Below are positions 1-64,000 of a stretch of 64,000 nucleotides of DNA, in pieces. Source of the stretch: Lentzea sp. NBRC 105346 (GTDB taxonomy: Bacteria; Actinomycetota; Actinomycetes; Mycobacteriales; Pseudonocardiaceae); contig NZ_BSTQ01000004.1 in NCBI RefSeq assembly GCF_030269605.1, positions 248,001 through 312,000 on the forward strand, in the 5' to 3' direction. The first letter of the stretch is position 1, and each line of letters opens with the position of its first letter. The notes under the pieces are model-generated. The model was not told the origin of the DNA, made no database searches, and saw nothing but the letters and a program-made list of their open reading frames with translations. Both the position numbers and the translations under genes were made by a program.

Positions 1-472
1 TCGCCTTCCACGGCGCGCCGGTCGTCTCGGTCAGCACGGTCGGGGCGATCTTCGACAGCTGGTCGTAGATCTTGTCGTGGCGCACCTTGTTGGACAGGAT
101 CAGGTCCGGCTTCAGCGACGCGATCAGGTCGAGCTTCGGCTCGGCGCTCGTGCCGACCTCCTTGGCGTCGCCCACCTTGTCCTTGAGGTACTCCGGGAAG
201 CGCGCCGCGTCGGACAGGTGCGGCGGGATCGCGCCGACCGGCTTGATGCCGAGCAGAGTCACCGAGTCGAGCTCGGCGGTGTCGAGCACGACGACGCGTT
301 CGGGCTTCTTCGGGATGCTCACGTCACCCTTGGCGGTGGTGACGGTGCGCGGGAAGACCGCGTCGGAGGCGCCCGGCGTGGCAGTGGACGGGGCGGCGTT
401 GCCACCACCACAGGCGGCGGTGAGGGCGACGAGGCCTACGGCGGCCAGCGTGCCGAGGGTGCGGCGGAGCAT
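1..472 (-). CDS. Siderophore ABC transporter substrate-binding lipoprotein (3' end outside window)
   Basis: Extracytoplasmic ferric-siderophore receptor of the FhuD/FepB/FecB family that hands iron-siderophore to the permease pair encoded upstream. The reading frame begins MLRRTLGTLAAVGL and has a lipobox ending LTAAC followed by GGG, so it should be lipid-anchored outside the membrane. After it come the family pattern IPKKPERVVVLDTAELDSV and a stretch around KPDLILSNK. Only about 157 residues are present; the normal length is about 310-340, so the C-terminal half lies beyond base 1. Its ATG shares one base with the TGA of the ATPase gene, so it is the last visible gene of the uptake operon and translationally coupled. 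Iron regulation through the boxes at 3510-3610 is inferred. The family call is strong; the siderophore it binds is inferred from the neighbours. Confidence 0.9.
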   Translation of the reverse strand, partial: MLRRTLGTLAAVGLVALTAACGGGNAAPSTATPGASDAVFPRTVTTAKGDVSIPKKPERVVVLDTAELDSVTLLGIKPVGAIPPHLSDAARFPEYLKDKVGDAKEVGTSAEPKLDLIASLKPDLILSNKVRHDKIYDQLSKIAPTVLTETTGAPWKA

Positions 473-1266
473 CACGGGTTTCCTTCCGGGGAACGGGGAA
501 TGGGCAGAACCAGAGGCGTGTCCGAGGTGGGATCGGTGATGATCTTGCAGTGGACGCCGAAGACGTCGTGGACGAGTTGTTCCGTCAGCACGTCCTCGGG
601 CGGGCCCGCCGCGGCGATCCGTCCGTTGTGGACGACGACCAGGTGGTGCGCGTAGCGCGCGGCCTGGGCGAGGTCGTGCAGCACGAGCACGGTGGTGCGG
701 CCGTCGGCGGCGTTGAGCTTCGCGACCAGGTCGAGCAGGTCCAGCTGGTAGCGCAGGTCGAGGAACGTCGTGGGCTCGTCCAGCAGCAGGTACTCGGTGC
801 GTTGCGCGAGCGCCAGTGCGATCCACGCGCGCTGCCGCTGCCCGCCGGAGAGCCGGTCGACGGGGCGGGTGCGCAGCTCCGTGAGGCTGGTGCGTTCCAG
901 TGCCGCGTCGACGGCCTCCTGGTCTCCGGCCGACCACGGCGTGAGGAACTTCTGGTACGGGTGCCGGCCGCGCCGCACCAGCGCCTCGACCGACACACCC
1001 GTTGGTACGACCGGGGATTGCGGCAGCAGCGCCAGCTTGCGGGCCAGCTGCTTGGGCTGGATGCGGCGTAGTGCCGTGCCGTCGAGCGTGACCTCGCCCG
1101 CGGTCGGCTTGAGGATCCCCCCGAGGGCCCGCAGCAGGGTGGACTTGCCGCACCCGTTCGGCCCGACGACAGCGGTGATCCGGCCTTGGGGCACCTCCAG
1201 ATCCACGCCGTCGAGGACGGTGCGGGACTGGTAGGCGAGCGTGAGACGCGACGCCGCGAGGGTCAT
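472..1266 (-). CDS. Iron-siderophore ABC transporter ATPase (FecE/FepC family)
   Basis: Cytoplasmic ATPase that powers ferric-siderophore import. From the ATG at 1266 the protein has 264 residues, the usual size. Visible motifs are Walker A GPNGCGKST, Q-loop LLPQSP, signature LSGGQRQRA, Walker B LLLDEPTTFLD and the H-loop VLVLHDL. An open frame continues upstream to 1476, but that extension lies inside the permease gene and has no family similarity. The ATG at 1266 makes a 4-base ATGA overlap with the permease stop and gives the expected N-terminus MTLAASRLTLAYQ. It is coupled at both ends within the uptake operon. Confidence 0.95.
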   Translation of the reverse strand: MTLAASRLTLAYQSRTVLDGVDLEVPQGRITAVVGPNGCGKSTLLRALGGILKPTAGEVTLDGTALRRIQPKQLARKLALLPQSPVVPTGVSVEALVRRGRHPYQKFLTPWSAGDQEAVDAALERTSLTELRTRPVDRLSGGQRQRAWIALALAQRTEYLLLDEPTTFLDLRYQLDLLDLVAKLNAADGRTTVLVLHDLAQAARYAHHLVVVHNGRIAAAGPPEDVLTEQLVHDVFGVHCKIITDPTSDTPLVLPIPRSPEGNP

Positions 1267-2327
1267 GCCGCCGTCCTTTCCTTGCGGGTGGAACGCAGCA
1301 GCACCCAGCAGAACCAGGGGGCGCCGAGCGTCGCGGTGACGACGCCGACGGGAATCGGCCGGGCGAGCGCCGAGGTGGCGATCAGGTCGGAGCCGACGAC
1401 GAGGACCGCGCCGAACAACGCGCCGAGCAGCAAGATCCCGCCCGACGGCGTGCCCGGCTTCGTCGGGCCGGAACACGCGCGGGCGAGGTGCGGCACGCCG
1501 AGCGCGATGAATGCCACCGGACCCGCCAGCGCGACACCGGTCGCGGCCAGCCCGACCGCGGTGACGAGCAACAGCAGCCGGGCGCGGTTCGGTGGCAGGC
1601 CGACTGAATGCGCGAGGTCGTCACCGAGTTCCAGCACCGCGAGCCGCTGCAGCTGGCCGAACGCGAACGGCAGGATCACCAGTGCGGCGACGGTCGCGAC
1701 CCCGACCTCCGCCCACGTGCGGCCGGCGAGCGAGCCGGTCGTCCACAGAAGTGCTTGCTGGGCAACGGAGAGCGGGAACGTCACCACCGCCCACGTGATC
1801 ACGGTGAGCGCGATCGCGGACAGGCCGATGCCGACGAGCACGATCCGCTCGCCGTCCAACCCCTTGCGCCACGCCAGGAGCACGAGCGCCGCGGCGGCGG
1901 CCAGCGCACCGCCGAAGACGCCGAGCGGGACGAGTGCCGCGGGGACGCCCGCGGCGATCGAGAGCACCGCGCCGGCGGACGCGCCGTGGGAAACGCCGAC
2001 GACGTCAGGGGATGCGAGCGGGTTGCGCAGCAGGCCCTGCAGCAGCGCGCCGGACGCGGCGAGACAACCGCCCGCCAGTGCGCCCGCCAGCACCCGCGGC
2101 AGCCGGAACTCGAAGATGATCAGGTTCGTGCCGCCGTCGGCCTGCTGGAAGGCGCCGGCGATCACTTCGGCCGGCGTGAACCGGACGTCGCCGAGGCTGA
2201 GCGCCAGCACCATCATGGCGAGCAACGCGGCGAAGGCGACGGCGCAGAAGACGGCCGACCGCAGGGGTGACGGCATGCCGGGCACACCGATGAACCGCTT
2301 CGCCTGAGGGCGTTCGATCGTGATCAT
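1263..2327 (-). CDS. Iron-siderophore ABC transporter permease (FecD/FepG type)
   Basis: Integral membrane permease of the BtuC/FecCD superfamily and second half of the heterodimeric channel. The 354 residues hold about nine or ten hydrophobic helices. Family motifs visible are FRLPRVLAGALAGG, LLQGLLRNPLASPDVVGVSHGA and the late GPVAFIALGVPHLAR (coupling helix region). The ATG at 2327 overlaps the stop of a 41-codon frame carrying palindromic repeats (2324-2449). An internal ATG at codon 18 (MPSPLRSA) is an alternative start, because the first 17 residues are not typical of the family. The 3' end overlaps the ATPase gene by 4 bases. Confidence 0.93.
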   Translation of the reverse strand: MITIERPQAKRFIGVPGMPSPLRSAVFCAVAFAALLAMMVLALSLGDVRFTPAEVIAGAFQQADGGTNLIIFEFRLPRVLAGALAGGCLAASGALLQGLLRNPLASPDVVGVSHGASAGAVLSIAAGVPAALVPLGVFGGALAAAAALVLLAWRKGLDGERIVLVGIGLSAIALTVITWAVVTFPLSVAQQALLWTTGSLAGRTWAEVGVATVAALVILPFAFGQLQRLAVLELGDDLAHSVGLPPNRARLLLLVTAVGLAATGVALAGPVAFIALGVPHLARACSGPTKPGTPSGGILLLGALFGAVLVVGSDLIATSALARPIPVGVVTATLGAPWFCWVLLRSTRKERTAA

Positions 2328-2449
2328 CGCCCGTCCGCCTTTGGGCGTGCCCTGAAGGGCACCCTCAGGACGTCAGACGCCCTGAGGGTGCCCTTCAGGG
2401 CGTCTGGTGCCGTGAGGGTGCCCTTCAGGGCACTTTCGTCGGTGGTCAT
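2324..2449 (-). CDS. Possible 41-residue coupled mini-ORF made of palindromic repeats
   Basis: Between the two permease genes lies an uninterrupted frame of 41 codons starting MTTDESALKGTL and ending ARPKADGR. Its ATG overlaps the upstream permease stop (ATGA), and its TGA overlaps the downstream permease ATG (ATGA again). Most of it is three copies of a 15-base repeat at 30-bp intervals, so each repeat adds exactly ten codons. No RBS other than coupling is seen, and the peptide resembles no family I know. It may never be a functional protein. Its likely value is to carry ribosomes across a repeat insertion between genes that normally abut. Confidence 0.35.
   Translation of the reverse strand: MTTDESALKGTLTAPDALKGTLRASDVLRVPFRARPKADGR
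2347..2433. repeat. Three-copy palindromic repeat, 30-bp period
   Basis: The core TGAGGGTGCCCTTCA occurs at 2383-2397 and 2413-2427, and in inverted orientation at 2353-2367. Starts are exactly 30 bp apart. The middle copy is enclosed by perfect 11-bp arms (2375-2385 and 2395-2405) and can form a hairpin; the third copy can form one with a single mismatch. The same GTGCC...GGGCACCCT theme recurs in the hairpin at 57458-57516, so this looks like a dispersed, REP-like genomic repeat. An effect on transcript stability between the permease genes is possible. Confidence 0.8.
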
Positions 2450-3447
2450 CGGCCCTCCGCGCGGATGGTTGAGGCGCGGCGCGCGAGCACGATCAGCACC
2501 GGTGCGCCGATCAACGTGGTGACGATGCCGACCTCGAGCTCGGCGGGCCGGGCGACCAACCGCCCCACCACGTCGGCCGTCAGCAGCAGCACGGGGCCGA
2601 GCAGCGCACAGGCCGGCAGCAGCCGCGTGTGCTCGGCCCCGGAGACGAGCCGGATCAGGTGCGGCACGGCGAGTCCGACGAAGGCGATCGGCCCGGCCGC
2701 CGCGACGGCCGCCCCGGCCAGCAGCACGACGGCGAGTGCTCCCACCAGGCGGACGCGCGTCGGGTGCACGCCGAGCGACACGGCCTGTTCGTCGCCGAGC
2801 GCGAGCGCGTCCAGCGAGCGTGCCAGCCCGAACGCGATCAGCAGACCGGCGATCACCAGCGGCGCGCTGTAGACCATGATCCCGGGATCACGCGCGACGA
2901 GTGACCCGGCGAGCCAGTGCCTGGCCTCCTCGAGCGTGCGACCGGAGAGCACGAGGATCGTCGTCGTCCACGCCGACAACATCGTGGCGATCACCGCGCC
3001 GGCCAGCGCGAGTCGCGTCGGTGCGGCGGGCGCGCCGGCGGTGGCCAGCCCGTACGCGAGGACGGCGGCGATGGCGGCGCCGGCGATCGCGGCGCCCGCG
3101 TAGCCCGCCGCGCTCGCCACGCCGAACACGTGGATGGCGGCCACGACGGCGAACGACGCGCCGGCGTTGATGCCCAGCACGCTGGGGGAGGCGATCGGGT
3201 TGCGGGTGATGCCCTGCATCACCGCGCCCGCCACGGCGAGCCCCGACCCGGCCAGCAGGCCGAGCCACGTGCGCGGGACGCGGATGCCGTTGACGACCAG
3301 GTCGGCGGTGCCGCCGTCGGGCTCGGTCAGCGCGCGGACGACCTCACCGAGTCCGAGCTCACGCCCGCCCAGGAACAGGCTGGCCGCGACGGCGGTGCCG
3401 AGCAGCACGAACGCGGTGAGCCATCCGGCCGCGGTGCGCACCCTCAC
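2446..3447 (-). CDS. Iron-siderophore ABC transporter permease (FecC/FepD type)
   Basis: First gene of the uptake operon and partner of the permease at 1263-2327. The 333 residues are strongly hydrophobic. They carry the FecCD motifs IRVPRTWLGLLAGSGLAVAG, VMQGITRNPIASPSVLGIN and GPIAFVGLAVPHLIRLV. The start is a GTG at 3447, preceded by GAGGGGAGC at good spacing. The TGA overlaps the ATG of the repeat mini-ORF. Transcription should start in the 3448-3637 gap, which contains two iron boxes. Confidence 0.94.
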   Translation of the reverse strand: MRVRTAAGWLTAFVLLGTAVAASLFLGGRELGLGEVVRALTEPDGGTADLVVNGIRVPRTWLGLLAGSGLAVAGAVMQGITRNPIASPSVLGINAGASFAVVAAIHVFGVASAAGYAGAAIAGAAIAAVLAYGLATAGAPAAPTRLALAGAVIATMLSAWTTTILVLSGRTLEEARHWLAGSLVARDPGIMVYSAPLVIAGLLIAFGLARSLDALALGDEQAVSLGVHPTRVRLVGALAVVLLAGAAVAAAGPIAFVGLAVPHLIRLVSGAEHTRLLPACALLGPVLLLTADVVGRLVARPAELEVGIVTTLIGAPVLIVLARRASTIRAEGR

Positions 3448-3509
3448 GAGCTGCTCCCCTCAGGTGATCAAGGTCTGGCCCGATCGGGGCCAAACGGGCG
3501 CGAATCTAA

Positions 3510-3528
3510 TTAGGTAAGGCTCGGTTAA
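3510..3528. promoter_or_regulatory. Iron box 1 (IdeR/DmdR-type operator)
   Basis: TTAGGTAAGGCTCGGTTAA closely follows the 19-bp actinobacterial DtxR/IdeR/DmdR1 consensus TTAGGTTAGGCTCACCTAA. It lies 63 bp upstream of the permease start in the divergent intergenic region, placed to repress the uptake operon when Fe(II) is plentiful. Confidence 0.8.
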
Positions 3529-3591
3529 GCAAGGGCCTGCGGCGTGTTGATTGTCATGACCGATCGGTTTGCCAAATTAGGGCACACTTAT

Positions 3592-3610
3592 TTAGGTATG
3601 CCTAGGTTAA
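3592..3610. promoter_or_regulatory. Iron box 2 (IdeR/DmdR-type operator)
   Basis: TTAGGTATGCCTAGGTTAA is a second match to the IdeR/DmdR1 consensus. It ends 27 bp before the GTG of the ATP-grasp gene and should control the biosynthetic operon on the plus strand. Two boxes in one divergent gap suggest each operon has its own operator. Confidence 0.8.
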
Positions 3611-3637
3611 GGTAGACAACGTCGAGGGGGACGGATC

Positions 3638-4843
3638 GTGCCGATCTACATCACCGCGCTGAACCCCACGGACGCGGTCACGGTCGGTCTGCTCCCCGCC
3701 GCGCACCGGCTCGGACTGGAATCGGTGCTGCTCACGAACCAGGTGGACGATCACCTGAAGGCGTACGAGAACGGCCCCGCGCCGATCGCCGTGATCGACA
3801 CCGACGTCCGCGACGCCGGGGCGGTCGCCGCTCGGGTGCACTCGCTCGTGGCGCGATTCGGGCGTCCGGACGCGCTGCTGAGCAACAGCGATCACCTGCA
3901 GACCGCCACCGCGCTGGCCGCGGAGCTGCTCGGCCTGCCGGGCAAATCGTGGCAGGCGGCGCTGCGGTGCAAGAACAAGTTCCTCACCCGCCGCACGCTC
4001 GCCGAGGCCGGGCTCGACGTCGTGACGAGCGTAGAGATCGGCCCGCGGGACGATCCCGCGTCCATCGACATCCCGTTCCCGGCGGTGGTCAAGCCGCGTG
4101 AAGGCGTGGCCAGCGAGGACGCCTCGCTCGTGGCCGATCACGCCGAGCTCGTCGCGACCGTGGGCGAGATCCGCGGCCGCAAGCCCGGCCTGACGCTCGT
4201 GGCCGAGGAGTACCTCGCCGGGCCGCTGCGGACCTACGAGACGCTCGGCGACGGAACCTCGTTGCACCACTTCGGTTCCTGGCGCACCACGCTCGGCCCG
4301 CCGCCGCGGTTCACCGAGGACCGCCTGGAGTGGGACCCGGTGCTGCCCGCGCCGGTGACGGCACACCTGAGGGCACAGCTCGACGCGCTCGGCGTCGGCT
4401 TCGGAGCGTGTCACACGGAGTTCGTCGCCGACGGCGACCGCGCGCGGATCATCGAGGTCAACTACCGGCTCATCGGCGACACCATGGACCTGATCACGTC
4501 CGAGCTGCTCGGCGTCGACCTGTTCGCCGAACTGATCAAGCTGCACCTCGGCGGGACGCTCGGTGAGCTGCCCGATCCCGCGACGATCGCGCGGCACGGC
4601 CGCGTGGACTACGTCATGGCCGACCGCGCCGGAACGCTCGTCGACGCACCTGCCGCGCTGGTCGAACAGGTCGGCGAGGTCCGGATCGGGCACCGGCCGT
4701 TGCGTGAGATCGGAGTCACCGCACCGCTGCACGGCACCAACCGCGACTACCTGGCGGCGGTGCACGGCATCGGTCCCGACGTGGCCACCGTCGACACCGC
4801 GGTCGACGGCTTCCTCGCCGACCACAAGTGGGTGATCGCGTGA
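3638..4843 (+). CDS. ATP-grasp ligase of the siderophore operon (PvsA-like)
   Basis: ATP-dependent carboxylate-amine ligase, 401 residues, first gene of the biosynthetic operon. The start GTG (MPIYITALNPT) follows AGGGGGAC. The ATP-grasp core is visible: lysine motif FPAVVKPREG, linker VAEEYLAGP, and the metal-binding end IIEVNYRLIGD. In vibrioferrin and xanthoferrin operons an ATP-grasp protein (PvsA/XssA) stands in this same first position. It joins small building blocks before or alongside the NIS synthetases. The substrate here (for example an amino acid with a keto acid) is inference. The stop overlaps the next start (GTGA). Confidence 0.85.
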   Translation: MPIYITALNPTDAVTVGLLPAAHRLGLESVLLTNQVDDHLKAYENGPAPIAVIDTDVRDAGAVAARVHSLVARFGRPDALLSNSDHLQTATALAAELLGLPGKSWQAALRCKNKFLTRRTLAEAGLDVVTSVEIGPRDDPASIDIPFPAVVKPREGVASEDASLVADHAELVATVGEIRGRKPGLTLVAEEYLAGPLRTYETLGDGTSLHHFGSWRTTLGPPPRFTEDRLEWDPVLPAPVTAHLRAQLDALGVGFGACHTEFVADGDRARIIEVNYRLIGDTMDLITSELLGVDLFAELIKLHLGGTLGELPDPATIARHGRVDYVMADRAGTLVDAPAALVEQVGEVRIGHRPLREIGVTAPLHGTNRDYLAAVHGIGPDVATVDTAVDGFLADHKWVIA

Positions 4844-6465
4844 GTGCCGAAAGCGATCTGCTGCTGCGCGTGCTGGACGCGTTGTGGCGCGAGGACCATC
4901 TCGGGCTGCACACCAACGGTTCGCTGACCGGGCAGTGGTGGGAGGCGCCGTTGCCGGACGGCCGGGTCGTGCGTTTTCCCGTGCGCCCGGACGGTTTCCT
5001 GGCCGATCATGCCGTCGCCGAACCGCGGCTCGTCGTCGGGGAGCGCGTGCTGACGACGCTCACCGAAGTGCTGGCGGAGCTCGCGCCCCGGAACGACGAG
5101 GAGGCGGAGGCGGGCTGGGCGTCGTTCACCGAGGAGTGCGCGCAGACCCTGGCCACCGTCCGCCTGCACGACGCCGCGCGTCCCGAGCTGTACGCCAAGG
5201 TCGATCCCGGGGCCACCGGCTTCAGCGGCCTGCTCGACTTCGAGGCGCTGGCGGCGCTGCGCGACCACCCCGTGCATCCGACCGGCCGGTGCCGGTGGGG
5301 GATGAGCGAAAGCGAGTTACGCCGGTACGCACCGGAGTTCCTGCCGTCCTTCCGGTTGCAGTGGACTGCGGTCCCACGAGAGAAGCTCAACCTGTCGCCC
5401 GCCCTCGCCGGTGAACTGCCCGGCTGGTGGCCGGACCTCGAAGGCGACGACTTCGCGGTCCCGGTGCACCCGCTCACGGTCGAACGGCTCGGTTTGTCCA
5501 CTGTGGACCTGCCTGGGCTCGATGTGACGCCGACGCTGTCGACCCGCACGGTCGCCCTGCACGCCGAACCCGGCACGCACCTGAAGCTGCCGCTGCCGAC
5601 GGCGACCCTGGGCGCGCGCAACAAGCGCAGCATCAAGCCGGGGACCCTGGCCGACGGCGACGCCGTGCACCGGTTGTTGCAGAAGATCCTGGATCGCGAA
5701 TCCGGGCTGGCGGCGAACGTGCTGCTCGCCGACGAGTCCGCCTGGCTCGACAGCGCCGACGAGATGCTCGCCGTGCTCATCCGCCGGTACCCCGCCGAGA
5801 TCGCGAACGACACGCTCGTGCCCGCCGCGGCCCTGCTCGCGGAGGACCCGCACCGGCCGGAGAGCACCCTGCTCGACCGGTTCTCGGGCGGTGACGTCGA
5901 GGCCTGGTTCGACAGCTACCTGACCGCGTTGCTCGACTGGCACGTCGCGCTGTGGTTGCGGTACGGCGTCGCGCTCGAGTCGCACCAGCAGAACATCACC
6001 GTCGCGTTCGGACAGTCGGTGCGCCTGGTCTACAAGGATGACGACGGCGCCCGCATCGACCGCGCCCGCCTGGAGGCCGCGCTCGGTGAACCGGCCGGGC
6101 CGTTCGCCGACGAGCGCATTGCCGTGTCCGATCCCGCCGAGCTCGCGGACATGTTCACCACGATCACGCTGCACCTGTGTGTCGCAGCGCCGATCGTCGC
6201 GTCCGGCCGCCGCTCGCTGTTCGCCCTCGCACGCCGCCGCCTCGAGGAGGCGGTCGAGCGCTGGCACGATCCCGCGGACGCGGGCTCGCGGGCGGCGGTG
6301 GACCTGTTGCGCCGCAAGGTCCTGGACGCCGATCGGTTGCCGATCAAGGCAATGGTCACGTCCGGCACGCTGCTGCCGAAGCACCGGCTGGGGTGCACGG
6401 ACATCAACAAGCACTACCGGTACAGCGGGCCGAACTACCTGCGGGGTGGTTCCGATGTCCGTTGA
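4840..6465 (+). CDS. NIS siderophore synthetase (IucA/IucC family), first copy
   Basis: NRPS-independent siderophore synthetase. It adenylates a carboxylate such as citrate and condenses it with an amine or alcohol. The protein has 541 residues from the GTG at 4840, which overlaps the previous stop; the frame's extra four codons upstream belong to the ATP-grasp end. Family features are DHPVHPTGRCRWGMSESEL, a central LSTRTVALHAEPGTHLKLPL with an ARNKRSIKPG nucleotide-binding loop, and ALESHQQNITV near the C-terminus, followed by the FhuF-like tail. By position it corresponds to PvsB/XssB. It overlaps the MFS gene by 11 bases. Confidence 0.92.
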   Translation: MSAESDLLLRVLDALWREDHLGLHTNGSLTGQWWEAPLPDGRVVRFPVRPDGFLADHAVAEPRLVVGERVLTTLTEVLAELAPRNDEEAEAGWASFTEECAQTLATVRLHDAARPELYAKVDPGATGFSGLLDFEALAALRDHPVHPTGRCRWGMSESELRRYAPEFLPSFRLQWTAVPREKLNLSPALAGELPGWWPDLEGDDFAVPVHPLTVERLGLSTVDLPGLDVTPTLSTRTVALHAEPGTHLKLPLPTATLGARNKRSIKPGTLADGDAVHRLLQKILDRESGLAANVLLADESAWLDSADEMLAVLIRRYPAEIANDTLVPAAALLAEDPHRPESTLLDRFSGGDVEAWFDSYLTALLDWHVALWLRYGVALESHQQNITVAFGQSVRLVYKDDDGARIDRARLEAALGEPAGPFADERIAVSDPAELADMFTTITLHLCVAAPIVASGRRSLFALARRRLEEAVERWHDPADAGSRAAVDLLRRKVLDADRLPIKAMVTSGTLLPKHRLGCTDINKHYRYSGPNYLRGGSDVR

Positions 6466-7663
6466 GACGATCGCCCGGCCACAGGCCCTGCGCCGAGGGC
6501 ACGTCGGGGCGGTGACCGTGGCGCACTGCTCGGCCGCGTTCGCCGCGCTCGGCCTGCCGCCCTACCTGCCGCAGCTGCTGCCGGAGCTCGGTGACCCGCA
6601 GGCGCGCTGGGCCGGCGTCTTGTACGTCGTGCCCACGCTGTGCACGGCGGTGGCCGCGCCGATCTGGGGCCGGCTCGCCGACCGGTACGGCCGGCGCACC
6701 CTGCTGGTCCGCGCACAACTCGGGCTCGCGCTCGCGTTCACGCTCGCCGCGCTGGCGGACAGCCTGCCGATGCTGGCGGCGGCACTGGCCGCACAGGGCC
6801 TGCTCGGCGGCACCTTCGCGGCCAGCGCCGCGTATCTCGCGTCCGGTTTGGACGGTCAGCCGCTCGCGCGGGCACTCGCGTTGATGCAGGGCTCGGCCCG
6901 GGCCGCCCTGGCGGGCGCGCCGGTGCTGGCCGGGCTGCTGGCCTCGGAGCTGTCGGTCCGCCAGATGTACGGCCTGGCGGCGTTGCTGCCGCTGGTCGCC
7001 GCCGTGGTGACGCTCGTGCTGCCGGAACCGGGCACGCGCGCGGAGCCGGTGACCGAGAACGAACCCGAACCGGAACCGGACCGCCGGTCGCGGATCAGCG
7101 TGCGGGGCCTGTGCCTGGCCGAGGCGGGGTTCGTGCTCGCCACGGTCGTCACGTTCCCGTACTTCCTGCCGCTGGCGGCGAAGATCGCTCCCGAGCTGCC
7201 GCCATGGGCCAGTGCCCTGCTGTTCGCGTTGCCCCACCTGTGTTACCTGCTCGCCGCCGCCCCGGCGTTGCGCTTCCTGCGCGACCGGGCCCGTGCCGGC
7301 CTGCTCGTGGGGTACGCGTGCGCCGCGATCTCCGCGCTGTTGCACCTCGTTCCGGTCTTCCTCCCGGACGCGGGGCTCGGCTGGCTGATCGCCGGCCGGG
7401 TACTGCTCGGCGCGGCCCTCACCTGCGGCCTGACCGCCCTGTCCCAGCTGTCCGCCGAGGCGGCACGGGGGCGGGCGCCGGGCCGGTTGTTCGGCACCGT
7501 CGAGGCGTGGTCCAAGGGCGGTGCCGTGGTCGCCGGCGTCGCGGCTTCCGCACTCGCCGCCTGGGGCGCCGCCGCCCCGCTCGTCGTCGCCGTCGTCACC
7601 GGCGCCGTGCTCGCGACGAGCGTCTTCCGCATCACCCGTGCCACCGCAGAGAGCCGGAGTTGA
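6455..7663 (+). CDS. MFS efflux transporter, probable siderophore exporter (PvsC-like)
   Basis: Major facilitator superfamily protein of 402 residues, inner-membrane exporter, probably of the finished siderophore. Twelve hydrophobic segments are visible, with a charged central loop rich in Glu/Pro (about residues 190-212). The MFS loop-2/3 signature GRLADRYGRRTLLV sits at about residue 70. The start ATG at 6455 lies inside the end of the preceding synthetase gene. MFS exporters occupy this third slot in the pvs, xss and sbn operons. Efflux specificity is inferred from context. Confidence 0.9.
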   Translation: MSVETIARPQALRRGHVGAVTVAHCSAAFAALGLPPYLPQLLPELGDPQARWAGVLYVVPTLCTAVAAPIWGRLADRYGRRTLLVRAQLGLALAFTLAALADSLPMLAAALAAQGLLGGTFAASAAYLASGLDGQPLARALALMQGSARAALAGAPVLAGLLASELSVRQMYGLAALLPLVAAVVTLVLPEPGTRAEPVTENEPEPEPDRRSRISVRGLCLAEAGFVLATVVTFPYFLPLAAKIAPELPPWASALLFALPHLCYLLAAAPALRFLRDRARAGLLVGYACAAISALLHLVPVFLPDAGLGWLIAGRVLLGAALTCGLTALSQLSAEAARGRAPGRLFGTVEAWSKGGAVVAGVAASALAAWGAAAPLVVAVVTGAVLATSVFRITRATAESRS

Positions 7664-7665
7664 CC

Positions 7666-9345
7666 GTGACCGTGTCCCTCACGGAAAAGAGTTCACGACC
7701 GGCCACGGCCGATCTCCTGGCGGGCCACACACTCCTCGGCACGCTGGTGCGGGAGGTCGCGGGCCCGCAACAGCAGACCACCTTGGTGGATGGCCACCTG
7801 CTGGTCCGCCTGCCGCACAGCGGACGGTTGCTGCGGGCGCGGGTGCGCCGCGCCTCGACCGTCGCCGCGCACCGGTTCACCGGACCCGTGCAGGTCCACG
7901 ACTCGGCGGACGACTGGGACGACCTGACCATCGACGAGCTGGCCCGGCTCATCGGCGCCGAGCTCACCTACCGCAGCGGCTACCGCAACGACGAGTTCGT
8001 CGCCCAGGTCACCGCGAGCCGCGACACCCTCGCCGACATCCTGCTGACACGGCCCGCACACCCACAGCGGCCGGTCGGCGGCGTCGCGGGCGACTACCTG
8101 GACTCCGAACAGGCCCTGCTCGCCGGGCACCCCCGGCACCCGGCGCCGAAGTGGCGGTCCGGGGACCCGGCCCAGTGGCGGCGCTTCGCACCGGAGACGC
8201 GCACCGCGTTCCCGTTGCGCTGGCTCGCGAGCGACCAGGTCCTGGAGCACGGCGACTTCGACCGGCATGCGGGAGTCCCGGTGCCGGGCGCGATTCCCGT
8301 TCACCCGTGGCAGTTCCAGCTCGTCCGGCAGGACCCCGAGCTCGGCCCGGTGCTGCGCGCGGCGTTGCGCGACGGCGTCCTGCGCGACCTGGGCGAGATC
8401 GGCCCGGTGTTCCACCCGACCGCGAGCGTCCGCACGCTGTACCAGCCCGAGGCGGACCTGTTCCTCAAGACCAGCCTCAACGTCCGCATCACCAACTGCC
8501 TGCGCAAGAACGCGGCCTACGAGCTGGCGGGCGCGGTCGTGCTCACCGATGTCCTCAGTGGACCGTTCGCGGCCGTCACCGCCAAGTACCCGGACTTCGG
8601 TTTCCTGCCCGAACCCGCCGCCCGCAGCGTCGCGGTGCCCGAGCTCGTCGAGGCGTTCGGCACCATCGCGCGCGGCGGCCTGCGCGAGCACCTGCGTCCG
8701 GGGGAACGGGTGCACCTCGTGGGCACGCTGGCCGCCGAACACCCCGACCCGGCGGGCACGTGCACGCGGCTCGCCGACCTCTGCGATGTCGCCGATCAAC
8801 GCGCCTGGGCGCAGCGGTGGTGGGAGCGTTACGTCCGCATGCTCGTACCTCCGGTGCTGCGGTTGTGGGCCGAGCACGGCGTCGTCCTCGAACCGCACCC
8901 GCAGAACGTCCTGGTCGCCGTCGGCCCGGACCGGATGCCGTCCCGCGTGCTGGTCCGCGACCTGGAGGGCACCAAGCTCATCGGCGACCGGCACACCGCC
9001 ACGCTGGCGGCCATGCCGGCGGACGTGGCGCTGGCCGCGGGCTACGACGACGAACGCGGCTGGAACCGCATCGCGTACTGCCTCTTCGTCAACAACCTGA
9101 CCGAGGTCGCCGCCGCGCTCGCCGACCTGGCGCCGCACCTCGAGGACGACCTGTGGTCGACGCTCTCCGACGTCGTCGCGGAGACGAGCGCCGAGCTCGG
9201 CCACCCGCCGCGGCTGCGGGCGCTGCTCGCCGGTGTTCCGTTGCCCGCCAAGACGAACCTGCTCGTGCGCTGGGAGCGCCGCGCCGACCGGCACGCGGGT
9301 TACGTGCCGTTCCCCAACCCGCTCGGCCAGGGGGAGTTCCTGTGA
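7666..9345 (+). CDS. NIS siderophore synthetase (IucA/IucC family), second copy
   Basis: Second IucA/IucC synthetase, 559 residues. Motifs are complete: AGHPRHPAPKWRSG, IPVHPWQFQLV, HPTASVRTLY, KTSLNVRITNCLRKN (nucleotide binding), LEPHPQNVLV and VLVRDLEGTKL. I chose the GTG at 7666, six bases after GGAG. A TTG at 7660 overlapping the MFS stop is the alternative. It corresponds to PvsD by order. Two synthetases imply two condensations, as in vibrioferrin, where citrate is linked on two sides. Subtype (A, B or C) cannot be settled by eye. Confidence 0.93.
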   Translation: MTVSLTEKSSRPATADLLAGHTLLGTLVREVAGPQQQTTLVDGHLLVRLPHSGRLLRARVRRASTVAAHRFTGPVQVHDSADDWDDLTIDELARLIGAELTYRSGYRNDEFVAQVTASRDTLADILLTRPAHPQRPVGGVAGDYLDSEQALLAGHPRHPAPKWRSGDPAQWRRFAPETRTAFPLRWLASDQVLEHGDFDRHAGVPVPGAIPVHPWQFQLVRQDPELGPVLRAALRDGVLRDLGEIGPVFHPTASVRTLYQPEADLFLKTSLNVRITNCLRKNAAYELAGAVVLTDVLSGPFAAVTAKYPDFGFLPEPAARSVAVPELVEAFGTIARGGLREHLRPGERVHLVGTLAAEHPDPAGTCTRLADLCDVADQRAWAQRWWERYVRMLVPPVLRLWAEHGVVLEPHPQNVLVAVGPDRMPSRVLVRDLEGTKLIGDRHTATLAAMPADVALAAGYDDERGWNRIAYCLFVNNLTEVAAALADLAPHLEDDLWSTLSDVVAETSAELGHPPRLRALLAGVPLPAKTNLLVRWERRADRHAGYVPFPNPLGQGEFL

Positions 9346-10535
9346 CCACAACGATTCCCGCGATCCCGGTGACCGAGGCCGTCACGCGCGCAGCGCTGGA
9401 GGTATCCGGACCGGCGTACCTCTACGACCTGGCGCACCTCGACGCGCACGTCGCCGCGATCCGCGCCCGGACCACGGGCCTTGAGCTGCTGCACGCGGTC
9501 AAGGCCAACCCGGATCCCGGTCTGCTCAAGGTGATCGCCCGGCACGCCGACGGCCTGGAGGTGGCCAGTGGCGGCGAGCTCGCCCACGTCCGGGAGCACG
9601 TGCCCGGCGCGCTGCTCGCGTTCGGCGGCCCCGGGAAGACCGACGCGGAGCTCGCGGCGGCGGTCGCGGCCGGTGTGCACCGCTACCACGTGGAGAGCTT
9701 CTCCGAGCTGCGCCGGCTCAACCGGGCCGCGGCGGAGGCCGGCGTGGTCGCTTCAGTCCTGTTGCGCGTCAACATCTCCACCGGCGACACCGGCGGGGGC
9801 GTCCTGACCATGGGTGGCGTGCCCAGCCCGTTCGGCATGGATCCCGTCGAGGCCGACGCGTGCGTCGCGGCGTTGCCCGACCTCCCCGCGATCGACGTCG
9901 TCGGCGTGCACGCGCACCTCGCGAGCGGTCTCGACGCCGAGGCGTGTGCTGCGCAAGGTGGCGCGATCCTGTTGTGGGCCACGGAGTTCGCGCGACGGCA
10001 CCGGCTGGGGCTGCGCGAGGTCAACGTCGGTGGCGGCATGTCCGTCGAGTACGGGCGGCCGGCCGAGCTGTTCGACTGGCAGAAGTACTCGCGTCAGCTG
10101 CTTTCCCTTGTCCCGCAAGGGTTCGACGGTGTCGTCCGGGTTGAACCGGGCCGGGCCGTCAGCGCGTACTCGGGCTGGTACGCGAGCCGTGTGCTCGACC
10201 TCAAGCGCAGTCACGGCGAATGGTTCGCGGTGTGCGCGGGCGGTACCCACCACCTGCGGACCCCGGCGGCGAAGGGACACGACCAGCCGCTCGTGGTCGT
10301 GCCGGTGGAGTCGTGGACCGAGCCGTGGCCGCGGCGGGCGACCGAGGAGGCCGTCACGTTCGTCGGCCAGCTGTGCACCCCGAAGGACGTGCTGGCCCGG
10401 CGGATCGAGGCGGGGCCGGTGCGGGTGGGTGACGTGGTCCTGTTCGCGATGGCGGGCGCATACGCCTACAACATCAGCCACAGCGACTTCCTCATGCACC
10501 CGCGGCCCGAGGTCCGGCACGTGGGAGCTCGGTGA
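9342..10535 (+). CDS. PLP-dependent type III decarboxylase (PvsE/SbnH-like)
   Basis: Fold-type III PLP enzyme of the ornithine/diaminopimelate decarboxylase group, 397 residues, starting at a GTG that overlaps the previous stop. The PLP lysine is in LHAVKANPDPG (about residue 51). HAHLASG, NVGGGMSVEYG and the phosphate-binding VEPGRAVS follow. The active-site cysteine region of the second domain is GQLCTPKDVL, and the substrate tyrosine region is AYAYNISHSDFL. In vibrioferrin synthesis PvsE decarboxylates the seryl unit to ethanolamine; in staphyloferrin B, SbnH acts on a citryl-diaminopropionate. This gene closes the operon just before a strong hairpin. Confidence 0.92.
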   Translation: MTTTIPAIPVTEAVTRAALEVSGPAYLYDLAHLDAHVAAIRARTTGLELLHAVKANPDPGLLKVIARHADGLEVASGGELAHVREHVPGALLAFGGPGKTDAELAAAVAAGVHRYHVESFSELRRLNRAAAEAGVVASVLLRVNISTGDTGGGVLTMGGVPSPFGMDPVEADACVAALPDLPAIDVVGVHAHLASGLDAEACAAQGGAILLWATEFARRHRLGLREVNVGGGMSVEYGRPAELFDWQKYSRQLLSLVPQGFDGVVRVEPGRAVSAYSGWYASRVLDLKRSHGEWFAVCAGGTHHLRTPAAKGHDQPLVVVPVESWTEPWPRRATEEAVTFVGQLCTPKDVLARRIEAGPVRVGDVVLFAMAGAYAYNISHSDFLMHPRPEVRHVGAR

Positions 10536-10572
10536 CCGGCCGGCTTCCCACCCCCAGTGGGAAGCCGGCCGG
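10536..10572. terminator. Bidirectional hairpin terminator
   Basis: Perfect 16-bp stem (10536-10551 with 10557-10572) around a 5-base loop, between the convergent ends of the siderophore operon and the small secreted-protein gene. It starts directly after the decarboxylase TGA. There is no long T run, as is usual in high-GC actinomycetes. Confidence 0.8.
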
Positions 10573-10577
10573 GAAGC

Positions 10578-11075
10578 TCAGCAGCTGTACCAGTTGCTCC
10601 AGCGGCGGCCGTCGCCGTTGACGCAGTACATCCCGTCGGTCCCGTAGACCTTCAGGGTGATCGAGGTGACCCGGCCCGCGCCGTTGACCGAACGCCTCAG
10701 GACGCGGATTCCGGCGCCGGTGTGGCTGTTGGCGACACCGTTGCCGAGTTGAGTCCAGTGCGGGTTGTTCGGCACCGTGCGGACGATCTTGTGGTCGGTT
10801 TGGACCATCACCCACTCCCTGGTGCCCGTCGCCCAGTCGATCTGCGCGAACGACTGCCCGTTCGTGCAGGCGGCGAGCCTCTTGTCGCTCGGGTAGGGGC
10901 CGGTCAGGATCCACCAGGTGTTCCAGCACGGCCACAGGGGACCGCTCCAGAACACGCCCTGCGAGTTAGTCACGTCGGCGTACCAGGCGTCCGCGCTCGC
11001 GGTGCCGGTCGAGAGACCGCAGAACAGGACCGCGGCGACCATCGCCGTCCAGCGTCGGGCTTTCGTCGTGAGCAT
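10578..11075 (-). CDS. Small secreted protein, function unknown
   Basis: A 165-residue protein with a clear Sec signal peptide (MLTTKARRWTAMVAAVLFCG... cleavage probably after TASA, residue ~28). The ATG at 11075 is preceded by GAAAGGAAA; the frame stays open further upstream but has no signal there. The mature part is rich in Trp, Asn and Gly and has four or five cysteines (PCWNTWW, AACTNG, YCVNG, WYSC), consistent with disulfides outside the cell. I recognise no family. It converges on the siderophore operon with only the hairpin between them. Confidence 0.75.
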   Translation of the reverse strand: MLTTKARRWTAMVAAVLFCGLSTGTASADAWYADVTNSQGVFWSGPLWPCWNTWWILTGPYPSDKRLAACTNGQSFAQIDWATGTREWVMVQTDHKIVRTVPNNPHWTQLGNGVANSHTGAGIRVLRRSVNGAGRVTSITLKVYGTDGMYCVNGDGRRWSNWYSC

Positions 11076-11223
11076 GGAATTTCCTTTCGTTCCAAGACGA
11101 ACCGAGTCTCGCCGCGCCGAACCGCGGTGCGGAGGGATCCCTCGGGGGAGGCTTCCTTGACACGCTGGGCCGAACGGCGTCACCGTGTACGGGGAGTCAC
11201 CACGTCGTCAGGGGAGGCCGACG

Positions 11224-12435
11224 GTGACAGTGCGCAACACCCGGCTGAGGACTGCCCGCGAACAGGCGGGCCTGACCCGCGACGAGCTCGCGGAGCTGGT
11301 CAACGCCCACGTCTGGAACATCCACGGACGCCAGGTCGAGATCGACGCCAACTACGTCGGCAAGCTCGAACGCGGCGTCATCTGCTGGCCATCGGAGGAC
11401 TATCGCGAAGCGCTGCGGGCCGTGTTCCGCGCGGCCGAAGACGGCGAGCTCGGATTCCGCAACACCCGCAAGGCCGAGCGGCCGGCCGGAATCGCCGTGA
11501 CGTCATGGGACATCGCGCAGATCGGGAAGACCGCGGAGATGTTCACCGAGCTGCAGCACACCTACGGCGGATGGTCGATGCGCGAGCTGGTCACCGCCGG
11601 GATGCGGCAGGCGGAACACCTGCTTCAAGCGTCCTGTCCGGACGACCTGCGCGCGTCGCTGCACCACGCCGTCGCGCAGCTCGCGCACACCACGGGCTTC
11701 TCGGCGTTCGACGCCGGCGAGCACGACGTCGCGCGCCGGTACTTCGACTTCGCGCTGCGCTGTGCCGAGGAGAGCGGCGACTGGCACATCCGCGCCTACG
11801 TCCTGTCGTCGCTCGCCCGTCAGGCGACGTGGAGCGGTGACGCGGACGCGGGGCTGACGTTCGCCGAACGCGGGCTGGTGCGAGCCGACCGGCTGACTGC
11901 CACCGAACGCGCGATGCTGCACGCCGCGCGCGCCCGCGCGTTCGCCGCGATGCGCGACGTCCAGGGCACGATCGACGCCGTCGGCGTGGCCGACGAGCAC
12001 TTCGAGCGGTCCTCGCCCGCCGAGGACCAGCCGTGGATGGCGTACTACGACCGCGCGCAGCACTGCGGTGATACCGGCGCCGCACTCGTCGAACTCGCCC
12101 TGCGCGGCGACCGCGTCGACGAGGCGCGGGAGCGGATATCGACCGCGGTCGCCGGACACGGCGAGAACCGGGCGCGGTCCCGGCTGCTCGCACGCCTCCT
12201 GCTGGCCCGGCTGGCGATGGCCGAGGGCGAGGTCGCGGAGGCGGTCACGATCGGCAGCGACGTGCTCGGCGTGTTCGACTCCGTGCGCTCGCGCCGCGTC
12301 GTCGACCAGCTGCTGCTGCTCGACGAGCTCGCCGCCGAATGGCAGCACGTGCCCGCGGTGCAACGGTTCCGCGGCCAGGTCTACGCAGCCAGGCCCCCGC
12401 AGTGCCGGCGGGCGATTGATCAGCGAACGGCCTGA
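11224..12435 (+). CDS. XRE-type transcriptional regulator with TPR-like C-terminus
   Basis: 403 residues from a GTG at 11224, seven bases after GGGGAGG. An N-terminal helix-turn-helix of the Cro/XRE type spans about residues 1-65 (LRTAREQAGLTRDELAELVN ... YVGKLERG). The rest is helical repeats resembling tetratricopeptide repeats, such as ARRYFDFALRCAEESGDWHIRA. This architecture is common in actinomycetes for regulators that sense small molecules or peptides. It ends one base from the convergent SDR gene. The regulated genes are unknown; the secreted-protein gene 150 bp upstream, on the other strand, is a candidate. Confidence 0.82.
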   Translation: MTVRNTRLRTAREQAGLTRDELAELVNAHVWNIHGRQVEIDANYVGKLERGVICWPSEDYREALRAVFRAAEDGELGFRNTRKAERPAGIAVTSWDIAQIGKTAEMFTELQHTYGGWSMRELVTAGMRQAEHLLQASCPDDLRASLHHAVAQLAHTTGFSAFDAGEHDVARRYFDFALRCAEESGDWHIRAYVLSSLARQATWSGDADAGLTFAERGLVRADRLTATERAMLHAARARAFAAMRDVQGTIDAVGVADEHFERSSPAEDQPWMAYYDRAQHCGDTGAALVELALRGDRVDEARERISTAVAGHGENRARSRLLARLLLARLAMAEGEVAEAVTIGSDVLGVFDSVRSRRVVDQLLLLDELAAEWQHVPAVQRFRGQVYAARPPQCRRAIDQRTA

Positions 12436-12436
12436 C

Positions 12437-13426
12437 CTACCGCCGCACCGCGAGCCGCAGCACGGTCGCCGCCGTCAACGCACCGGCGCCGACCATCCAA
12501 CGGTGCTGCCGCAACCAGAGCAGCGGGCTCCGGCTGTGCGCCAGCCGGTCGAACTCGCCGTGTGCGCCGTGATCGGCTACGGCGTCGACCGCCGAGTAGA
12601 GGTTGTCCGGCGCGTCGGGATCACGCGGTTCACCGGTCTGCTGGGACCGGTAGCCGGTGCGGGCCAGATAGCGGTCGAGCAGCCCAGGCGCGATCTTGTT
12701 GGCGGTCACGGTGAGCACGGTCGACGCCCCGAGCAGGTACTCGCGATGGCGGGGGTTGTCGGCCGCGTAGACGATCGCCTGGGCGGCGACCTCGGGTTGG
12801 TAGATCGGCGGCACGGGCTGCGCGTGGCGCGGCAGCCGTGAGCGGACCCAGCCGAACTGCGGGGTGTTCACCGCGGGCAGCTGCACCATCGTGATCCGCA
12901 CGTTCGACCGGTCGTGCAGCAGCTCGCAGCGCAGTGACTCGTAGAGGCCGTACTCGGCGTGCTTCGCGGCGCAATAACCGGTCTGCAGCGGGATGCCGCG
13001 CCGGGCCAGCGCCGAGCCGACGAACACGATCGTGCCGCGGTCGCGCGGCTTCATCCGCGCCAGTGCCGCGCGGGTTCCGTAGGCGGCGCCGAGGTAGGTG
13101 ACCTCGGTGGTGCGTTTGAGCTCGGCGGGCGTGATGTCGGTGAACGAGGCGAACACCGACGAGAAGGCGTTGTTGACCCAGACGTCGATCGGCCCGAGCT
13201 CGCGTTCGATCAGGTCGGCGGCGGCCTCCACCGCCGCGGCGTCGGCGATGTCCAGGCTGATGGGCAGTGCCCGGCCGCCCAGCGCCTCGACGTCCCTCGC
13301 CGCGGCGGCGAGGCCTGTCTCTCCACGTGCGAGCAATGCCACGAGGTCCCCGCGGCGGGCGAACTCGCGCACCGTCGCACGCCCGACGCCCGCGCTCGCC
13401 CCGGTCACCACGACGACGCGGGTCAT
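12437..13426 (-). CDS. Short-chain dehydrogenase/reductase with C-terminal membrane segment
   Basis: Classical SDR, 329 residues. It has cofactor motif TGASAGVG (residues 8-15), NNAF at 85-88, and the catalytic set S138, Y151 and K155 (YCAAK). Acidic and basic residues after strand 2 do not clearly fix NAD versus NADP. An extension beyond the usual ~250 residues ends in a hydrophobic helix and LAVRR, suggesting a membrane tail. Proteins of this shape are often annotated as SDR family oxidoreductases of unknown substrate. The gene overlaps DUF1360 by 4 bases, so they are co-translated. Confidence 0.87.
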   Translation of the reverse strand: MTRVVVVTGASAGVGRATVREFARRGDLVALLARGETGLAAAARDVEALGGRALPISLDIADAAAVEAAADLIERELGPIDVWVNNAFSSVFASFTDITPAELKRTTEVTYLGAAYGTRAALARMKPRDRGTIVFVGSALARRGIPLQTGYCAAKHAEYGLYESLRCELLHDRSNVRITMVQLPAVNTPQFGWVRSRLPRHAQPVPPIYQPEVAAQAIVYAADNPRHREYLLGASTVLTVTANKIAPGLLDRYLARTGYRSQQTGEPRDPDAPDNLYSAVDAVADHGAHGEFDRLAHSRSPLLWLRQHRWMVGAGALTAATVLRLAVRR

Positions 13427-13932
13427 GACTGCTTCTTGATCGACTCACGCGCCGCGTCGTAGCCGATCTGCAGGGCGTCGGAGACGCCGATGGCGGTCAG
13501 CATGGTGGCGACGAGCCGGGTGAGCCGCGGTGCGAACACCATGCCCGCGGTGAACCCCGTCGACACCCAGACCGCCAGGCAGAACGGGCAGGTCAGCAGC
13601 TCACCGGCCGCGTGGCGGACACCGCGTCCGCGCACGGACTCGTTGACCTCGCCCATGCCGGTCTCCTCGTCGAACTCGGCGAACGGCGCGCGCAGCGGCG
13701 AGGTGACGGCGTCCTTGGTGAGCAGCCGGCTCGCCTTGTGCGTCGCGGTACCGAGCAGCAATGTGTCCGGCCACGTCAGGCGGTCCGGTAGCCGCACCCC
13801 GAAGGCGCGGCCGAGCAGGCCCAGCGCCGACACGGTCAGGGTGTAGGTCCCGAGCACCACCGCGTAGCCGCGCACCGGACGGTCCGCGTGTCCCGCGTAC
13901 TTGCGCGCCATCCTCCGCGTGGGAGTCGTCAT
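13423..13932 (-). CDS. DUF1360 membrane protein
   Basis: 169 residues with three or four hydrophobic helices. The hallmark stretch HAAGELLTCPFCLAVWVSTG (about residues 107-126) identifies the DUF1360 family, seen in actinomycetes and Bacillus and of unknown function. THKASRLLTKDAVTSPLR matches the conserved cytoplasmic loop. It is coupled to the SDR gene downstream and to the small basic protein gene upstream by 4-base overlaps, so the three form one operon. Confidence 0.85.
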   Translation of the reverse strand: MTTPTRRMARKYAGHADRPVRGYAVVLGTYTLTVSALGLLGRAFGVRLPDRLTWPDTLLLGTATHKASRLLTKDAVTSPLRAPFAEFDEETGMGEVNESVRGRGVRHAAGELLTCPFCLAVWVSTGFTAGMVFAPRLTRLVATMLTAIGVSDALQIGYDAARESIKKQS

Positions 13933-14255
13933 CGGCCCAGAGCTCGTTGCAGTTGCTGCTTGGTCATCCTCGAGCGTCCCTTGATGTTGCGCTTCTTCGC
14001 CTCGTTGTAGAGCTGTTCCTTCGTCGGTCCCTTGGGACCCTTGCTCCCGGACCGCTGCCCGCCCCGGCTCTGCGGCGACTTGTCCTTTGTGGACGAGCGA
14101 CTGGCGGTCTTGGACTCACCGGACTGCGCGCGGTTCTTGTTCACCGTGCGCGCGGCGATCTCCTCCGCGCGGTCCTCGCCCGCGCCCCGCTTCTTCGCCG
14201 AGGACTTGATGTGCTTGTACTGACGTTCGCGTTTGTTGCTCCAGGCCTGCGGCAT
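13929..14255 (-). CDS. Small basic protein with Rho-N-like C-terminus
   Basis: 108 residues from an ATG preceded by GGGAGGAGAC. An open frame runs on to 14390 without an RBS. It starts MPQAWSNKRERQYKHIK and is very basic. The middle is a disordered Ser/Lys/Gly-rich linker. The end (KEQLYNEAKKRNIKGRS, then MTKQQLQRAL) looks like the Rho termination factor N-terminal helix module that binds nucleic acid. Similar actinomycete proteins are labelled plasmid stabilisation protein, without functional proof. It overlaps DUF1360 by 4 bases. Confidence 0.75.
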   Translation of the reverse strand: MPQAWSNKRERQYKHIKSSAKKRGAGEDRAEEIAARTVNKNRAQSGESKTASRSSTKDKSPQSRGGQRSGSKGPKGPTKEQLYNEAKKRNIKGRSRMTKQQLQRALGR

Positions 14256-14322
14256 GTCTCCTCCCGACCACTGAACCGGCCTTTCCGGATGGCTACCCGC
14301 AACCGGCCGGGGGTACGCACGA

Positions 14323-16104
14323 TCAGGACAGCAGTTCCCGCGCCTTCGTCTTCGCGCCCTCGACCATGAGGTGCCAGGCGGCCGGATCACCCCGCAGGAT
14401 CGCCTCGGTCAGCGACTTGACCTGCTCGAACGTCGCGTGCGGCGGGATCGGCGGCACCTCGGGGTCGCAGCGCACGTCGAGCACCGTGGGCCGGTCGGCG
14501 GCGAGCGCGAGGTCCCATGCCGGCCCGATCTGTTCGGGCTCGTCGACGTTGACCGCCTCGAAGCCGAGGGAGCGCGCGAACGCCGCGTAGTCGACGTCCG
14601 GCAGCGTCTGCGACTCCTCGAACTTCGGCGCTCCGCCCATCGCGCGCAGCTCCCACGTGACCTGGTTGAGGTCGTTGTTGTGGAACACGCAGATCACCAG
14701 CCGCGGATCCGACCACCGGTCGGCATAGCGGCGGATGGTGATCAGCTCGTTCATGCCGTTCATCTGCATCGCGCCGTCTCCGGCGAGCACGACGACCGGC
14801 CGGTCGGGATGCGCGAACTTCGCGCCGACGCCGTACGGCACCCCCGCGCCCATGGTGGCCAGCGTGCCGGACAACGACCCGCGCATCCCGCGGCGCATCC
14901 GCAGGTCGCGGGCATACCAGTTGGTGGACGAACCGGAGTCCGCGGTCACGATCGCGTTCTCGGGCACGCGGCTGGACAGCTCCCACACGACCCGCATCGG
15001 GTTGACGGGATCGGCGGCCACCATGGCCTGTTGCTCCATGGTGTCCCACCATCCGGCGACGTTGCGTTCGATCTTCTCGCGCCACGCCCGGTCCGGCTTG
15101 TGCGCAACGAGGTCCGCCAGCCGCGTGAGCGTCGTCTTCGCGTCGCCGACGAGGTTGACCTCGGTCGGGTACCGCATGCCGATGAACTTGCCGTCGATGT
15201 CGATCTGGATGCCGCGCGCCTGGCCGAACTCCGGCAGGAACTGCGAGTACGGGAAGTTCGAGCCGACGATCAGCAGGGTGTCGCAGTCACGCATCAGCTC
15301 GTAGCTCGGTCGGGTGCCGAGCAACCCGATGGAACCGGTCACGTACGGCAGGTCGTCGGGCAGCACGTCCTTGCCCAGCAAGGCTTTCGCTACCCCGGCA
15401 CCGGTGAGCTCGGCGATCCGCTCGACCTCGGCGGCCGCCGACCGCGCGCCCTGGCCGACGAGGACGGCGACCTTCTCGCCGGCGTTGAGGATCTCCGCCG
15501 CCCGCTGGAGTTCCTCCTGTGGCGGCACGACTTCCGCCCGCGGCGCGCTCGGCGGGCTGGACGGGATCTGCTTGAACGCGTGTTGTGGCGGCGTGTATTC
15601 CGCCTCCTGCACGTCACCGGGAATGATCACAACCGTGGGGCAGCGCTCGGCGAGCGCCACGCGGATCGCGCGGTCGATCGCGTTGGGCAGCTGGGCGGGG
15701 ACGTTCACCTCGACGAGGTACTCGCTCGCGACGTCCTTGCACAGCGACTGGAGGTCGACCTCCTGCTGGTAGCTGCCGCCCATGGCGCTGCGCGCGGTCT
15801 GCCCGACGATCGCGACGACCGGCACGTGGTCGAGCTTCGCGTCGTACAACCCGTTGAGCAGGTGGATCGCTCCGGGACCCGACGTGGCCAGGCACACCCC
15901 GACCCGGCCGGAGAACTTGGCGTACCCGACCGCCGCGAGCGCGGCCATCTCCTCGTGCCGGACCTGGATGAAGCGGGGCCGGTCCTCCGCCTTGCCGAAC
16001 GCGGCGACGAGGCCGTTGATCCCGTCACCCGGATAGGCGAACACCTGATCGACCTGCCAGTCCCGCAACCTGGACAGCACGTGGTCGGCGACCGTCTCGG
16101 GCAT
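14323..16104 (-). CDS. Thiamine pyrophosphate-requiring enzyme (pyruvate oxidase/acetolactate synthase family)
   Basis: 593 residues, typical for the family: N-terminal PYR domain, central FAD/DHS-like domain and C-terminal PP domain. The catalytic glutamate is in VRHEEMA (E51). The TPP/Mg motif starts GDGAMQMNGMNELIT near residue 441 and ends with HNNDLNQ. The sequence looks more like pyruvate oxidase/quinone dehydrogenase (PoxB-like) or generic TPP-requiring proteins than true acetolactate synthase, and no regulatory subunit gene is adjacent. It lies 67 bp downstream of the small basic protein gene's promoter region and is transcribed in the same direction. The substrate is uncertain. Confidence 0.88.
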   Translation of the reverse strand: MPETVADHVLSRLRDWQVDQVFAYPGDGINGLVAAFGKAEDRPRFIQVRHEEMAALAAVGYAKFSGRVGVCLATSGPGAIHLLNGLYDAKLDHVPVVAIVGQTARSAMGGSYQQEVDLQSLCKDVASEYLVEVNVPAQLPNAIDRAIRVALAERCPTVVIIPGDVQEAEYTPPQHAFKQIPSSPPSAPRAEVVPPQEELQRAAEILNAGEKVAVLVGQGARSAAAEVERIAELTGAGVAKALLGKDVLPDDLPYVTGSIGLLGTRPSYELMRDCDTLLIVGSNFPYSQFLPEFGQARGIQIDIDGKFIGMRYPTEVNLVGDAKTTLTRLADLVAHKPDRAWREKIERNVAGWWDTMEQQAMVAADPVNPMRVVWELSSRVPENAIVTADSGSSTNWYARDLRMRRGMRGSLSGTLATMGAGVPYGVGAKFAHPDRPVVVLAGDGAMQMNGMNELITIRRYADRWSDPRLVICVFHNNDLNQVTWELRAMGGAPKFEESQTLPDVDYAAFARSLGFEAVNVDEPEQIGPAWDLALAADRPTVLDVRCDPEVPPIPPHATFEQVKSLTEAILRGDPAAWHLMVEGAKTKARELLS

Positions 16105-16162
16105 GGTTTCCCTCCAAGTTCGCTCGTCCTCCGGGCCTACCCCCTCAGCTGATCGTCAACAC

Positions 16163-16188
16163 ACACCCGGTGCGGATGCACCGGGTGT
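16163..16188 (-). terminator. Hairpin terminator after chitinase gene
   Basis: An 11-bp perfect stem (16163-16173 with 16178-16188) and a GGAT loop sit 20 bp past the chitinase stop on the minus strand, upstream of the TPP-enzyme start. Confidence 0.7.
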
Positions 16189-16208
16189 CTGTCCTCTCTG
16201 GACGGGGA

Positions 16209-17534
16209 TTACGTGAACGACCACCGCTGGTTGGCGCCGGCGTAGCAGTCCCAGAGCTGCAGCCGGGTGCCGTCGGCGGAACTCGGTCCAGTCGCGTCAA
16301 GGCATCTGCCGGACGCGGGGTTGCGCAGCGTGCCGTCCGCCTGCGCCTGCCACTGCTGGTTCGGGGCGCCGGTGCAGTCCCAGATCTGCGTCACCGCGCC
16401 GTTGGCCGTGCCGGTAGCGTCCAGGCACTTGCCGAGCGCCCTCAGTGTTGTGCCGTTGCGGCTCCACTGTTGTGCGTTGGTGCCGTTGCACGTCCACAGC
16501 TGCACCGCCGTGCCGTTGGCGGAGTTCGCGCCCGCGACGTCGACGCACTTGCCGCCGTAACCGGTGATCGTGCCACCGGTGCTGCCGGAGGCGGTCTCGA
16601 AGATCGCGCTGAGCAGACTCGTGCTGCCGCTGGTGTCCTGCGACAGCTCCCAGTTCATGATTCCGCCCGCGTTGCCCACCGCCCACTGCGTCTTGCGCCG
16701 GATGGTCGGCAGGCCGTTGTAGCACTGCTGCTGGCCGTTGACGGTCGTGCAGTCGCGGTTGGCGTTGGCGGGGTCAATCTGCACAAGCTGCGCGTAGGTG
16801 AGGTAGGTCGGGCGGCTGTAGAACGGCACGCCCAGAACCGCTTTGCTCGCGGGCAGTCCGCGCCCCTTCCAGAAGTTCACGCTGCCGATCGACCAGTCGT
16901 AGTTCGCATGTGGGCTGCCGCCGTCGTACGCCATGATGTTGAGCCAGTCGACCGCGCCGAACACGGCCGGCTGCACCCCCTCCGCCGTGCCGCCCTCGCT
17001 GACGACCGCGGCGGTCAGCAGCTTGCCCCGGCTGTGCATCGCGCTGCTGAGCTGCTGCATCAACGCCGTGAAGTTGTTGCCCGACTGCCCTGGATCCGGG
17101 TACTCCCAGTCGATGTCGACGCCGTCGAGGCTGTACTGGTTGATCGTGCCGACCACGCTGTTGACGAACGTGGTGCGCGCGTTCGCGTTGCCGGCCAGCT
17201 GCTCGAACGCCGAGTCGTTGCCGTCGTTCCAGCCGCCGATCGCGAGCGAGACCTTGACCCCGTTCTGGTGCCCCAGGCTTACCAGTTGCTGGAGCTTGCC
17301 GGGGTCGGGGATCGCCTGCAGCGTGCCGTTGGAGTTCGGCAGCGCGAAGGCGTAGTTGATGTGCGTCAGCTTGCCGTACTGGATGGCGCTGACGTTGCCG
17401 GACCACGACGGCAGGTAGCCGACGCTCTTGAAGCCCGGCGGATACGCGGCTTGCGCCGCCGGTGCCGTGATCGTCATTGTCGCCGCGGCGGCCGCCAGCG
17501 CTAGGCCGGCCGTGGCGAGGCGGGAGATTCGCAT
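16209..17534 (-). CDS. Secreted GH18 chitinase with ricin-type CBM13 domain
   Basis: 441 residues. A Sec signal (about residues 1-30, ending AQAA) precedes a GH18 catalytic domain. The DGVDIDWE motif is at residues 137-144, with E144 the proton donor and the Asp residues assisting. Substrate-binding strands SLAIGGWN and NIMAYD are also present. The last ~120 residues form a CBM13 trefoil with three CLDATG/QLWDC...QxW repeats, which bind sugar chains. The product should hydrolyse chitin outside the cell. The 16-bp palindrome at 17576-17591, just upstream, suggests control by the GlcNAc-sensing repressor DasR. Confidence 0.95.
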   Translation of the reverse strand: MRISRLATAGLALAAAAATMTITAPAAQAAYPPGFKSVGYLPSWSGNVSAIQYGKLTHINYAFALPNSNGTLQAIPDPGKLQQLVSLGHQNGVKVSLAIGGWNDGNDSAFEQLAGNANARTTFVNSVVGTINQYSLDGVDIDWEYPDPGQSGNNFTALMQQLSSAMHSRGKLLTAAVVSEGGTAEGVQPAVFGAVDWLNIMAYDGGSPHANYDWSIGSVNFWKGRGLPASKAVLGVPFYSRPTYLTYAQLVQIDPANANRDCTTVNGQQQCYNGLPTIRRKTQWAVGNAGGIMNWELSQDTSGSTSLLSAIFETASGSTGGTITGYGGKCVDVAGANSANGTAVQLWTCNGTNAQQWSRNGTTLRALGKCLDATGTANGAVTQIWDCTGAPNQQWQAQADGTLRNPASGRCLDATGPSSADGTRLQLWDCYAGANQRWSFT

Positions 17535-17575
17535 GCGGGGTTGCCTTCCACTCCGTGCGCCCGACTGGCGACGGT

Positions 17576-17591
17576 AGGGGTCTAGACCCCT
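17576..17591. promoter_or_regulatory. DasR-like operator (dre) upstream of chitinase gene
   Basis: AGGGGTCTAGACCCCT is a perfect 16-bp palindrome. It differs from the dre consensus AGTGGTCTAGACCACT at one symmetric position in each half. It lies about 42 bp upstream of the chitinase ATG, where DasR binds in Streptomyces chitinase promoters. Confidence 0.7.
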
Positions 17592-17602
17592 GGCAGGAAG
17601 AT

Positions 17603-17620
17603 CGTTCCGGGACCGGAACG
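17603..17620. promoter_or_regulatory. Second inverted repeat in the chitinase/GH5 divergent region
   Basis: CGTTCCGGGACCGGAACG has 8-bp arms around a 2-base centre, 11 bp beyond the dre-like palindrome and 170 bp before the GH5-like gene. It could be an operator for a second regulator of either gene; none is identified. Confidence 0.4.
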
Positions 17621-17789
17621 GATTCCGGTACGGCGCTCAGCTTCGCCACGTACACAAGGGAAGCGATTCCGCTTGAGAAGTGCTAGCGCGGGCTGATCTT
17701 GACATTCCCCGAACATCGCCCGAACCCGAAACGATCACGGGCCCGGCAACGTATCGCCCCGAACGGTTTCCGATCATCGAGGGGATGAC

Positions 17790-18818
17790 ATGACACGCTA
17801 CAGACGGGTTTTAGCCGGTTTGCTGATGTCGGCAGGGCTGGTGGCAGGGCTTGCTCCAGCGTCGGCCGATCCGGGGCCGGCCGCGCTGGGGCGGCTGTCG
17901 GTGTCCGGTGCGGACATCGTCGATCCGGCCGGGCACCCGATCGTGCTGCGGGGGTACAACTGGGGCCAGTGGGGCACGGTCCAGCCGCAGGACCCCGGTG
18001 ACAACGTGGCGGCGGGCGCGAACTCGGTCCGCATTCCGTTGCGCTGGTGGGGCGAGTGGAAGGACGGCGTGGACAGCCGTGACCCGGACGCGCCGGGCCA
18101 CATCTCGCCCGCGCACCTCGCGACCCTCGACCAGACCGTCGCGTGGGCGAGCAGCCACCACATGTGGATCACGCTGTTCGTCGACTCGGACTACGGGCAG
18201 GGGGCCGGTGGCCGTCCGGACAACTTCTGGACCAACCCGGAGAAGAAGCGGGAGTTCGCCGAGGTCTGGCAGTTCCTCGTCCGGCGGTACAAGTCGACCG
18301 CGTACATGGGCGCGTTCGAGATCCTGCCCGAGCCGAAGCCGATCGGCGTCGACGACGCCGGGGTGCGCGCGTTCTACGACGAGATGATCGGCGTGATCCG
18401 CGGTATCGACCGCCGGACCCCGGTTGTGGTGGGGCCGAACGACAACTACAACTGCGGTCACCTCGCGGGCGCCTACACCACGGTCGACCCGAAGGTCATC
18501 TACACCTGCAACTACTTCATCTTCGACAAGCCGCTGAACCGGATTCCGGGCATCGTCGACTTCCGGAACACCCATCACGCGCCGGTGTGGATCAACCAGG
18601 TCGGCATCGAGAGCGGTGACACCGACGCCAAGTTGAAGGCCCGCACCGTGCTGCGCGCGTTCGAAGACAACAACATCGGCTGGGCGTGGTGGACGTACCG
18701 GATTGTCGGTACCAACCCGAACACGCACGGCATCTACTACCGCGACCCGTCCGATCCCAACGCGTGGATCGTGAAGGCGGACTGGCTCGCTCTGGTGAAC
18801 GGCTTCCTCGCCGCGTAA
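17790..18818 (+). CDS. Secreted glycoside hydrolase family 5-like protein
   Basis: 342 residues with a signal peptide (about 1-26, cleavage near PASA). The TIM-barrel features of GH5/cellulase-like enzymes are present: VLRGYNWGQW, NSVRIPLRWW, an acid/base region FEILPEPKP (E171), and a late WAWWTYR. At the strand that normally carries the nucleophile the sequence is VWINQVGIESG, with Gln260 where GEFG-type motifs have Glu; E264 lies four residues on. The protein may therefore be a binding protein, or may use E264. It is divergent from the chitinase gene, and a strong hairpin follows. Confidence 0.8.
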   Translation: MTRYRRVLAGLLMSAGLVAGLAPASADPGPAALGRLSVSGADIVDPAGHPIVLRGYNWGQWGTVQPQDPGDNVAAGANSVRIPLRWWGEWKDGVDSRDPDAPGHISPAHLATLDQTVAWASSHHMWITLFVDSDYGQGAGGRPDNFWTNPEKKREFAEVWQFLVRRYKSTAYMGAFEILPEPKPIGVDDAGVRAFYDEMIGVIRGIDRRTPVVVGPNDNYNCGHLAGAYTTVDPKVIYTCNYFIFDKPLNRIPGIVDFRNTHHAPVWINQVGIESGDTDAKLKARTVLRAFEDNNIGWAWWTYRIVGTNPNTHGIYYRDPSDPNAWIVKADWLALVNGFLAA

Positions 18819-18827
18819 CGCCGAACG

Positions 18828-18864
18828 GGCTCACCAAGGCGAACACGGATCGCCTTGGTGAGCC
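18828..18864. terminator. Bidirectional hairpin terminator
   Basis: A perfect 15-bp stem (18828-18842 with 18850-18864) and a 7-base loop separate the convergent ends of the GH5-like gene and the small gene at 18884-19258. Confidence 0.8.
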
Positions 18865-18883
18865 TTTCGGCCGGATGAGCGAT

Positions 18884-19258
18884 TCAGGCGCCGGCCAGTG
18901 CCGCGGCAGGGGGCCGCAGCAGCGACTTCAGCTCTGGACCGCGGTCGGGATGCACCTCGATGCACCCGCCGAACTGCCCGTGCAGAGCCGACTCGATCTC
19001 GGTCAGCAGCTGGGCCATCAGGCGGGCTGCCCGGTCAGCCGTAGCGGCCCTGGCGACGACGTGCGACCGGGCACCGGATGGCCCGATGTCGTCACTCAGT
19101 TGCACCAGTACGACGTGGTCGCGGGAGAGTCGCATCGACACCCGGTCGCATCTGCCGGTCCAGATCCTCGTGACCAGGTCGGCGCGCACCACGCCGCTCT
19201 CCTCGGTGCGCAGCCACACCCGTGCTGACGTCGGGAAACGGCGCTCGCTGGGGCTCAT
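18884..19258 (-). CDS. Hypothetical protein, 124 residues
   Basis: I do not recognise a family. From the ATG at 19258 the protein reads MSPSERRFPTSARVWLRTEE and appears to be a soluble alpha/beta protein. A hydrophobic strand pair (DHVVLVQLSDD, SHVVARAA) and an amphipathic helix (AARLMAQLLTEIESAL) are visible. The frame stays open to 19510, but that part overlaps the divergent regulator gene and has atypical composition. It is divergent from the TPR regulator at 19398, with 139 bp between them; joint regulation is possible. Confidence 0.6.
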   Translation of the reverse strand: MSPSERRFPTSARVWLRTEESGVVRADLVTRIWTGRCDRVSMRLSRDHVVLVQLSDDIGPSGARSHVVARAATADRAARLMAQLLTEIESALHGQFGGCIEVHPDRGPELKSLLRPPAAALAGA

Positions 19259-19397
19259 ACCCAACCTCGATTCCAACCCGTTCGGTGACTTATACCCACC
19301 GGTGTCGACTGTGCACAATGAGTGAGCATCCTGGGAAGTCTCGAGCGGCGCCCAAGGTGTTGAAAACCCGGCCGTGTTGAACACCGGAGGGCTGGTC

Positions 19398-20732
19398 ATG
19401 CGGCGGCGAGTCCCGAACGTGCAGCTCCGCCTGCTCCTGGCCGAGGCGGGCTGGACCGGCGAGGCGCTGGTCCGCACGGTCAACGAGCTCGGCGTCGAGG
19501 CCGGTCTCACGCTCGGTTACCAACGATCGTCGGTCACCCAATGGTTGTCAGGCGTTCGACCGAGGTCACCAGTCCCGGAACTCGTGGCCGAAGGACTCTC
19601 CCGCGCGCTTGGACGTCGTGTCACGGTCGGTGACACCGGACTCGGCCGGACCGGCGAGACCGATCTGAGCGCATGGTGGGGGGATGCCGTGGAGAGGCTC
19701 GCTGACGCGGGGCGCAGAGCGCTGCTCAAGGGCACGACGTACACCGTCGCGGCCCTCGCCGTGCCCACGTGGGCGGCCGTGAGCTCGTCCCGGCTCGGCG
19801 GCGCCGGCCAGGCGGCCGGGGACGGCACGCCGGTGGGGCGCGCGGAAGCGGAGTCGGCGGCGGCGATGATCCGCGTCTTCTCCGACAGCGACACGGCACT
19901 CGGCGGTGGGTACGCCCGGCAGGCGCTGGCCGGTTACCTGAGCACCACCATCGCGCCCTGGCTCCGTGCCGACACGGCTCCGGCCGTCCACCGTGAACTG
20001 CTCACGACCGCGGCGCGACTGAGCTATCTGTGCGGCTTCATGTGCTTCGACGACGAGTTGCACGGCAGTGCCCAGCAGTACTACCTGACCAGCCTGCGCC
20101 TGGCGGCCGAAGGCGGCGACGGGTACGGCTACGCCATCGCGTTGCGGGCACTGAGCGTTCAGGCGCACCACCTGGGGCACCACCCGCAGGCGCTCGACCT
20201 GGCGGAGAGCAGCGTGCGAACGGCCTCGGCCGCGCCCGCGCACAGCCGCGCGTTCCTGTTGGGACAGCTGGCGGTGGCCCAGGCCGCCGTCGGCAACCGC
20301 CGCGACGCCATGGCGACGCTGGCCGCCGCGGACCGGCACCTCGCCCGCTCCTCCAACTCCTCACCGGCCGTGGGCGCCTACCACCCGGCGTCGCTGGCGC
20401 ACCAGCACGCGGCCACAGCCGTCTCCCTGGGGGATCGCGCGACGGCGATCCGGGCGCTGGCGTCCTCACTTCGGTGCCGCCCACCCCACGAACGTCGCTC
20501 CCGTGCCATCACGCTCGCCCAGCTCGCGGAGCTCCAGATCGCCGAGGGCCGGCTCGAGCGGGCCTGCTCGACCTGGCAGGACTTCCTCGACGACTACCCG
20601 CTGCTGAGTTCGCGGCGAGCCGACCGGGCAATGGCCTCGTTGCGAGCGCACGCGCGGGCGCATCAGCGCAACCCGGTTGCCCGTGCGTTGCTGGAGCGGG
20701 CGCGCAGTCTGGTGACCGCGTCGCGCCGGTGA
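19398..20732 (+). CDS. TPR-containing regulator (NsdA-like)
   Basis: 444 residues. The ATG at 19398 is seven bases after GGAGG; an upstream TTG in frame is less likely. The N-terminus (VQLRLLLAEAGWTGEALVRTVNELG...SVTQWLSG) looks like a divergent helix-turn-helix. A short hydrophobic stretch (TYTVAALAVPTWAAVSS) and then TPR-like helices (LSYLCGFMCFDDELHGSAQQ, ALSVQAHHLGHHPQALDLA) follow. Streptomyces proteins with this layout (NsdA group) influence sporulation and antibiotic production. The C-terminal VARALLERARSLVTASRR is repeated in DNA 101 bp further on. Confidence 0.75.
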   Translation: MRRRVPNVQLRLLLAEAGWTGEALVRTVNELGVEAGLTLGYQRSSVTQWLSGVRPRSPVPELVAEGLSRALGRRVTVGDTGLGRTGETDLSAWWGDAVERLADAGRRALLKGTTYTVAALAVPTWAAVSSSRLGGAGQAAGDGTPVGRAEAESAAAMIRVFSDSDTALGGGYARQALAGYLSTTIAPWLRADTAPAVHRELLTTAARLSYLCGFMCFDDELHGSAQQYYLTSLRLAAEGGDGYGYAIALRALSVQAHHLGHHPQALDLAESSVRTASAAPAHSRAFLLGQLAVAQAAVGNRRDAMATLAAADRHLARSSNSSPAVGAYHPASLAHQHAATAVSLGDRATAIRALASSLRCRPPHERRSRAITLAQLAELQIAEGRLERACSTWQDFLDDYPLLSSRRADRAMASLRAHARAHQRNPVARALLERARSLVTASRR

Positions 20733-20867
20733 TCCACCTCGGCGGCGTACGACGCCGGGTGCCTCAGCGCGTCCCGGTCGCCCGTGCGTTGCTGGAGTGG
20801 GCGCGCAGTCTGGTGACGGCCTCACGTCGGTGAGTCACCTCGGTCGTCACCCGACGGCGTACGACGC
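20661..20867. repeat. Imperfect tandem duplication across two convergent gene ends
   Basis: 20661-20755 and 20762-20867 are diverged copies offset by 101 bp (112 bp at the far end, owing to an 11-bp insertion). The shared core includes CCCGTGCGTTGCTGGAG and GCGCGCAGTCTGGTGAC. Copy 1 encodes the last residues and stop of the TPR regulator. Copy 2 encodes, on the other strand, the C-terminus of the IspH-like protein. Confidence 0.8.
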
Positions 20868-21741
20868 TCAGGGGTCCGAGGCCGCGCAGCACTTCGATCA
20901 CCTCGTCGACCAGGGCCGGATCACCGGGCGCGATCCCGACGGTCGCCGCCTGAACCAGCCAGTGCGCGCGGAGCCGGCCGACATCCGACAGCTCCCGCAC
21001 CTGGCCGTGCGTGTGCGGGACGTCCTCGGTCCACCCGCACACCAGCAGAAGATCGCTGGCACTCGCCACGGACCGCAGCGCCTCCCGCCGATCCGATGCG
21101 GCATAACAGAACTCGTCGGGATGCTGGCCACGCAACCGTGGAAACCGCCGCCGCAACGCGGCGAGGATCACCGCGGCGTCCTCGACGGGGATTCCGGGCA
21201 GCACCACGAAGGACAGCCGCTCCGGATCCACACCGTCCACTGTGGCCACGTCCTCGACTCGGCTGACCAGAACGGTCGCCACACCGGTCAGCGGAGCGGC
21301 CCGGCGGCCGATCAGGATCACCGTGTCACCGCGCGCGGCGAACTCGCGGACTCTCACCAGCGCGGTGGCCAAGGGCGAGTCTTCCGGCGTGGTCGCGGCG
21401 ATCAGCACCCGCCTGGTGCGCAACACGGCCGACCACGTCTCGACCAACTGCTCCGCCGCGTCCAAACCGGACTCGTCGTCCTCGTGCGCGGCGACACCCA
21501 GTCCGCTCACGCCGTCTTGGCCCAGCCACGTGGTCGCGAAGAGCACGGCGTCGCCGGTGCCGACCCGGACCGTGCCCCGGCGCACCCGGCGGTCAGCCTG
21601 GCGCAGGCCCGCGGCGAGCAGCGGAGCCGCGCGACACTCGGCCCATCCGCGCCGGGGATGGGCGAATCCCGTGGCTACTACCACTTCACCCGGTGCGACA
21701 CCGGATGCGGACAACCTCGCGCGTTCAACACTCCGGTTCAT
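20764..21741 (-). CDS. IspH/LytB-like protein lacking most iron-sulfur ligands
   Basis: 325 residues from the ATG at 21741 (MNRSVERARLSASG). The central and C-terminal parts align by eye with 4-hydroxy-3-methylbut-2-enyl diphosphate reductase: LSFVVLPGIPVEDAAVIL, ALRRRFPRLRG, DEFCYAASDRREALRSV and VGIAPGDPALVDEVIEVL. Of the three cluster cysteines only the third (C212) is kept. The first (PRGFC) reads PRRGW with a Cys three residues later, and the second (DATCP) reads AATTP. The HPEVEG glutamate and the TQTT region are gone too. It is unlikely to be a normal IspH. A longer start at 21816 would run through a palindrome. It converges on the TPR regulator, and its last residues lie in duplicated DNA. 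Confidence 0.7.
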   Translation of the reverse strand: MNRSVERARLSASGVAPGEVVVATGFAHPRRGWAECRAAPLLAAGLRQADRRVRRGTVRVGTGDAVLFATTWLGQDGVSGLGVAAHEDDESGLDAAEQLVETWSAVLRTRRVLIAATTPEDSPLATALVRVREFAARGDTVILIGRRAAPLTGVATVLVSRVEDVATVDGVDPERLSFVVLPGIPVEDAAVILAALRRRFPRLRGQHPDEFCYAASDRREALRSVASASDLLLVCGWTEDVPHTHGQVRELSDVGRLRAHWLVQAATVGIAPGDPALVDEVIEVLRGLGPLSVVRRRVTTEVTHRREAVTRLRAHSSNARATGTR

Positions 21742-21787
21742 GTCGGCAGCTTTCTCCGGTGGTGCCGGTGAACTACTGGCCGCGATC

Positions 21788-21806
21788 GGTCTACCGTGAG
21801 TAGACC
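21788..21806. promoter_or_regulatory. Palindrome upstream of IspH-like gene
   Basis: GGTCTAC and GTAGACC flank a 5-base centre (CGTGA), 47 bp upstream of the chosen ATG. This is a plausible operator. The regulator is unknown. Confidence 0.4.
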
Positions 21807-21844
21807 GGGCCTGCAACCAGCGCTCCCGATCGGGTGAACCGGAC

Positions 21845-21872
21845 GGGCCTCCCCAGGTGACCGAGGAGGCCC
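21845..21872 (-). terminator. Possible terminator after aminopeptidase gene
   Basis: GGGCCTCC and GGAGGCCC (8-bp arms, 12-base loop) sit just past the M1 peptidase stop on the minus strand. It is weaker than the other hairpins in the window. Confidence 0.45.
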
Positions 21873-21879
21873 TTCCCGG

Positions 21880-23694
21880 TCAGCCCTCGACGCGGTGCGA
21901 CGCCCAGAACGGCGTCAGGTCCGTCGAGCCCGCAGCGGCCTGCGCCGCCGCCTTGAACTCGGCGGTCGTCGAGACGCCGTACCAGTGCGACTGGGCGTAG
22001 GACTTCATCAGGTTCGCCATCGCCGTGTCACCGATGAGCCGACGCAGGTCGTGCAGCGTGCACTTGCCGTAGTTGTAGACGACGGTGGAGTAGCGCGAGG
22101 AGTGCGCGTCCCAGTACGCCATCGAGTTGCTCAGCTTCTCCGCGCTCGACTGCCAGGTGATGCCGCAGCCGCTGCCGCTGATACCCCGGTAGAGGTCGGT
22201 GGCGTAGTCGGTGAAACTTTCGTCCAGCCACGGCGAGTTGTACTCGTCGTTGCCGACGATCCCGTAGAACCACTGGTGCGCCAGCTCGTGCGGGAGGGCC
22301 ACGTTCGACACCAGGTCGAGCACGAACCCTGGGTACTCCATGCCGCCGAACCAGAAGTTGTTGTCCAGTACGACATCCATCTCCTGGTACGGATAGTCGC
22401 CGAACCGGCCGGAGTGCACGTCCAGCGCGTCCTTCGCCAGCGTCAGCATCGAGTTCGCGCTCCCGCTCGAGATCCCGCTCGTCCCGTAGACGTTGACCTT
22501 GTAGCCCTTCGCCGACGTGCCGGAGATCTTGGAGAACGGACCGGCCGCCCACGCGAACTCTCGCACGTTGGCCGCGGTGGCGTGGGTGATCGTGTTGCTG
22601 CCGCTGACGGTTTCCGCCGACGTGCCGGTGGCCGGCGTGAGCAGTGCCGTCGGGTGCGTCAGGGTGACGTCGAAGTCGCTGATCAGCGCGTAGAACGACT
22701 CGCCGTTGTCGGTGTACGGGTCGAGGTGCCAGCCCGCCCCGTCGCGGACCGCGAGCACCGGCAGCGCGTTGCCGATCATGTTGTACGCGCCGTCGTGGCC
22801 GAACCGGTCGGCGCCGCTGGGCACGACGATCTTCAGGTCGAACCCGATGGTCGCGGACTGTCCCTGTGCCAGGGGACTAGGCAGGGTGATCTTCAGCGCG
22901 GTGCAGTTCACGCTCAGCGCGGACGGCGTGCCGCCGGTGACGTTGGTGACCGTGATCGGCGTCGACGGGCACGTGCCGTGGTAGTTGTCCCACAACCGCA
23001 GGTACACCTCGGGCAGAGCGGTCGGTGCGCCGTTGGTGAAGCCGACCGTCTGGTGGCCGGTCCAGGTGTCGCCCGCGGTGTTGGACGTCAGGTTGACCGT
23101 GTACTTCGGGCTGATCGGCGTCCGGGCGGAGTCCGGCGGCGTGCCACCGCCGGAGGTGGTCAGCGCGAAGTCGTCGAGCAGGAAGTTCGTCACCAGGCTG
23201 GAATCCTCGGATCCGGTCACCGTGAGCGTGACCGTCTGGCCGAGATACGCGGACACATCAACGGTCTTCTGCGCGTATCCGGTGTTCTTGTCCAGGTTGG
23301 AGTAGCTCGCCAGGGTGGCCGAACCGGCCTTCACGGTCAGCTTGTCGTACGCGACCGAGCCGGTCGTCTCTTTGGTGTCGATGTGGATCCAGAACGTCAG
23401 CGTCGCCGAGGAGCAGCCCGACGGCAGGGTGACGGACTGCGACAGGGTGTCGGTGTGGGTCGTGCCGTCGCCGCCGAGCCAGGCGTCGGTGTTCCCGCTG
23501 TGCGCGGGTTCCGCGGTGGTTCCGGCGGTGATGACGCCCGCGGTCTGGGTCCACGGCGTCGTCCCGTTCTCGAAGCCGCCGTTGACGATCACCTGGTCAC
23601 CACACGTGGCGGCTTGCGCCGGCGTGGTGGACGTGGTGACGCCGAACAGGGCGACGGCGAACGCGAGCGCGGCAGGGAGCGCTCTTGTGGTCAT
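21880..23694 (-). CDS. Secreted M1-family metallopeptidase with N-terminal beta-sandwich domain
   Basis: 604 residues. A signal peptide (about 1-28, ending AQAA) is followed by a carbohydrate-binding/CBM-like beta domain (VIVNGGFENGTTPWTQ ... FLLDDFALT, to about residue 180). Then come the M1 N-terminal beta domain and the gluzincin catalytic domain. Its substrate motif is GGMEYPG (450-456), and its zinc site is HELAH (469-473) with E492 in WLDES. The exopeptidase would remove N-terminal residues from extracellular peptides. The GAMEN variant GGMEY is usual in actinomycete secreted forms. It lies beside a secreted repeat protein and an S8 protease, fitting a secreted protein-degradation group. 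Confidence 0.93.
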   Translation of the reverse strand: MTTRALPAALAFAVALFGVTTSTTPAQAATCGDQVIVNGGFENGTTPWTQTAGVITAGTTAEPAHSGNTDAWLGGDGTTHTDTLSQSVTLPSGCSSATLTFWIHIDTKETTGSVAYDKLTVKAGSATLASYSNLDKNTGYAQKTVDVSAYLGQTVTLTVTGSEDSSLVTNFLLDDFALTTSGGGTPPDSARTPISPKYTVNLTSNTAGDTWTGHQTVGFTNGAPTALPEVYLRLWDNYHGTCPSTPITVTNVTGGTPSALSVNCTALKITLPSPLAQGQSATIGFDLKIVVPSGADRFGHDGAYNMIGNALPVLAVRDGAGWHLDPYTDNGESFYALISDFDVTLTHPTALLTPATGTSAETVSGSNTITHATAANVREFAWAAGPFSKISGTSAKGYKVNVYGTSGISSGSANSMLTLAKDALDVHSGRFGDYPYQEMDVVLDNNFWFGGMEYPGFVLDLVSNVALPHELAHQWFYGIVGNDEYNSPWLDESFTDYATDLYRGISGSGCGITWQSSAEKLSNSMAYWDAHSSRYSTVVYNYGKCTLHDLRRLIGDTAMANLMKSYAQSHWYGVSTTAEFKAAAQAAAGSTDLTPFWASHRVEG

Positions 23695-23903
23695 CGGATA
23701 TTCCTCTCTGCAGGGGCAGGCACAGGGTCATCCGATGGAAGGGTGTCCAGCAAGGCTCGGCTTTTTGACTGGTAACGAAGAAGACCGCTTTGTCCTCTGG
23801 TGTCCTGCTGTCGGTGGCTTTGCCGCTGCTCCGCTTGCGCAGCGGTCAAGGCTCTTTCGTTTCATGGTCGAACCAAGACCTGGCCGCCGCAGTGTTGTGG
23901 GGC

Positions 23904-24749
23904 ATGAAGACTCTGCTCGCATTGGCACTCACCCTCGCTCCCACCCCGGTCCCGGCGCACGACGACGTTCAGCTGCAGACCGCGGGCAACTGCCGGTTCG
24001 GCACGATGTGGATCGTCACGGGCGACTGGGACGGCAAGGGCGGCGACGGCGTCGGCTTCGTCGACGCGTCCGGCTCCACCCTGAAGTGGACCGTTCGCAA
24101 CGCGCTCAGCGCGGGGCCCGCCGACAAGACCTTCAACTTCGGCGAGAAGTCCGCGGCCCCGCTGGTCGGGAACTGGGACGGCGCGGCCGGCGACGGTATC
24201 GGCACCGCCGACACCAGCAAGGGCGCCGAACTGCAGTGGAAGATCAGGAACTCGGCCTCGGCGGGCGCGGCCGAGAAGACGTTCTCCTTTGGCCCGTCGA
24301 ACTCTCGCTACGCCGTAGCCGGCGACTGGGACGGCAAGAGCGGTGACGGCATCGGCGTCGTCGTGGAGAGCGGGAACGACTTCGAGTGGCGCGTCCGCAA
24401 CTCCGTCGGCGCCGGGAGCCCATCGAAGATCTTCCCGTTCGGTACCAAGGCCGAGAGCGCGGAGGTCGGCAACTGGGACGGCAGCAGCGGTGACGGAATC
24501 GCCACGGTCTCCCGCGGCGACGGGCTCGGGTTCAAGCTGCGCAACAACGTGAGCGCGGGATCGGCCAACCACTCGTTCAACTTCGGCAGCGGCAAGACCG
24601 ACTGCCCGGTCACCGGTGACTGGGACGGCGACGGCGTCGACACCGTCGGCATCGTGCGACTGGTCCAGGTCGGCAACGACATCGTGCGCGAGTGGCAGCT
24701 GCGCAACAGCAACAGTGCCGGTGCCGCGGACGTCGTCTTCCGCTTCTGA
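23904..24749 (+). CDS. Secreted protein of five to six GDWDG repeats
   Basis: 281 residues, starting at the ATG in GGCATGAAG. A short signal (MKTLLALALTLAPTPVPA) precedes tandem units of about 48 residues. Each has the pattern GDWDGKGGDGVG...KWTVRNALSAGPADKTFNFG. The Asp-rich DWDGxxxDG core resembles the calcium-binding loops of FG-GAP/VCBS beta-propellers, so a Ca-stabilised propeller-like surface protein is likely. No catalytic motif is seen. An in-frame upstream ATG (23790) would destroy the signal peptide. A strong hairpin follows the stop. Confidence 0.78.
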   Translation: MKTLLALALTLAPTPVPAHDDVQLQTAGNCRFGTMWIVTGDWDGKGGDGVGFVDASGSTLKWTVRNALSAGPADKTFNFGEKSAAPLVGNWDGAAGDGIGTADTSKGAELQWKIRNSASAGAAEKTFSFGPSNSRYAVAGDWDGKSGDGIGVVVESGNDFEWRVRNSVGAGSPSKIFPFGTKAESAEVGNWDGSSGDGIATVSRGDGLGFKLRNNVSAGSANHSFNFGSGKTDCPVTGDWDGDGVDTVGIVRLVQVGNDIVREWQLRNSNSAGAADVVFRF

Positions 24750-24752
24750 GAT

Positions 24753-24794
24753 CGTGAGTGGTTTCCGTTGCTATCACGACGGAAACCACTCACG
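24753..24794 (+). terminator. Hairpin terminator
   Basis: A perfect 16-bp stem (24753-24768 with 24779-24794) and a 10-base loop begin 4 bp after the repeat-protein stop. Confidence 0.8.
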
Positions 24795-24914
24795 ACCCTG
24801 GGCCTGCAACCAAGCTGCACCCGACCTGCAACCGATCACTACCGGCCGGCGCCGCCAGGTGGCGCGAACCTGGTGGCGTCAGCCGGTAGTTGTGGGTTCA
24901 GACGGGAGATCCAA

Positions 24915-26462
24915 GTGCTCGGTGTACGCGTTGCCGTGGTGCTGGCCGCCGCCTCGATCGTGGCGTCCTCGATGGTGGGTGTGGTCGAGGCCGCCGGGGA
25001 CCCCATTCGGCCGACCGGGGGAAACCCCGTCAAGGACCAGTACATCGTGGTGCTCGAGGACAACGTCTCCACGCCGTCGGAGGACGTCGGGTCCGAGCTC
25101 ACCCGCAAGCACGGCGGCAAGCTGCGCAAGGCCTGGTCGGCCGCGCTCAAAGGGTTCTCGATGGAGATGACGGAGGAGAAGGCGCAGCGCCTGGCCGCCG
25201 ATGACCGCGTCGCGTACGTGGAGCCGGTCATCGAGATGCAGGTCGAGGAGACGCAGTCCGGTGCGACGTGGGGGCTGGACCGCATCGACCAGAAGGCTCT
25301 GCCGCTGGACACCAAGTACAACTACGCGACCACGGCCGCGAACGTCACCGCGTACATTTTGGACACCGGCATCCGCTTCTCCCACACCGAGTTCGGCGGC
25401 CGGGCGGTCCGCGGGTTCGACGCGATCGGCGACACCTACAACGGTCAGGACTGCCAGGGCCACGGCACGCACGTCGCGGGCACCGTCGGCGGCATGACGT
25501 ACGGCGTGGCGAAGCAGGTCAAGCTGGTCGCGGTCCGGGTGCTCAACTGCCAGGGTTCGGGCACGAGCGAAGGGATCATCAGCGGCATCAACTGGGTGAC
25601 GGCCAACGCCGTGAAGCCCGCGGTGGTGAACATGAGCCTGGGCGGCGGCGTGAACTCCTCGCTCGACCAGGCGGTGCGCAACTCGATCGCCGCCGGCATC
25701 ACCTTCGCGATCGCCGCGGGCAACGGCAACTCCTCGGGCGTGCCCCAGGACGCCTGCACGCTGTCCCCGGCCCGCGTCACCGAGGCGATCACGGTCGGCG
25801 CGATCGACAAGACCGACACCAAGGCGTCGTTCTCCAACTACGGCACCTGTCTCGACCTGTTCGCCCCCGGTGTGTCGATCACCTCGTCGACGATGACCAG
25901 CGACACCTCGTCCGGGCTGATGAGCGGCACGTCGATGGCGACGCCGCACGTCGCCGGCGCGGCGGCGCTGTACCTGGCGGCCAACCCGACGGCCACCCCG
26001 CTGCAGGTCCGGGACGCGCTCGTGAAGGCCGCGACGCCGAACATGGTCAAGAACCCCATGACGGGCTCGCCCAACCTCAAGCTCTACACCGACGGCCTGG
26101 CCGCGACGCCGCTGCCCTCGGTGTTCAGCAGCTCGACCGACGTGCCGATCCCCGGCACGGGCACGGTGACGAGCCCGATCACCGTGATCGGCCGGACGGG
26201 CAACGCCTCCACCACGCTCAAGGTCGACGTGAACATCAAGCACACCGCGCGCGGTGACCTGGTGCTCGACCTGATCGCGCCGGACGGCACCGCCTACCGG
26301 CTGCGGAACGCCGCGACGACCGACACCACGGACAACCTGGTGGGGACCTACACCGTCAACGCGTCGAGCGAGCTCGCGAACGGCCTCTGGAACCTGAAGG
26401 TGCAGGACGTGGCCCACATCAACGACAAGGGCTACGTCGACTCGTGGCAGCTCACCTTCTGA
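24915..26462 (+). CDS. Secreted S8 subtilisin-like serine protease with P-domain
   Basis: 515 residues from a GTG at 24915 with GGGAGAT upstream. The earlier in-frame ATG at 24768 lies in the preceding terminator and is rejected. Order: signal peptide (to about residue 27), inhibitor I9 propeptide (DQYIVVLEDN ... VAYVEPVIEM), and a peptidase S8 domain with D150 (AYILDTG), H183 (GHGTHVAGT) and S340 (SGTSMATPHVAG). A proprotein-convertase P/Homo B beta domain at the C-terminus is recognisable from GDLVLDLIAPDGTAYRLRN and ends DSWQLTF. The enzyme should self-process its propeptide and act outside the cell. Confidence 0.95.
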   Translation: MLGVRVAVVLAAASIVASSMVGVVEAAGDPIRPTGGNPVKDQYIVVLEDNVSTPSEDVGSELTRKHGGKLRKAWSAALKGFSMEMTEEKAQRLAADDRVAYVEPVIEMQVEETQSGATWGLDRIDQKALPLDTKYNYATTAANVTAYILDTGIRFSHTEFGGRAVRGFDAIGDTYNGQDCQGHGTHVAGTVGGMTYGVAKQVKLVAVRVLNCQGSGTSEGIISGINWVTANAVKPAVVNMSLGGGVNSSLDQAVRNSIAAGITFAIAAGNGNSSGVPQDACTLSPARVTEAITVGAIDKTDTKASFSNYGTCLDLFAPGVSITSSTMTSDTSSGLMSGTSMATPHVAGAAALYLAANPTATPLQVRDALVKAATPNMVKNPMTGSPNLKLYTDGLAATPLPSVFSSSTDVPIPGTGTVTSPITVIGRTGNASTTLKVDVNIKHTARGDLVLDLIAPDGTAYRLRNAATTDTTDNLVGTYTVNASSELANGLWNLKVQDVAHINDKGYVDSWQLTF

Positions 26463-26565
26463 TCATCCGATCCGGTGAGCACTCGAAATCCGGACGCCCG
26501 GGTCAGGTCTGCCCGATGAGCACGTGCCCCCGAAGCACACGTGCACAGGTGGAGGCCTGACCCAG

Positions 26566-27126
26566 ATGCCCGACTCACGCACGCCCGTGCGCCACAGCTG
26601 GATGGCGCCCGCCGTGGCCTTCGCGGCCGCCCTGACCATCACGCTGGCCGCGACCCGGGACCAGCCGGTCGAGCCGGCCCGTGCCGACCTGGTGGTCGAT
26701 GTCGACGACGAGGTCACCGAGATCGTCGAGGACCGGATGGTGACCTACCGGATCACGGTCGCCAACAACACTCACCGCGACCTCCACGGGCTCGAGCTCG
26801 CGGTGACGTCGTCCGCCAGCCTGGACGTGAGCCCGAGACGGCCGTGGCCGATCGACGTGGGTGCCGGCGCCACGGCCGTCGTCGAGGTGAACGGTGTGCT
26901 GCACGATCCGCCCCAGCACCTGGTCGAGGTCGTCGTCACGGCGTGCGTCTCGGGCGATGCCGCCCCCACGGTGTGCCGGTCCGACGTCGACAGCGTCCCC
27001 GCGGGGGACGACGGAGACGGCGGCTGGAGCTGGCTGATGATCGTGATGCTGATCGGTCAGCTGCTCGTGACGCTGCCGATCGTGGTGCTGGTGGGGGCGG
27101 CCGCGTTCCGGTCACGCAAGCGGTGA
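26566..27126 (+). CDS. Membrane-anchored protein with single DUF11-like domain
   Basis: 186 residues from the ATG preceded by GGAGG. An N-terminal hydrophobic segment (AVAFAAALTITLAA) precedes an extracellular beta domain with the DUF11-type pattern VEDRMVTYRITVANNTHRDLHGLEL. A Gly/Asp linker and a C-terminal transmembrane helix with a positive tail (AAAFRSRKR) follow. It may be a cell-surface scaffold. I see no LPXTG-type motif. It shares the domain type with the giant DUF11 protein at 36493. Function unknown. Confidence 0.65.
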   Translation: MPDSRTPVRHSWMAPAVAFAAALTITLAATRDQPVEPARADLVVDVDDEVTEIVEDRMVTYRITVANNTHRDLHGLELAVTSSASLDVSPRRPWPIDVGAGATAVVEVNGVLHDPPQHLVEVVVTACVSGDAAPTVCRSDVDSVPAGDDGDGGWSWLMIVMLIGQLLVTLPIVVLVGAAAFRSRKR

Positions 27127-27141
27127 CCTGCGGTTGATCTA

Positions 27142-27164
27142 TGACCGGGCATACGTCCCGGTCA
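27142..27164 (+). terminator. Hairpin terminator
   Basis: TGACCGGG and CCCGGTCA form an 8-bp stem with a 7-base loop, 16 bp past the stop of the DUF11-like gene. The rest of the 27127-27385 gap is relatively AT-rich. Confidence 0.55.
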
Positions 27165-27214
27165 GTGTCACCCACACCGTCGTGGTGCGGTGAGCTGCTC
27201 GCCCGTTGTGCTAC

Positions 27215-27231
27215 TGAGAATCATTTTCTCG
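27215..27231. promoter_or_regulatory. Fur/Zur-like box
   Basis: TGAGAATCATTTTCTCG resembles the Zur/Fur-family palindrome TGAAAATCATTTTCA with two or three changes and stands out in GC-rich DNA. It precedes a possible cysteine-containing small ORF and then the LuxR gene. The regulator is inferred from sequence resemblance only. Confidence 0.4.
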
Positions 27232-27264
27232 CCGTGAACCACTCGATCGAGTGGAGGCATGACA

Positions 27265-27357
27265 GTGGTGCGTAAGCGTTGGAGGTGCGAGGGTCTGGCA
27301 TCGTGTCCGGATTGCGCTGTTCGGCCTAATTGGAAACTGACGGGTTTCAATTGGTAA
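27265..27357 (+). CDS. Possible 30-residue Cys-containing peptide
   Basis: A short frame with GGAGG at 27253-27257, seven bases before a GTG at 27265. Alternative starts are an ATG at 27259, too close to the RBS, and a GTG at 27268. It reads MVRKRWRCEGLASCPDCAVR and ends WKLTGFNW before TAA. Three cysteines (Cx5Cx2C) could bind a metal, which would fit the Zur-like box 34 bp upstream. No family is recognised, and it could be fortuitous. Confidence 0.3.
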   Translation: MVRKRWRCEGLASCPDCAVRPNWKLTGFNW

Positions 27358-27385
27358 TTTCGATGAGTTTTTCAAAGAGGTATAC

Positions 27386-28012
27386 GTGCGTCTGATCCGG
27401 GTCGCGTTGGTCGAATCATTGCCGCTGATGAAGTGCGGTGTTCAGACGGTCGTCTCCGAGCATCCGTTGCTGGAATGGGCGGGCGCGGTGAGCACCACTC
27501 GCGAAGCCGTTGAGCTGTGCGAGTCGGCGCGTCCCGACGTTCTGCTCATCACGTCCGCCAGTGATCCGGGATGGCACCGCTGTCAGCTGCTGACCCGGCT
27601 GTTCCGGCAACTCACCGTGGTGGTGCTGCTCGGTGCGGACGCCCGCACCGCGGACCACATCGCGATGGCCCGCCTGCACGGCGTCCGGGCGCTCGTGCCG
27701 CTGGAGGCCGACCCCGGCCGGCTGGTCGCGGCGATCACCGCGGGCGTCTCGGCCGGTCACTTCGTCGATCCGTCGCTCGCGACGGGGGCGGCGAGCGTCT
27801 CGACGCGCGGGACCAAGTCACTGTCCCGCCGGGAGTACGAGGTGCTGCAGTTGATCGCGGAGGGGCGCACGGCGGTGCAGATCGCCCTGCGGCTGCAGAT
27901 CACCGCCGAGACGGCGCGCACCCACGTGCGCCGCATCCTGCGCAAGCTCGAGGCGAGGGATCGGGCCCACGCCGTGGCGAGGGCCTACGAGCTGTCCGTT
28001 CTGTCGAGGTGA
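27386..28012 (+). CDS. LuxR-family regulator with non-phosphorylatable receiver domain (copy 1)
   Basis: 208 residues from a GTG with AAGAGG upstream. The N-terminal ~120 residues have the NarL/FixJ receiver shape, but key residues are missing. The acidic pair is ES (VALVESLP), the phospho-Asp position reads PDVLLITS, and the switch Thr and conserved Lys are absent (VVLLGAD, LVPLEAD). The C-terminal LuxR helix-turn-helix is intact: LSRREYEVLQLIAEGRTAVQIA and TARTHVRRILRKLEARDRA. It should bind DNA independently of phosphorylation, or through a ligand or partner. It is the paralogue of the gene at 43291, and both are followed by the same small protein and ECF sigma types. Confidence 0.88.
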   Translation: MRLIRVALVESLPLMKCGVQTVVSEHPLLEWAGAVSTTREAVELCESARPDVLLITSASDPGWHRCQLLTRLFRQLTVVVLLGADARTADHIAMARLHGVRALVPLEADPGRLVAAITAGVSAGHFVDPSLATGAASVSTRGTKSLSRREYEVLQLIAEGRTAVQIALRLQITAETARTHVRRILRKLEARDRAHAVARAYELSVLSR

Positions 28013-28035
28013 GATGTTCACGACGAGGTGGTGGC

Positions 28036-28353
28036 ATGTGGTGCGGTCCCTTGACCCGCTGGTTGTTGTCCCGGCGGCGCGAGCTGGTCGTTCCTTACCG
28101 GGACGTGCGCGGCCGGCGGACGATCGCGGTGGTGCGCAAGAGCATGGGGTTCGTGCGGCTGGACGGGGACGGCTTCGGGCCGATCTACCTGTCGGCGTCG
28201 CGGGTCGACCAGCTGCGCGCGGCACTCAGGACGGCGGTGTTCGACCTCGATCGGCTCGACGAGCGGGACGCGGGGCCGGGTCTGGTGGTGGACATCCCCG
28301 CGCAGCGGACCGGCGAGGCGCGACCCGGAAAAGTCGATCACCCGGCGGGGTGA
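28036..28353 (+). CDS. Small conserved protein of the LuxR-ECF cassette (copy 1)
   Basis: 105 residues from the ATG at 28036 (MWCGPLTRWLLSRRRE), 23 bp after the LuxR stop. The core GFVRLDGDGFGPIYLSASRV and QLRAALRTAVFDLDRLDE is matched by the protein at 44179-44463 (FGPVYLSPLQV, RLRAALKTAA). The core looks like a small alpha/beta DNA- or ligand-binding fold. Its repeated position between LuxR and ECF sigma genes suggests a regulatory partner. No named family is recognised. A 7-bp hairpin overlaps the stop (28337-28354). Confidence 0.7.
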   Translation: MWCGPLTRWLLSRRRELVVPYRDVRGRRTIAVVRKSMGFVRLDGDGFGPIYLSASRVDQLRAALRTAVFDLDRLDERDAGPGLVVDIPAQRTGEARPGKVDHPAG

Positions 28354-28485
28354 TGGCACTACCCAATTTTTGGGACGTTCTTCGATGTTTGGCTGCTCGA
28401 TCGTGTGTCCCTTCGCGCTTTGGTGATGTCGGCTTCCTTGCAAGATCAAGCGGTTGTACTTTGTGAGTCCACGTCGGGGCGAGGA

Positions 28486-29274
28486 ATGAAGGGTTTTCAC
28501 GACCACCTTGAGGCGGTGAAAATGGACGGCGAAGTCCACGACATCGAATTCGGCCTGGTAGAGGCGGTTCGGTCGGGGAACCGTAGTGCGTTCAGCGAGC
28601 TCTATCGGCGGAATTTCGCGGCCGCGCACGGCTTCGCGTGCAAACTGACGGGAACGGCGCAGGGTGCCGACGACCTGGTCGCCGAGGCGTTCGTCAAGGT
28701 GTTCACCCGGATCATCGCGGGTGGCGGCCCGACTTCGATGTTCCGCGCCTACCTGCTGACGACCATCCGCACCACCTACTACAAGCAGCTGGCCCGCGAG
28801 CGCATGGTCGACCGGTACGCCGAGGTCACCGACAGCATGCTGCCCGCGGACGACAGCGACCCGTTCACCGACCGGCTCGAGGCCCAGCTGGCGATGAAGG
28901 CGCTCGGGAGCCTGCCGGAGCGGTGGCGGACCGTGCTCGTGCTGCTGGAGCTGGAGCGGCTGACCACGGCGGCGGTCGCGGACCTGCTCGGACTGCGGGC
29001 GAACGCGGTCGCGGCACTGGCGTTCCGCGCCCGTGAGGCGCTGCGGGTCGCCTATGTGCAGATGCACGTCAAGGCCGCGGCCGAGGACGTGTGCCGGGAG
29101 TCGGTGAACAACCTGGCCGCGTTGTTCTGCGGCCGGCTGACCCGTGGCCGGCGGGACCGGGTGCGGGAGCACCTGCGGACGTGCGACGCGTGCGCCAGTG
29201 CCGCGACCGAGGTGTCCGAGCTGTTGGCGCAGCTCGCCCGGCGCGTGCCGCGCACCCGTCCACTCGCGGCCTGA
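28486..29274 (+). CDS. ECF sigma factor with fused C-terminal zinc-finger (ZAS-like) domain (copy 1)
   Basis: 262 residues from the ATG at 28486 (GGGGCGAGGA upstream); another ATG lies 12 codons later. Sigma region 2 is visible as AFSELYRRNFAAAHGFACKL...GADDLVAEAFVKVF, and region 4 as SLPERWRTVLVLLELERL...ALAFRAREALRVAY. The C-terminus continues about 70 residues with LAALFCGRLTRGRRDRV and HLRTCDAC, the Hx3Cx2C pattern of zinc-binding anti-sigma domains. Thus the inhibitor may be built into the sigma factor. It is paralogous to 45488-46306. Confidence 0.88.
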   Translation: MKGFHDHLEAVKMDGEVHDIEFGLVEAVRSGNRSAFSELYRRNFAAAHGFACKLTGTAQGADDLVAEAFVKVFTRIIAGGGPTSMFRAYLLTTIRTTYYKQLARERMVDRYAEVTDSMLPADDSDPFTDRLEAQLAMKALGSLPERWRTVLVLLELERLTTAAVADLLGLRANAVAALAFRAREALRVAYVQMHVKAAAEDVCRESVNNLAALFCGRLTRGRRDRVREHLRTCDACASAATEVSELLAQLARRVPRTRPLAA

Positions 29275-29517
29275 CGCCGATTCGCGAGAGGGTTCTCACT
29301 TCACGCTTGGGGTCACCCGATCGAGTTAACGCACACCAGTGGTCGGAAAATACCGATCCGCGTTGTCCCAGATCTGCGGTAGCGCTGTGTGTGCGCGGTT
29401 GAGAAACCTTGTCACGTTTCGGTTCGATGTGTTCTTCAAGCCACATCGATGTCCGGCGTTCCCCGTACTCTGCTCGCGAGTTGCGCGCCATAGGTCCAGG
29501 AAGGGGCGGGATCGGTA

Positions 29518-30189
29518 GTGCCCTTGCGGGATGTCGTCGGTCTCATGCAGGAAGCCGTGCTGTTGCTGGATGCCGACCGCCGAGTGGAGATGGTGAACAG
29601 AGCCGCGGCCGATCTTCTGGGTGACGAACGCATAGTCGGCCGCACGATCAGTGAGTTCCTCCCCGAGGACACGGCGGCGGTGCTGGGCGATCTATGTGAC
29701 AAGGTCACGGAACCCGGTGCCTGCGTCGAGCACTTCGCCGCGGCACCCGATCCGCTCACCGACCTCGGCCGTGCTCCGTCGATCTCCGTGCGCGTCGCCC
29801 GCGTGGACGACGTCGTGCTGTGCACGTGGCTACCCGGTTGGGTTGGAGACGGAGGCGACCACGAGCAGGTCACCGCGGCGGATCGGATGGAGCTGGCCAA
29901 GGCCGCCGACGCGCTGGGCGACACCGGCTTCGGCCTGTTCTCGCTCGACCTCATGAGCGGCAGGCTGATCGGATCGAGCGGCCTGCGGGTGATCTTCGGT
30001 GAGTCCGATCTCGAGTCGGCCGTGTCGGGCTCCGCTGCCTGGCGGGCACTGATCACGCGCGGAGAGCCGATGGACGTCGAGATCGAGTTGGACTCCGAGC
30101 GCCGGGTGCGGGTGACCGGGCGGGTCGAGGCGGGTGCCGACGGCCATCCCGCTGTCGTGCGCGGGCTGTGCAGCGTCGTGCGGTCGTGA
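29518..30189 (+). CDS. PAS-domain protein
   Basis: 223 residues from a GTG preceded by AAGGGGCGGG. The N-terminal 55 residues form a PAS domain (LMQEAVLLLDADRRVEMVNR, AAADLLGDERIVGRTISEFL). A second PAS-like part begins near residue 125 (MELAKAADALGDTGFGLFSLD). There is no kinase, GGDEF or HTH output, so it is probably a sensory partner protein. It stands between the ECF sigma gene and the glycan operon, separated from them by 243 and 96 bp. Signal unknown. Confidence 0.72.
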   Translation: MPLRDVVGLMQEAVLLLDADRRVEMVNRAAADLLGDERIVGRTISEFLPEDTAAVLGDLCDKVTEPGACVEHFAAAPDPLTDLGRAPSISVRVARVDDVVLCTWLPGWVGDGGDHEQVTAADRMELAKAADALGDTGFGLFSLDLMSGRLIGSSGLRVIFGESDLESAVSGSAAWRALITRGEPMDVEIELDSERRVRVTGRVEAGADGHPAVVRGLCSVVRS

Positions 30190-30285
30190 ACCCGCGTTTC
30201 TGACGCGGCGCAAGCATTTCCGGGGCACGTCAGTCTTTCGTGTGTTCGCGGATAACCGACGCGCGGCGAACTGATCTGTCACTGC

Positions 30286-31686
30286 GTGCGCGAACTTCGG
30301 GAATGCAACGCGTCCGGCGCCCTCGACGCCACGAGACGCAGGCTCCTGCTGACGGGAATCGACGTGTCGGCGTGGGCGATCGCGATCACCACTGTGACGT
30401 GGTTCCGGCTCGCCCGGGATGCGACATACGTCGATGCCGTCCGGCTCCTGTGTTTCATCCTGCTGGTCCTCGCGATGGTCCCGGTCGTCGGCATGGCCGC
30501 GCGCCTTTACCAGGGGCGGGTGGGCGGCATCGAGGAGTCGGTGCGGCTCGCGTGGGTCGCATTGCTCACCGGAGTGCTGGCCGCCGCCATGGATTTCGTG
30601 GTTCCGCTGGTGCCCCAGGCGATCCCGATGAACGCGGCCCTCGTCGCGGTGGTCATCGGCTGGTCGGCACGGCAGGTGATCCGCCGCGACTACGCGAGCA
30701 CGCGGCGAGTGATCGTCTTCGGTGCGGGTGACACCGGGGAGCGGCTCGCGCGCTCCATGATGGACGTACCCGATTGCGGGTACCAGCCGGTGGCGTTCCT
30801 CGACGACGCGCCGGTTCAGCGGGTGTCGCGGATCGGCGGCGTACCGGTCCGCGGCACCCGCCACGACATCGCGAAGGTGGCGGCGCGAACCGGCGCTTCG
30901 CTGCTCGTCCTGGCCGTGCCCTCCGTTGACGCCGAGGTCCTGCGGGCGGCGCACGACGCAGGCCTGGAAGTGCTGGCACTCCCGGACGACGCGCCCGAGG
31001 CGGATGTCGCCGACCTGCACGTGCTCGACGCCGTCGCACCACCCGCCGGTGCCGTCCGCGAACACCTCGCGGGCAAGCGGGTCCTGGTCACCGGTGCGGC
31101 CGGGACGATCGGTGCCGAGCTGTCCCGGCAGATCCACCAGGCCGGGCCCGCCCGGCTGTTCCTCCTCGATCGTGACGTGCCGGGGTTGCACGACGTGCGC
31201 GGGTCGATCGGCGGTGCGGACGTCCTGCCGGTCGACATCCGCGACTCCGAGGCCGTGCGCGGGGTGTTCGCGCGGTGCCTGCCCGAGGTGGTGCTGCATG
31301 CTGCGGCGTTCCAGCACGGGCGGTACCCGCTGGAAGCGTGGCGCACCAACGTGCTCGGCACGTACTACGTCCTGGAGGCGGCACTGTCGGCCGGTGTGCG
31401 CACCTTCGTCAACATCTCCGCGGACGAGGCCGCCGACGCGACGTGCGTCCTCGGCCGCTCCGAGCGCATCGGCGAACGCCTGACGGCCGACGCGGCGGCC
31501 CGCTCCGGTGGCGAGTACCTGTCCGTGCGGCTCGGCGACGCGAGCCCGGACGCGGTGCGGCAGGTGCTCACCCAGCGGCCGGCCGGGGTCGCCGCGCCAC
31601 CGCTCGATCCCGCGCACCTGTTGTCGCTCGCCTTGGGGGACAACGAGATCGCCGCGATGACCGAGTGCGCGGGTATCGCCTCGTGA
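30286..31686 (+). CDS. CapD/FlaA1-like polysaccharide biosynthesis protein, catalytically degenerate
   Basis: 466 residues from a GTG. Four N-terminal membrane helices (to about 125) are followed by a first Rossmann domain (VIVFGAGDTGERLARSM) and an NAD-binding SDR domain (RVLVTGAAGTIGAELSRQIH). This is the layout of membrane nucleotide-sugar 4,6-dehydratases, but shorter than the usual ~600. The catalytic STDKA...MGxxK segment reads SADEAADATCVLGRSERIGE, so the key lysines are replaced. It may act as a scaffold or an altered enzyme. The stop overlaps the epimerase start (GTGA). First gene of the glycan operon. Confidence 0.8.
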   Translation: MRELRECNASGALDATRRRLLLTGIDVSAWAIAITTVTWFRLARDATYVDAVRLLCFILLVLAMVPVVGMAARLYQGRVGGIEESVRLAWVALLTGVLAAAMDFVVPLVPQAIPMNAALVAVVIGWSARQVIRRDYASTRRVIVFGAGDTGERLARSMMDVPDCGYQPVAFLDDAPVQRVSRIGGVPVRGTRHDIAKVAARTGASLLVLAVPSVDAEVLRAAHDAGLEVLALPDDAPEADVADLHVLDAVAPPAGAVREHLAGKRVLVTGAAGTIGAELSRQIHQAGPARLFLLDRDVPGLHDVRGSIGGADVLPVDIRDSEAVRGVFARCLPEVVLHAAAFQHGRYPLEAWRTNVLGTYYVLEAALSAGVRTFVNISADEAADATCVLGRSERIGERLTADAAARSGGEYLSVRLGDASPDAVRQVLTQRPAGVAAPPLDPAHLLSLALGDNEIAAMTECAGIAS

Positions 31687-32630
31687 AGGTCGTTGTCACC
31701 GGCGGCGCCGGATTCATCGGCGCCAACCTCTGCCGTGAGCTGGCCGGTCGAGGGGCCGACGTGGTGGCGCTGGACGATCTCAGCACCGGGCGGCGCGAGA
31801 ACCTCGCCGGACTCGATGTGGAACTGCGCGTGCAGTCCGTGCTCGACCGTGACGCGGTGATGTACGCATGCGGGGGTGCCGACGCGGTGGTGCACCTCGC
31901 GTCGGTCCCGTCCGCGACGCGGTCACTGGTGAATCCGCGGCACAGTCACGACGTCAACGCGACGGGTGCGCTGGAGGTGCTGGAGGCCGCCTGCGCGGCC
32001 GGAACCTCCGTGGTGCTCGGCTCTTCGGGCTCCGTGTACGGCCGCAACCCGGCGTTGCCCAGGTCGGAGGAAATGGCCTGTACACCGCTGAGCCCGTACG
32101 CCACGGGAAAGCTCGCGGCGGAGCACTACGCGTTGTCCTTCCAGCAGTGCTTCGATCTCCCGTGCGTCGTGTTCCGCTGCTTCAGCGTGTTCGGACCGTT
32201 GCAGCGTCCCGATCACCCGTACTCCGCGGCCGTGCCCGCCTTCATCTGGGCGGCGCTGCGCGGCGAACCGCTTGTCGTGTACGGAAACGGCGAACAGACC
32301 AGGGACTTCACGTTCGTGGACTCGGTCGTGGACGTGCTGGCCGAGGCCGTGCGGCTCAGGTTCAGCTGTGCCCGTCCGGTGAACCTGGCGTTCGGCACGC
32401 GCACGAGTATCAACGAGCTCATCGCACTGCTGTCCGCCCTGTTCGGCCGCGAGCTCGACGTCGTGCGCAGGCCGGCCCGCGCGGGAGAGGTGCGGCACTC
32501 CCAGGCGTCCGGGTCCGTGCTGCGCCGGGCGTTCCCGCGGGTCAAGCCGATGCCGCTGGAGATCGGGCTCAGCCGGACCATCGAATGGGCGGAACGGTTG
32601 CTGCACGCGGAGAACAGGTCCACCGCATGA
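31683..32630 (+). CDS. NAD-dependent nucleotide-sugar epimerase/dehydratase
   Basis: 315-residue extended SDR, UDP-glucose 4-epimerase-like. It has NAD motif VTGGAGFIGANL, catalytic Ser/Thr in LGSSGSVYG, YxxxK as YATGK, and a substrate loop FGPLQRPDHPYSAAVP. The C-terminal NLAFGTRTSINELIALL is typical of WbpP/GalE-type enzymes. It starts at a GTG overlapping the preceding stop and overlaps the next start (ATGA). It probably supplies a modified sugar nucleotide to the glycosyltransferases that follow; the exact sugar is unknown. Confidence 0.9.
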   Translation: MKVVVTGGAGFIGANLCRELAGRGADVVALDDLSTGRRENLAGLDVELRVQSVLDRDAVMYACGGADAVVHLASVPSATRSLVNPRHSHDVNATGALEVLEAACAAGTSVVLGSSGSVYGRNPALPRSEEMACTPLSPYATGKLAAEHYALSFQQCFDLPCVVFRCFSVFGPLQRPDHPYSAAVPAFIWAALRGEPLVVYGNGEQTRDFTFVDSVVDVLAEAVRLRFSCARPVNLAFGTRTSINELIALLSALFGRELDVVRRPARAGEVRHSQASGSVLRRAFPRVKPMPLEIGLSRTIEWAERLLHAENRSTA

Positions 32631-34693
32631 GTTCAGCGTTGCGCGTTCTGCTGGTGTTCGAGACCGACCGGGGATGTGCGTGGGCGGTGCCGCAGGCCGA
32701 CGCGTTGCTGCAGCGGGGACACGAGGTGGTCGCGTTGCTGCCGCCCGGTGACGGCGATCTGCGGCACGTGCTCGCCGAGCGAGGTGTGTCCGTTGTGGAC
32801 AATCCGCTCGGCGTGCGGCCATCGATCGCCGGCGTTGTGCGGTTGCGGCGCACATTGCGGCAACTCGCGCCCGATGTACTGCTCCACCACCGGTTCACCT
32901 CGGCGCTCGCGATTCGGATCGCCGGTGCCGCGCTCGGGGTGGCGTGGGTGCGGATGGTCGCCGGGGCGAGCCACCTGGAGGCTCGATCGGCCCGAACCGT
33001 CGAACGGGTTCTCGCCCGGTTGGATTCGGTCACCGTGTGCGCGAACCGCTTCACGGCGCGGGCCTACCGGGCGATCGGCCGGCCGACCGGCCGGACTCCC
33101 ATCATCCCCTACGGGGTGGACACCCGGCTGTTCCGGCCGGTGGGGCCGGCGGAACGAGCCCAGGTCCGCGTCCGGCTCGGCGTCGCCGACGAGGACTTCG
33201 TCGTCATCATGGTCCCGCCGGCCCAGTTTGGCCACAAAGGATCGCACGAGGTGGTGCTGGCGGCGTGGCGCAGGTTCCGCGTCGAGCACCCCGGCAGCCA
33301 CCTGCTGCTCGTCGGCGCAGGTGAAGCGGGTGCCCGGCACCGGGCGAGGCACGCTGCGGCGATGCGGCCCGGTGAAGAGAAAACGGTGACCTGGCTGGAC
33401 ACCGTGGAGGACGTCCGTCCGTACTACGGTGCGGCCGACCTGAGCGTCTCTCCGTCGCGGTCCGGCTGCCACGGCAATGTGCTGGAGGCGAGCGCGATGG
33501 GTGTGCCCAGCGTGGTCGGCGACGCCGGCGGCCTGCCGGAGGCGGTCGACCCCGCCGCGTGCTGGGTGATACCGGCGGACGACCCCGGCGCGCTCGCGAC
33601 CGCGCTGCACGAAGCCTGGGCGGAGCACCGGATCGGCGGCCTGTCCGAACGCGGGGAGGCCGTGCGCGACCGGGTCGTGCGGTGCTTCGACAGCACGCCG
33701 GCGGCGGAGGAACTGGCGGACGTGCTGGAGAGAAGCGCGGACCGTGGGCGGGTCAGCCTGTTCGCCGAGCAGAGGTGTGCCGGCGACTCCGAGGTCTACA
33801 GCGATCGGGTGCGCCTCTTCACGAGCCTCTCGGCGATCGTGCGCAAGGTGCTGCGGGCACGCGTGATCGTGGTGCGGCAGCCGGGCGCGATCGGCGTCGT
33901 GGCCGCGACCGTGTGCAAACTGTTGCGCCGCGAGTATTTCGCCGAGGTCGTCGGCGACCCGGCCGACGTGCCGACCACAGGCCTGCTCGGGCGGACGCTG
34001 GCACGTGCGCTGATGCGCCGGGTCGTGCGAGAGGCGTCGGCGGTGCGGTACATCCCGGACGGCCTGTTGCAGCGCCGCTACCCGGCGGCTCCGGGACGTT
34101 TCACCACGGGCGTGCCCGACGCGCAGGTGTGCCGCACCGAGGCGCGGGACTGGCGTCCCGCGCCGCACCAGATCATCGCGATCGGTGACCAGGACCGGCC
34201 GCACCACGGGCACGACGTGCTGCTCCGTGCCGTGCGCAGGTTGCTGGACGACGACCTCGACGTGCGGGTGGTGCTGGTCGGTGGCGGCAGGAGACGCGAT
34301 GGTCTGATCGCGCTCGCCGGGAAACTGGGCCTCGCCGACCACGCCCACTTCACCGGACCACTGCCCTACGGCGAGGTCGTCGCCGGGCTGCTGAACTCCG
34401 CCGACCTCTTCGTGGCGCCGTGCGCGGCGGGAACGGCGCACTCGTTGATGACGGCGATGGCGTACGCGTTGCCCGCGGTGGGCACGTGCGCGGGCGGCAT
34501 CCCGGACCTGCTCGAACCGGACTGCCTGGTGCCGCCGGGCGATGACGCGGCACTCGCGACGGCCGTGCGGCGGTTGCTGACGGACAAACGGGCGTGGGAA
34601 CAGCAGTCCCGCCGCAACCTCGAGGCCGCCCGCGCGTCCGGCGGCCTGCCCGAGTGGCTGTCCATGACCACGACCTGGGAAAGGACGACATGA
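32627..34693 (+). CDS. Fused double glycosyltransferase (two GT4-type modules)
   Basis: 688 residues, roughly twice a single GT-B enzyme. Module 1 (about 1-370) has PYGVDTRLFRPVG, a nucleotide-sugar region LLLVGAGEAG and the donor motif SPSRSGCHGNVLEASAMGVP. Module 2 (about 375-688) repeats the plan with IIAIGDQDRPHHGHDVLLRA, VVLVGGGRRRDGL and CAAGTAHSLMTAMAYALPAV; the usual E-x7-E motif is altered (H/M in place of the first Glu). There is no stop or frame change between modules. It may add two successive sugars or keep one module as a non-catalytic partner. Coupled to both neighbours by ATGA. Confidence 0.87.
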   Translation: MSSALRVLLVFETDRGCAWAVPQADALLQRGHEVVALLPPGDGDLRHVLAERGVSVVDNPLGVRPSIAGVVRLRRTLRQLAPDVLLHHRFTSALAIRIAGAALGVAWVRMVAGASHLEARSARTVERVLARLDSVTVCANRFTARAYRAIGRPTGRTPIIPYGVDTRLFRPVGPAERAQVRVRLGVADEDFVVIMVPPAQFGHKGSHEVVLAAWRRFRVEHPGSHLLLVGAGEAGARHRARHAAAMRPGEEKTVTWLDTVEDVRPYYGAADLSVSPSRSGCHGNVLEASAMGVPSVVGDAGGLPEAVDPAACWVIPADDPGALATALHEAWAEHRIGGLSERGEAVRDRVVRCFDSTPAAEELADVLERSADRGRVSLFAEQRCAGDSEVYSDRVRLFTSLSAIVRKVLRARVIVVRQPGAIGVVAATVCKLLRREYFAEVVGDPADVPTTGLLGRTLARALMRRVVREASAVRYIPDGLLQRRYPAAPGRFTTGVPDAQVCRTEARDWRPAPHQIIAIGDQDRPHHGHDVLLRAVRRLLDDDLDVRVVLVGGGRRRDGLIALAGKLGLADHAHFTGPLPYGEVVAGLLNSADLFVAPCAAGTAHSLMTAMAYALPAVGTCAGGIPDLLEPDCLVPPGDDAALATAVRRLLTDKRAWEQQSRRNLEAARASGGLPEWLSMTTTWERTT

Positions 34694-35784
34694 CAACTCC
34701 CATCAAAGTGGTGCACGTGTTCGGCACACTCGACCGCGGCGGTTCCCAGATGATCGCGCTGAGGCGGTGCCGGGGCATTCCCCCTGAGCGGGTGCACCAG
34801 GTCTTCGTGACGATCGGCGCGCACGAGGGCATGCTGGCGCCCGAGTTCCGGGAAACGGGCGCCGACGTCGTCAGGTGCTCGTTCAGTCCCAAGTGGACTT
34901 TCTCGCTCCGGCTGTTTCGCCTGCTGCGTGCGCTGCGGCCGGACGTGATCGAGTCGCATGTGGACCTCAGGGGTGGCCTGGTCCTCGCGGTTGCCGCCGC
35001 CGCGGGCGTCCGGGTGCGGATCGCCAGGATGCGGGGCGACGGGGACGGGCAGCCCGACAGGCCGCTGCACCGGTTGCGGCGCAAGCTGTTGCGCGAGTTG
35101 ATGTGCAACTCGGCCACCAGCGTCATCGGCGTGACCCGCGCCGCGCTGGCGTTCGCGGATCCACCCCCGCACGACTACCGGTACCGCGTGGAGCCGGACC
35201 AGGTCGACGTCGACCGGTTCGCCTCGATGCGCCGCGCCGTCCGGGATCGCTGCGCCGGGCCGGTGATGACCCACATCGGGCGCGCCACACCGGAGAAGAA
35301 CCGCGCGTTCCTGCTCGGCGTGCACGCCGAGGCACGGCGGTTCCGCCCCGACGTGCGGCTGACGCTGGTGGGACCCGGTGGGATCGAGGACCTCGTTTCG
35401 GTGGAGCCTCGGGTTACGTCCGATCCCACGGTGCGCCTGCTCGGGCCGACCGACCACGTGGACGAGGTGCTGGCCAGGACCGACGTGATGCTGCTGCCGT
35501 CACGGCGGGAGGGACTCCCGAACGTGGTGCTGGAGGCGCTCGCGGCGGGGGTGCCCGTGCTGGCGTCCGACCTCCCCGGCCTGCGCGAGCTCGCGGCTCG
35601 GGTGCAGGGACTGCACCTGCTGCCGCTCGCGGCGGGGCCACAGGTGTGGGCGGAACGCGCGCTCGAGCTGGCGGGCACGCCGGACTCGGAGCGCGACCTG
35701 ATCAGCGAGGCGATCCGTTGTTCACCGTATGCCCTGTCGCCGGGCGACCAGTCGTGGAAGGCGATGTGGTCGGCGCGGCGGTGA
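34690..35784 (+). CDS. Glycosyltransferase family 4 protein
   Basis: 364 residues, cytoplasmic GT-B fold. The N-terminal domain opens VVHVFGTLDRGGSQM, typical of GT4 acceptor domains. The donor domain has THIGRATPEKNRAFLL, LTLVGPGG and the retaining-GT signature SRREGLPNVVLEALAAGVPV with the E-x7-E pair. Its ATG overlaps the previous stop. Last gene of the four-gene glycan operon, followed by a terminator. Product likely an exopolysaccharide or surface-protein glycan; acceptor unknown. Confidence 0.92.
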   Translation: MTTPIKVVHVFGTLDRGGSQMIALRRCRGIPPERVHQVFVTIGAHEGMLAPEFRETGADVVRCSFSPKWTFSLRLFRLLRALRPDVIESHVDLRGGLVLAVAAAAGVRVRIARMRGDGDGQPDRPLHRLRRKLLRELMCNSATSVIGVTRAALAFADPPPHDYRYRVEPDQVDVDRFASMRRAVRDRCAGPVMTHIGRATPEKNRAFLLGVHAEARRFRPDVRLTLVGPGGIEDLVSVEPRVTSDPTVRLLGPTDHVDEVLARTDVMLLPSRREGLPNVVLEALAAGVPVLASDLPGLRELAARVQGLHLLPLAAGPQVWAERALELAGTPDSERDLISEAIRCSPYALSPGDQSWKAMWSARR

Positions 35785-35797
35785 GCCGCTTCTTGGC

Positions 35798-35832
35798 GTG
35801 GCGCCGCCCGACGAGGGGCCGGGCGGCGCCAC
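35798..35832. terminator. Hairpin terminator after glycan operon
   Basis: A perfect 13-bp GC-rich stem (35798-35810 with 35820-35832) around a 9-base loop lies between the convergent glycosyltransferase and 159-residue protein genes. Confidence 0.75.
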
Positions 35833-35873
35833 ACCCGCGCTTCGGCACACACCGAAGGAGCGCGCCGTAGCTG

Positions 35874-36353
35874 TCAGGACCGGAGCGCGTGCCTGGCCGA
35901 GCCGGTACCGGGTGCGCAGAGCCGCCACGCGATCTCCAGTGAGGTGTCCAGGCAGCGGTGCAGTCGCCAGGGCGCGCCGGACGTCAACCGGGTCCGCTCG
36001 CCGGACACGGTGAGGTGGGTGCTTTCCGTTGTGCGGTCGCAAAAGGCGATTCGCAGTGCCTGGTCGCTGTCGCGCCGCGCTTCGCCGACGGTCATTCCGC
36101 AGAGCCGGGACAGGACTTCGAGGTGGTGTGTCGCTATCCGTCTACTGCCACCGGACAGCCCTAGTCGCCAACGGTGGCCCCGGTCGAGGAACGCGCACAC
36201 CTCGGTGTCGACGAAGCGCAGGCTCCAGTGCGTGTCCAGGTCGAGCCGCAGTTCGTAGTCCCGTTCGTCGCTGTAGAAGACGAGGAAAGGGGTGCGCAGC
36301 CGCTCACCGACCTCGACCACGAAGGTGCCCGCCAATTCCGCTGGATCAGCCAT
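35874..36353 (-). CDS. Hypothetical protein, 159 residues
   Basis: No family recognised. It starts MADPAELAGTFVVEVGERLR (a GTG one codon earlier is also possible) and looks like a soluble alpha/beta protein. Internal sections are DYELRLDLDTHWSLRFVDTE and LSRLCGMTVGEARRDSDQAL, with three Cys and many Arg. It is convergent with the glycan operon and divergent from the giant DUF11 gene (139 bp gap), so it could share that promoter region. Confidence 0.6.
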   Translation of the reverse strand: MADPAELAGTFVVEVGERLRTPFLVFYSDERDYELRLDLDTHWSLRFVDTEVCAFLDRGHRWRLGLSGGSRRIATHHLEVLSRLCGMTVGEARRDSDQALRIAFCDRTTESTHLTVSGERTRLTSGAPWRLHRCLDTSLEIAWRLCAPGTGSARHALRS

Positions 36354-36492
36354 CACAGTGCGACATTCTTACCTTGTCGTGCCTGGTGAATCGCGCTGCT
36401 TCACACGAACTCGTGAGATCTGCGATTCGTCCGTCATCGGTTCCTGATTCGCGGTCTTCATCCGGAGAACCACGAGTGGATGGAGCGGATCG

Positions 36493-39400
36493 ATGACCTG
36501 GTGGACGCGGCTGACGGGAGTGTGCGCCGTGGCTGTGCTGCTCGCCACCGTGATCACACCGGCGTCGGTCATCGCGGCCGGCCAGGAAGCCAGGTCGGGC
36601 AACATCGCGAACACCCACATCCGGTCTCCGCAGACGTTCTTCGCCTACCTCGCACCCGGCCAGAACCTCGACGCGTCCTTCGTCAAGACCACCGACAACA
36701 CCGGTGCCTCCGTCCGCGACGTGACGATCACCGTGCGCAGGCCCGGCGCTGCGCCGCTCACCTGTCTGGTGCCCGACACGCTTCCGGTGGGCAGCGGATG
36801 TTACTTCCCGGACCTGACCGGCGGTGCCGGGATCTGGTCGGTCGACTTCGCCATGTCCTGCGCGCCCGCGACCTTCTGCAGCGGCGACAAGTTCGACTGG
36901 GACGTGACGGTGCAAAGCGGCGCCACTGACGTGCCGGGTCGCGTGTGGACGGAGAAGTACGCGCTGAACCAGGGCGCCACGGAGGTGCCGGTCGACCTCT
37001 CGTTCTGGTACCAGAGCGAGTTCGGCTACACCTACCAGGGCAACTACCGGCAGTACAACGGAATCGACTCCACGGTCGCGGCGGACAACTTCGGCGTCGT
37101 CCAGACCGGAACGTGCACGCCCGCGTACCAGAGCAGCGCCAACCTGCAGGTGGCCGGAGGCACGTGCGGCGGCGTCTTCAAGGTGTTCTTCGAACCGCCC
37201 GCCAACGATCTCCCGGTGTCGGCGACGCGCTGGGACGGCGCCACCGACTGGATCAAGCCGCCCGTCGCGCCCGATCCGACGATCACCAACGCGACGTTCA
37301 CACCCGATGCGCCGGGATCACGGTCGGGCGCGCTCACGTTCGACCTCAACGACTACAGCGGTGCCTTCAGGGTGACCGTGGACGCCAACGACGACGGCGA
37401 CGTCTCCGATCCCGTCGACCGCACGATTCCGGTCACCGCGGCCGAAGGGCCGGTGTCCGTGCCCTTCGACGGGCGAGACGGCACGGGAGCGCCCATCCCG
37501 TCGAGCCGGTCGGTGTCGTTCCAGGTGATCGTGGACCGCATCGCCGAGATCCACTTCACCAACGCCGACGTCGAGTTGCGCGGCGGCATCGAGGTGACCA
37601 GGCTCAACGGCCCGCTCGCCGGCCGGAAGACGTTGTACTGGAACGACACCGGGTTCACCTATCCCGACCCTGGCAGGTGCAGCACTACGCCGGTCCTCGA
37701 CGGCCGGGCCGGGATGGACAGCACCGGTGGCGTGCACGGCTGGGATCTCGGCACCTGCGGCAGCGTCGGCGGCGCGAACGGGACCGATGGCGGCTGGGGC
37801 AACAACCGGGTGATCGACGACTGGACGTATGTGCCCGTGCTGGTCGCGCAGACGGTGCGCCTGCCCGGCCACGACGTGCGCATCACCAAGACGGCGAGCG
37901 CGCCGACCGCGCGGCCCGGCGACGTGATCACCTACACGATCACGGTCGAGAACGCCGGTTCCTTCACCTACACCGCCGCCGATCCGGTGGTGGTGAACGA
38001 CGATCTGATCGGCGTACTGGACGACGCGATGGTGACGGGCATCCCGTCGGCCACGACCGGCACCGTCGTGTACAACTCGCCGGTCGTGTCGTGGGCCGGT
38101 GCGATGGCGCCCGGCGACAAGGCGACGATCACCTACTCGGTCCGGGTGAACCAGCCGGACAACGGCGACCGGACGCTCGTCAACGCGGTCACGTCGGACA
38201 CACCGGGGGCCAACTGCTTCACGGGAGCGACCGATCCGGCGTGCGTCACAACCGTCCGGGTGCCCGCACTCAAGATCACCAAGACCGCCGACCGCGCCGA
38301 GTACCACCCCGGCGACACCGTGGGGTACACCATCACGATCGCCAACGACGGCGAGATTCCCTTCACCGCGGCCGATCCGGCGTCGTTCATCGACGACCTC
38401 ACCGACGTGCTCGACGACGCGGTGTTCACAGTGGACGATGTGACGGCCTCCAGCGGGACGGTCGGCTACACCTCACCCATCCTGTCGTGGTCCGGTCCGC
38501 TGGCGGTCGGCGAGTCCGCCACGGTGAGCTACATCGTCAATGCGAGCGAGCCGGACTACGGCAACGGCGTCATGCGCAACGTCGTCACCGGATCGCCCGG
38601 CGCGGCGATCAACTGCGTGGTGTGCGACGTGACGCTCGAGTCGCGCGTGGTTTCGTTGAGCAAGAACGTCGTGTCCACCACACCGAACGCCGACGGGTCG
38701 TTCACGATCGTCTACGACGTCACCGTCACGGGCGCCGGTTCGGCTCCCTCCACCTATGACCTCTCCGACGAGCTGCGGTTCGGTGCGGGCGTGACGGTGC
38801 AGGCGACCGATGTGATCGACCTGAGCGGCGACACCGTGAACGTCGGCTGGAACGGCGGCACCACGACGAGTGTCGTGACCGGCGTGAGCATCGACCCCGG
38901 CGAGAGCGACGTGTACCGGATGACGGTGACCGCCACTCCCGGCCCGGCCACGACCGGCGCCGCGACCGACTGCGCCACCGACACCGGTGAGACCGGCACG
39001 GGTTTCCGCAACACCGCGACCGTCACCGGCACCGGGGGCGAGGTGACCGCGCAGGCCTGCGCCCCGATTCCCCGGCTGGTGTTGAAAAAGCTCGTGCGAC
39101 CGTTGCAGCACAACGGCGACGGGACCTACACGGTCACGTACCGGATCGACGTGGTGAACCTCGGGTCCGCTCCGGCCACCTACGACCTGACCGAGGCGTT
39201 GCGGTTCGGCACCGGTCTCTCCGCCACCGGCACCACGCTGGCCGCGAACCCGGCCTGGGACGGCGGGTCCACCCCGGCCGTCGTCACCGGCAGGGACATC
39301 CAGCCGGACGAGACGCACACCTATTTCGCCACGGTCGTCGCGACCGTGGATCCGGCGACGGCCGCCGCGGCCACCGACTGCACGCTCGATTCCGGCGAGA

Positions 39401-42120
39401 CCGGCACCGGCTTCCTCGGCACGGCAACGCTCACGAGCGCGGGGCAGATCCTGACGAAGGACGCGTGCGTGGCGGCGCCGAACGTCGTGATCACCAAGCA
39501 GCCGGTCGGAGATCCGGTGCCGGGTAACGATGGCACGTTCACCCAGGTCTACGACATCACCGTGACCGACGTCGGTGCCGGCGCGACCAGGTATGACCTC
39601 GTGGACGAGCTGCGCTTCGGTGCGGGGGCCGAGGTGCGGGCGGCGTCGATGACGAACACCGCGCCGGGCACGGTGCCCGTCAACCCGTCCTGGGACGGTA
39701 CGACGAACCTTTTCGCCGCGACCGCGATCACCATCGGCGGGGGCGTCTCGCACACCTATCGCGTCACCGCGACCGTCGCCCCGGATCCCCATGTGACCAC
39801 CGGCGCCGCCGCGGACTGCGTCGTCGATGCAGGTGAGACGGGTACGGGTTTCCGCAACGTCGCGACCGCCACCCAGAACGGCAAAGCTTTGGAGGCCGAC
39901 GCATGCACCGCGCCACCGGCCATCACGGTCGCCAAGAAGGTGACCGGCAGCGTGCAGAACGGCGACGGCACCCACACCGTCACCTACGAGGTCACCGTCG
40001 CCAACGGCGGTGCGGGCGACGGGAGCTACGACCTCGCCGACAGCCTGGAATACGGCGACGGTGTCACCGTCACCGTCGCGGGGGTGGCCGGGCCCGCGGG
40101 CACCAGCACCGCGTGGAACGGCGAGACCGATCCCATGCTGGCCGCCGACGTGCCGATCGGCGGCAACACCAGCCACGCCTACGTGATCACCGTGACGTCC
40201 GCCCCACCCGAGAACCCCGTTGCGGGCACACTCGACTGCACGCTCGATCCCGGTGAGAGCGGAACGGGAGCCCGCAACACCGCCACGCTGATGAGCAACG
40301 GTGTCAGCGACGTCGCGACCGCGTGTGCCGCGTTCCCGGACCTTTCGATCACGAAGCGCGTGCGGTCCGGTTCGCCGGTGTTCAACGGGGACGGCACCTA
40401 CACGGTTCACTACGAGATCGACGTCACCAATGCCGGAGCCGAGGCGACGACCTACGACCTGACCGACGAACTGTTGCCCGGCAACGGGATCGCCGTCGTC
40501 TCGGCGACGTCGTCGGCGAACCCGTTGTGGAACGGCGCCGGCGTACAGAACGTCGCGACCGGCGTCGGTATCGCCGCGGGTGCGACCAACACGTATCTCC
40601 TCACCGTCACCTACACGGTCGATCCCACCGCCGCGTCGAGCGAGTCCATGGACTGCGTGCTGGACAACGGTGAGGAGGGCACGGGATTCCTCGGCCGGGC
40701 GGCCGCCGTCAGCAACGGGGTCGAGCGGCGGGCGGAGGCCTGCGCGGAGGCGACGCTGCTGTCGATCACGCAGAAGCTGGCGGAGCCCGTGCGGCCCAAC
40801 GGGAACGGCTCCTACACCGCGGTCTACGACATCACGGTGACCAACGCCGGCGCGGGCGCGGCGACCTACGACCTCACCGACCGGTTGCGGTTCGGTGAGG
40901 GGGTGCGGATCGACTCCGTGCAGGCGAGCGCACTCGACGACGCGCCGATGCCGAGCGGCTCGTGGGATGGCCGGGCCAACGATCGATTGCTGGATGACGC
41001 CCTGATCGCGGGCGAGGACGAGCACGTCTACCGCGTCACGGCGATTGTGACACCGTTGGGTACCGGGAAGGCGACCGACTGCGTCCTGGACCCCGGCGAG
41101 ACCGGGACCGGACTGCGCAACGTCGCCACGCTCACGAGCAACGGGATCGAGCAGGAAGCCGTTGCGTGTGAAGGCGTTCCCGCCGTCTCGGTGCGGAAGG
41201 ACGTCGAGCGGGTGTCGCCACGCGGGGGCGGCGAGTACGCGATCGACTATCGGATCACCGTGGCGAACGACGGCGCGACCGGCACTTCGTACAGCCTGCA
41301 CGACACCCTGCGGTTCGGTACGGGCACCGTTGTCGAGTCGGCTGCGATCGCCGGAGTGTCCGGTTGGGACGGACGGCTGACCACGTTGGTAGGCGCGGAC
41401 ATCCCGTTGGGTGCGGGCGAGCACCACACCTATACCGTGTCGGTCGTGGCCGCTCCACCCGCGGACGCCCGTGCCGACGCGTTCGACTGCGCGCTCGCCC
41501 AGGACGAGGAAGGAACCGGGACGCTGAACACCGCCGCGGTGGTGGTCAACGGGGTCACGACCACGGCCAACGCCTGCGCACCCTTTCCCGGCGTGACGGT
41601 GACCAAGGCCGTACTGCCCGGTTCCCCCGAGATCGGACCGGACGGCGAGGTCGTCGTCGGTTATCGGATCACCGTGACGAACAACGGAACCGTGGACACG
41701 GCTTACGACCTGGACGACGAGTTGCGGTTCAGTGACGGCGACACGATCACCCGCGCCACCGCGGAGCGGAGCGCAGGTGCCGCGTCCATGAATGCTGGCT
41801 GGAACGGGCGCACCGACCGGCGGGTCGCGAGCGAGGTCCCGCTGGCGGCCGGCGGCGTCGACACCTACATCGTTTCCGCGCACGTCAAGCGGGACAGCGC
41901 CCGGCCGGAGGTCATGGCCTGCGAGACCGGCGGCGGGTTGCGCAACGCGGCGGCGGTGACCGTCAACGGGACGCGGCGCAGCGCCGAGGCCTGTGCGCCG
42001 GCGCCGGCCGATTCCCTTGCGGTGACCGGGTTCGACGTCGGGCTGCTGGCCAGGCTCGGCGGTGTGCTGCTGCTTGGCGGGATCGTGCTGATGCTGGTCA
42101 CGCGCCGCCGCAAGGGCTGA
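36493..42120 (+). CDS. Giant DUF11-repeat surface protein with LAXTG sortase anchor
   Basis: 1875 residues. A signal peptide (about 1-30) precedes an N-terminal adhesin-like region of some 430 residues. About ten DUF11-type beta domains follow, starting near residues 463, 594, 720, 862, 998, 1144, 1284, 1424, 1566 and 1702. Each opens like ITKTA...GDxxTYTITVxNxG. The last eight carry a conserved Cys plus a GETGTGFRNxAT turn, suggesting intradomain disulfides. The C-terminus has LAVTG (1842-1846), a hydrophobic helix and RRRKG, a class E-type sortase signal. It would be covalently wall-attached, probably a fibrous adhesin. No sortase gene is in the window. Start ATG after GGAG. Confidence 0.92.
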   Translation: MTWWTRLTGVCAVAVLLATVITPASVIAAGQEARSGNIANTHIRSPQTFFAYLAPGQNLDASFVKTTDNTGASVRDVTITVRRPGAAPLTCLVPDTLPVGSGCYFPDLTGGAGIWSVDFAMSCAPATFCSGDKFDWDVTVQSGATDVPGRVWTEKYALNQGATEVPVDLSFWYQSEFGYTYQGNYRQYNGIDSTVAADNFGVVQTGTCTPAYQSSANLQVAGGTCGGVFKVFFEPPANDLPVSATRWDGATDWIKPPVAPDPTITNATFTPDAPGSRSGALTFDLNDYSGAFRVTVDANDDGDVSDPVDRTIPVTAAEGPVSVPFDGRDGTGAPIPSSRSVSFQVIVDRIAEIHFTNADVELRGGIEVTRLNGPLAGRKTLYWNDTGFTYPDPGRCSTTPVLDGRAGMDSTGGVHGWDLGTCGSVGGANGTDGGWGNNRVIDDWTYVPVLVAQTVRLPGHDVRITKTASAPTARPGDVITYTITVENAGSFTYTAADPVVVNDDLIGVLDDAMVTGIPSATTGTVVYNSPVVSWAGAMAPGDKATITYSVRVNQPDNGDRTLVNAVTSDTPGANCFTGATDPACVTTVRVPALKITKTADRAEYHPGDTVGYTITIANDGEIPFTAADPASFIDDLTDVLDDAVFTVDDVTASSGTVGYTSPILSWSGPLAVGESATVSYIVNASEPDYGNGVMRNVVTGSPGAAINCVVCDVTLESRVVSLSKNVVSTTPNADGSFTIVYDVTVTGAGSAPSTYDLSDELRFGAGVTVQATDVIDLSGDTVNVGWNGGTTTSVVTGVSIDPGESDVYRMTVTATPGPATTGAATDCATDTGETGTGFRNTATVTGTGGEVTAQACAPIPRLVLKKLVRPLQHNGDGTYTVTYRIDVVNLGSAPATYDLTEALRFGTGLSATGTTLAANPAWDGGSTPAVVTGRDIQPDETHTYFATVVATVDPATAAAATDCTLDSGETGTGFLGTATLTSAGQILTKDACVAAPNVVITKQPVGDPVPGNDGTFTQVYDITVTDVGAGATRYDLVDELRFGAGAEVRAASMTNTAPGTVPVNPSWDGTTNLFAATAITIGGGVSHTYRVTATVAPDPHVTTGAAADCVVDAGETGTGFRNVATATQNGKALEADACTAPPAITVAKKVTGSVQNGDGTHTVTYEVTVANGGAGDGSYDLADSLEYGDGVTVTVAGVAGPAGTSTAWNGETDPMLAADVPIGGNTSHAYVITVTSAPPENPVAGTLDCTLDPGESGTGARNTATLMSNGVSDVATACAAFPDLSITKRVRSGSPVFNGDGTYTVHYEIDVTNAGAEATTYDLTDELLPGNGIAVVSATSSANPLWNGAGVQNVATGVGIAAGATNTYLLTVTYTVDPTAASSESMDCVLDNGEEGTGFLGRAAAVSNGVERRAEACAEATLLSITQKLAEPVRPNGNGSYTAVYDITVTNAGAGAATYDLTDRLRFGEGVRIDSVQASALDDAPMPSGSWDGRANDRLLDDALIAGEDEHVYRVTAIVTPLGTGKATDCVLDPGETGTGLRNVATLTSNGIEQEAVACEGVPAVSVRKDVERVSPRGGGEYAIDYRITVANDGATGTSYSLHDTLRFGTGTVVESAAIAGVSGWDGRLTTLVGADIPLGAGEHHTYTVSVVAAPPADARADAFDCALAQDEEGTGTLNTAAVVVNGVTTTANACAPFPGVTVTKAVLPGSPEIGPDGEVVVGYRITVTNNGTVDTAYDLDDELRFSDGDTITRATAERSAGAASMNAGWNGRTDRRVASEVPLAAGGVDTYIVSAHVKRDSARPEVMACETGGGLRNAAAVTVNGTRRSAEACAPAPADSLAVTGFDVGLLARLGGVLLLGGIVLMLVTRRRKG

Positions 42121-42128
42121 CCGCGGTG

Positions 42129-42232
42129 GCTACGTGAGGTCCGGCTGGCGAACGTGGCGTTCAGGTACATCTATGTCCTCAGTCGTCACGTTCGCTACGT
42201 CGGCCGGCCCTCGCTACGTGAGGTCCGGCTGG
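42129..42232. repeat. 20-bp direct repeat flanking the truncated receiver gene end
   Basis: GCTACGTGAGGTCCGGCTGG occurs at 42129-42148 and 42213-42232, 84 bp apart. The second copy contains the stop of the receiver-only gene; the first lies just after the DUF11 gene. Confidence 0.85.
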
Positions 42233-42630
42233 ACGTAGTGACCGATCTCGATGGCAGCGCGGATCGCCTCGCGCAGGCAGTCGGCGTCGGTGTTCAGGCC
42301 GACGAGGCCGTGCACCCCGTGCAGCCGGGCCCAGGCCGCGGCCACCGCGGTGCGCGACTGCCTGCGCAGCAACGCGACGACGACCAGCGTGGGGAACATG
42401 GACGTCAGCAGCAGCGACATGTCCCACCGCGGGTCGTCGGCCGAGTCGACCAGCAACACGTCCGGGCATTCGTTGTGGCACAGATGGATCGCGGAGTCCG
42501 CGTCCGGTGCCGAGCCACGCCACGTCAGCTCCGGACTTTCCCTGATCACCTGGGCGACCCCTCGTTCCAGCGACGGCTGGGAGCTGACGAGGGCGACGCG
42601 CAACACACGCGTCGGCACACTGCTGATCAC
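42214..42630 (-). CDS. Receiver-only paralogue of the LuxR regulators (HTH missing)
   Basis: 138 residues from a GTG with AGGAGG upstream. It aligns with the receiver halves of the proteins at 27386 and 43291: LRVALVSSQPSLERGVAQVI, CPDVLLVDSADDPRWDMSLL, ARLHGVHGLVGLN. Unlike them, it keeps an Asp at the phosphorylation position (LLVDS), though the acidic pair is absent. The frame stops right where the linker to the HTH would begin, inside a 20-bp direct repeat. It may be a deletion derivative or a working single-domain antagonist of the full-length paralogues. Confidence 0.72.
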   Translation of the reverse strand: MISSVPTRVLRVALVSSQPSLERGVAQVIRESPELTWRGSAPDADSAIHLCHNECPDVLLVDSADDPRWDMSLLLTSMFPTLVVVALLRRQSRTAVAAAWARLHGVHGLVGLNTDADCLREAIRAAIEIGHYVQPDLT

Positions 42631-42826
42631 GACTCAGATCCTCCTGCGGAGATGGACAACGTCGTTGGTAGAGACCGCGGGCGGACCCGCATTACGCGCG
42701 GATGCCGAGGTTCGCTCGCTCCGGTGAAATCGCGATCTCGCGCGTAAGCGGTTCGGCGGCTGAGGTCATCCATCGTGATGCGTTCGAACGATCAACGCAC
42801 GGGGCAACGATGGTGAGGAGTGGGGC

Positions 42827-43294
42827 ATGTCGCGCCGCAGGGCAGCGGGCAAACACCGATTGGTACCGCCGGGAAAGAAGCGGTCCAAGTGCACCGACTG
42901 CACGAGGAGGACACTCTTGGCCGCGCTTCTCGTGCCGCTCGCGGCCCTCATCGGCGGGGTGTTCGACTCCGTGTCCAGGGGACCGGACGCCGTCGCGAAC
43001 GTCATCGAGCCCGCGCGGGTGCAGGTGCCCGAACACGTGGTCACCGTGACCGTGCCACCGGCGCCGCCGGTGACCGTGACAGCACACCCGTCCGCGGCCG
43101 CCGCGCCCGCCGCGGCTGCCGCACCCGCCGCGCCGGTCGTCTCCACCAACTCCCCGGTGGAGCGCCACCAGCACAGCACGGCACCGGTTCCCGCGCGCTG
43201 CACGACGCACGTGCGTCCCACGGTGCCACCCGCGGCCGCCATGTCGGTCGGCGTGCTGCCCGGCCGCGGGCACCAGCCGGTGAAGTGCGAGTGA
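42827..43294 (+). CDS. Pro/Ala-rich membrane-anchored protein
   Basis: 155 residues from an ATG after GAGGAGTGGGG. It has a basic cytoplasmic N-terminus with CTDC, one transmembrane helix (about 29-46, LLAALLVPLAALIGGVF), and an extracellular Pro/Ala/Val-rich tail with a final Cys pair region (ARCTTHVRP, VKCE). It looks like a bitopic stalk or sensor; the membrane-proximal CxxC could bind metal or redox partners. No family recognised. Its stop overlaps the LuxR start (GTGA), so the two are co-translated and may cooperate in signalling. Confidence 0.65.
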   Translation: MSRRRAAGKHRLVPPGKKRSKCTDCTRRTLLAALLVPLAALIGGVFDSVSRGPDAVANVIEPARVQVPEHVVTVTVPPAPPVTVTAHPSAAAAPAAAAAPAAPVVSTNSPVERHQHSTAPVPARCTTHVRPTVPPAAAMSVGVLPGRGHQPVKCE

Positions 43295-43962
43295 GCACGG
43301 TAGCGGCCACCGCGGAGACGTTCGCCCATCGGCGGCTCAAGGTCGCGCTGATCGACTCGGTGCCGTTGCTGCGCCGGGGTGTGCAGACCGTGGTCGGCGC
43401 CGATCCCGCGCTGGTGTGGGTCGACGCCGTGAGCGGTGCGCGGGCGGCCATCGAGCTCTGCGAGCGCCAGGAGCCGGACGTCGTGCTGATCAGCTCGCGC
43501 AGCGATCCCGGCTGGAAGCTGTGCGAGCTGCTCACCCGTCTGTTCCGGGACCTCACCGTGGTGGCGTTGCTCGGTGACGGCGCGCGAAACGCGGAGGCGA
43601 TGGCGCGGGCACGGTGTCACGGCGCCCGCTCGCTGGTGCCGATCGAGGCGGACGCCGACCGGCTCGTCGCGGCGATCCGGCTGGGCGTCGACCTCGGCGA
43701 CTTCCTGGACCCGCAGCTGCACGCGCGCTTCGGGCCCGTGTCGTCCGTCTCGGCCACCAGGAGCAAACCGTTGTCCCGCCGCGAACTCGAGGTGCTGCAC
43801 CTCGTCGCGGAAGGACGTACCGCCGTGAACATCGCCGGCCGGCTCGGCATCACGCCCGAGACCGTGCGCACGCACGTGAACCACCTGCTGCGCAAGCTGG
43901 AGGCGAGGGACCGTGCGCACGCCGTGGCCAAGGCGTTTCAGATGTCGCTCCTGTCTGGATAA
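43291..43962 (+). CDS. LuxR-family regulator with non-phosphorylatable receiver domain (copy 2)
   Basis: 223 residues, starting at a GTG that overlaps the preceding stop. It is clearly paralogous to 27386-28012: VALIDSVPLLRRGVQTVVG, PDVVLISSRSDPGWKLCELL, and an HTH with LSRRELEVLHLVAEGRTAVNIA and TVRTHVNHLLRKLEARDRA. The receiver lacks the phospho-Asp (LLISS pattern), the acidic pair and the lysine. The HTH is intact. It heads the second regulatory cassette. A signal could reach it through the membrane protein it is coupled to (inference). Confidence 0.88.
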   Translation: MSTVAATAETFAHRRLKVALIDSVPLLRRGVQTVVGADPALVWVDAVSGARAAIELCERQEPDVVLISSRSDPGWKLCELLTRLFRDLTVVALLGDGARNAEAMARARCHGARSLVPIEADADRLVAAIRLGVDLGDFLDPQLHARFGPVSSVSATRSKPLSRRELEVLHLVAEGRTAVNIAGRLGITPETVRTHVNHLLRKLEARDRAHAVAKAFQMSLLSG

Positions 43963-44178
43963 CGCACCTCCGGGTGACGCCGCGACGTGACTCGTAATGC
44001 GTGCGACACCGTGGGGTCCATATTCAGGGCAACGGACATGCCCCGCCACGGCTGGTGAATCTTCGGGCAGCCGACCGTGGCTTCCGTTGCCGCGAGGGGC
44101 CGTGGCGGTGGGTCATTCTCCTTCCCCGCCGCCGCGGTCCTGTCGTCCGTCGTCCGACCGACGAGGAGCTGGTTGTTC

Positions 44179-44463
44179 GTGAGTCATCGCTGCCGGAAAG
44201 TGTCCCTCTCGTCGATTCTGGCGCGGTGGAGGTCGCGCTGGGAATCCGCCTCCCCGCCCGAGGGCGACGGGTCGGACCGGCGGTGTGATCCCGCGATGGT
44301 TGTTCGTGTCGGTCCGGGATGCGTTGCGCTGGAAGGAACTTCCTTCGGGCCCGTGTACCTGTCGCCGCTGCAGGTCGGCCGCCTGCGCGCGGCGTTGAAG
44401 ACCGCCGCGGCACAGCTCCCGCTCGACGAGCTAGCCCTCGAGCCGGTGGCGCGGTGGTCGTGA
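44179..44463 (+). CDS. Small conserved protein of the LuxR-ECF cassette (copy 2)
   Basis: 94 residues from the GTG at 44179, ten bases after GAGGAG. The frame is open to 44077, but the extra part has no counterpart in the paralogue. The core VRVGPGCVALEGTSFGPVYL and QVGRLRAALKTAAAQLPLDE matches the small protein at 28036. It is followed after 10 bp by the QueD-like gene. Function unknown; conserved placement implies a role in this regulatory unit. Confidence 0.65.
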   Translation: MSHRCRKVSLSSILARWRSRWESASPPEGDGSDRRCDPAMVVRVGPGCVALEGTSFGPVYLSPLQVGRLRAALKTAAAQLPLDELALEPVARWS

Positions 44464-44473
44464 CCTCCAGGCC

Positions 44474-44866
44474 ATGTACGAGATCGTCGAGCACTACAAC
44501 TTCGTTGCCACACACGAAATCCCGGGACTGCGTCCCACCCACCCCTGTCACGGTGTCCACATGCACCAGTGGTCGGTCGAGGTGGTGCTGCTGTCGGCCG
44601 CACTGCTGCCGACCGACGGCCCGGCCGAGACCGCGGCGCTGGAACCGTTGCGCAGATACGTGACGAGCGAACTCGAGGCACGCCACCTCAACGACGTGCT
44701 CATTGGTGATCCGACGCCCGTACGGCTCGCGGGCCATCTCGTCAGTTGGTGCCGATGCCACCTGCCCGGCTTCGTGGCCGAGACGCTGCACAGCGTCTCG
44801 GTCTCGGCGGGGCGCGCGACGCGCGGACGCTGCATCGTCTCGCGCGGTCAGGGTGGTCTTCGTTGA
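44474..44866 (+). CDS. QueD/6-pyruvoyl-tetrahydropterin synthase-like protein
   Basis: 130 residues, the family's usual size. Zinc ligands are H14 (FVATHEIP), H29 and H31 (GVHMHQW). The catalytic cysteine matches C25 (HPCHG). The later LDHHxLND region reads LEARHLNDVL, so the Asp/His proton relay is changed to Glu/Ala, and the glutamate that binds the pterin near the C-terminus is not obvious. It may bind a pterin-like ligand or do a different reaction. No other queuosine/deazapurine genes are nearby. It sits in the second LuxR-ECF cassette, 10 bp after the small protein. Confidence 0.75.
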   Translation: MYEIVEHYNFVATHEIPGLRPTHPCHGVHMHQWSVEVVLLSAALLPTDGPAETAALEPLRRYVTSELEARHLNDVLIGDPTPVRLAGHLVSWCRCHLPGFVAETLHSVSVSAGRATRGRCIVSRGQGGLR

Positions 44867-44878
44867 TCGGAGGCGAAG

Positions 44879-45262
44879 TTGGGTGGTCCGCAGTTCTGGG
44901 AAGCACTCCGTCAGCACCCGTGTCTGGCGGAACTGGCCGAGCTGGCGCGGCCGGGACGTGGCTGGGTGTTCCTGCCCGCGTTCTGCAACGGCGTCGAGTG
45001 CCTCTTCGGCGTGCACGTGGGCGAGTTCGTCAGCGAGACGATCATCGTGCGGTCGGAGGAGGACGTGACCGTCGCGCGGCTGCGCAACGACGACTTCCTC
45101 GAGCCCCGGCGTTCGGGCATGCCGCAGGTGGTGCTGTGGGAGTACACGGGAACGCTCGTCGACGCGCTCCAGGAGCTGCGCGAGCTGCCCGGCCACGACC
45201 ACCCGGCGGCGCCCAAGCTGCTCCGGCCCGCTTCCTCGATGTTCGTCATCGCGGACAAGTGA
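44879..45262 (+). CDS. Hypothetical protein, 127 residues
   Basis: It begins at a TTG with GGAGG five bases upstream, 12 bp after the QueD-like stop. It reads MGGPQFWEALRQHPCLAELA. An alpha/beta pattern with RGWVFLPAFCNGVECLFGVHV and VTVARLRNDDFLEPRRSG is visible. Two Cys in FCNGVEC could form a metal or redox site. No family recognised. By position it belongs to the same operon as the QueD-like gene. Confidence 0.6.
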   Translation: MGGPQFWEALRQHPCLAELAELARPGRGWVFLPAFCNGVECLFGVHVGEFVSETIIVRSEEDVTVARLRNDDFLEPRRSGMPQVVLWEYTGTLVDALQELRELPGHDHPAAPKLLRPASSMFVIADK

Positions 45263-45487
45263 ATTCGATTGTGTCGCGGAGCGAACGAATTGCACTACAC
45301 CGGGCTCCCTTCATCACCGCATCGGGGTACGCCTCCACAATTTTCGGGATGCGACGTCGTGGCCGTGTAACCACCCTGGTGCCGGTTAGGTGGAAAAGCC
45401 ATCGGAATGGAGACTCGTGCACTGCGTTTCACCTCGGCTCGTTGTAGCTTTATCACGCGTGGAGTACCGGACGAAGGGGCAGGTGAG

Positions 45488-46306
45488 ATGAGCGACGATC
45501 GTGACGCCGACGAACGGGGTGATATCGACACCTATCTCCTGAATGCCGTGCGACGTGGCGATCGGGAGGCTTTCGGCATCCTGTATCGCAAATACCACTC
45601 GTGTGCGCACAGCTTCGCCTGCCGCCTGCTGGGCGGCTCCCAGGGTGCGGACGACCTCGTCGCCGAGGCCTTCACCAAGGTGCTCAGGAGGATCACCTCC
45701 GGCGGAGGTCCCGCGGTCCTGTTCCGGGCCTACCTGCTCACGACGGTGCGCACCACGTTCTACAAGCAGCTGGCGGGGGAACGCCTGGTCGACCGGCAGG
45801 TCGAGCTGTCCGACCTGGTCGAGCCGACCCTCGAGCGCGACCCGCTGATCGAGAAGTTCGACGCGGACCTCGCGGTGCGGGCACTGGAGAGCCTGCCGGA
45901 GCGGTGGCGGAACGTGCTGGTCCTGCTGGAGATCGAGAAACGACCGACGAGCGTGGCGGCCGCCATGCTCGGCCTGCAGCCCAACGCACTCGCCGCGCTC
46001 GCGTTCCGGGCGCGCGAGGGACTTCGCGTCGCGTATGCGCAGATGCACGTCAAGGCGGCGGCGAACGAGGAGTGCGCGTTGCCCGCGCGGAACCTCGCCG
46101 CGTGGTTGTGCGGCCGGCTGGGCCGCGGCCTGCGCGTCCGCGTCCAGCAGCACATCGACTCCTGCGACCTGTGCTCCGGCGCCGCGATCGAGCTGTCGGA
46201 CCTCCTCGCGCAGCTGCGCCGGTCCGCGCCGTTGTCGATCTCGCTGCCCTCGCCCGCCGACCGGCGCGCCGCACACCATTCGCTCACGCTCGCATCGGCG
46301 TTCTGA
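45488..46306 (+). CDS. ECF sigma factor with fused C-terminal zinc-finger (ZAS-like) domain (copy 2)
   Basis: 272 residues from the ATG at 45488 (GGGGCAGGTGAG upstream). It is a close paralogue of 28486-29274 throughout: region 2 AFGILYRKYHSCAHSFACRL...GADDLVAEAFTKVL, region 4 SLPERWRNVLVLLEIEKR...ALAFRAREGLRVAY, and the C-terminal NLAAWLCGRLGRGLRVRV with HIDSCDLC. The Cys/His cluster suggests a redox- or zinc-responsive built-in anti-sigma domain. The next gene downstream, the acidic secreted protein, is a candidate target. Confidence 0.88.
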   Translation: MSDDRDADERGDIDTYLLNAVRRGDREAFGILYRKYHSCAHSFACRLLGGSQGADDLVAEAFTKVLRRITSGGGPAVLFRAYLLTTVRTTFYKQLAGERLVDRQVELSDLVEPTLERDPLIEKFDADLAVRALESLPERWRNVLVLLEIEKRPTSVAAAMLGLQPNALAALAFRAREGLRVAYAQMHVKAAANEECALPARNLAAWLCGRLGRGLRVRVQQHIDSCDLCSGAAIELSDLLAQLRRSAPLSISLPSPADRRAAHHSLTLASAF

Positions 46307-46515
46307 GTAGCGGTATCCCCAAAAGCCGGTTCGGTCATCCCCACAATTGATGACTCGCCTTGTTTCTCGCTTTCTTTTGTCGCTAGCGTTCGCTCGGCGC
46401 CTGGCCTGAGTTCCGGCGCCGTCCTGAGTCAACGAATTGGCTGCGGTGATCCAGGTACATCTCTCGTCGAGCGACGAGTCACTCGCTCTTGTCAAAGTCT
46501 GAAAAAGGAAACGGA

Positions 46516-47739
46516 ATGCAGAAGAAGTTGTACAGGGGACTTCTCACGGCAGCTGCGGCTAGCGCCGCGGTGCTGGCGAACGGGTTCTCGACCGCGAACG
46601 CCCAGGTGCAGGCGGAGAACCCCGCGCCGGCCACCCAGGAGGCTCCGGCCGCCGCGCAGAGCCAGCCCGCGTCCGGTGCGTCGGCCATGGGGCTCCCCGA
46701 GGAGGTGACCGGCCCCGTGGGCGGCGCCCCCACGGTGTTCAACGCGGCGAGCTCGCACGACGAGCCGATGGTGTCGATGGCTTCGGGACAGGGCATTCCG
46801 GAGGACGAGATCCCGGTCGTCGACGCCACGAACGTCGAAGAGTCGAACGCCACCGGGAGCGTGCAGACCTCCGCGAACGCGACCGGGACCGGGACCGCGA
46901 CCGCGACTGGGACCGCGACCGCCACGGCGAACGGGGGTGTGGCGGCGGCCGCGGCCGCCGGGCTCGACGCGCAGGCCGCCCTCGGCCTGGCCCTCGCCGC
47001 CGACCTGGACCTCGACATCGACGCCTCGCTGGCGGCCGCGCTGGGTCTGGCCCTGGGCCTCGACGCCGACGCGGATGCCGACGCCGGCGCTGAAGCAGGC
47101 GCTGAGGCGGGCACCGAGACGGGTGCCGAAGCCGGCGCTGAAGCGGGCACCGAAGCGGGCGCCGAGGCCGGTGTCGACGTGAACGGCGCACACGTGATCT
47201 CCGGCGTGGTGCTCGACGTCGCCGCCGGCACGGGCGTGCACGTGGTGGTGAACGGTGGCGCCGGTGCGGTGGCCGGTGTCGACGTGAACGCTGACGCGGA
47301 CGCCGGCATGGAGACCGGCGCCGAAGCCGGCGCTGAAGCGGGCACCGAAGCCGGTGCCGAAGCTGGTGTCGAAGCCGGTGCCGGCGCGGTGGCCGATGTG
47401 GACGCGGGCGCCGGTCTCGGTCTCGCGCTCGCCCTGGCCGCCGACGTGGACGCCGCGCTCGCGGTCGCCGCGGACGTGGATGCGGCAGTGGCCGCGGACG
47501 TGGACGCCGCGCTCGCCCTGGCCGCCGACGTGGAGGCCGCACTGGCCGCGGACGTCGACGCCGCGCTGGGCCTGGCCGCAGCTGCAGCCGCCGGTGTCGC
47601 AGCGGATGTCGACGCCGCGCTGGGTCTGGCCGCTGCTGCAGCCGCAGATGTCGACGCGGGCGCCGGTGTTGGCGGGACCGCCGGTGTTGGTGCGAACGCC
47701 GGTGTCGGCGGGACCGCCGGGGTGGGCACCGGATCCTGA
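46516..47739 (+). CDS. Secreted acidic low-complexity Ala/Gly/Asp/Glu-rich protein
   Basis: 407 residues from the ATG at 46516 (AAGGAAAC upstream); a GTG-type start 9 codons earlier is less likely. The signal peptide (QKKLYRGLLTAAAASAAVLANG) probably cleaves after TANA. The mature part has no Cys and almost no Lys/Arg. Two blocks of [AT]EAG tetrapeptides (about residues 193-223 and 258-284) alternate with repeats of the type AADVDAALALAADVEAAL and short Thr/Ala stretches. The net charge is strongly negative. It may be a cell-surface polyelectrolyte, spacer or matrix protein. No homologous family is recognised. A palindrome (CTCGTCG/CGACGAG, 46463-46478) lies upstream. Confidence 0.75.
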   Translation: MQKKLYRGLLTAAAASAAVLANGFSTANAQVQAENPAPATQEAPAAAQSQPASGASAMGLPEEVTGPVGGAPTVFNAASSHDEPMVSMASGQGIPEDEIPVVDATNVEESNATGSVQTSANATGTGTATATGTATATANGGVAAAAAAGLDAQAALGLALAADLDLDIDASLAAALGLALGLDADADADAGAEAGAEAGTETGAEAGAEAGTEAGAEAGVDVNGAHVISGVVLDVAAGTGVHVVVNGGAGAVAGVDVNADADAGMETGAEAGAEAGTEAGAEAGVEAGAGAVADVDAGAGLGLALALAADVDAALAVAADVDAAVAADVDAALALAADVEAALAADVDAALGLAAAAAAGVAADVDAALGLAAAAAADVDAGAGVGGTAGVGANAGVGGTAGVGTGS

Positions 47740-47802
47740 CCGGAGTCCCCGGTCCGGCCAGCAGGTTTTCCTCAGACCGGCCGGCGGTCGGCCGGTACAG
47801 CG

Positions 47803-47834
47803 GGTGCGGCGAGCTCAGGTGCTCGCCGCACCCG
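47803..47834 (+). terminator. Hairpin terminator
   Basis: A perfect 13-bp stem (47803-47815 with 47822-47834) and a 6-base loop separate the acidic protein gene from lsr2. Confidence 0.75.
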
Positions 47835-47867
47835 TGTCAGATTCCGCTCGTCCAGAGGTGAAACGCA

Positions 47868-48254
47868 ATGGCTGTACAGATCATCGTCCGCAAGATCGAC
47901 GACCTGGACGGAACCTCCGGCGAGGACGTCTCAACCGTCCACTTCGGACTAGACGGGATCCGTTACGAGATCGACCTCACCCCGGCGCACGCGGAGGAAC
48001 TGCGCGCCATCCTGGCGGAGTTCATCGAGGCGGCCCACCAGGGACAGGCGGTCGCGGGTGAGCTGGCGTACGTCGACCGCAGAGAACTGCCCGGCATCAT
48101 CAGGAACTGGGCGGTACAGAACGGCTTCAACCTCTGCGGCCGCGGCCGGATCCCGAACGCCGCGATCGTGGCGTTCAAGTACGCGCACGACGACGGTCCC
48201 GACTCTCTCAAGCTGATGTGCGACGACCTGCTGGACGAGCGGCATCTGCCCTGA
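47868..48254 (+). CDS. lsr2: Lsr2 family nucleoid-associated protein
   Basis: 128 residues. The N-terminal dimerisation domain is clear (VRKIDDLDGTSGEDVSTVHF, then GLDGIRYEIDL). The C-terminal DNA-binding part has IRNWAVQNGF and the RGR minor-groove motif in CGRGRIPNAAIVAF. Lsr2 is an H-NS-like silencer of AT-rich DNA. The C-terminus runs about 20 residues past the usual end (DDLLDERHLP), so it may be a secondary paralogue rather than the core copy. Its placement within a surface/regulatory island suggests local silencing. ATG start; RBS AGAGGTG upstream. Confidence 0.88.
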   Translation: MAVQIIVRKIDDLDGTSGEDVSTVHFGLDGIRYEIDLTPAHAEELRAILAEFIEAAHQGQAVAGELAYVDRRELPGIIRNWAVQNGFNLCGRGRIPNAAIVAFKYAHDDGPDSLKLMCDDLLDERHLP

Positions 48255-48429
48255 CCGCGGGTCCACGCCCGCGCTGACGCGGCACCCTGACCCGAGTTCG
48301 CTGCCGGGCCGGCCTGCGGCGGGTGGCGATCAGCAACGCCGTTCCGCACGCCGTCAGCACCAGTCCCGCGATCACCAGGTGGTCGAGGGGCATGCTCAAC
48401 GGCGACAGCAATCCCAGCGCACTACTCAA
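48208..48429 (-). CDS. Possible small membrane protein, overlapping lsr2 end
   Basis: A 73-residue frame from a TTG, reading MSSALGLLSPLSMPLDHLVI, with one helix (HLVIAGLVLTACGTALLIA) and an Arg-rich tail. It overlaps the lsr2 3' end by 47 bp on the opposite strand, and its Arg-rich part could be an artefact of GC bias. An ATG 12 codons in is another start. Weakly supported. Confidence 0.3.
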   Translation of the reverse strand: MSSALGLLSPLSMPLDHLVIAGLVLTACGTALLIATRRRPARQRTRVRVPRQRGRGPAVRADAARPAGRRTSA

Positions 48430-48573
48430 CGAAACTCCGTGGTCACATTTTTCCGGTCGTAAAAATGCTAGCTCGCGCGGCGGGTGACGCGCCTTCGCGA
48501 AATGGTGTGACCGAGTGGTTCGCAGCGTGGCTGTCGCCGGGCCGGCGGCAGTCCGGTGTGACCCGTGCGGGTG

Positions 48574-48596
48574 GTGAACTCACATATTCAGTTCAC
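48574..48596 (-). terminator. Possible terminator after methyltransferase gene
   Basis: GTGAACT and AGTTCAC with a 9-base AT-rich loop lie 14 bp past the methyltransferase stop. The rest of 48430-48609 shows no gene. Confidence 0.4.
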
Positions 48597-48609
48597 ACTT
48601 CGTCGTAAA

Positions 48610-49455
48610 TCATTTGTGGCGGGAGAGAACCGCCCATCCGTGAAAGTGTTCGGGATTGCGGTCGGGCACGTCGACCTGGTCGGGCCGCCACAGCGGCGTT
48701 GGCACGACCCCAGGTTCGAGAATCTCGAAGCCGTCGAGCAGCCGGGCGGCGTCGCCGACCGGCCGGAAGTGGAACGACGGGAGCGGTTGCGCGTAGATGT
48801 CGGAGAAGAGCCGGAGGGCGTCGTCCATCCGCTCGTCCGGGCACGTGTGTGACACGGCGATGTGGGTCCGCGGGCCGAGCCCGTTCGCGTAGCCGGCCAG
48901 CAGCCGGGCCGGATCGGCCGAGTCGGAGACGAAGTGCAGCACGTCGATCGCCAGTACCGCGACGGGTTGCGTCAGGTCGAGCAGCGGCCGCGCCGCATCC
49001 AGCACCTGCTCCGGTTCACGCAGGTCAGCGCACAGATAGGCGGTGTCCTTCCAGCCGGCGAGCAGCTGGCGGGACTCGTCGGCGACGACCGGATCGAGGT
49101 CGGTGTAGACGACCCGGCAGCCGGGCTCGGCGCGGTCGGCCACCTCGTGGACCTGGCCGCAGGTCGGCATGCCCGAGCCCAGGTCGAGGAACTGCCGCAC
49201 GCCGGTGCGGACGAGGTGCGTGACCACCCGGCGCAGGAACGCGCGGTGGGTGCGCACGAGATGCGGCAGGTGCGGTGCGCAGAGCGTGAACTGGTCGGCC
49301 AGGTGCCGGTCCACGGCGGTGTGGTGCGTCCCGCCGAGCCAGTAGTCGCGGACCCTCGCGGTGTTCGGCGTGTCCGGGCCGTTGCGGCCGGGCGCCCAGA
49401 TCGGCTGTGAATTCCTCGTGTTCGGTTCGATCACGGAACGCAGTATGTTCGGCAC
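48610..49455 (-). CDS. SAM-dependent methyltransferase, DUF574 family
   Basis: 281 residues from a GTG at 49455. The family start NTARVRDYWLGG, motif I FLDLGSGMPT, a later CRVVYTDLDPVVADESRQLL, and FRPVGDAARLLDGFEILEPG are typical of the actinomycete DUF574 methyltransferases. Their substrates are unknown. It is divergent from the giant DUF2341 protein gene with 152 bp between. A role in modifying that protein or another island product is only a guess. Confidence 0.88.
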   Translation of the reverse strand: MPNILRSVIEPNTRNSQPIWAPGRNGPDTPNTARVRDYWLGGTHHTAVDRHLADQFTLCAPHLPHLVRTHRAFLRRVVTHLVRTGVRQFLDLGSGMPTCGQVHEVADRAEPGCRVVYTDLDPVVADESRQLLAGWKDTAYLCADLREPEQVLDAARPLLDLTQPVAVLAIDVLHFVSDSADPARLLAGYANGLGPRTHIAVSHTCPDERMDDALRLFSDIYAQPLPSFHFRPVGDAARLLDGFEILEPGVVPTPLWRPDQVDVPDRNPEHFHGWAVLSRHK

Positions 49456-49607
49456 ACCGTTTGCGCGAAAATGGCCAAAATGGAGGACGACCTCATTTTT
49501 CGAAGGTCATTACGTGCGTTCCTTCCAACGTGTCACGCACGCCTCGCGGTCGTGTTCCTCGCGATATCATCGGCCATTCCCACAAGTGATCACGAGACGA
49601 GTTCGAC

Positions 49608-52600
49608 ATGATCGATGGGGGCAGGGGCCGGCGGCTGCGGGGAGGTGTGTTCGGGTCGCTGGCACGCCTCGACCTGATCATTCTGGTCTCGCTGGTCCTC
49701 GCGTGGTCGCCGCTCGGGATCGCCGCGTTCTACACGTTCGTCGGCAGCAACACGGGCAACACCTTCAGCACGCCCGCCTGCCCGCAGGCCAAGGTCGCCT
49801 CGACCCAGTCGGGCACGGAGGTCACGACGACCGCGGGCACCGTCACGGTGAACATCACCTCGGTCGACCCCGCGAAGTCGTTCCTCCAGTTCAGCACGTC
49901 GTCGAACAGCAGCCGGCCGGTCGGCTCCACCATCCGCGGCCGCATCGCCAGCGCCACCACGCTCGAGTTCGCCAGGGTGACCGACGAGGTGTCCCCGCCG
50001 ACGATCACCGTGCGGTGGTCGGTGACGCAGTACTCGTGCGGCGTGCAGGTCCAGCGCGGCGCGGTCACCCAGACCGCCGCCACGACGGACGTGCCCATCA
50101 CGCCGGTGGCGTCGACCAACCGCGCGTTCCTGAGCTGGTCGAAGACCGTGGATCCGACCGAACAGGACTGGGGGCCCGCCGACCAGACGGCCGGCAGCCT
50201 GACCGCGACGAACAACATCCGGTTCGAGTCGAACACCGCGCAGGGCGGCAGCAGCGGGTCGGAGGTCTCCTGGTACGACGCGACCTGGCTGTACCGCAAG
50301 GTGCTCACCATCGACCACACGAAGGTCACCGGCACGCACACGAACTTCCCGGTGCTCGTCAGCATCACCGATCCGGACCTCGCCTCGTACGCCCAGGCGG
50401 ACTCGGACGACATCCTGTTCACGTCGTCGGACGGCACCACGAAGCTCAGCCACGAGATCGAGACGTTCAACTCCGGCACCGGCCAGCTGGTCGCCTGGGT
50501 CAAGCTGCCCACCCTGCCCAGCTCGACCGACACGGCGCTGTACCTGTACTACGGCAACGCTTCCGTGAGCAGTCAGCAGGCCGCCACGGCGACCTGGCCC
50601 AGTCAGTACAGGTCGGTGTGGCACCTGAAGGAGGATCCGACCGGAACCGCGCCGCAGTTCAAGGACTCCACCGCCAACGCCAACCACGGCACCAACCAGG
50701 GCGCCATGCCCGTGGGCTCTCAGGTGGCGGGCAAGGTCAACGGCTCGATCACGCTCGACGGCGGCAACGACTACATCTCCACGGCGAACCAGCAGACCAA
50801 CCCGCAGAACTTCGCGATCGGCGGATGGTTCAAGACGACCACCGCCTCGGGCAAGAAGATCATCGGGTTCGAGACGGCGCAGACGGGCACGTCCACGAGC
50901 GCCTACGACCGGCAGATGTACGTAGGCACCGACGGCAAGCTCCGCTTCGGTGTCAACAGCGTCAACGGCAACGACCTGATCATCTCCACCGGCACCGTGA
51001 CCGACGGCAACTGGCACCACGCCGTCGGCTACCTCGACCAGGCCGGTGCCACCCTCGGCCTCTACCTGGACGGCGTGCTCCAGGGGACCAAGTCCAGCCC
51101 CAACGCCGAGGCCTACAACGGCTACTGGCGTATCGGTTCCTACTGGGCTCCCGAGCCTTTCTGGCCGCTGGGCGTCAACGGCTACTTCCCCGGCAGCGTC
51201 GACGAGTTCCGCGTCACCGACACGGTGCCGACCGCGGGGTGGATCAGCACCCAGTACAACAACCAGAACTCGCCGTCGACCTTCATGACGCTCGGCAGCG
51301 CCGAGTCGCAGTCCACGGCCCCCTGGTACAGCTCCAGCTGGCAGTACCGCAAGGTGCTCACCGTCGACAAGACGAAGGTCGCGGGCTCGCTCACGGACTT
51401 CCCGGTGTTGGTGAGCATCACGGCCACCGACCTCGCCACGTACGCCCAGTCCGACGCCGACGACATCATGTTCACGTCGTCGGACGGCACCACCAAGCTG
51501 AGCCACGAGATCGAGTCGTACAACTCCGGTACCGGCGCGCTGGTCGCCTGGGTCAAGGTTCCGTCGCTGACGAGCGCCGCGAACACGAGACTGCACATGT
51601 ACTACGGCAACGCGTCGGTCGCGAGCCAGCAGAACGCCACCGCAGTCTGGGACGCGAACGTCAAGACCGTGTTGCACCTCAAGGAGAACCCGACCGGTAC
51701 GGCACCGCAGTTCAAGGACTCCAGCAGCAACACCAACCACGGCACCGCGCAGGGCACGATGCTCGCGGGCGCCCAGGTCTCCGGCAAGATCAACGGCTCG
51801 CTCACCCTCGACGGCACCGACGACTACGTCTCCACCACGAACCAGCTGTCCAACCCGCAGAACTTCATGGAGAGCGTCTGGTTCAAGACGACCACGGCGT
51901 CGGGCAAGAAGGTGCTCGGCTTCGAGCAGGTGCAGGTCGGCACGGGCGCGGGCAGCTACGACCGGCACATCTACGTCGGCACCGACGGCAAGGTCTACTT
52001 CGGAGTCAACGACGGCGCGGGCACGAACGTCGCCATCGCCTCGACCGGCACGGTCACCGACGGGCTGTGGCACCAGGCCGTGGGATACCGCGACGACGCC
52101 AGCGACACGATCGGCCTGTACCTGGACGGGACACTGCAGACGACCACGGCCAGCACGCAGGCGCAGCCCTACGACGGTTACCTGCGCATCGGCGCCTACC
52201 GGTCGCTCGGGCCGAACTGGCCGCAGGCCGGCGGGCACGGCTACTTTCCCGGCAGCGTCGATGAAGTCCGGTTCCACGACATCGTGCGCAGCTCGGCGTT
52301 CATCAGCACCCAGTGGAACAACCAGAACTCGCCGTCGACCTTCCTGTCCGTGGGAGCGGCGCAGACGCAGTCGAACTGGTACAGCAGCAGCTGGCAGTAC
52401 CGGAAGCCCGTCACGATCGACAAGACCAAGGTCGGCGCGGGCACGCACACCAACTTCCCGGTGCTCGTCGGGCGGACGGACTTCGGTCTCGTCGGCCGGA
52501 CCCAGTCGCAGGGCCAGGACATCCTGTTCACCCTGGCGGACGGAGTCACGAAGCTCGACCACCAGATCGAGTACTACAACTCGGCCACCGGGCAGATGTA

Positions 52601-55600
52601 CATCTGGGTCAGGATGCCGACGCTGACCAACGTGGCCAACACGACGATCTACATGTACTACGGCAACCCCGGCGCGAGCAGCCAGCAGAACGCCGCCGGG
52701 GTGTGGGGCAGCGACCACTACGGTGTCTGGCACCTGAACGAGACGGTCAACACGAACACGGGCGGTTTCCAGGACTCCTCGTCGGCGGCCAACCACGCGA
52801 CGTACCGCGGCACGTCGGGCGCCACCAACAACTCGGACTTCAGCCTCGCGCTCGACGGCACCGACGACTACCTGTCGACCACGAACCAGCACACGGGCAG
52901 CGGTCCGCAGGTCGTCACCGTCGAGGCGTGGGCCAAGACCTCGAGCGCGTCCGGCAAGCCGATCGTCAGCCTCGACGGAGGGCAGACGGGCACCGCCTCC
53001 GGTCTCTGGGACCGCCAGCTGTACATCGGTACCGACGGCAGAGCCCGGTTCATGATCTACAACGCCGCGTACGCGGTCGCGGTCAGCACCAACTCCACCT
53101 ATGCCGACGGGAACTGGCACCACCTCACCGGCACCTACAGCAACGTCAGCCAGACCGTGACGCTCTACGTGGACGGCGTGGCGCAGACACCGGTGACCGG
53201 CGTCACGTCAGCCGAGTCCGATCCCGGCTGGTGGCGCATCGGCAGCTACCACGCGTCGAGCAGCGTGGCCGGCGCGAACGGCTACTTCCCCGGCAGCATC
53301 GACGAGGTGCGGGTCGCCTCCGTGGTCCGGTCGGCGGGCTGGATCCAGACCGACTTCAACGAGCAGAACAATCCTTCGGTGTTCACGATTCTCGGCTCCG
53401 AGCAGACCAGGGTCGTCCAGCCGCACACGATCTGGTGGCAGGTGGTCGAGTTCACCAACGCCGCCGACATCAACGTCCAGCGCGGCACCACCTCGCTGAC
53501 CGGGACCACACTGTCCACTCCGGTCACTCTCGCCACGGCGGTCGACCTGAGCCGGACGTTCGTCACCGCCGAGTTCACCAGCAGTGGCGTGGGCGCCGAC
53601 ATCGGCGCCCGCATGATCCGCGCGCGGCTCACCGGCACCACCACGCTGACGATCGACAGATCCGTGTATGGCACACCGGATTCGATCGAGCTGATCACCT
53701 GGCAGGTGGTCGAGTTGAAGGACGGCTCGCGGGTGCAGTCCGGCTCGGCCTCGTTCGCCAACGGCGCGCCCACGGCGACCCCGACGCTGACGGCGGTCGA
53801 CACGTCCAGGGCCACGGCGTTCGCGTCGGTCCGGATGGCCTCGGGGCTCGCCGCGGGCCGCTCGGACTACGTCGGTGACGACAATCTCGGCGTGGCCTCG
53901 GCGACGGTGACGGTCACGTCCGCCACGCAGCTCACGCTGACGCGCGCCAACCTGTCCGGTGCGGCCGACATCGCGTGGTTCGTGGTCGAGTGGGGTGGTC
54001 CGACGTGGTGGAACGCGAACTACGCGCAACGTCACGTCATCACGGTCACGACCACGACCGCCGCCTCACCGGCCGACTACACGCAGTCCGTCACGTTCGA
54101 CCACGCCGCCATGGTGTCCGCGGGTACCGCGCAGGCCGACGGCGACGACGTGCGCGTCCTCTACTGGAACGGCTCGACGTGGACGGAGCTGGACCGCGTG
54201 CTCGACGACTACTCGTCGTGGAACAGCACGACCACCCAGCTGTGGTTCAAGCTGCCCACGGCCATCGGCGCGAGTTCCAGTGACGGCAGCTATTTCCTCT
54301 ACCACGCCAACCCGTCCGCGGCGAGTCCGCCGGTCACCAAGTCCAATGTGTACGTTTACGCGGACGGCTTCGAGAGTGGGCTGACCAACTGGAACGCCTG
54401 GTACGACAACAACTGGCAGTACCGCAAGAAGATCACGCTCACCGCGGCCCAGATCTCCGGCACGAACACGGACTTCCCCGTGCTGATCAGTGCGACGGAC
54501 TCGGCGCTGATCACCAAGGCGCAGACCGACGCCGACGACATCCTGTTCACCGCGGGCGACGGCGTCACCAAGCTCAAGCACGAGGTGGAGAAGTACACAT
54601 CGGGCACCGGGCAGATCATCGCGTGGGTGAAGATGCCGACGCTGTCCAGCACGTCGAACGAGCTGTACATGTACTACGGCAACGCTTCCGCGTCCGCCCA
54701 GTCGGATCCGGCGAACGTGTGGACCAACGGCTTCGCCGGTGTGTACCACCTCAAGGAGAACCCGACGAACCCCGGTACCAACGAGATCAAGGACAGCACG
54801 GCCAACGGCTACCACGGCAGCTCGAGCGGAAGCATGACGTCGTCGAACCAGGTGGCGGGCAACATCGACGGCTCGGTCAGCTTCGACGGCACCGACGACA
54901 AGATCCCCACCGCCGACTACGCGGACGGCGCGAGCGTGAGCCAGCTCAGCATCTCCGCGTGGGTTTCTCCCGCCGTGGCGAAGAACCAGCGGCTGATCGC
55001 CAAGTCCACCACCGCGTCCAACACCGTGGCCAACGACTGGAGCTGGGCGCTCGGCATCGACGCGACGAACATCAAGGCCTCGGTCGGCACCGCGAGCAAC
55101 GGCGGCATCCCGATCGAGCTCACCCTGGCGAGCGCCGTTCCGCTGACGCCGACCTGGACCTACATCACGATGACCTACGACGGCAGCACTATCAGGGCGT
55201 ACAAGAACGGTGCGGTGCTGGGCTCCGCCGTCCAGACGGGCACGGTCACCGACATCACGCCGCGGGTCACGCTCGGAAACTACGACGGCACCACGGACCG
55301 CTACCTCAACGGCAGGCTCGACGAGGCGCGCGTCGCCACGACGGCGCGGTCCGCCGGGTGGTTCCTGACCGAGTACAACAACCAGAGCAACCCGGCCGGG
55401 TTCCACACGTTCGCGTCCGAGGAGACGCCTGGGAGTGGGACCGTCTACACCGTCGCGAGCGACCAGGTGCACTCCGGCGCCAACGCCCTCAAGGTGCTGC
55501 CGACCGCCGTCGCGGGAAACCTGCTGACCGCGAAGAACGTGAGTCTGGCCGACGTCGAGTTCGACGCGTTCTGGCGGCTGTCGTCGACCAGTTCGTTCGA

Positions 55601-55994
55601 CGTGGCGCAGAGCGTCCGCGCGGGCATCTCGGCGCCCTCCAACGGGTATCTCGGCTCGCTGTCCTCGACCGGATTCCTGAGAACCGGCAAGGACATCAAC
55701 GGCACGTACTCGACGTTCGCCACGGCGAGCAGCAACACGTGCCCCGGCGCCGGCGGCTGGGCGAAGGTGAGCGTGAAGATCGTCGGCACGACGCTGAACG
55801 TCGTCTGCCGCACCCCTTCGCTAGCGCTCGCCGTCGGTCCGTCGAGCACCGGCGCGGAGCTCACGTCCGGAACCGTCGGCTTCCGCACGTCGGCCGTGCC
55901 GGCGGGGCAGAACCTGTGGGTGGACGACGTCACCGTGCGCAAGCTCATCAGCCCGGAGCCGGCCGCGACGGTGGGTGCCGCGGACCGACCTTGA
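49608..55994 (+). CDS. Giant secreted DUF2341/LamG repeat protein with TasA-type N-terminus
   Basis: 2128 residues from an ATG at 49608. The N-terminus has one hydrophobic helix (LIILVSLVLAWSPLGIAAFY) followed by TFVGSNTGNTFST, nearly the same as in the TasA/CalY-like protein at 56113. This suggests SipW-type processing. DUF2341 modules start near residues 222, 573, 924, 1467 and 1599 (WYxxxWQYRKxxTID). Each is usually paired with a LamG/concanavalin A-like domain containing WHHAVGY and YFPGSVDEFRV. Two shorter WQVVEF beta repeats lie at about 1275-1455, and a final beta-sandwich is near 1945-2118. No sortase motif or catalytic site. It probably binds glycans or forms fibres outside the cell. 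Confidence 0.9.
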   Translation: MIDGGRGRRLRGGVFGSLARLDLIILVSLVLAWSPLGIAAFYTFVGSNTGNTFSTPACPQAKVASTQSGTEVTTTAGTVTVNITSVDPAKSFLQFSTSSNSSRPVGSTIRGRIASATTLEFARVTDEVSPPTITVRWSVTQYSCGVQVQRGAVTQTAATTDVPITPVASTNRAFLSWSKTVDPTEQDWGPADQTAGSLTATNNIRFESNTAQGGSSGSEVSWYDATWLYRKVLTIDHTKVTGTHTNFPVLVSITDPDLASYAQADSDDILFTSSDGTTKLSHEIETFNSGTGQLVAWVKLPTLPSSTDTALYLYYGNASVSSQQAATATWPSQYRSVWHLKEDPTGTAPQFKDSTANANHGTNQGAMPVGSQVAGKVNGSITLDGGNDYISTANQQTNPQNFAIGGWFKTTTASGKKIIGFETAQTGTSTSAYDRQMYVGTDGKLRFGVNSVNGNDLIISTGTVTDGNWHHAVGYLDQAGATLGLYLDGVLQGTKSSPNAEAYNGYWRIGSYWAPEPFWPLGVNGYFPGSVDEFRVTDTVPTAGWISTQYNNQNSPSTFMTLGSAESQSTAPWYSSSWQYRKVLTVDKTKVAGSLTDFPVLVSITATDLATYAQSDADDIMFTSSDGTTKLSHEIESYNSGTGALVAWVKVPSLTSAANTRLHMYYGNASVASQQNATAVWDANVKTVLHLKENPTGTAPQFKDSSSNTNHGTAQGTMLAGAQVSGKINGSLTLDGTDDYVSTTNQLSNPQNFMESVWFKTTTASGKKVLGFEQVQVGTGAGSYDRHIYVGTDGKVYFGVNDGAGTNVAIASTGTVTDGLWHQAVGYRDDASDTIGLYLDGTLQTTTASTQAQPYDGYLRIGAYRSLGPNWPQAGGHGYFPGSVDEVRFHDIVRSSAFISTQWNNQNSPSTFLSVGAAQTQSNWYSSSWQYRKPVTIDKTKVGAGTHTNFPVLVGRTDFGLVGRTQSQGQDILFTLADGVTKLDHQIEYYNSATGQMYIWVRMPTLTNVANTTIYMYYGNPGASSQQNAAGVWGSDHYGVWHLNETVNTNTGGFQDSSSAANHATYRGTSGATNNSDFSLALDGTDDYLSTTNQHTGSGPQVVTVEAWAKTSSASGKPIVSLDGGQTGTASGLWDRQLYIGTDGRARFMIYNAAYAVAVSTNSTYADGNWHHLTGTYSNVSQTVTLYVDGVAQTPVTGVTSAESDPGWWRIGSYHASSSVAGANGYFPGSIDEVRVASVVRSAGWIQTDFNEQNNPSVFTILGSEQTRVVQPHTIWWQVVEFTNAADINVQRGTTSLTGTTLSTPVTLATAVDLSRTFVTAEFTSSGVGADIGARMIRARLTGTTTLTIDRSVYGTPDSIELITWQVVELKDGSRVQSGSASFANGAPTATPTLTAVDTSRATAFASVRMASGLAAGRSDYVGDDNLGVASATVTVTSATQLTLTRANLSGAADIAWFVVEWGGPTWWNANYAQRHVITVTTTTAASPADYTQSVTFDHAAMVSAGTAQADGDDVRVLYWNGSTWTELDRVLDDYSSWNSTTTQLWFKLPTAIGASSSDGSYFLYHANPSAASPPVTKSNVYVYADGFESGLTNWNAWYDNNWQYRKKITLTAAQISGTNTDFPVLISATDSALITKAQTDADDILFTAGDGVTKLKHEVEKYTSGTGQIIAWVKMPTLSSTSNELYMYYGNASASAQSDPANVWTNGFAGVYHLKENPTNPGTNEIKDSTANGYHGSSSGSMTSSNQVAGNIDGSVSFDGTDDKIPTADYADGASVSQLSISAWVSPAVAKNQRLIAKSTTASNTVANDWSWALGIDATNIKASVGTASNGGIPIELTLASAVPLTPTWTYITMTYDGSTIRAYKNGAVLGSAVQTGTVTDITPRVTLGNYDGTTDRYLNGRLDEARVATTARSAGWFLTEYNNQSNPAGFHTFASEETPGSGTVYTVASDQVHSGANALKVLPTAVAGNLLTAKNVSLADVEFDAFWRLSSTSSFDVAQSVRAGISAPSNGYLGSLSSTGFLRTGKDINGTYSTFATASSNTCPGAGGWAKVSVKIVGTTLNVVCRTPSLALAVGPSSTGAELTSGTVGFRTSAVPAGQNLWVDDVTVRKLISPEPAATVGAADRP

Positions 55995-56112
55995 GCAAGT
56001 CCACTCGTTGTGGTGAAAGAACTTCGGCGTCCGTAATGAGGTCCCCTTAACGAGGTCTGGGTGGTCATCAGCAGAGGTGTCTCTGCCCCTCATCAGGTGA
56101 ACGGAGCGCGAT

Positions 56113-56787
56113 GTGACGACTCCAGCATCAGTCGACCAGGAGGGCAGGTCCGACCGGCGACGGCTGCGCCGATCGATCCTCACCCTCACCATCTCCCTCG
56201 TGTCGGTCGGTGTGGCGCTGGTTTCGGCGCTCTACACCTTCACGGCGACCAACACCGGCAACACGTTCTCGACGGGGACCATCCACCTGTCGCTGACGCC
56301 GGCCACCGCGATGTTCACCTCGACCCTGAACCCCGGTGACACGGTCAACCGCAACATGAACGTCAACAACGACGGCACGATGCCGTTGCGCTACGCCATC
56401 ACCGGCCTGACGACCGCGTCGAGCGACGGGGTCGTCCCGGACCCGGACAGCCCGACGGTCAACACGCTGGCCGACGCCTTGCTGCTCACCATCAGGTCGG
56501 GAATCACGTCGGGCGCGTGCACGTCGGGCGACTACACGGGCGCGACCGTCGAGTACGGCCCGGGCCCGACCAGTGGCCTCACCGCGCTCGCGCTGGTCGG
56601 CAGCACGGCCCAGGGACAGCAGGACCCCAACGGCGCCTCGTTGCCCGGTGCGGACCGCGTGCTGGCGAACGGTGCCAGCGAGGACCTGTGCTTCACGGTC
56701 AGCCTGCCGTCCAACAACACGCTCCAGGGCTACAGCACCACGGTGACCTTCTCCTTCGTCGCCGAGCAGACGGCGAACAACCCGTGA
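56113..56787 (+). CDS. TasA/CalY-like protein with SipW-type signal sequence
   Basis: 224 residues, starting at GTG 56113 in ATGTGACG, 119 bp after the giant protein. The N-terminal hydrophobic helix (ILTLTISLVSVGVALVSALY) runs into TFTATNTGNTFSTGTIHLSL, the camelysin/TasA signature. A beta-rich body follows (VNRNMNVNNDGTMPLRYAIT) and ends VTFSFVAEQTANN. In Bacillus, TasA is cleaved by SipW and polymerises into matrix fibres. The SipW-type peptidase gene follows after 14 bp, a strong functional pairing. Polymerisation here is inferred. Confidence 0.85.
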   Translation: MTTPASVDQEGRSDRRRLRRSILTLTISLVSVGVALVSALYTFTATNTGNTFSTGTIHLSLTPATAMFTSTLNPGDTVNRNMNVNNDGTMPLRYAITGLTTASSDGVVPDPDSPTVNTLADALLLTIRSGITSGACTSGDYTGATVEYGPGPTSGLTALALVGSTAQGQQDPNGASLPGADRVLANGASEDLCFTVSLPSNNTLQGYSTTVTFSFVAEQTANNP

Positions 56788-56801
56788 TCGAGCGCTAGAA
56801 C

Positions 56802-57458
56802 GTGTCGCCGAGCGTGCACAGGACGACTGTCCGGACCGCACGGGTCCGGACAGTCGTCGGCGTTTGCGTCGAGATCGTGGGGTGGGTGCTGACCGGTGCC
56901 GTGGTCGCCCTCCTGATCGCGACGCTGATCCTGATGGCCCGTGGCTACCGGATGGTCGCGGTGACCAGTGGCAGCATGCGTCCCACCTATGACGTCGGCG
57001 ACGGCGTGCTGATCCGGCCGGGCGACGACGAGCCCATCAGGGTCGGTGATGTCGTGATCTTCAGTGCCGGCGAGAACATGGTGCCGACGATCCACCGGGT
57101 GGTGGGCGTCCAGGACGTGTTCGAGCGCGGACTGCACTACCGCACGAAGGGCGACGCGAACGCCGAGCCCGACCCGCAGTTGCTGAAGCCCGATGCCGTT
57201 CAGGCCAAGGCTTATGGCGTCGTTCCGTACGCCGGGCACGTCTTCGGCGCACTGTCCTCCACCACGGGACGCCTGGTGCTCATCGGGTTCCTGCTGCTGT
57301 GCGTCGGCCGGGAAATCGTGATCATCGTGCAGGTCAACCGGCGGCGGAGGCGGCGGGCCGCGGCACTGGCCGCTAAGACTCTTGTGGCGGAACCGGATCA
57401 GGACATTCCGGTGCCCGCGCCACGAGCGGACACCCCATCCCGCAAACCGGTCAGCTGA
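56802..57458 (+). CDS. SipW-type (ER-type) signal peptidase I
   Basis: 218 residues from a GTG. An N-terminal membrane helix is followed by the serine motif TSGSMRPT (catalytic S58) and VGDVVIF. ENMVPTIHRVVGV has His98 where bacterial SPases have Lys, the mark of the ER/archaeal/SipW class. Then come YRTKGDANAEPDP with the conserved acidic residue and a second membrane helix (LVLIGFLLLCVG). The C-terminus is an Arg-rich tail. It most probably cleaves the TasA-like protein and the giant DUF2341 protein, whose N-termini share the GNTFST motif. Confidence 0.92.
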   Translation: MSPSVHRTTVRTARVRTVVGVCVEIVGWVLTGAVVALLIATLILMARGYRMVAVTSGSMRPTYDVGDGVLIRPGDDEPIRVGDVVIFSAGENMVPTIHRVVGVQDVFERGLHYRTKGDANAEPDPQLLKPDAVQAKAYGVVPYAGHVFGALSSTTGRLVLIGFLLLCVGREIVIIVQVNRRRRRRAAALAAKTLVAEPDQDIPVPAPRADTPSRKPVS

Positions 57459-57516
57459 GTGCCGTTAGGGGCACCCTTGGGACGTCCCACGTCGCAAGGG
57501 TGCCCCTAACGGCACT
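57458..57516. repeat. Long perfect hairpin (22-bp stem)
   Basis: Arms 57458-57479 and 57495-57516 pair perfectly around a 15-base loop, starting within the signal peptidase stop codon. The arm begins AGTGCCGTTAGGGGCACC, related to the repeats at 2347-2433. It is both a terminator candidate and a member of a dispersed palindromic family. Confidence 0.8.
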
Positions 57517-57544
57517 TGAGCTTCGTGAAGGGGCAATGCTAAAA

Positions 57545-57580
57545 GTGCCGTCAGGGCCGCGAGTGCGGCCCTGACGGCAC
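57545..57580. terminator. Second hairpin, 16-bp stem
   Basis: A perfect stem (57545-57560 with 57565-57580) with loop GAGT lies between the convergent signal peptidase and small membrane protein genes. It shares the GTGCCGT arm end with the preceding hairpin. It probably terminates transcription from both sides. Confidence 0.75.
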
Positions 57581-57629
57581 CGGGGAACGCCCGCGCGGCA
57601 CGGTGCGCGGGCTCACCATTCACGGTCGG

Positions 57630-57803
57630 TCATGACGCCACCCTCCTCGTGCCGCGCAGCCCGAACCAGACCGCGGCACCGAGCAGGGCGACCGCGAAGA
57701 CGCCTTGCCACGCCGTGGGTTCGGCTGCCATCAGGAGGAGGTTGGCCGCGGCGAGCAGCCCGTAAACGCCGGTGAGAACCCAGCACTTTCCGTTGCCGGA
57801 CAT
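57630..57803 (-). CDS. Small two-helix membrane protein, 57 residues
   Basis: ATG at 57803 with GAGGAG seven bases upstream. It reads MSGNGKCWVLTGVYGLLAAA, followed by two hydrophobic helices (TGVYGLLAAANLLLMAA, GVFAVALLGAAVWFGL) and RGTRRVAS. It lies 11 bp downstream of the response regulator gene on the same strand and is probably co-transcribed. No family recognised. Confidence 0.6.
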   Translation of the reverse strand: MSGNGKCWVLTGVYGLLAAANLLLMAAEPTAWQGVFAVALLGAAVWFGLRGTRRVAS

Positions 57804-57814
57804 GGCGGATCTCC

Positions 57815-58546
57815 TCAGCGCTCGGCGTGGCCGGTGGTGCCGCTCTGCACCCGGTGGCGCGACTGCGCCGGCGGGCGGTAGCGGTAGCCGACGCCGCGCA
57901 CGGACTCGATCGGCGAGCTCGCCGAGTCGTCCCAGCCGAGCTTGCGGCGCAACCGGAGCACGGTGAACTTGACCCGGTCGGCACCGATGCCGGTGGGGTC
58001 CTCCCAGGCCTCGGCGAGGAGCTTGCGGGACGACAGCGTCACCCCCGCGTTGCGGGTGAGCGTGTTCAGCAGCCGGAACTCGATCGGGGTCAGCGACACC
58101 TCGCGTTCGTCGACGTGGACGAGCCGCGCCATCGGGTCGATGCGCAACGTCCCGTCGTCGTAGACGCGTTCGGCCCACTGGGCTGGGCGGGCCCGGCGCA
58201 GCAGCGCTTCCACCCGTGCCACCAGCTCGCCGTTGGTGAACGGTTTGGTCAGGTAGTCGTCGGCGCCCGCACGCAGGCCGCGGATCTTGTCGGACTCCTG
58301 GTCGCGCGCGCTGAGCAGCAGCACCGGCACGTCGCTGAGATCACGGATGCGTTCGAGGGCGTCCAGCCCGTCCATGCCGGGGAGCCCGATGTCGAGCACG
58401 ACGAGGTCCGGTTTGGACTCGAAGACAGCGCGTAGTCCCGAGCGTCCATCGCCTGCGCGCTCCACCTGGTAGTTGCTCCTGGCCAGGAGCAGCGCGACGA
58501 TCCGGGCGATGTCCGGGTCATCCTCGACAACGAGCACCCGCGGCAT
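57815..58546 (-). CDS. OmpR/PhoB-family response regulator
   Basis: 243 residues from the ATG at 58546 with GGAGGAA upstream. The receiver is complete: acidic residues in VVEDDPD (residues 7-13), phospho-site D52 (VVLDIGLPG), LLLSAR and K101 (LTKPF). The winged-helix output domain spans LRIDPMARLVHVDEREVSL to ESVRGVGYRYRPP. No histidine kinase gene is adjacent, so it is an orphan within this window. Genes controlled are unknown; the neighbouring prepilin peptidase and Tad genes are possible. Confidence 0.93.
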   Translation of the reverse strand: MPRVLVVEDDPDIARIVALLLARSNYQVERAGDGRSGLRAVFESKPDLVVLDIGLPGMDGLDALERIRDLSDVPVLLLSARDQESDKIRGLRAGADDYLTKPFTNGELVARVEALLRRARPAQWAERVYDDGTLRIDPMARLVHVDEREVSLTPIEFRLLNTLTRNAGVTLSSRKLLAEAWEDPTGIGADRVKFTVLRLRRKLGWDDSASSPIESVRGVGYRYRPPAQSRHRVQSGTTGHAER

Positions 58547-58716
58547 GGTTCCTCCAGGGCGATCAACTTCTTGTCCAACGTATGTCGGCGCCAGTAAGAT
58601 CACGTTCTCGTCACCCGGTCGAGTTTTGCGAATGTTCGGAGGGTGACGGTTGGGGTGAGAACCGTGGGACTGTCACGCGGGTGAGCGACATGGAAGGTGT
58701 CGCCAAGGGGTGTGTT

Positions 58717-59418
58717 TCAGCCGAGAGTCACGAATAGCGCCACGAAAGTGCCATAGACCATGAACGGTCCCAACGGTAGATCGCTGCGGAGGGTGACGCG
58801 TCTCGTCACCACCAGTGCCAGGCCCGTGAGTCCACACAGGACGAATGTCAGCACGGTCGCGAGCAACACGGCGGTCCACCCCATCCACCCGAGCGCCATG
58901 CCCAGCAGGCCCGCCAGCTTGACGTCGCCGAGGCCCAACTGCCCCGGTTTCATCAGCGCCAGCAGCAAGTAGTACACGACGAGCACGAGAGCCGCGAGCA
59001 CCGCGTGGAACAACCGCTCGGGCGCGTTCAACGCCGCCGCGGTGAACAGGGCGGCGAGCACCGGGTAGGTGGGCAGCGTCAGCCGGTCCGGCAGGCGGTA
59101 GACCAGCAGGTCGATCGTCGCGAGTGCCACGCACACCACGGCCAGCCAGGCGAACGCGATCACCTCCGGTCGCGGTCCGGCCACCAGGGCGATCGAGCCG
59201 AGCAGTGCCGCCGTCAGCACTTCCGTTGTCCCGCAGGACAATGCGACGCGCGTGCGACACGACGGGCAGCGGCACGAGACGGTGGGGCTCAGCGGGAAAC
59301 CGCAGCGGGGGCACGTCGTCCGCTCCGGCGCGTCCGCGGGAACCGACAGCCGGAAGACGGCCGCCCTGACCCAGGGGCCGGCCAGTGCTCCGGCCGTCGT
59401 CGCAAGCGCCACGGTCAT
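58717..59418 (-). CDS. Prepilin peptidase (A24/TadV-like) with zinc-ribbon
   Basis: 233 residues from the ATG at 59418. It is an integral membrane aspartyl protease that cleaves type IV/Flp prepilins. The active-site Asp residues are D103 (TIDLLVYRLPD) and D165 (GLGDVKLAG). About seven membrane helices are present. Between the first and second helix lies a cytoplasmic loop with paired cysteines (TTCPRCGFPL, CRCPSCRT), as in the four-Cys loop of PilD. It has no N-methyltransferase-length domain. It is divergent from the flp gene with 200 bp between, so it is likely the processing enzyme for that pilin. Confidence 0.92.
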   Translation of the reverse strand: MTVALATTAGALAGPWVRAAVFRLSVPADAPERTTCPRCGFPLSPTVSCRCPSCRTRVALSCGTTEVLTAALLGSIALVAGPRPEVIAFAWLAVVCVALATIDLLVYRLPDRLTLPTYPVLAALFTAAALNAPERLFHAVLAALVLVVYYLLLALMKPGQLGLGDVKLAGLLGMALGWMGWTAVLLATVLTFVLCGLTGLALVVTRRVTLRSDLPLGPFMVYGTFVALFVTLG

Positions 59419-59618
59419 CAAATACACGCCTGGGACGGTAGGTGAGGTCCACTCAGGACACCCGCCATGTCGGTCATTCGTACTACAAGCCGTCGTTCGC
59501 ATCGGGTGATCACCGAAAACATGTGGCCGATCACCCGCTGTCCCGCCTGGTCGCGTCTCCCGCACAGTGGTCGTCGTCGGCGGCGCGAAGCCGCCCCCAC
59601 ACCAACAGGGAGAACGAA

Positions 59619-59822
59619 ATGCTCGCACTCTACGTTTACGTGCAGACCTGGATCAGCGACCGCCTGGATCGCGATCGCGGCGCCACGGCGGTCGAGTACG
59701 GCCTCATGGTCGCGCTGATCGCTGTCGCCGTGATCGGCATCGTGGCGGTGCTCGGCAAGCAGCTGGGCGCCATGTTCACCGAGGTGAACGACAAGCTGCC
59801 CACCGTCTCCGCCACCCCGTGA
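59619..59822 (+). CDS. flp: Flp/Fap pilin
   Basis: 67 residues, with AGGGAGAAC before the ATG. It has a class III prepilin site: G21 followed by ATAVEYGLM with Glu at +5 and Tyr at +6, then one hydrophobic helix (VALIAVAVIGIVAVLG) and a short C-terminus. It is the main subunit of the Tad pilus. First gene of the pilus operon, followed after 7 bp by the TadE-like gene. Confidence 0.93.
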   Translation: MLALYVYVQTWISDRLDRDRGATAVEYGLMVALIAVAVIGIVAVLGKQLGAMFTEVNDKLPTVSATP

Positions 59823-59829
59823 GGGTGTC

Positions 59830-60240
59830 GTGGGTCCGCGGTCAGGGGCCGATCGTCTCGTATCGGCCCCTGCGGACCGGGGAGCCGCGGTGGTCGAGTT
59901 CGCGCTCGTGCTGCCGCTGTTGCTGCTACTCGTGTGCGGGATCGTCGACCTCGGCCGGGCGCTGCACGCACAGGTCGTGCTGACCCAGGCGGCGCGTGAG
60001 GGCGCCAGGCTGGTGGCCCTCGGTCAGACGGACGCGGTCCCCAGGACGCTGTCGGCCGCGGCGCCGGTGTCGCCCGTGCAGATCGCTGTGACGGCCTGTC
60101 CGGCGAACCTCTCGACGGCCGACGCCATCGTCACCGTCCAGCACCAGTTCAAGTTCGTCACACCCGTCGGTGCGTTCGCCGGATCGCTCGGCGCTCCGAT
60201 CACGCTCACCGGAAGGGGAGTCATGCGATGCCTCGGCTGA
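59830..60240 (+). CDS. TadE-like pseudopilin
   Basis: 136 residues from a GTG. The TadE motif DRGAAVVEFALVLPLLLLLV (about 17-36) and the following DLGRALHAQVVLTQAAREGAR are diagnostic. A short extracellular beta region contains one Cys near the middle and one near the end. It is probably a minor pilin processed by the prepilin peptidase. It overlaps the next gene by 13 bp. Confidence 0.9.
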   Translation: MGPRSGADRLVSAPADRGAAVVEFALVLPLLLLLVCGIVDLGRALHAQVVLTQAAREGARLVALGQTDAVPRTLSAAAPVSPVQIAVTACPANLSTADAIVTVQHQFKFVTPVGAFAGSLGAPITLTGRGVMRCLG

Positions 60241-61313
60241 TGGCGCGGTTGCGGCATGACGCCGACCGCGGCGCGATCACCGCTCTGGTCGCCATCCTGT
60301 TCGGCGGCGGGGTGCTGCTCGGCACGGGCGCCCTCGTCGTCGACGTCGGGCGGCTCTACTCGGAGCGGGCCCAGCTGCAGAACGCCGCCGACGCCGCCGC
60401 GCTGGCGGTGGCACAGGCGTGTGCGAAGGGCGCCACCGGCTGCGGGACGAGCACCGCTGTCACGTACGCGAACAACAACTCGAACGACAATGCGTCCTCA
60501 GTGGACGTCGTGTGCGGCAGCGACACCCGCCACCTGCTCCTCACCTGCCCCGCGGGCGGCGCGCCGGGATGCACGACCGCGCGCCCGTCCAGCGGGAACT
60601 TCGTCGAGGTGCGCACGAGCACCCGGCAGCCGAACGGAAAAACGCTGCTGCCGCCCTCCTTCGCGCAGGCGATCGTCGGCGCGGCCCGCTCGGGACTCCG
60701 CGTGGCCGCCTGCTCCCGCGTGGGGTGGGGCGGTCCGGCCGCGGCGTACGGGTTCGGCATGACGCTCTCGATGTGCGAGTGGCAGAGCGCGACCGCCGGC
60801 GGTACGTCGTTCGCGCCGAGTTCGTCCGTGCCCGCGTCGTATGAGCGTGTACTGAAGCTGCACACCACCTCGGGCACGACGTGCCCGCTCGGTCCGTCCG
60901 GCTGGATCCTGCCGGGCGGGTTCGGCTGGCTCGCCGCCGCCAACGGCAAATGCGAGACCAAGGTGGACGCGAACGGCGACTACCTCGGCGACACCGGCGT
61001 GAGCGGATCGACGGCGTGCAAGGACGAGCTGACCAAGGCCAGGAACGACAAACGGGTCCTGCTGGTGCCGGTGTACGACGGCGCGGGCGGTGCCGGCCAC
61101 GAGGGCCGGTTTCACCTGAAGGGCTTCGCCTCCTTCGTCGTGACCGGCTACTACCTGCCCGGCCTGAAGGTGGAGTCCTGGTTGACGACCAAGAACCTGT
61201 GCAAGGGCGACGACAAGTGCGTCTACGGCTACTTCACGGCCGCCTTGTTGCCCGCCGACGCCGTCCTCGGCGGTCCGGAGATGGGTGCCACGGCCGTGCG
61301 GGTCGTCGGGTGA
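60228..61313 (+). CDS. TadG-like Flp pilus-assembly protein
   Basis: 361 residues, ATG at 60228 inside the TadE-like gene. The N-terminal DRGAITALVAILFGGGVLLG and VDVGRLYSERAQLQNAADAAALA form the TadG/RsaA-type signature of the Flp pilus assembly TadE/G-like family. A Cys-rich extracellular region follows (about ten Cys). There is no von Willebrand domain MIDAS, so it is a short TadG variant. Probably a membrane-associated pilus component. Confidence 0.85.
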   Translation: MPRLMARLRHDADRGAITALVAILFGGGVLLGTGALVVDVGRLYSERAQLQNAADAAALAVAQACAKGATGCGTSTAVTYANNNSNDNASSVDVVCGSDTRHLLLTCPAGGAPGCTTARPSSGNFVEVRTSTRQPNGKTLLPPSFAQAIVGAARSGLRVAACSRVGWGGPAAAYGFGMTLSMCEWQSATAGGTSFAPSSSVPASYERVLKLHTTSGTTCPLGPSGWILPGGFGWLAAANGKCETKVDANGDYLGDTGVSGSTACKDELTKARNDKRVLLVPVYDGAGGAGHEGRFHLKGFASFVVTGYYLPGLKVESWLTTKNLCKGDDKCVYGYFTAALLPADAVLGGPEMGATAVRVVG

Positions 61314-61329
61314 CCGAGGGAGGGGAGTC

Positions 61330-62091
61330 ATGAAACGCCGCATGCTGACCATCGGTCTCACGCTGCTCCTCGCGGCGGTGGGCACGGTTTCGGTGCTGCT
61401 CTACGTCCGCAACGCGGACGCGCGGGCACTGGAGGGCAAACGCGCCGTGTCCGTCGTGGTCGCCGACCAGCGGGTGCCCGCCGGGACGACCGCGAGCGGC
61501 GCACAGCAGACCGGCCTGCTGCGGCTGGACAAGATGCCCGCCGAGAGCGTGCCCCAGAACGCACTGACCCAGATCGACGCCGAGCTGGCGAAGCTGGTGG
61601 CGACCGCCGACATCCAGCCCGGCCAACTGGTCCTGAAGTCCATGTTCGGCGAACCGAAGTCCGCCGGGGCCGGCCTGCCGATCCCGGACGGCCAGGTCGC
61701 GGTCACCGTCGAGCTCGGCGTTCCGCAGCGGGTGGCCGGCTTCGTCAAGGCCGGGTCGAAGATCGCGGTGTTCGACACCTACACCGCGGTCGACGACAAG
61801 TCCCGTACCCCGTCCGGTGCCGGTCAGGCCGCGGCCCTGCAGGTCACCCGGCTGCTGCTGCCGAAGCTCGAGGTCCTGGCGATCGGCGAGCCGACGGCCT
61901 CCGGTGAGAAGTCGTCAGGCGGTGGAGGGGGCAGCGCCCTGGTCACCGTCGCCGCGACCCAGGCCGAGGCCGAACGCCTCATCCAGCGCTCGCAGTTCGG
62001 CACGCTGCACCTGGTGCTGCTCACCGACAACTCGCAGGTCACGAGCGGCCTCGGCACCGACAGCAAGACCGTCTTCGACCCCGTGAAATAG
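61330..62091 (+). CDS. CpaB/RcpC-like pilus assembly protein
   Basis: 253 residues from the ATG at 61330 after GGGGAG. The upstream open frame lies in the TadG-like gene and is rejected. One N-terminal transmembrane helix precedes a SAF-type domain (SVVVADQRVPAGTTAS) and a CpaB C-terminal part (VAVTVELGVPQRVAGFVKAG, then SALVTVAATQAEAERLI). In Gram-negatives CpaB supports the secretin; Gram-positives lack a secretin, so it is probably a wall-spanning scaffold here. A Gly/Ser linker is inserted near residue 200. Confidence 0.87.
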   Translation: MKRRMLTIGLTLLLAAVGTVSVLLYVRNADARALEGKRAVSVVVADQRVPAGTTASGAQQTGLLRLDKMPAESVPQNALTQIDAELAKLVATADIQPGQLVLKSMFGEPKSAGAGLPIPDGQVAVTVELGVPQRVAGFVKAGSKIAVFDTYTAVDDKSRTPSGAGQAAALQVTRLLLPKLEVLAIGEPTASGEKSSGGGGGSALVTVAATQAEAERLIQRSQFGTLHLVLLTDNSQVTSGLGTDSKTVFDPVK

Positions 62092-62104
62092 AAGTGGAAA
62101 GACC

Positions 62105-63280
62105 ATGCCCATCCTGTGCACCAAACTGATTCAGGCGATCCCGCCGGTGTCGCGGGCGATCGGCGGCGAAGTGTCCCTTGTGGACGAACTGACCTCCGTC
62201 GAGCACCTGCTCGCCTCGGATCCGCTCGAGACGCTCGTCGTCGTCGGCCCGGACGTCGACCTCGACGAGGCGCTGGCCTTCACCGCGGCCCAGCGGCTCG
62301 CCCGCCCCGCCCTCGGCGTCGTCCTGCTGCGCGACGCCTTCGAGGTCAAGGTGCTCGCCCTCGCCATCCGTGCGGGCGTCCGTGAGGTCGTCCCGGTGAG
62401 CGATCTGGATCTGATCGCCGAGGCCTGCACGCGGTCGCTGGAGCTGTCCAAGGCGACGCCGGCCGGCCTGAACCTCCCGATCCAGCAGGGGGTGGAGGGA
62501 AAGGTCGCCGTGGTCTTCGCGACCAAGGGCGGTTGCGGGAAGACCACGACCGCCACGAACCTCGCCGTCGCGTTGCACGCGGGCGGCGCCAGCCGGGTCT
62601 GCCTGGTCGACCTCGATCTCGCGTTCGGCGACGTGGCCATCTCGTTGCAGCTGACGCCGGCCCGCACGCTGGTCGACGCGCTGGCGATGGACGGCGGCCT
62701 CGACGAGACCGGCGTGTCCGGGTTGCTGACCCGCTACCGGCCGGGCCTCGACTGCGTGCTCGCGCCCGTGGAACCCGGTGACTCCGAGCAGATCCCGGCG
62801 TCGCTCATCACGGACCTGATCCTGGTGCTGCGCCGCATGTTCGACTACGTCGTCGTCGACACGCCACCGCAGTTCAACGAGCACGTGCTGGCGGTGCTGG
62901 ACGAGGCGGACCACCACGTGCTGCTCACCACGCCGGACGTGCCGACGCTGAAGAACCTGCGGCTGACCCTGGACATGCTCGACATGCTGTCCTACCCGCG
63001 GGACCGGCGCAGCATCGTGCTGAACCGCGAGGACCCGCGGGTCGGGCTCACCGTGGCGGACGTGGAGAGCGTCGCGCGGACCAACGTCACCGCGCGGATC
63101 CCGGCCAGCCTGGCCGTCCCGGCGTCCATCAACCGCGGCGTGCCGATCACCATCGAGTCGCCCGACCACGCCGTCAGCGTGGCGATCAAGGAGATCGCCA
63201 CCCGGACGATCGTGGGCGCCAAGCACGAGCCGCCCGCGAGCAAGCGCGGGTTCCTCGGGTTGCGCAGGAGGTCCGGATGA
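62105..63280 (+). CDS. CpaE/TadZ-like pilus-localisation ATPase
   Basis: 391 residues. The N-terminal ~130 residues form a receiver-like domain without a clear phospho-Asp. Then comes a MinD/ParA-type ATPase with deviant Walker A (FATKGGCGKTTTATNLA), VDLDLAFGD and VVVDTPPQ. CpaE/TadZ marks the pilus assembly site. The C-terminus ends in basic residues (RGFLGLRRRSG), which could bind membrane. The stop overlaps the next ATG (ATGA). Confidence 0.9.
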   Translation: MPILCTKLIQAIPPVSRAIGGEVSLVDELTSVEHLLASDPLETLVVVGPDVDLDEALAFTAAQRLARPALGVVLLRDAFEVKVLALAIRAGVREVVPVSDLDLIAEACTRSLELSKATPAGLNLPIQQGVEGKVAVVFATKGGCGKTTTATNLAVALHAGGASRVCLVDLDLAFGDVAISLQLTPARTLVDALAMDGGLDETGVSGLLTRYRPGLDCVLAPVEPGDSEQIPASLITDLILVLRRMFDYVVVDTPPQFNEHVLAVLDEADHHVLLTTPDVPTLKNLRLTLDMLDMLSYPRDRRSIVLNREDPRVGLTVADVESVARTNVTARIPASLAVPASINRGVPITIESPDHAVSVAIKEIATRTIVGAKHEPPASKRGFLGLRRRSG

Positions 63281-64000
63281 CCAGGCTGAGCGACCGGTTG
63301 GTGCAGCGCACCGCCACCGTGCCGACCGTGGAGGACGCCGCCCCGCAGGCCGCCCCGGTGGCCGAACCGCGGCGGCACAACGACCACTTCGGCGCGGTCA
63401 AACGCCGCGTGCACGGGGCGTTGCTCGACACGCTGGGCCCCAAGCTGCACGACGAACGCCTGGACGAACACGAGCTCGAACAGCGCGTCCGCACCACCCT
63501 GCAGACGGTGCTGGAGCACGACGAGACCCCCATGACGCTCGCCGACCGCGGCAGGCTGGCGGTCGAGGTCGCCGACGAGATCCTGGGCCACGGCCCGCTG
63601 GAACCGTTGCTGCGCGACCCCGACATCAGCGAGATCATGGTCAACGGACCGGACCAGATCTACGTGGAGCGCAAGGGAAAGCTCCAGGTGGTGGACGCCA
63701 CCTTCAGCGACGAGGTGCACCTGCGCCGCATCATCGACAAGATCGTGTCGCGGGTGGGCCGGCGGGTGGACGAGGCCAGCCCCATGGTGGACGCGCGCCT
63801 GCCGGACGGCAGCCGCGTCAACGCCGTGGTCCCGCCGATCGCGCTCGACGGCTCGTCGCTCACGATCCGGAAGTTCTCGACGGACCCGTTGCAGGTCGAG
63901 GACCTCATCCGGTTCGGCACGATCAGCCCGGCGGTGGCCGAACTGCTGTCGGCGTGCGTGCGCGGCCGGCTCAACATCCTGGTCAGCGGCGGCACCGGCT
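63277..64000 (+). CDS. TadA/CpaF-family secretion ATPase (3' end outside window)
   Basis: The first 241 residues of a type II/IV secretion ATPase. The N-terminal domain includes HGPLEPLLRDPDISEIMVNG and YVERKGKLQVVDATF. The Arg-rich LRRIIDKIVSRVGRRVDEAS and DGSRVNAVVPPIALDGSSL are typical of CpaF. The sequence ends within Walker A (LVSGGTG). It powers Flp pilus assembly. TadB/TadC membrane genes would be expected next, beyond the window. Confidence 0.92.
   Translation, partial: MTRLSDRLVQRTATVPTVEDAAPQAAPVAEPRRHNDHFGAVKRRVHGALLDTLGPKLHDERLDEHELEQRVRTTLQTVLEHDETPMTLADRGRLAVEVADEILGHGPLEPLLRDPDISEIMVNGPDQIYVERKGKLQVVDATFSDEVHLRRIIDKIVSRVGRRVDEASPMVDARLPDGSRVNAVVPPIALDGSSLTIRKFSTDPLQVEDLIRFGTISPAVAELLSACVRGRLNILVSGGTG

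Follow-up and report, generated by a model that had tools for sequence, protein, structure and literature searches.

In the soil actinomycete Lentzea sp. NBRC 105346, two paralogous copies of a cassette encoding a LuxR-type regulator, a small protein and an ECF sigma factor flank genes for a surface glycan and a giant surface protein, and their sequences make it somewhat probable that the cassettes form a transcription circuit that has been duplicated, acts locally and serves the cell surface; in this circuit, LuxR dimers bound to palindromes would act along with the ECF factors and accessory inputs. The window is the entire 64,000-nt stretch analyzed here (positions 248,001-312,000 of contig NZ_BSTQ01000004.1, assembly GCF_030269605.1), and the coordinates in Table 1 refer to it.

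Table 1. Genes and candidate DNA sites of the cassette locus (window coordinates)
Feature	Position	Strand	Remarks
TM-protein gene 26524	26524-27126
LuxR1	27386-28012	+	Copy 1; NarL-type regulator, degenerate receiver, phospho-Asp replaced by Thr; GerE (PF00196), E 1e-15
small1	28036-28353	+	Copy 1; FGPxYLS-type small protein; model: four strands and a long helix
ECF1	28486-29274	+	Copy 1; sigma factor; zinc-finger-like domain at the C-terminus; TM absent (Pfam, hydropathy)
PAS-domain protein	29518-30189	+	PF08448/PF13188; next after ECF1
Glycan operon	30286-35784	+	Polysaccharide-type dehydratase, epimerase, two group-1 glycosyltransferases (Pfam)
DUF11-repeat surface protein	36493-42120	+	1875 aa; C-terminal LAVTG, TM, RRRKG
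REC3	42214-42630	-	Stand-alone degenerate receiver, homologous to those of LuxR1 and LuxR2, no HTH
One-TM protein	42827-43294	+	Overlaps LuxR2 start (coupled)
LuxR2	43288-43962	+	Copy 2; LuxR1 paralogue, degenerate receiver; PF00196 match
small2	44179-44463	+	Copy 2; small1 paralogue
QueD-like protein	44474-44866	+	PF01242 (PTPS), E 7e-7, above cut-off
small3	44879-45262	+	No Pfam match; model: two helices, five strands, C-terminal helix
ECF2	45488-46306	+	Copy 2; ECF1 paralogue
Tad-locus OmpR-type regulator (RR)	57815-58546	-
Related site	26463-26478		Upstream of gene 26524
Palindrome CCACTCGATCGAGTGG	27239-27254		Upstream of LuxR1; 6/6 genomes, degenerate in G018
Site TCACCCGGCGGGGTGA	28338-28353		Upstream of ECF1, overlapping small1 stop; 1 mismatch to TCACYCGNNCGRGTGA; counterparts at the same place in 5/5 relatives
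Palindrome TCACCCGATCGAGTTA	29313-29328		Upstream of PAS gene; 6/6 genomes
Weaker site	30230-30245		Upstream of glycan operon
Related palindrome TCACACGAACTCGTGA	36401-36416		Upstream of DUF11 protein; 6/6 genomes
Weaker site	42712-42727		Common promoter region of REC3 and cassette 2
Palindrome-like site	58611-58626		Upstream of RR; 5/5 read, distance differs in the window

Composition of the duplicated cassette

The duplication of the cassette and the paralogy of all three gene pairs, both proposed in the initial annotation, are borne out by the coordinates and by DNA and protein comparisons. Within the genome, the ECF and LuxR parts of the two copies are 73% and 70% identical in DNA; the protein identities are 62% for LuxR1/LuxR2, 59% for ECF1/ECF2 and 37% for small1/small2. 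Copy 2 additionally encompasses the genes for the one-TM protein, the QueD-like protein and small3. The cassettes were also described as bracketing a glycan operon and giant surface proteins; this holds for the operon and for one giant protein, the DUF11-repeat protein, but the giant proteins encoded at 49608-57458 lie outside the bracket. As far as read, the latter also appear to be outside the conserved locus, with no match at the corresponding interval in the 4 relatives where it was read. Two genes of the locus, REC3 and the PAS gene, had been overlooked previously.

LuxR1 and LuxR2 each contain a NarL/LuxR-type HTH behind a receiver-like domain, as indicated by the PF00196 matches, and the single PDB match at E ≤ 1e-20 is NarL (E 2e-22). 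In the residue table, the phospho-Asp position is occupied by T, S or C in all 13 LuxR homologue rows, and DD2 and Lys are missing from the same 13. Because the receivers are degenerate and no adjoining kinase gene was recognized among those genes of the locus that were scanned in the window, LuxR1 and LuxR2 are unlikely to be governed by conventional Asp phosphorylation. Orthology with BldM was rejected, the two proteins reaching only 26% and 29% to BldM. According to the available text of PMC4125116, BldM and WhiI of Streptomyces are likewise orphan regulators in which the phosphorylation pocket is degenerate or unused, and they have a 16-bp TCAC...GTGA palindrome, to which the candidate sites of the Lentzea locus correspond; unlike BldM/WhiI, the Lentzea locus combines two paralogues with a stand-alone receiver, and its cassettes include the sigma gene.

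Sigma regions 2 and 4 are recognizable in both ECF proteins (PF04542 above the cut-off in each; PF08281 above the cut-off in ECF1 and at 23.0 vs 25.7 bits in ECF2). The zf-HC2 profile matches ECF1 just under the Pfam cut-off (E 2e-4, 21.6 vs 22.2 bits) and does not match ECF2; C203, H229, C233 and C236 are invariant in the 10 ECF sequences aligned. Neither protein contains a TM helix (hydropathy maxima 1.5 and 1.4, vs 2.3 and 2.1 for two long-form relatives), and a proline-rich extension or carbohydrate-binding domain is absent from both, which stop at 262 and 272 aa with no such Pfam match. Family-wide, the relatives that come next in similarity are proteins in long open frames, with zf-HC2 and TM checked in two of them. 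The succession of an ECF domain and a putative zinc-finger anti-sigma-like domain resembles that of ECF52 factors such as SCO4117 (available parts of PMC5826349 and PMC8999054), although ECF1 and ECF2, unlike these, lack the TM, proline-rich and extracellular parts. The motif KTGTAGYTTTG, considered as an ECF promoter element, was dropped, its frequency in the window being no higher than expected by chance.

When small1 was searched against its own genome, the sole other match at E ≤ 0.001 was small2 (E 6e-8), so that the kinship of the small proteins, on which the earlier proposal hinged, holds, and orthologues are present in relatives; the FGPxYLS core attributed to both is not kept in copy 1, where 5 of 5 orthologues read ETI(H/R)LS. 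No PDB fold match below E 0.6 was obtained for small1 or small3. The QueD-like protein shares with QueD and 6-pyruvoyl tetrahydropterin synthase the PF01242 domain, the three zinc-binding His and the Cys, these ligands being invariant in the 10 rows aligned; unlike in the enzymes, all 7 sequences carry LE(A/G) in place of LDH and A in place of E, so that the catalytic Asp-His and the pterin-anchoring Glu are lost. No queuosine gene was recognized within the locus by Pfam and gene calls.

In other genera, relatives of the small or small3 proteins adjoin XRE- and DUF397-like genes (L039 and L191, labeled by motifs), and core small members of one kind have an XRE-like gene next to them, which could suggest that small1, small2 and small3 are captured satellites of the XRE-DUF397 type rather than signaling parts. 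We deem this highly improbable given that none of the 13 small members yields a DUF397 match with hmmscan up to E 10, that there is no XRE among the called cassette genes, and that the 6 carriers keep both copies in the same order. The XRE-DUF397 pairs of actinomycetes, in which small proteins are linked to regulators, have been proposed to be toxin-antitoxin-like (PMC10364602, in the text available); unlike these, the cassette small proteins are partnered with LuxR and ECF instead of XRE.

Candidate sites across the locus

A candidate 16-bp palindrome similar to the BldM site of Streptomyces (TCACcCgnncGgGTGA; PMC4125116, available text) recurs before LuxR1, ECF1, the PAS gene and the Tad-pilus regulator. 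In a leave-one-group-out motif test, where the shuffles treat related species as independent and z is thereby inflated by kinship, z reached 10.0 for LuxR1, 11.9 for ECF1, 9.9 for PAS and 11.0 for RR. Promoters never in training scored 6.9 (gene 26524), 5.8 (DUF11), 4.3 (epim1), 4.0 (small2), 2.7 (TM) and 2.4 (REC3), and the other promoters of the locus -0.9 (AlaRep), 0.0 (MTase), 0.6 (Lsr2), -0.5 (TadG), 1.6 (GT_a) and 1.7 (ECF2); the test found no site at the ECF2 and AlaRep promoters. Among 245 footprint windows, the sites of gene 26524, TM, LuxR1 and DUF11 ranked 2, 6, 8 and 10, respectively, and those of epim1, RR and PAS lower (40, 79 and 113), the window RR site being out of register with the others in this alignment and G013 having no aligned PAS region.

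The pattern TCACYCGNNCGRGTGA, written once seven of its eight window matches had already turned up, occurs at ≤2 mismatches in 8 places of the window, whereas 60 shuffles gave 2.1 on average and never more than 6; 7 of the 8 are intergenic and one is on a stop codon, with intergenic DNA making up 13% of the window. At 3 mismatches, the 16-mer is not in excess in the window (21 vs a chance mean of 21.4), the 14-bp core at ≤2 mismatches is rarer than chance (4 vs 9.7), and, in the window alone, the sites at 58611 and 36401 do not score above the best shuffle. The argument for the candidate sites is based on the strongest among them, on where these lie and on their conservation.

The main rival explanation is that the palindromes serve the genome's own BldM-like protein or another chromosomal NarL-type regulator, making the locus a developmental target, with the cassettes acting elsewhere or downstream. 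The genome indeed encodes a BldM candidate (G000:C5:175995-176582) at 53% to BldM, and the exact 14-mer is present in 21 of 24 genomes, both carriers and non-carriers of the cassettes, although it is only slightly more frequent than its control (3 vs 1 for this genome; 69 vs 48 summed over the 24). The sites also resemble the published BldM consensus, more closely at ECF1 and the REC3/TM promoter (PMC4125116, available text). Against this, the two matrix-strongest sites of the window are at the cassette's own promoters, and the LuxR1, PAS and RR sites frequently have CACTCG, as opposed to the CACCCG preferred by BldM; on balance, we regard this explanation as unlikely. That related palindromes precede the regulator genes, the surface-protein gene and the gene for the pilus regulator favors a local system, in line with the dedicated surface control initially postulated.

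The cassettes might also control something else, such as development or specialized metabolism, with their proximity to surface genes reflecting history, not function. SCO4117, an ECF52 factor and the studied relative of ECF1 and ECF2 in layout, has its effects on metabolism and differentiation (PMC5826349, available part), but the cassette and glycan operon occur together in two genera, and the untrained surface-protein and glycan promoters outscore the other promoters compared, so that this alternative appears quite unlikely.

Distribution and ancestry

The duplicated cassette is found at one locus in 6 of the 24 Lentzea genomes, and the synteny of both copies is kept in all 5 relatives that carry the pair. 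The LuxR-small-ECF order extends beyond this genome, as the initial annotation required: it is present twice in each of the 6 carriers and once in a Saccharothrix MAG. The PAS gene comes next after ECF1 in all 6 and after the single ECF gene of the MAG. Homologues of the glycan operon occupy the same locus in the Lentzea relatives and Saccharothrix; the DUF11-repeat protein is 53-57% in relatives.

The single cassette of the Saccharothrix MAG is a fuller one, adjoining the same glycan genes. Because this only outgroup cassette holds QueD, small3, REC3, TM and PAS, copy 1 looks reduced, which suggests that copy 2 has stayed closer to the ancestral arrangement; the membrane, QueD-like and small3 genes noted earlier in copy 2 are all there, but its characterization as expanded is not supported. 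The Saccharothrix layout, REC3 divergent from TM-LuxR-small-QueD-small3-ECF-PAS, is probably that of the ancestral unit, which would have been duplicated across the glycan block in Lentzea, with subsequent loss of accessory genes from copy 1. The branching order of the three cassette lineages is not settled in the trees.

The Tad-locus OmpR-type regulator is found in exactly the 6 of 24 genomes with cassettes. The carriers do not form one clade in a tree built from one gene and covering 21 of the 24 genomes (AU p 1e-5), and therefore the cassette locus and the pilus regulator seem to have been gained and lost jointly.

Beyond these genomes, a strict small3 search (E < 1e-29) detected 8 of 297 family genomes, namely, the 6 Lentzea, the Saccharothrix MAG and G083; in the 20 kb read in the latter, no further cassette gene was found except for a 971-aa LuxR-type protein (E 4e-11). 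ECF matches of ECF1/2 grade came from 1 of 396 phylum genomes (this one) and 5 of 200 family genomes, in a draw without G016 and the Saccharothrix MAG. Called genes within ~9 kb of the next-best LuxR homologues (10 loci read) included no small, ECF, QueD or small3 gene. QueD-like matches in 7 further phylum genomes reached E 7e-18 at best; at the 3 loci read, the neighbors are presumably queuosine or FolE-type genes.

A possible circuit for the cell surface

Taken together with the BldM/WhiI precedent, these features point to a phosphorylation-independent local circuit for the surface glycan, surface protein and pilus, equipped with a sigma factor. LuxR1 and/or LuxR2 would bind the predicted sites as homo- or heterodimers, as the BldM homodimer and the BldM-WhiI heterodimer do, and activate the regulators and surface operons; an ECF sigma factor serves bldM itself and has surface proteins as its other targets (PMC4125116, available text). 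ECF1 and ECF2 would provide promoter recognition after release by their own zinc-finger domain, REC3 might pair with the LuxR receivers, perhaps tuning dimerization, and small1/2, small3 and the QueD-like protein, with its changed catalytic residues, could pass signals to the LuxR or sigma proteins. No title or abstract opening among the matches listed in a literature search on Lentzea ECF sigma factors and related subjects concerned this module.

A bolder version, which we put forward as speculation and consider somewhat unlikely, is that the LuxR1, LuxR2 and REC3 receivers form a combinatorial, phosphorylation-free dimer switch, with REC3 as the brake on dimerization and a soluble sigma factor carrying its own anti-sigma domain. 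Different pairings would read different versions of the palindrome: at the regulators and pilus the CACTCG type, and the TCACACGAA type at the surface protein. The QueD-like protein, catalytically altered but with its zinc ligands kept, would supply the input with the small proteins.

The on-off switching of degenerate receivers is described as an open question (PMC12632262, available text). Here, two regulators with such receivers, a stand-alone receiver relative, and candidate sites and targets are gathered within one ~35-kb locus, and the natural duplication, together with the single-cassette outgroup, makes dimer combinations and signal input directly testable. For Lentzea, the analysis names a candidate control of the surface glycan, the surface protein and the Tad pilus.

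Two paralogous cassettes in one locus

The window is a single stretch of a 9.4-Mb genome (G000:C4:248001-312000). The gene coordinates and the identities between paralogues (62% for LuxR1/LuxR2, 37% for small1/small2, and 59% for ECF1/ECF2) bear out the proposal of the initial annotation that a cassette encoding a LuxR protein, a small protein and an ECF sigma factor is duplicated here; REC3 and the PAS gene were absent from that account. Gene starts were derived from a codon-usage caller combined with alignment with relatives; small2, which the caller overlooked, was recovered via its motif.

Genes of the two cassettes and their associated regulators
Feature	Coordinates	Strand	Position
LuxR1	27386-28012		copy 1
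small1	28036-28353		copy 1
ECF1	28486-29274		copy 1
PAS gene	29518-30189		directly after ECF1
REC3	42214-42630	minus	receiver-only homologue, divergent from the cassette-2 operon
LuxR2	43288-43962		copy 2
small2	44179-44463		copy 2
QueD-like	44474-44866		copy 2
small3	44879-45262		copy 2
ECF2	45488-46306		copy 2

Downstream of cassette 2 are the genes for an Ala-rich repeat protein, Lsr2 and a methyltransferase. A Tad-pilus locus follows, with the giant-protein genes of the window located between these flank genes and the Tad locus. Three proteins are encoded in the segment 49608-57458, namely one of 2128 aa that bears LamG/DUF2341 domains, one of camelysin type (PF12389) and one resembling S26 signal peptidases; none of them had a match between the methyltransferase and the OmpR-type regulator of the Tad locus in the relatives read there (4/4). 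An S8 protease gene (24915-26462) adjoins the locus; at E <= 1e-150, the genome of the window has 4 copies, the carrier genomes have 2-4, and the other 18 genomes have 0-1.

Distribution and history of the block

Strong pairs of small proteins were detected with a small-protein profile in 6 of the 24 genus genomes (that of the window, G007, G013, G016, G018, and G020), along with two weaker family members per genome in all 24. The five relatives share the same arrangement, with both cassettes, the glycan genes, the DUF11 surface protein and REC3 (in G013, the pieces of the locus are split over two contigs); the content of the glycan block differs among them. REC3 is present in 6/6 carrier Lentzea and in a Saccharothrix MAG, and the Tad-locus OmpR-type regulator (E <= 1e-70) is confined to the same 6 of 24 genomes. 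In a tree of a single core protein, with one long branch, that covers 21 of the 24 genomes (three, with the gene outside the fetched DNA, were dropped), the carriers as a single clade were rejected (AU p 1e-5), and the tree required 4 changes of state; therefore, the block is patchy, its genes apparently coming and going together.

The Saccharothrix MAG (contig G313:C96, the same as L087) carries one cassette, arranged as REC3 on one strand, then TM-LuxR-small-QueD-small3-ECF-PAS-AlaRep (TM, one-TM protein; AlaRep, Ala-rich repeat protein), and the adjoining glycan genes are homologues of the Lentzea ones. The stretch 72000-164000 of this 230-kb contig revealed no second cassette. In the trees, the copy-1 and copy-2 proteins form separate groups, each including all Lentzea sampled, and the position of the Saccharothrix row relative to the two is not settled. 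The simplest history would be duplication in or before Lentzea followed by loss of the accessory genes from copy 1, for the polarity of which one MAG provides thin evidence.

Degenerate receivers, unanchored sigma factors and accessory proteins

When aligned to NarL and a canonical regulator, all 13 LuxR rows have T, S or C in place of the phospho-Asp; S or T occupies the second acidic position, and the Lys has disappeared. REC3 retains Asp at the phospho position (7/7), and both metal-binding acids and the Lys are missing. Pseudonocardiaceae repeatedly contain a relative of LuxR1/2 that stands alone (loci L006, L189, L190, and L195); its neighbour in the latter three is a similar gene of 616-626 aa, and in the L006 copy, the receiver is degenerate in part.

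ECF1 and ECF2 contain regions 2 and 4 (the latter slightly below the Pfam cut-off in ECF2) followed at the C-terminus by a zinc-finger-like stretch in which C203, H229, C233 and C236 are invariant (10/10); no membrane helix was found in either protein. The next best ECF relatives across the family are in long open frames, and the two examined consist of ECF, zf-HC2, a hydrophobic segment and a further C-terminal part, which is the ECF52 layout given in PMC5826349 and PMC8999054. Because no carbohydrate-binding family was found in these two, ECF52 is a comparison of layout for ECF1 and ECF2, not a proven assignment.

The models of small1 (four strands plus one long helix; pLDDT about 85 in the core and 69 on average) and small3 (two helices, five strands and a helix at the C-terminus; average pLDDT 81) had no PDB match, and a scan of 13 cassette-type small members yielded no Pfam family; small3 relatives are frequent in the family (154/297 genomes at E <= 1e-5). 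Two more small-family members, of about 66-97 aa (G000:C9:289011-289265 and G000:C11:205475-205675), have counterparts in 24/24 Lentzea; their neighbours are presumably one conserved reductase-like gene and one XRE-like regulator. For the QueD-like protein, 10/10 rows retain the three zinc His together with the Cys, but the catalytic Asp-His has changed to Glu-Ala/Gly and the pterin Glu to Ala (7/7); the catalytic, zinc and pterin roles are those we take these residues to have.

Conserved palindromes

Alignments of upstream regions revealed the palindrome CACTCGNNCGAGTG ahead of LuxR1 and PAS; its exact form occurs once in the window, upstream of LuxR1. A matrix built from the LuxR1, ECF1, PAS and RR sites (RR, the Tad-locus regulator gene) ranked 27239 and 29313 top in the window, followed by 58611 and 36401. 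Taken in the window alone, the latter two score below the best of 20 shuffles (15.4 and 12.0, against 16.9) and so lack significance. Leave-one-group-out scoring covered 5-6 species; the PAS start of G013 was called late, and its site, outside the 260 bp tested, was seen in the whole-locus scan. Upstream of the TM-protein gene 26524, the relatives have another conserved site, which lies about 44 bases farther from the gene.

For BldM, the Streptomyces atypical response regulator, the published site is TCACcCgnncGgGTGA (PMC4125116). Matches to TCACYCGNNCGRGTGA in the window number 2 with up to 1 mismatch (28338 and 29313, both in cassette 1; reached by 1/60 shuffles) and 8 with up to 2 mismatches (reached by 0/60), and allowing up to 3 yields the number expected by chance; the Saccharothrix REC3/TM region contains a site with 2 mismatches to TCACYCGNNCGRGTGA. 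A perfect CACTCGAACGAGTG lies near 111850 of G313:C96, in the intergenic space that separates the cassette from the glycan genes, and a 238-aa gene without an assigned role follows 179 bases later. A second conserved element, about AATTNTGGGGATG, is found at 28365 upstream of ECF1 and, inverted, at 46336 (minus) upstream of the gene for the Ala-rich repeat protein; weaker versions of it lie close to ECF2 and to the methyltransferase gene.

Gene content, synteny, the degenerate state of the receivers, the missing membrane anchor of the sigma factors, the altered active site of the QueD-like protein and the conservation of the palindromes are shown by the sequences. Every functional step of the cassettes is one that we infer, from the putative binder of the palindromes, the possible dimer combinations, the autoinhibition that the sigma factors may undergo and the candidate targets to the roles that REC3, the small proteins, small3 and the QueD-like protein would play. 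The cassette is not a new kind of system, the known kinds here being BldM/WhiI-type regulators and ECF52-like sigma factors; owing to the receivers, REC3 and the DNA sites, the finding is more interesting than initially stated.
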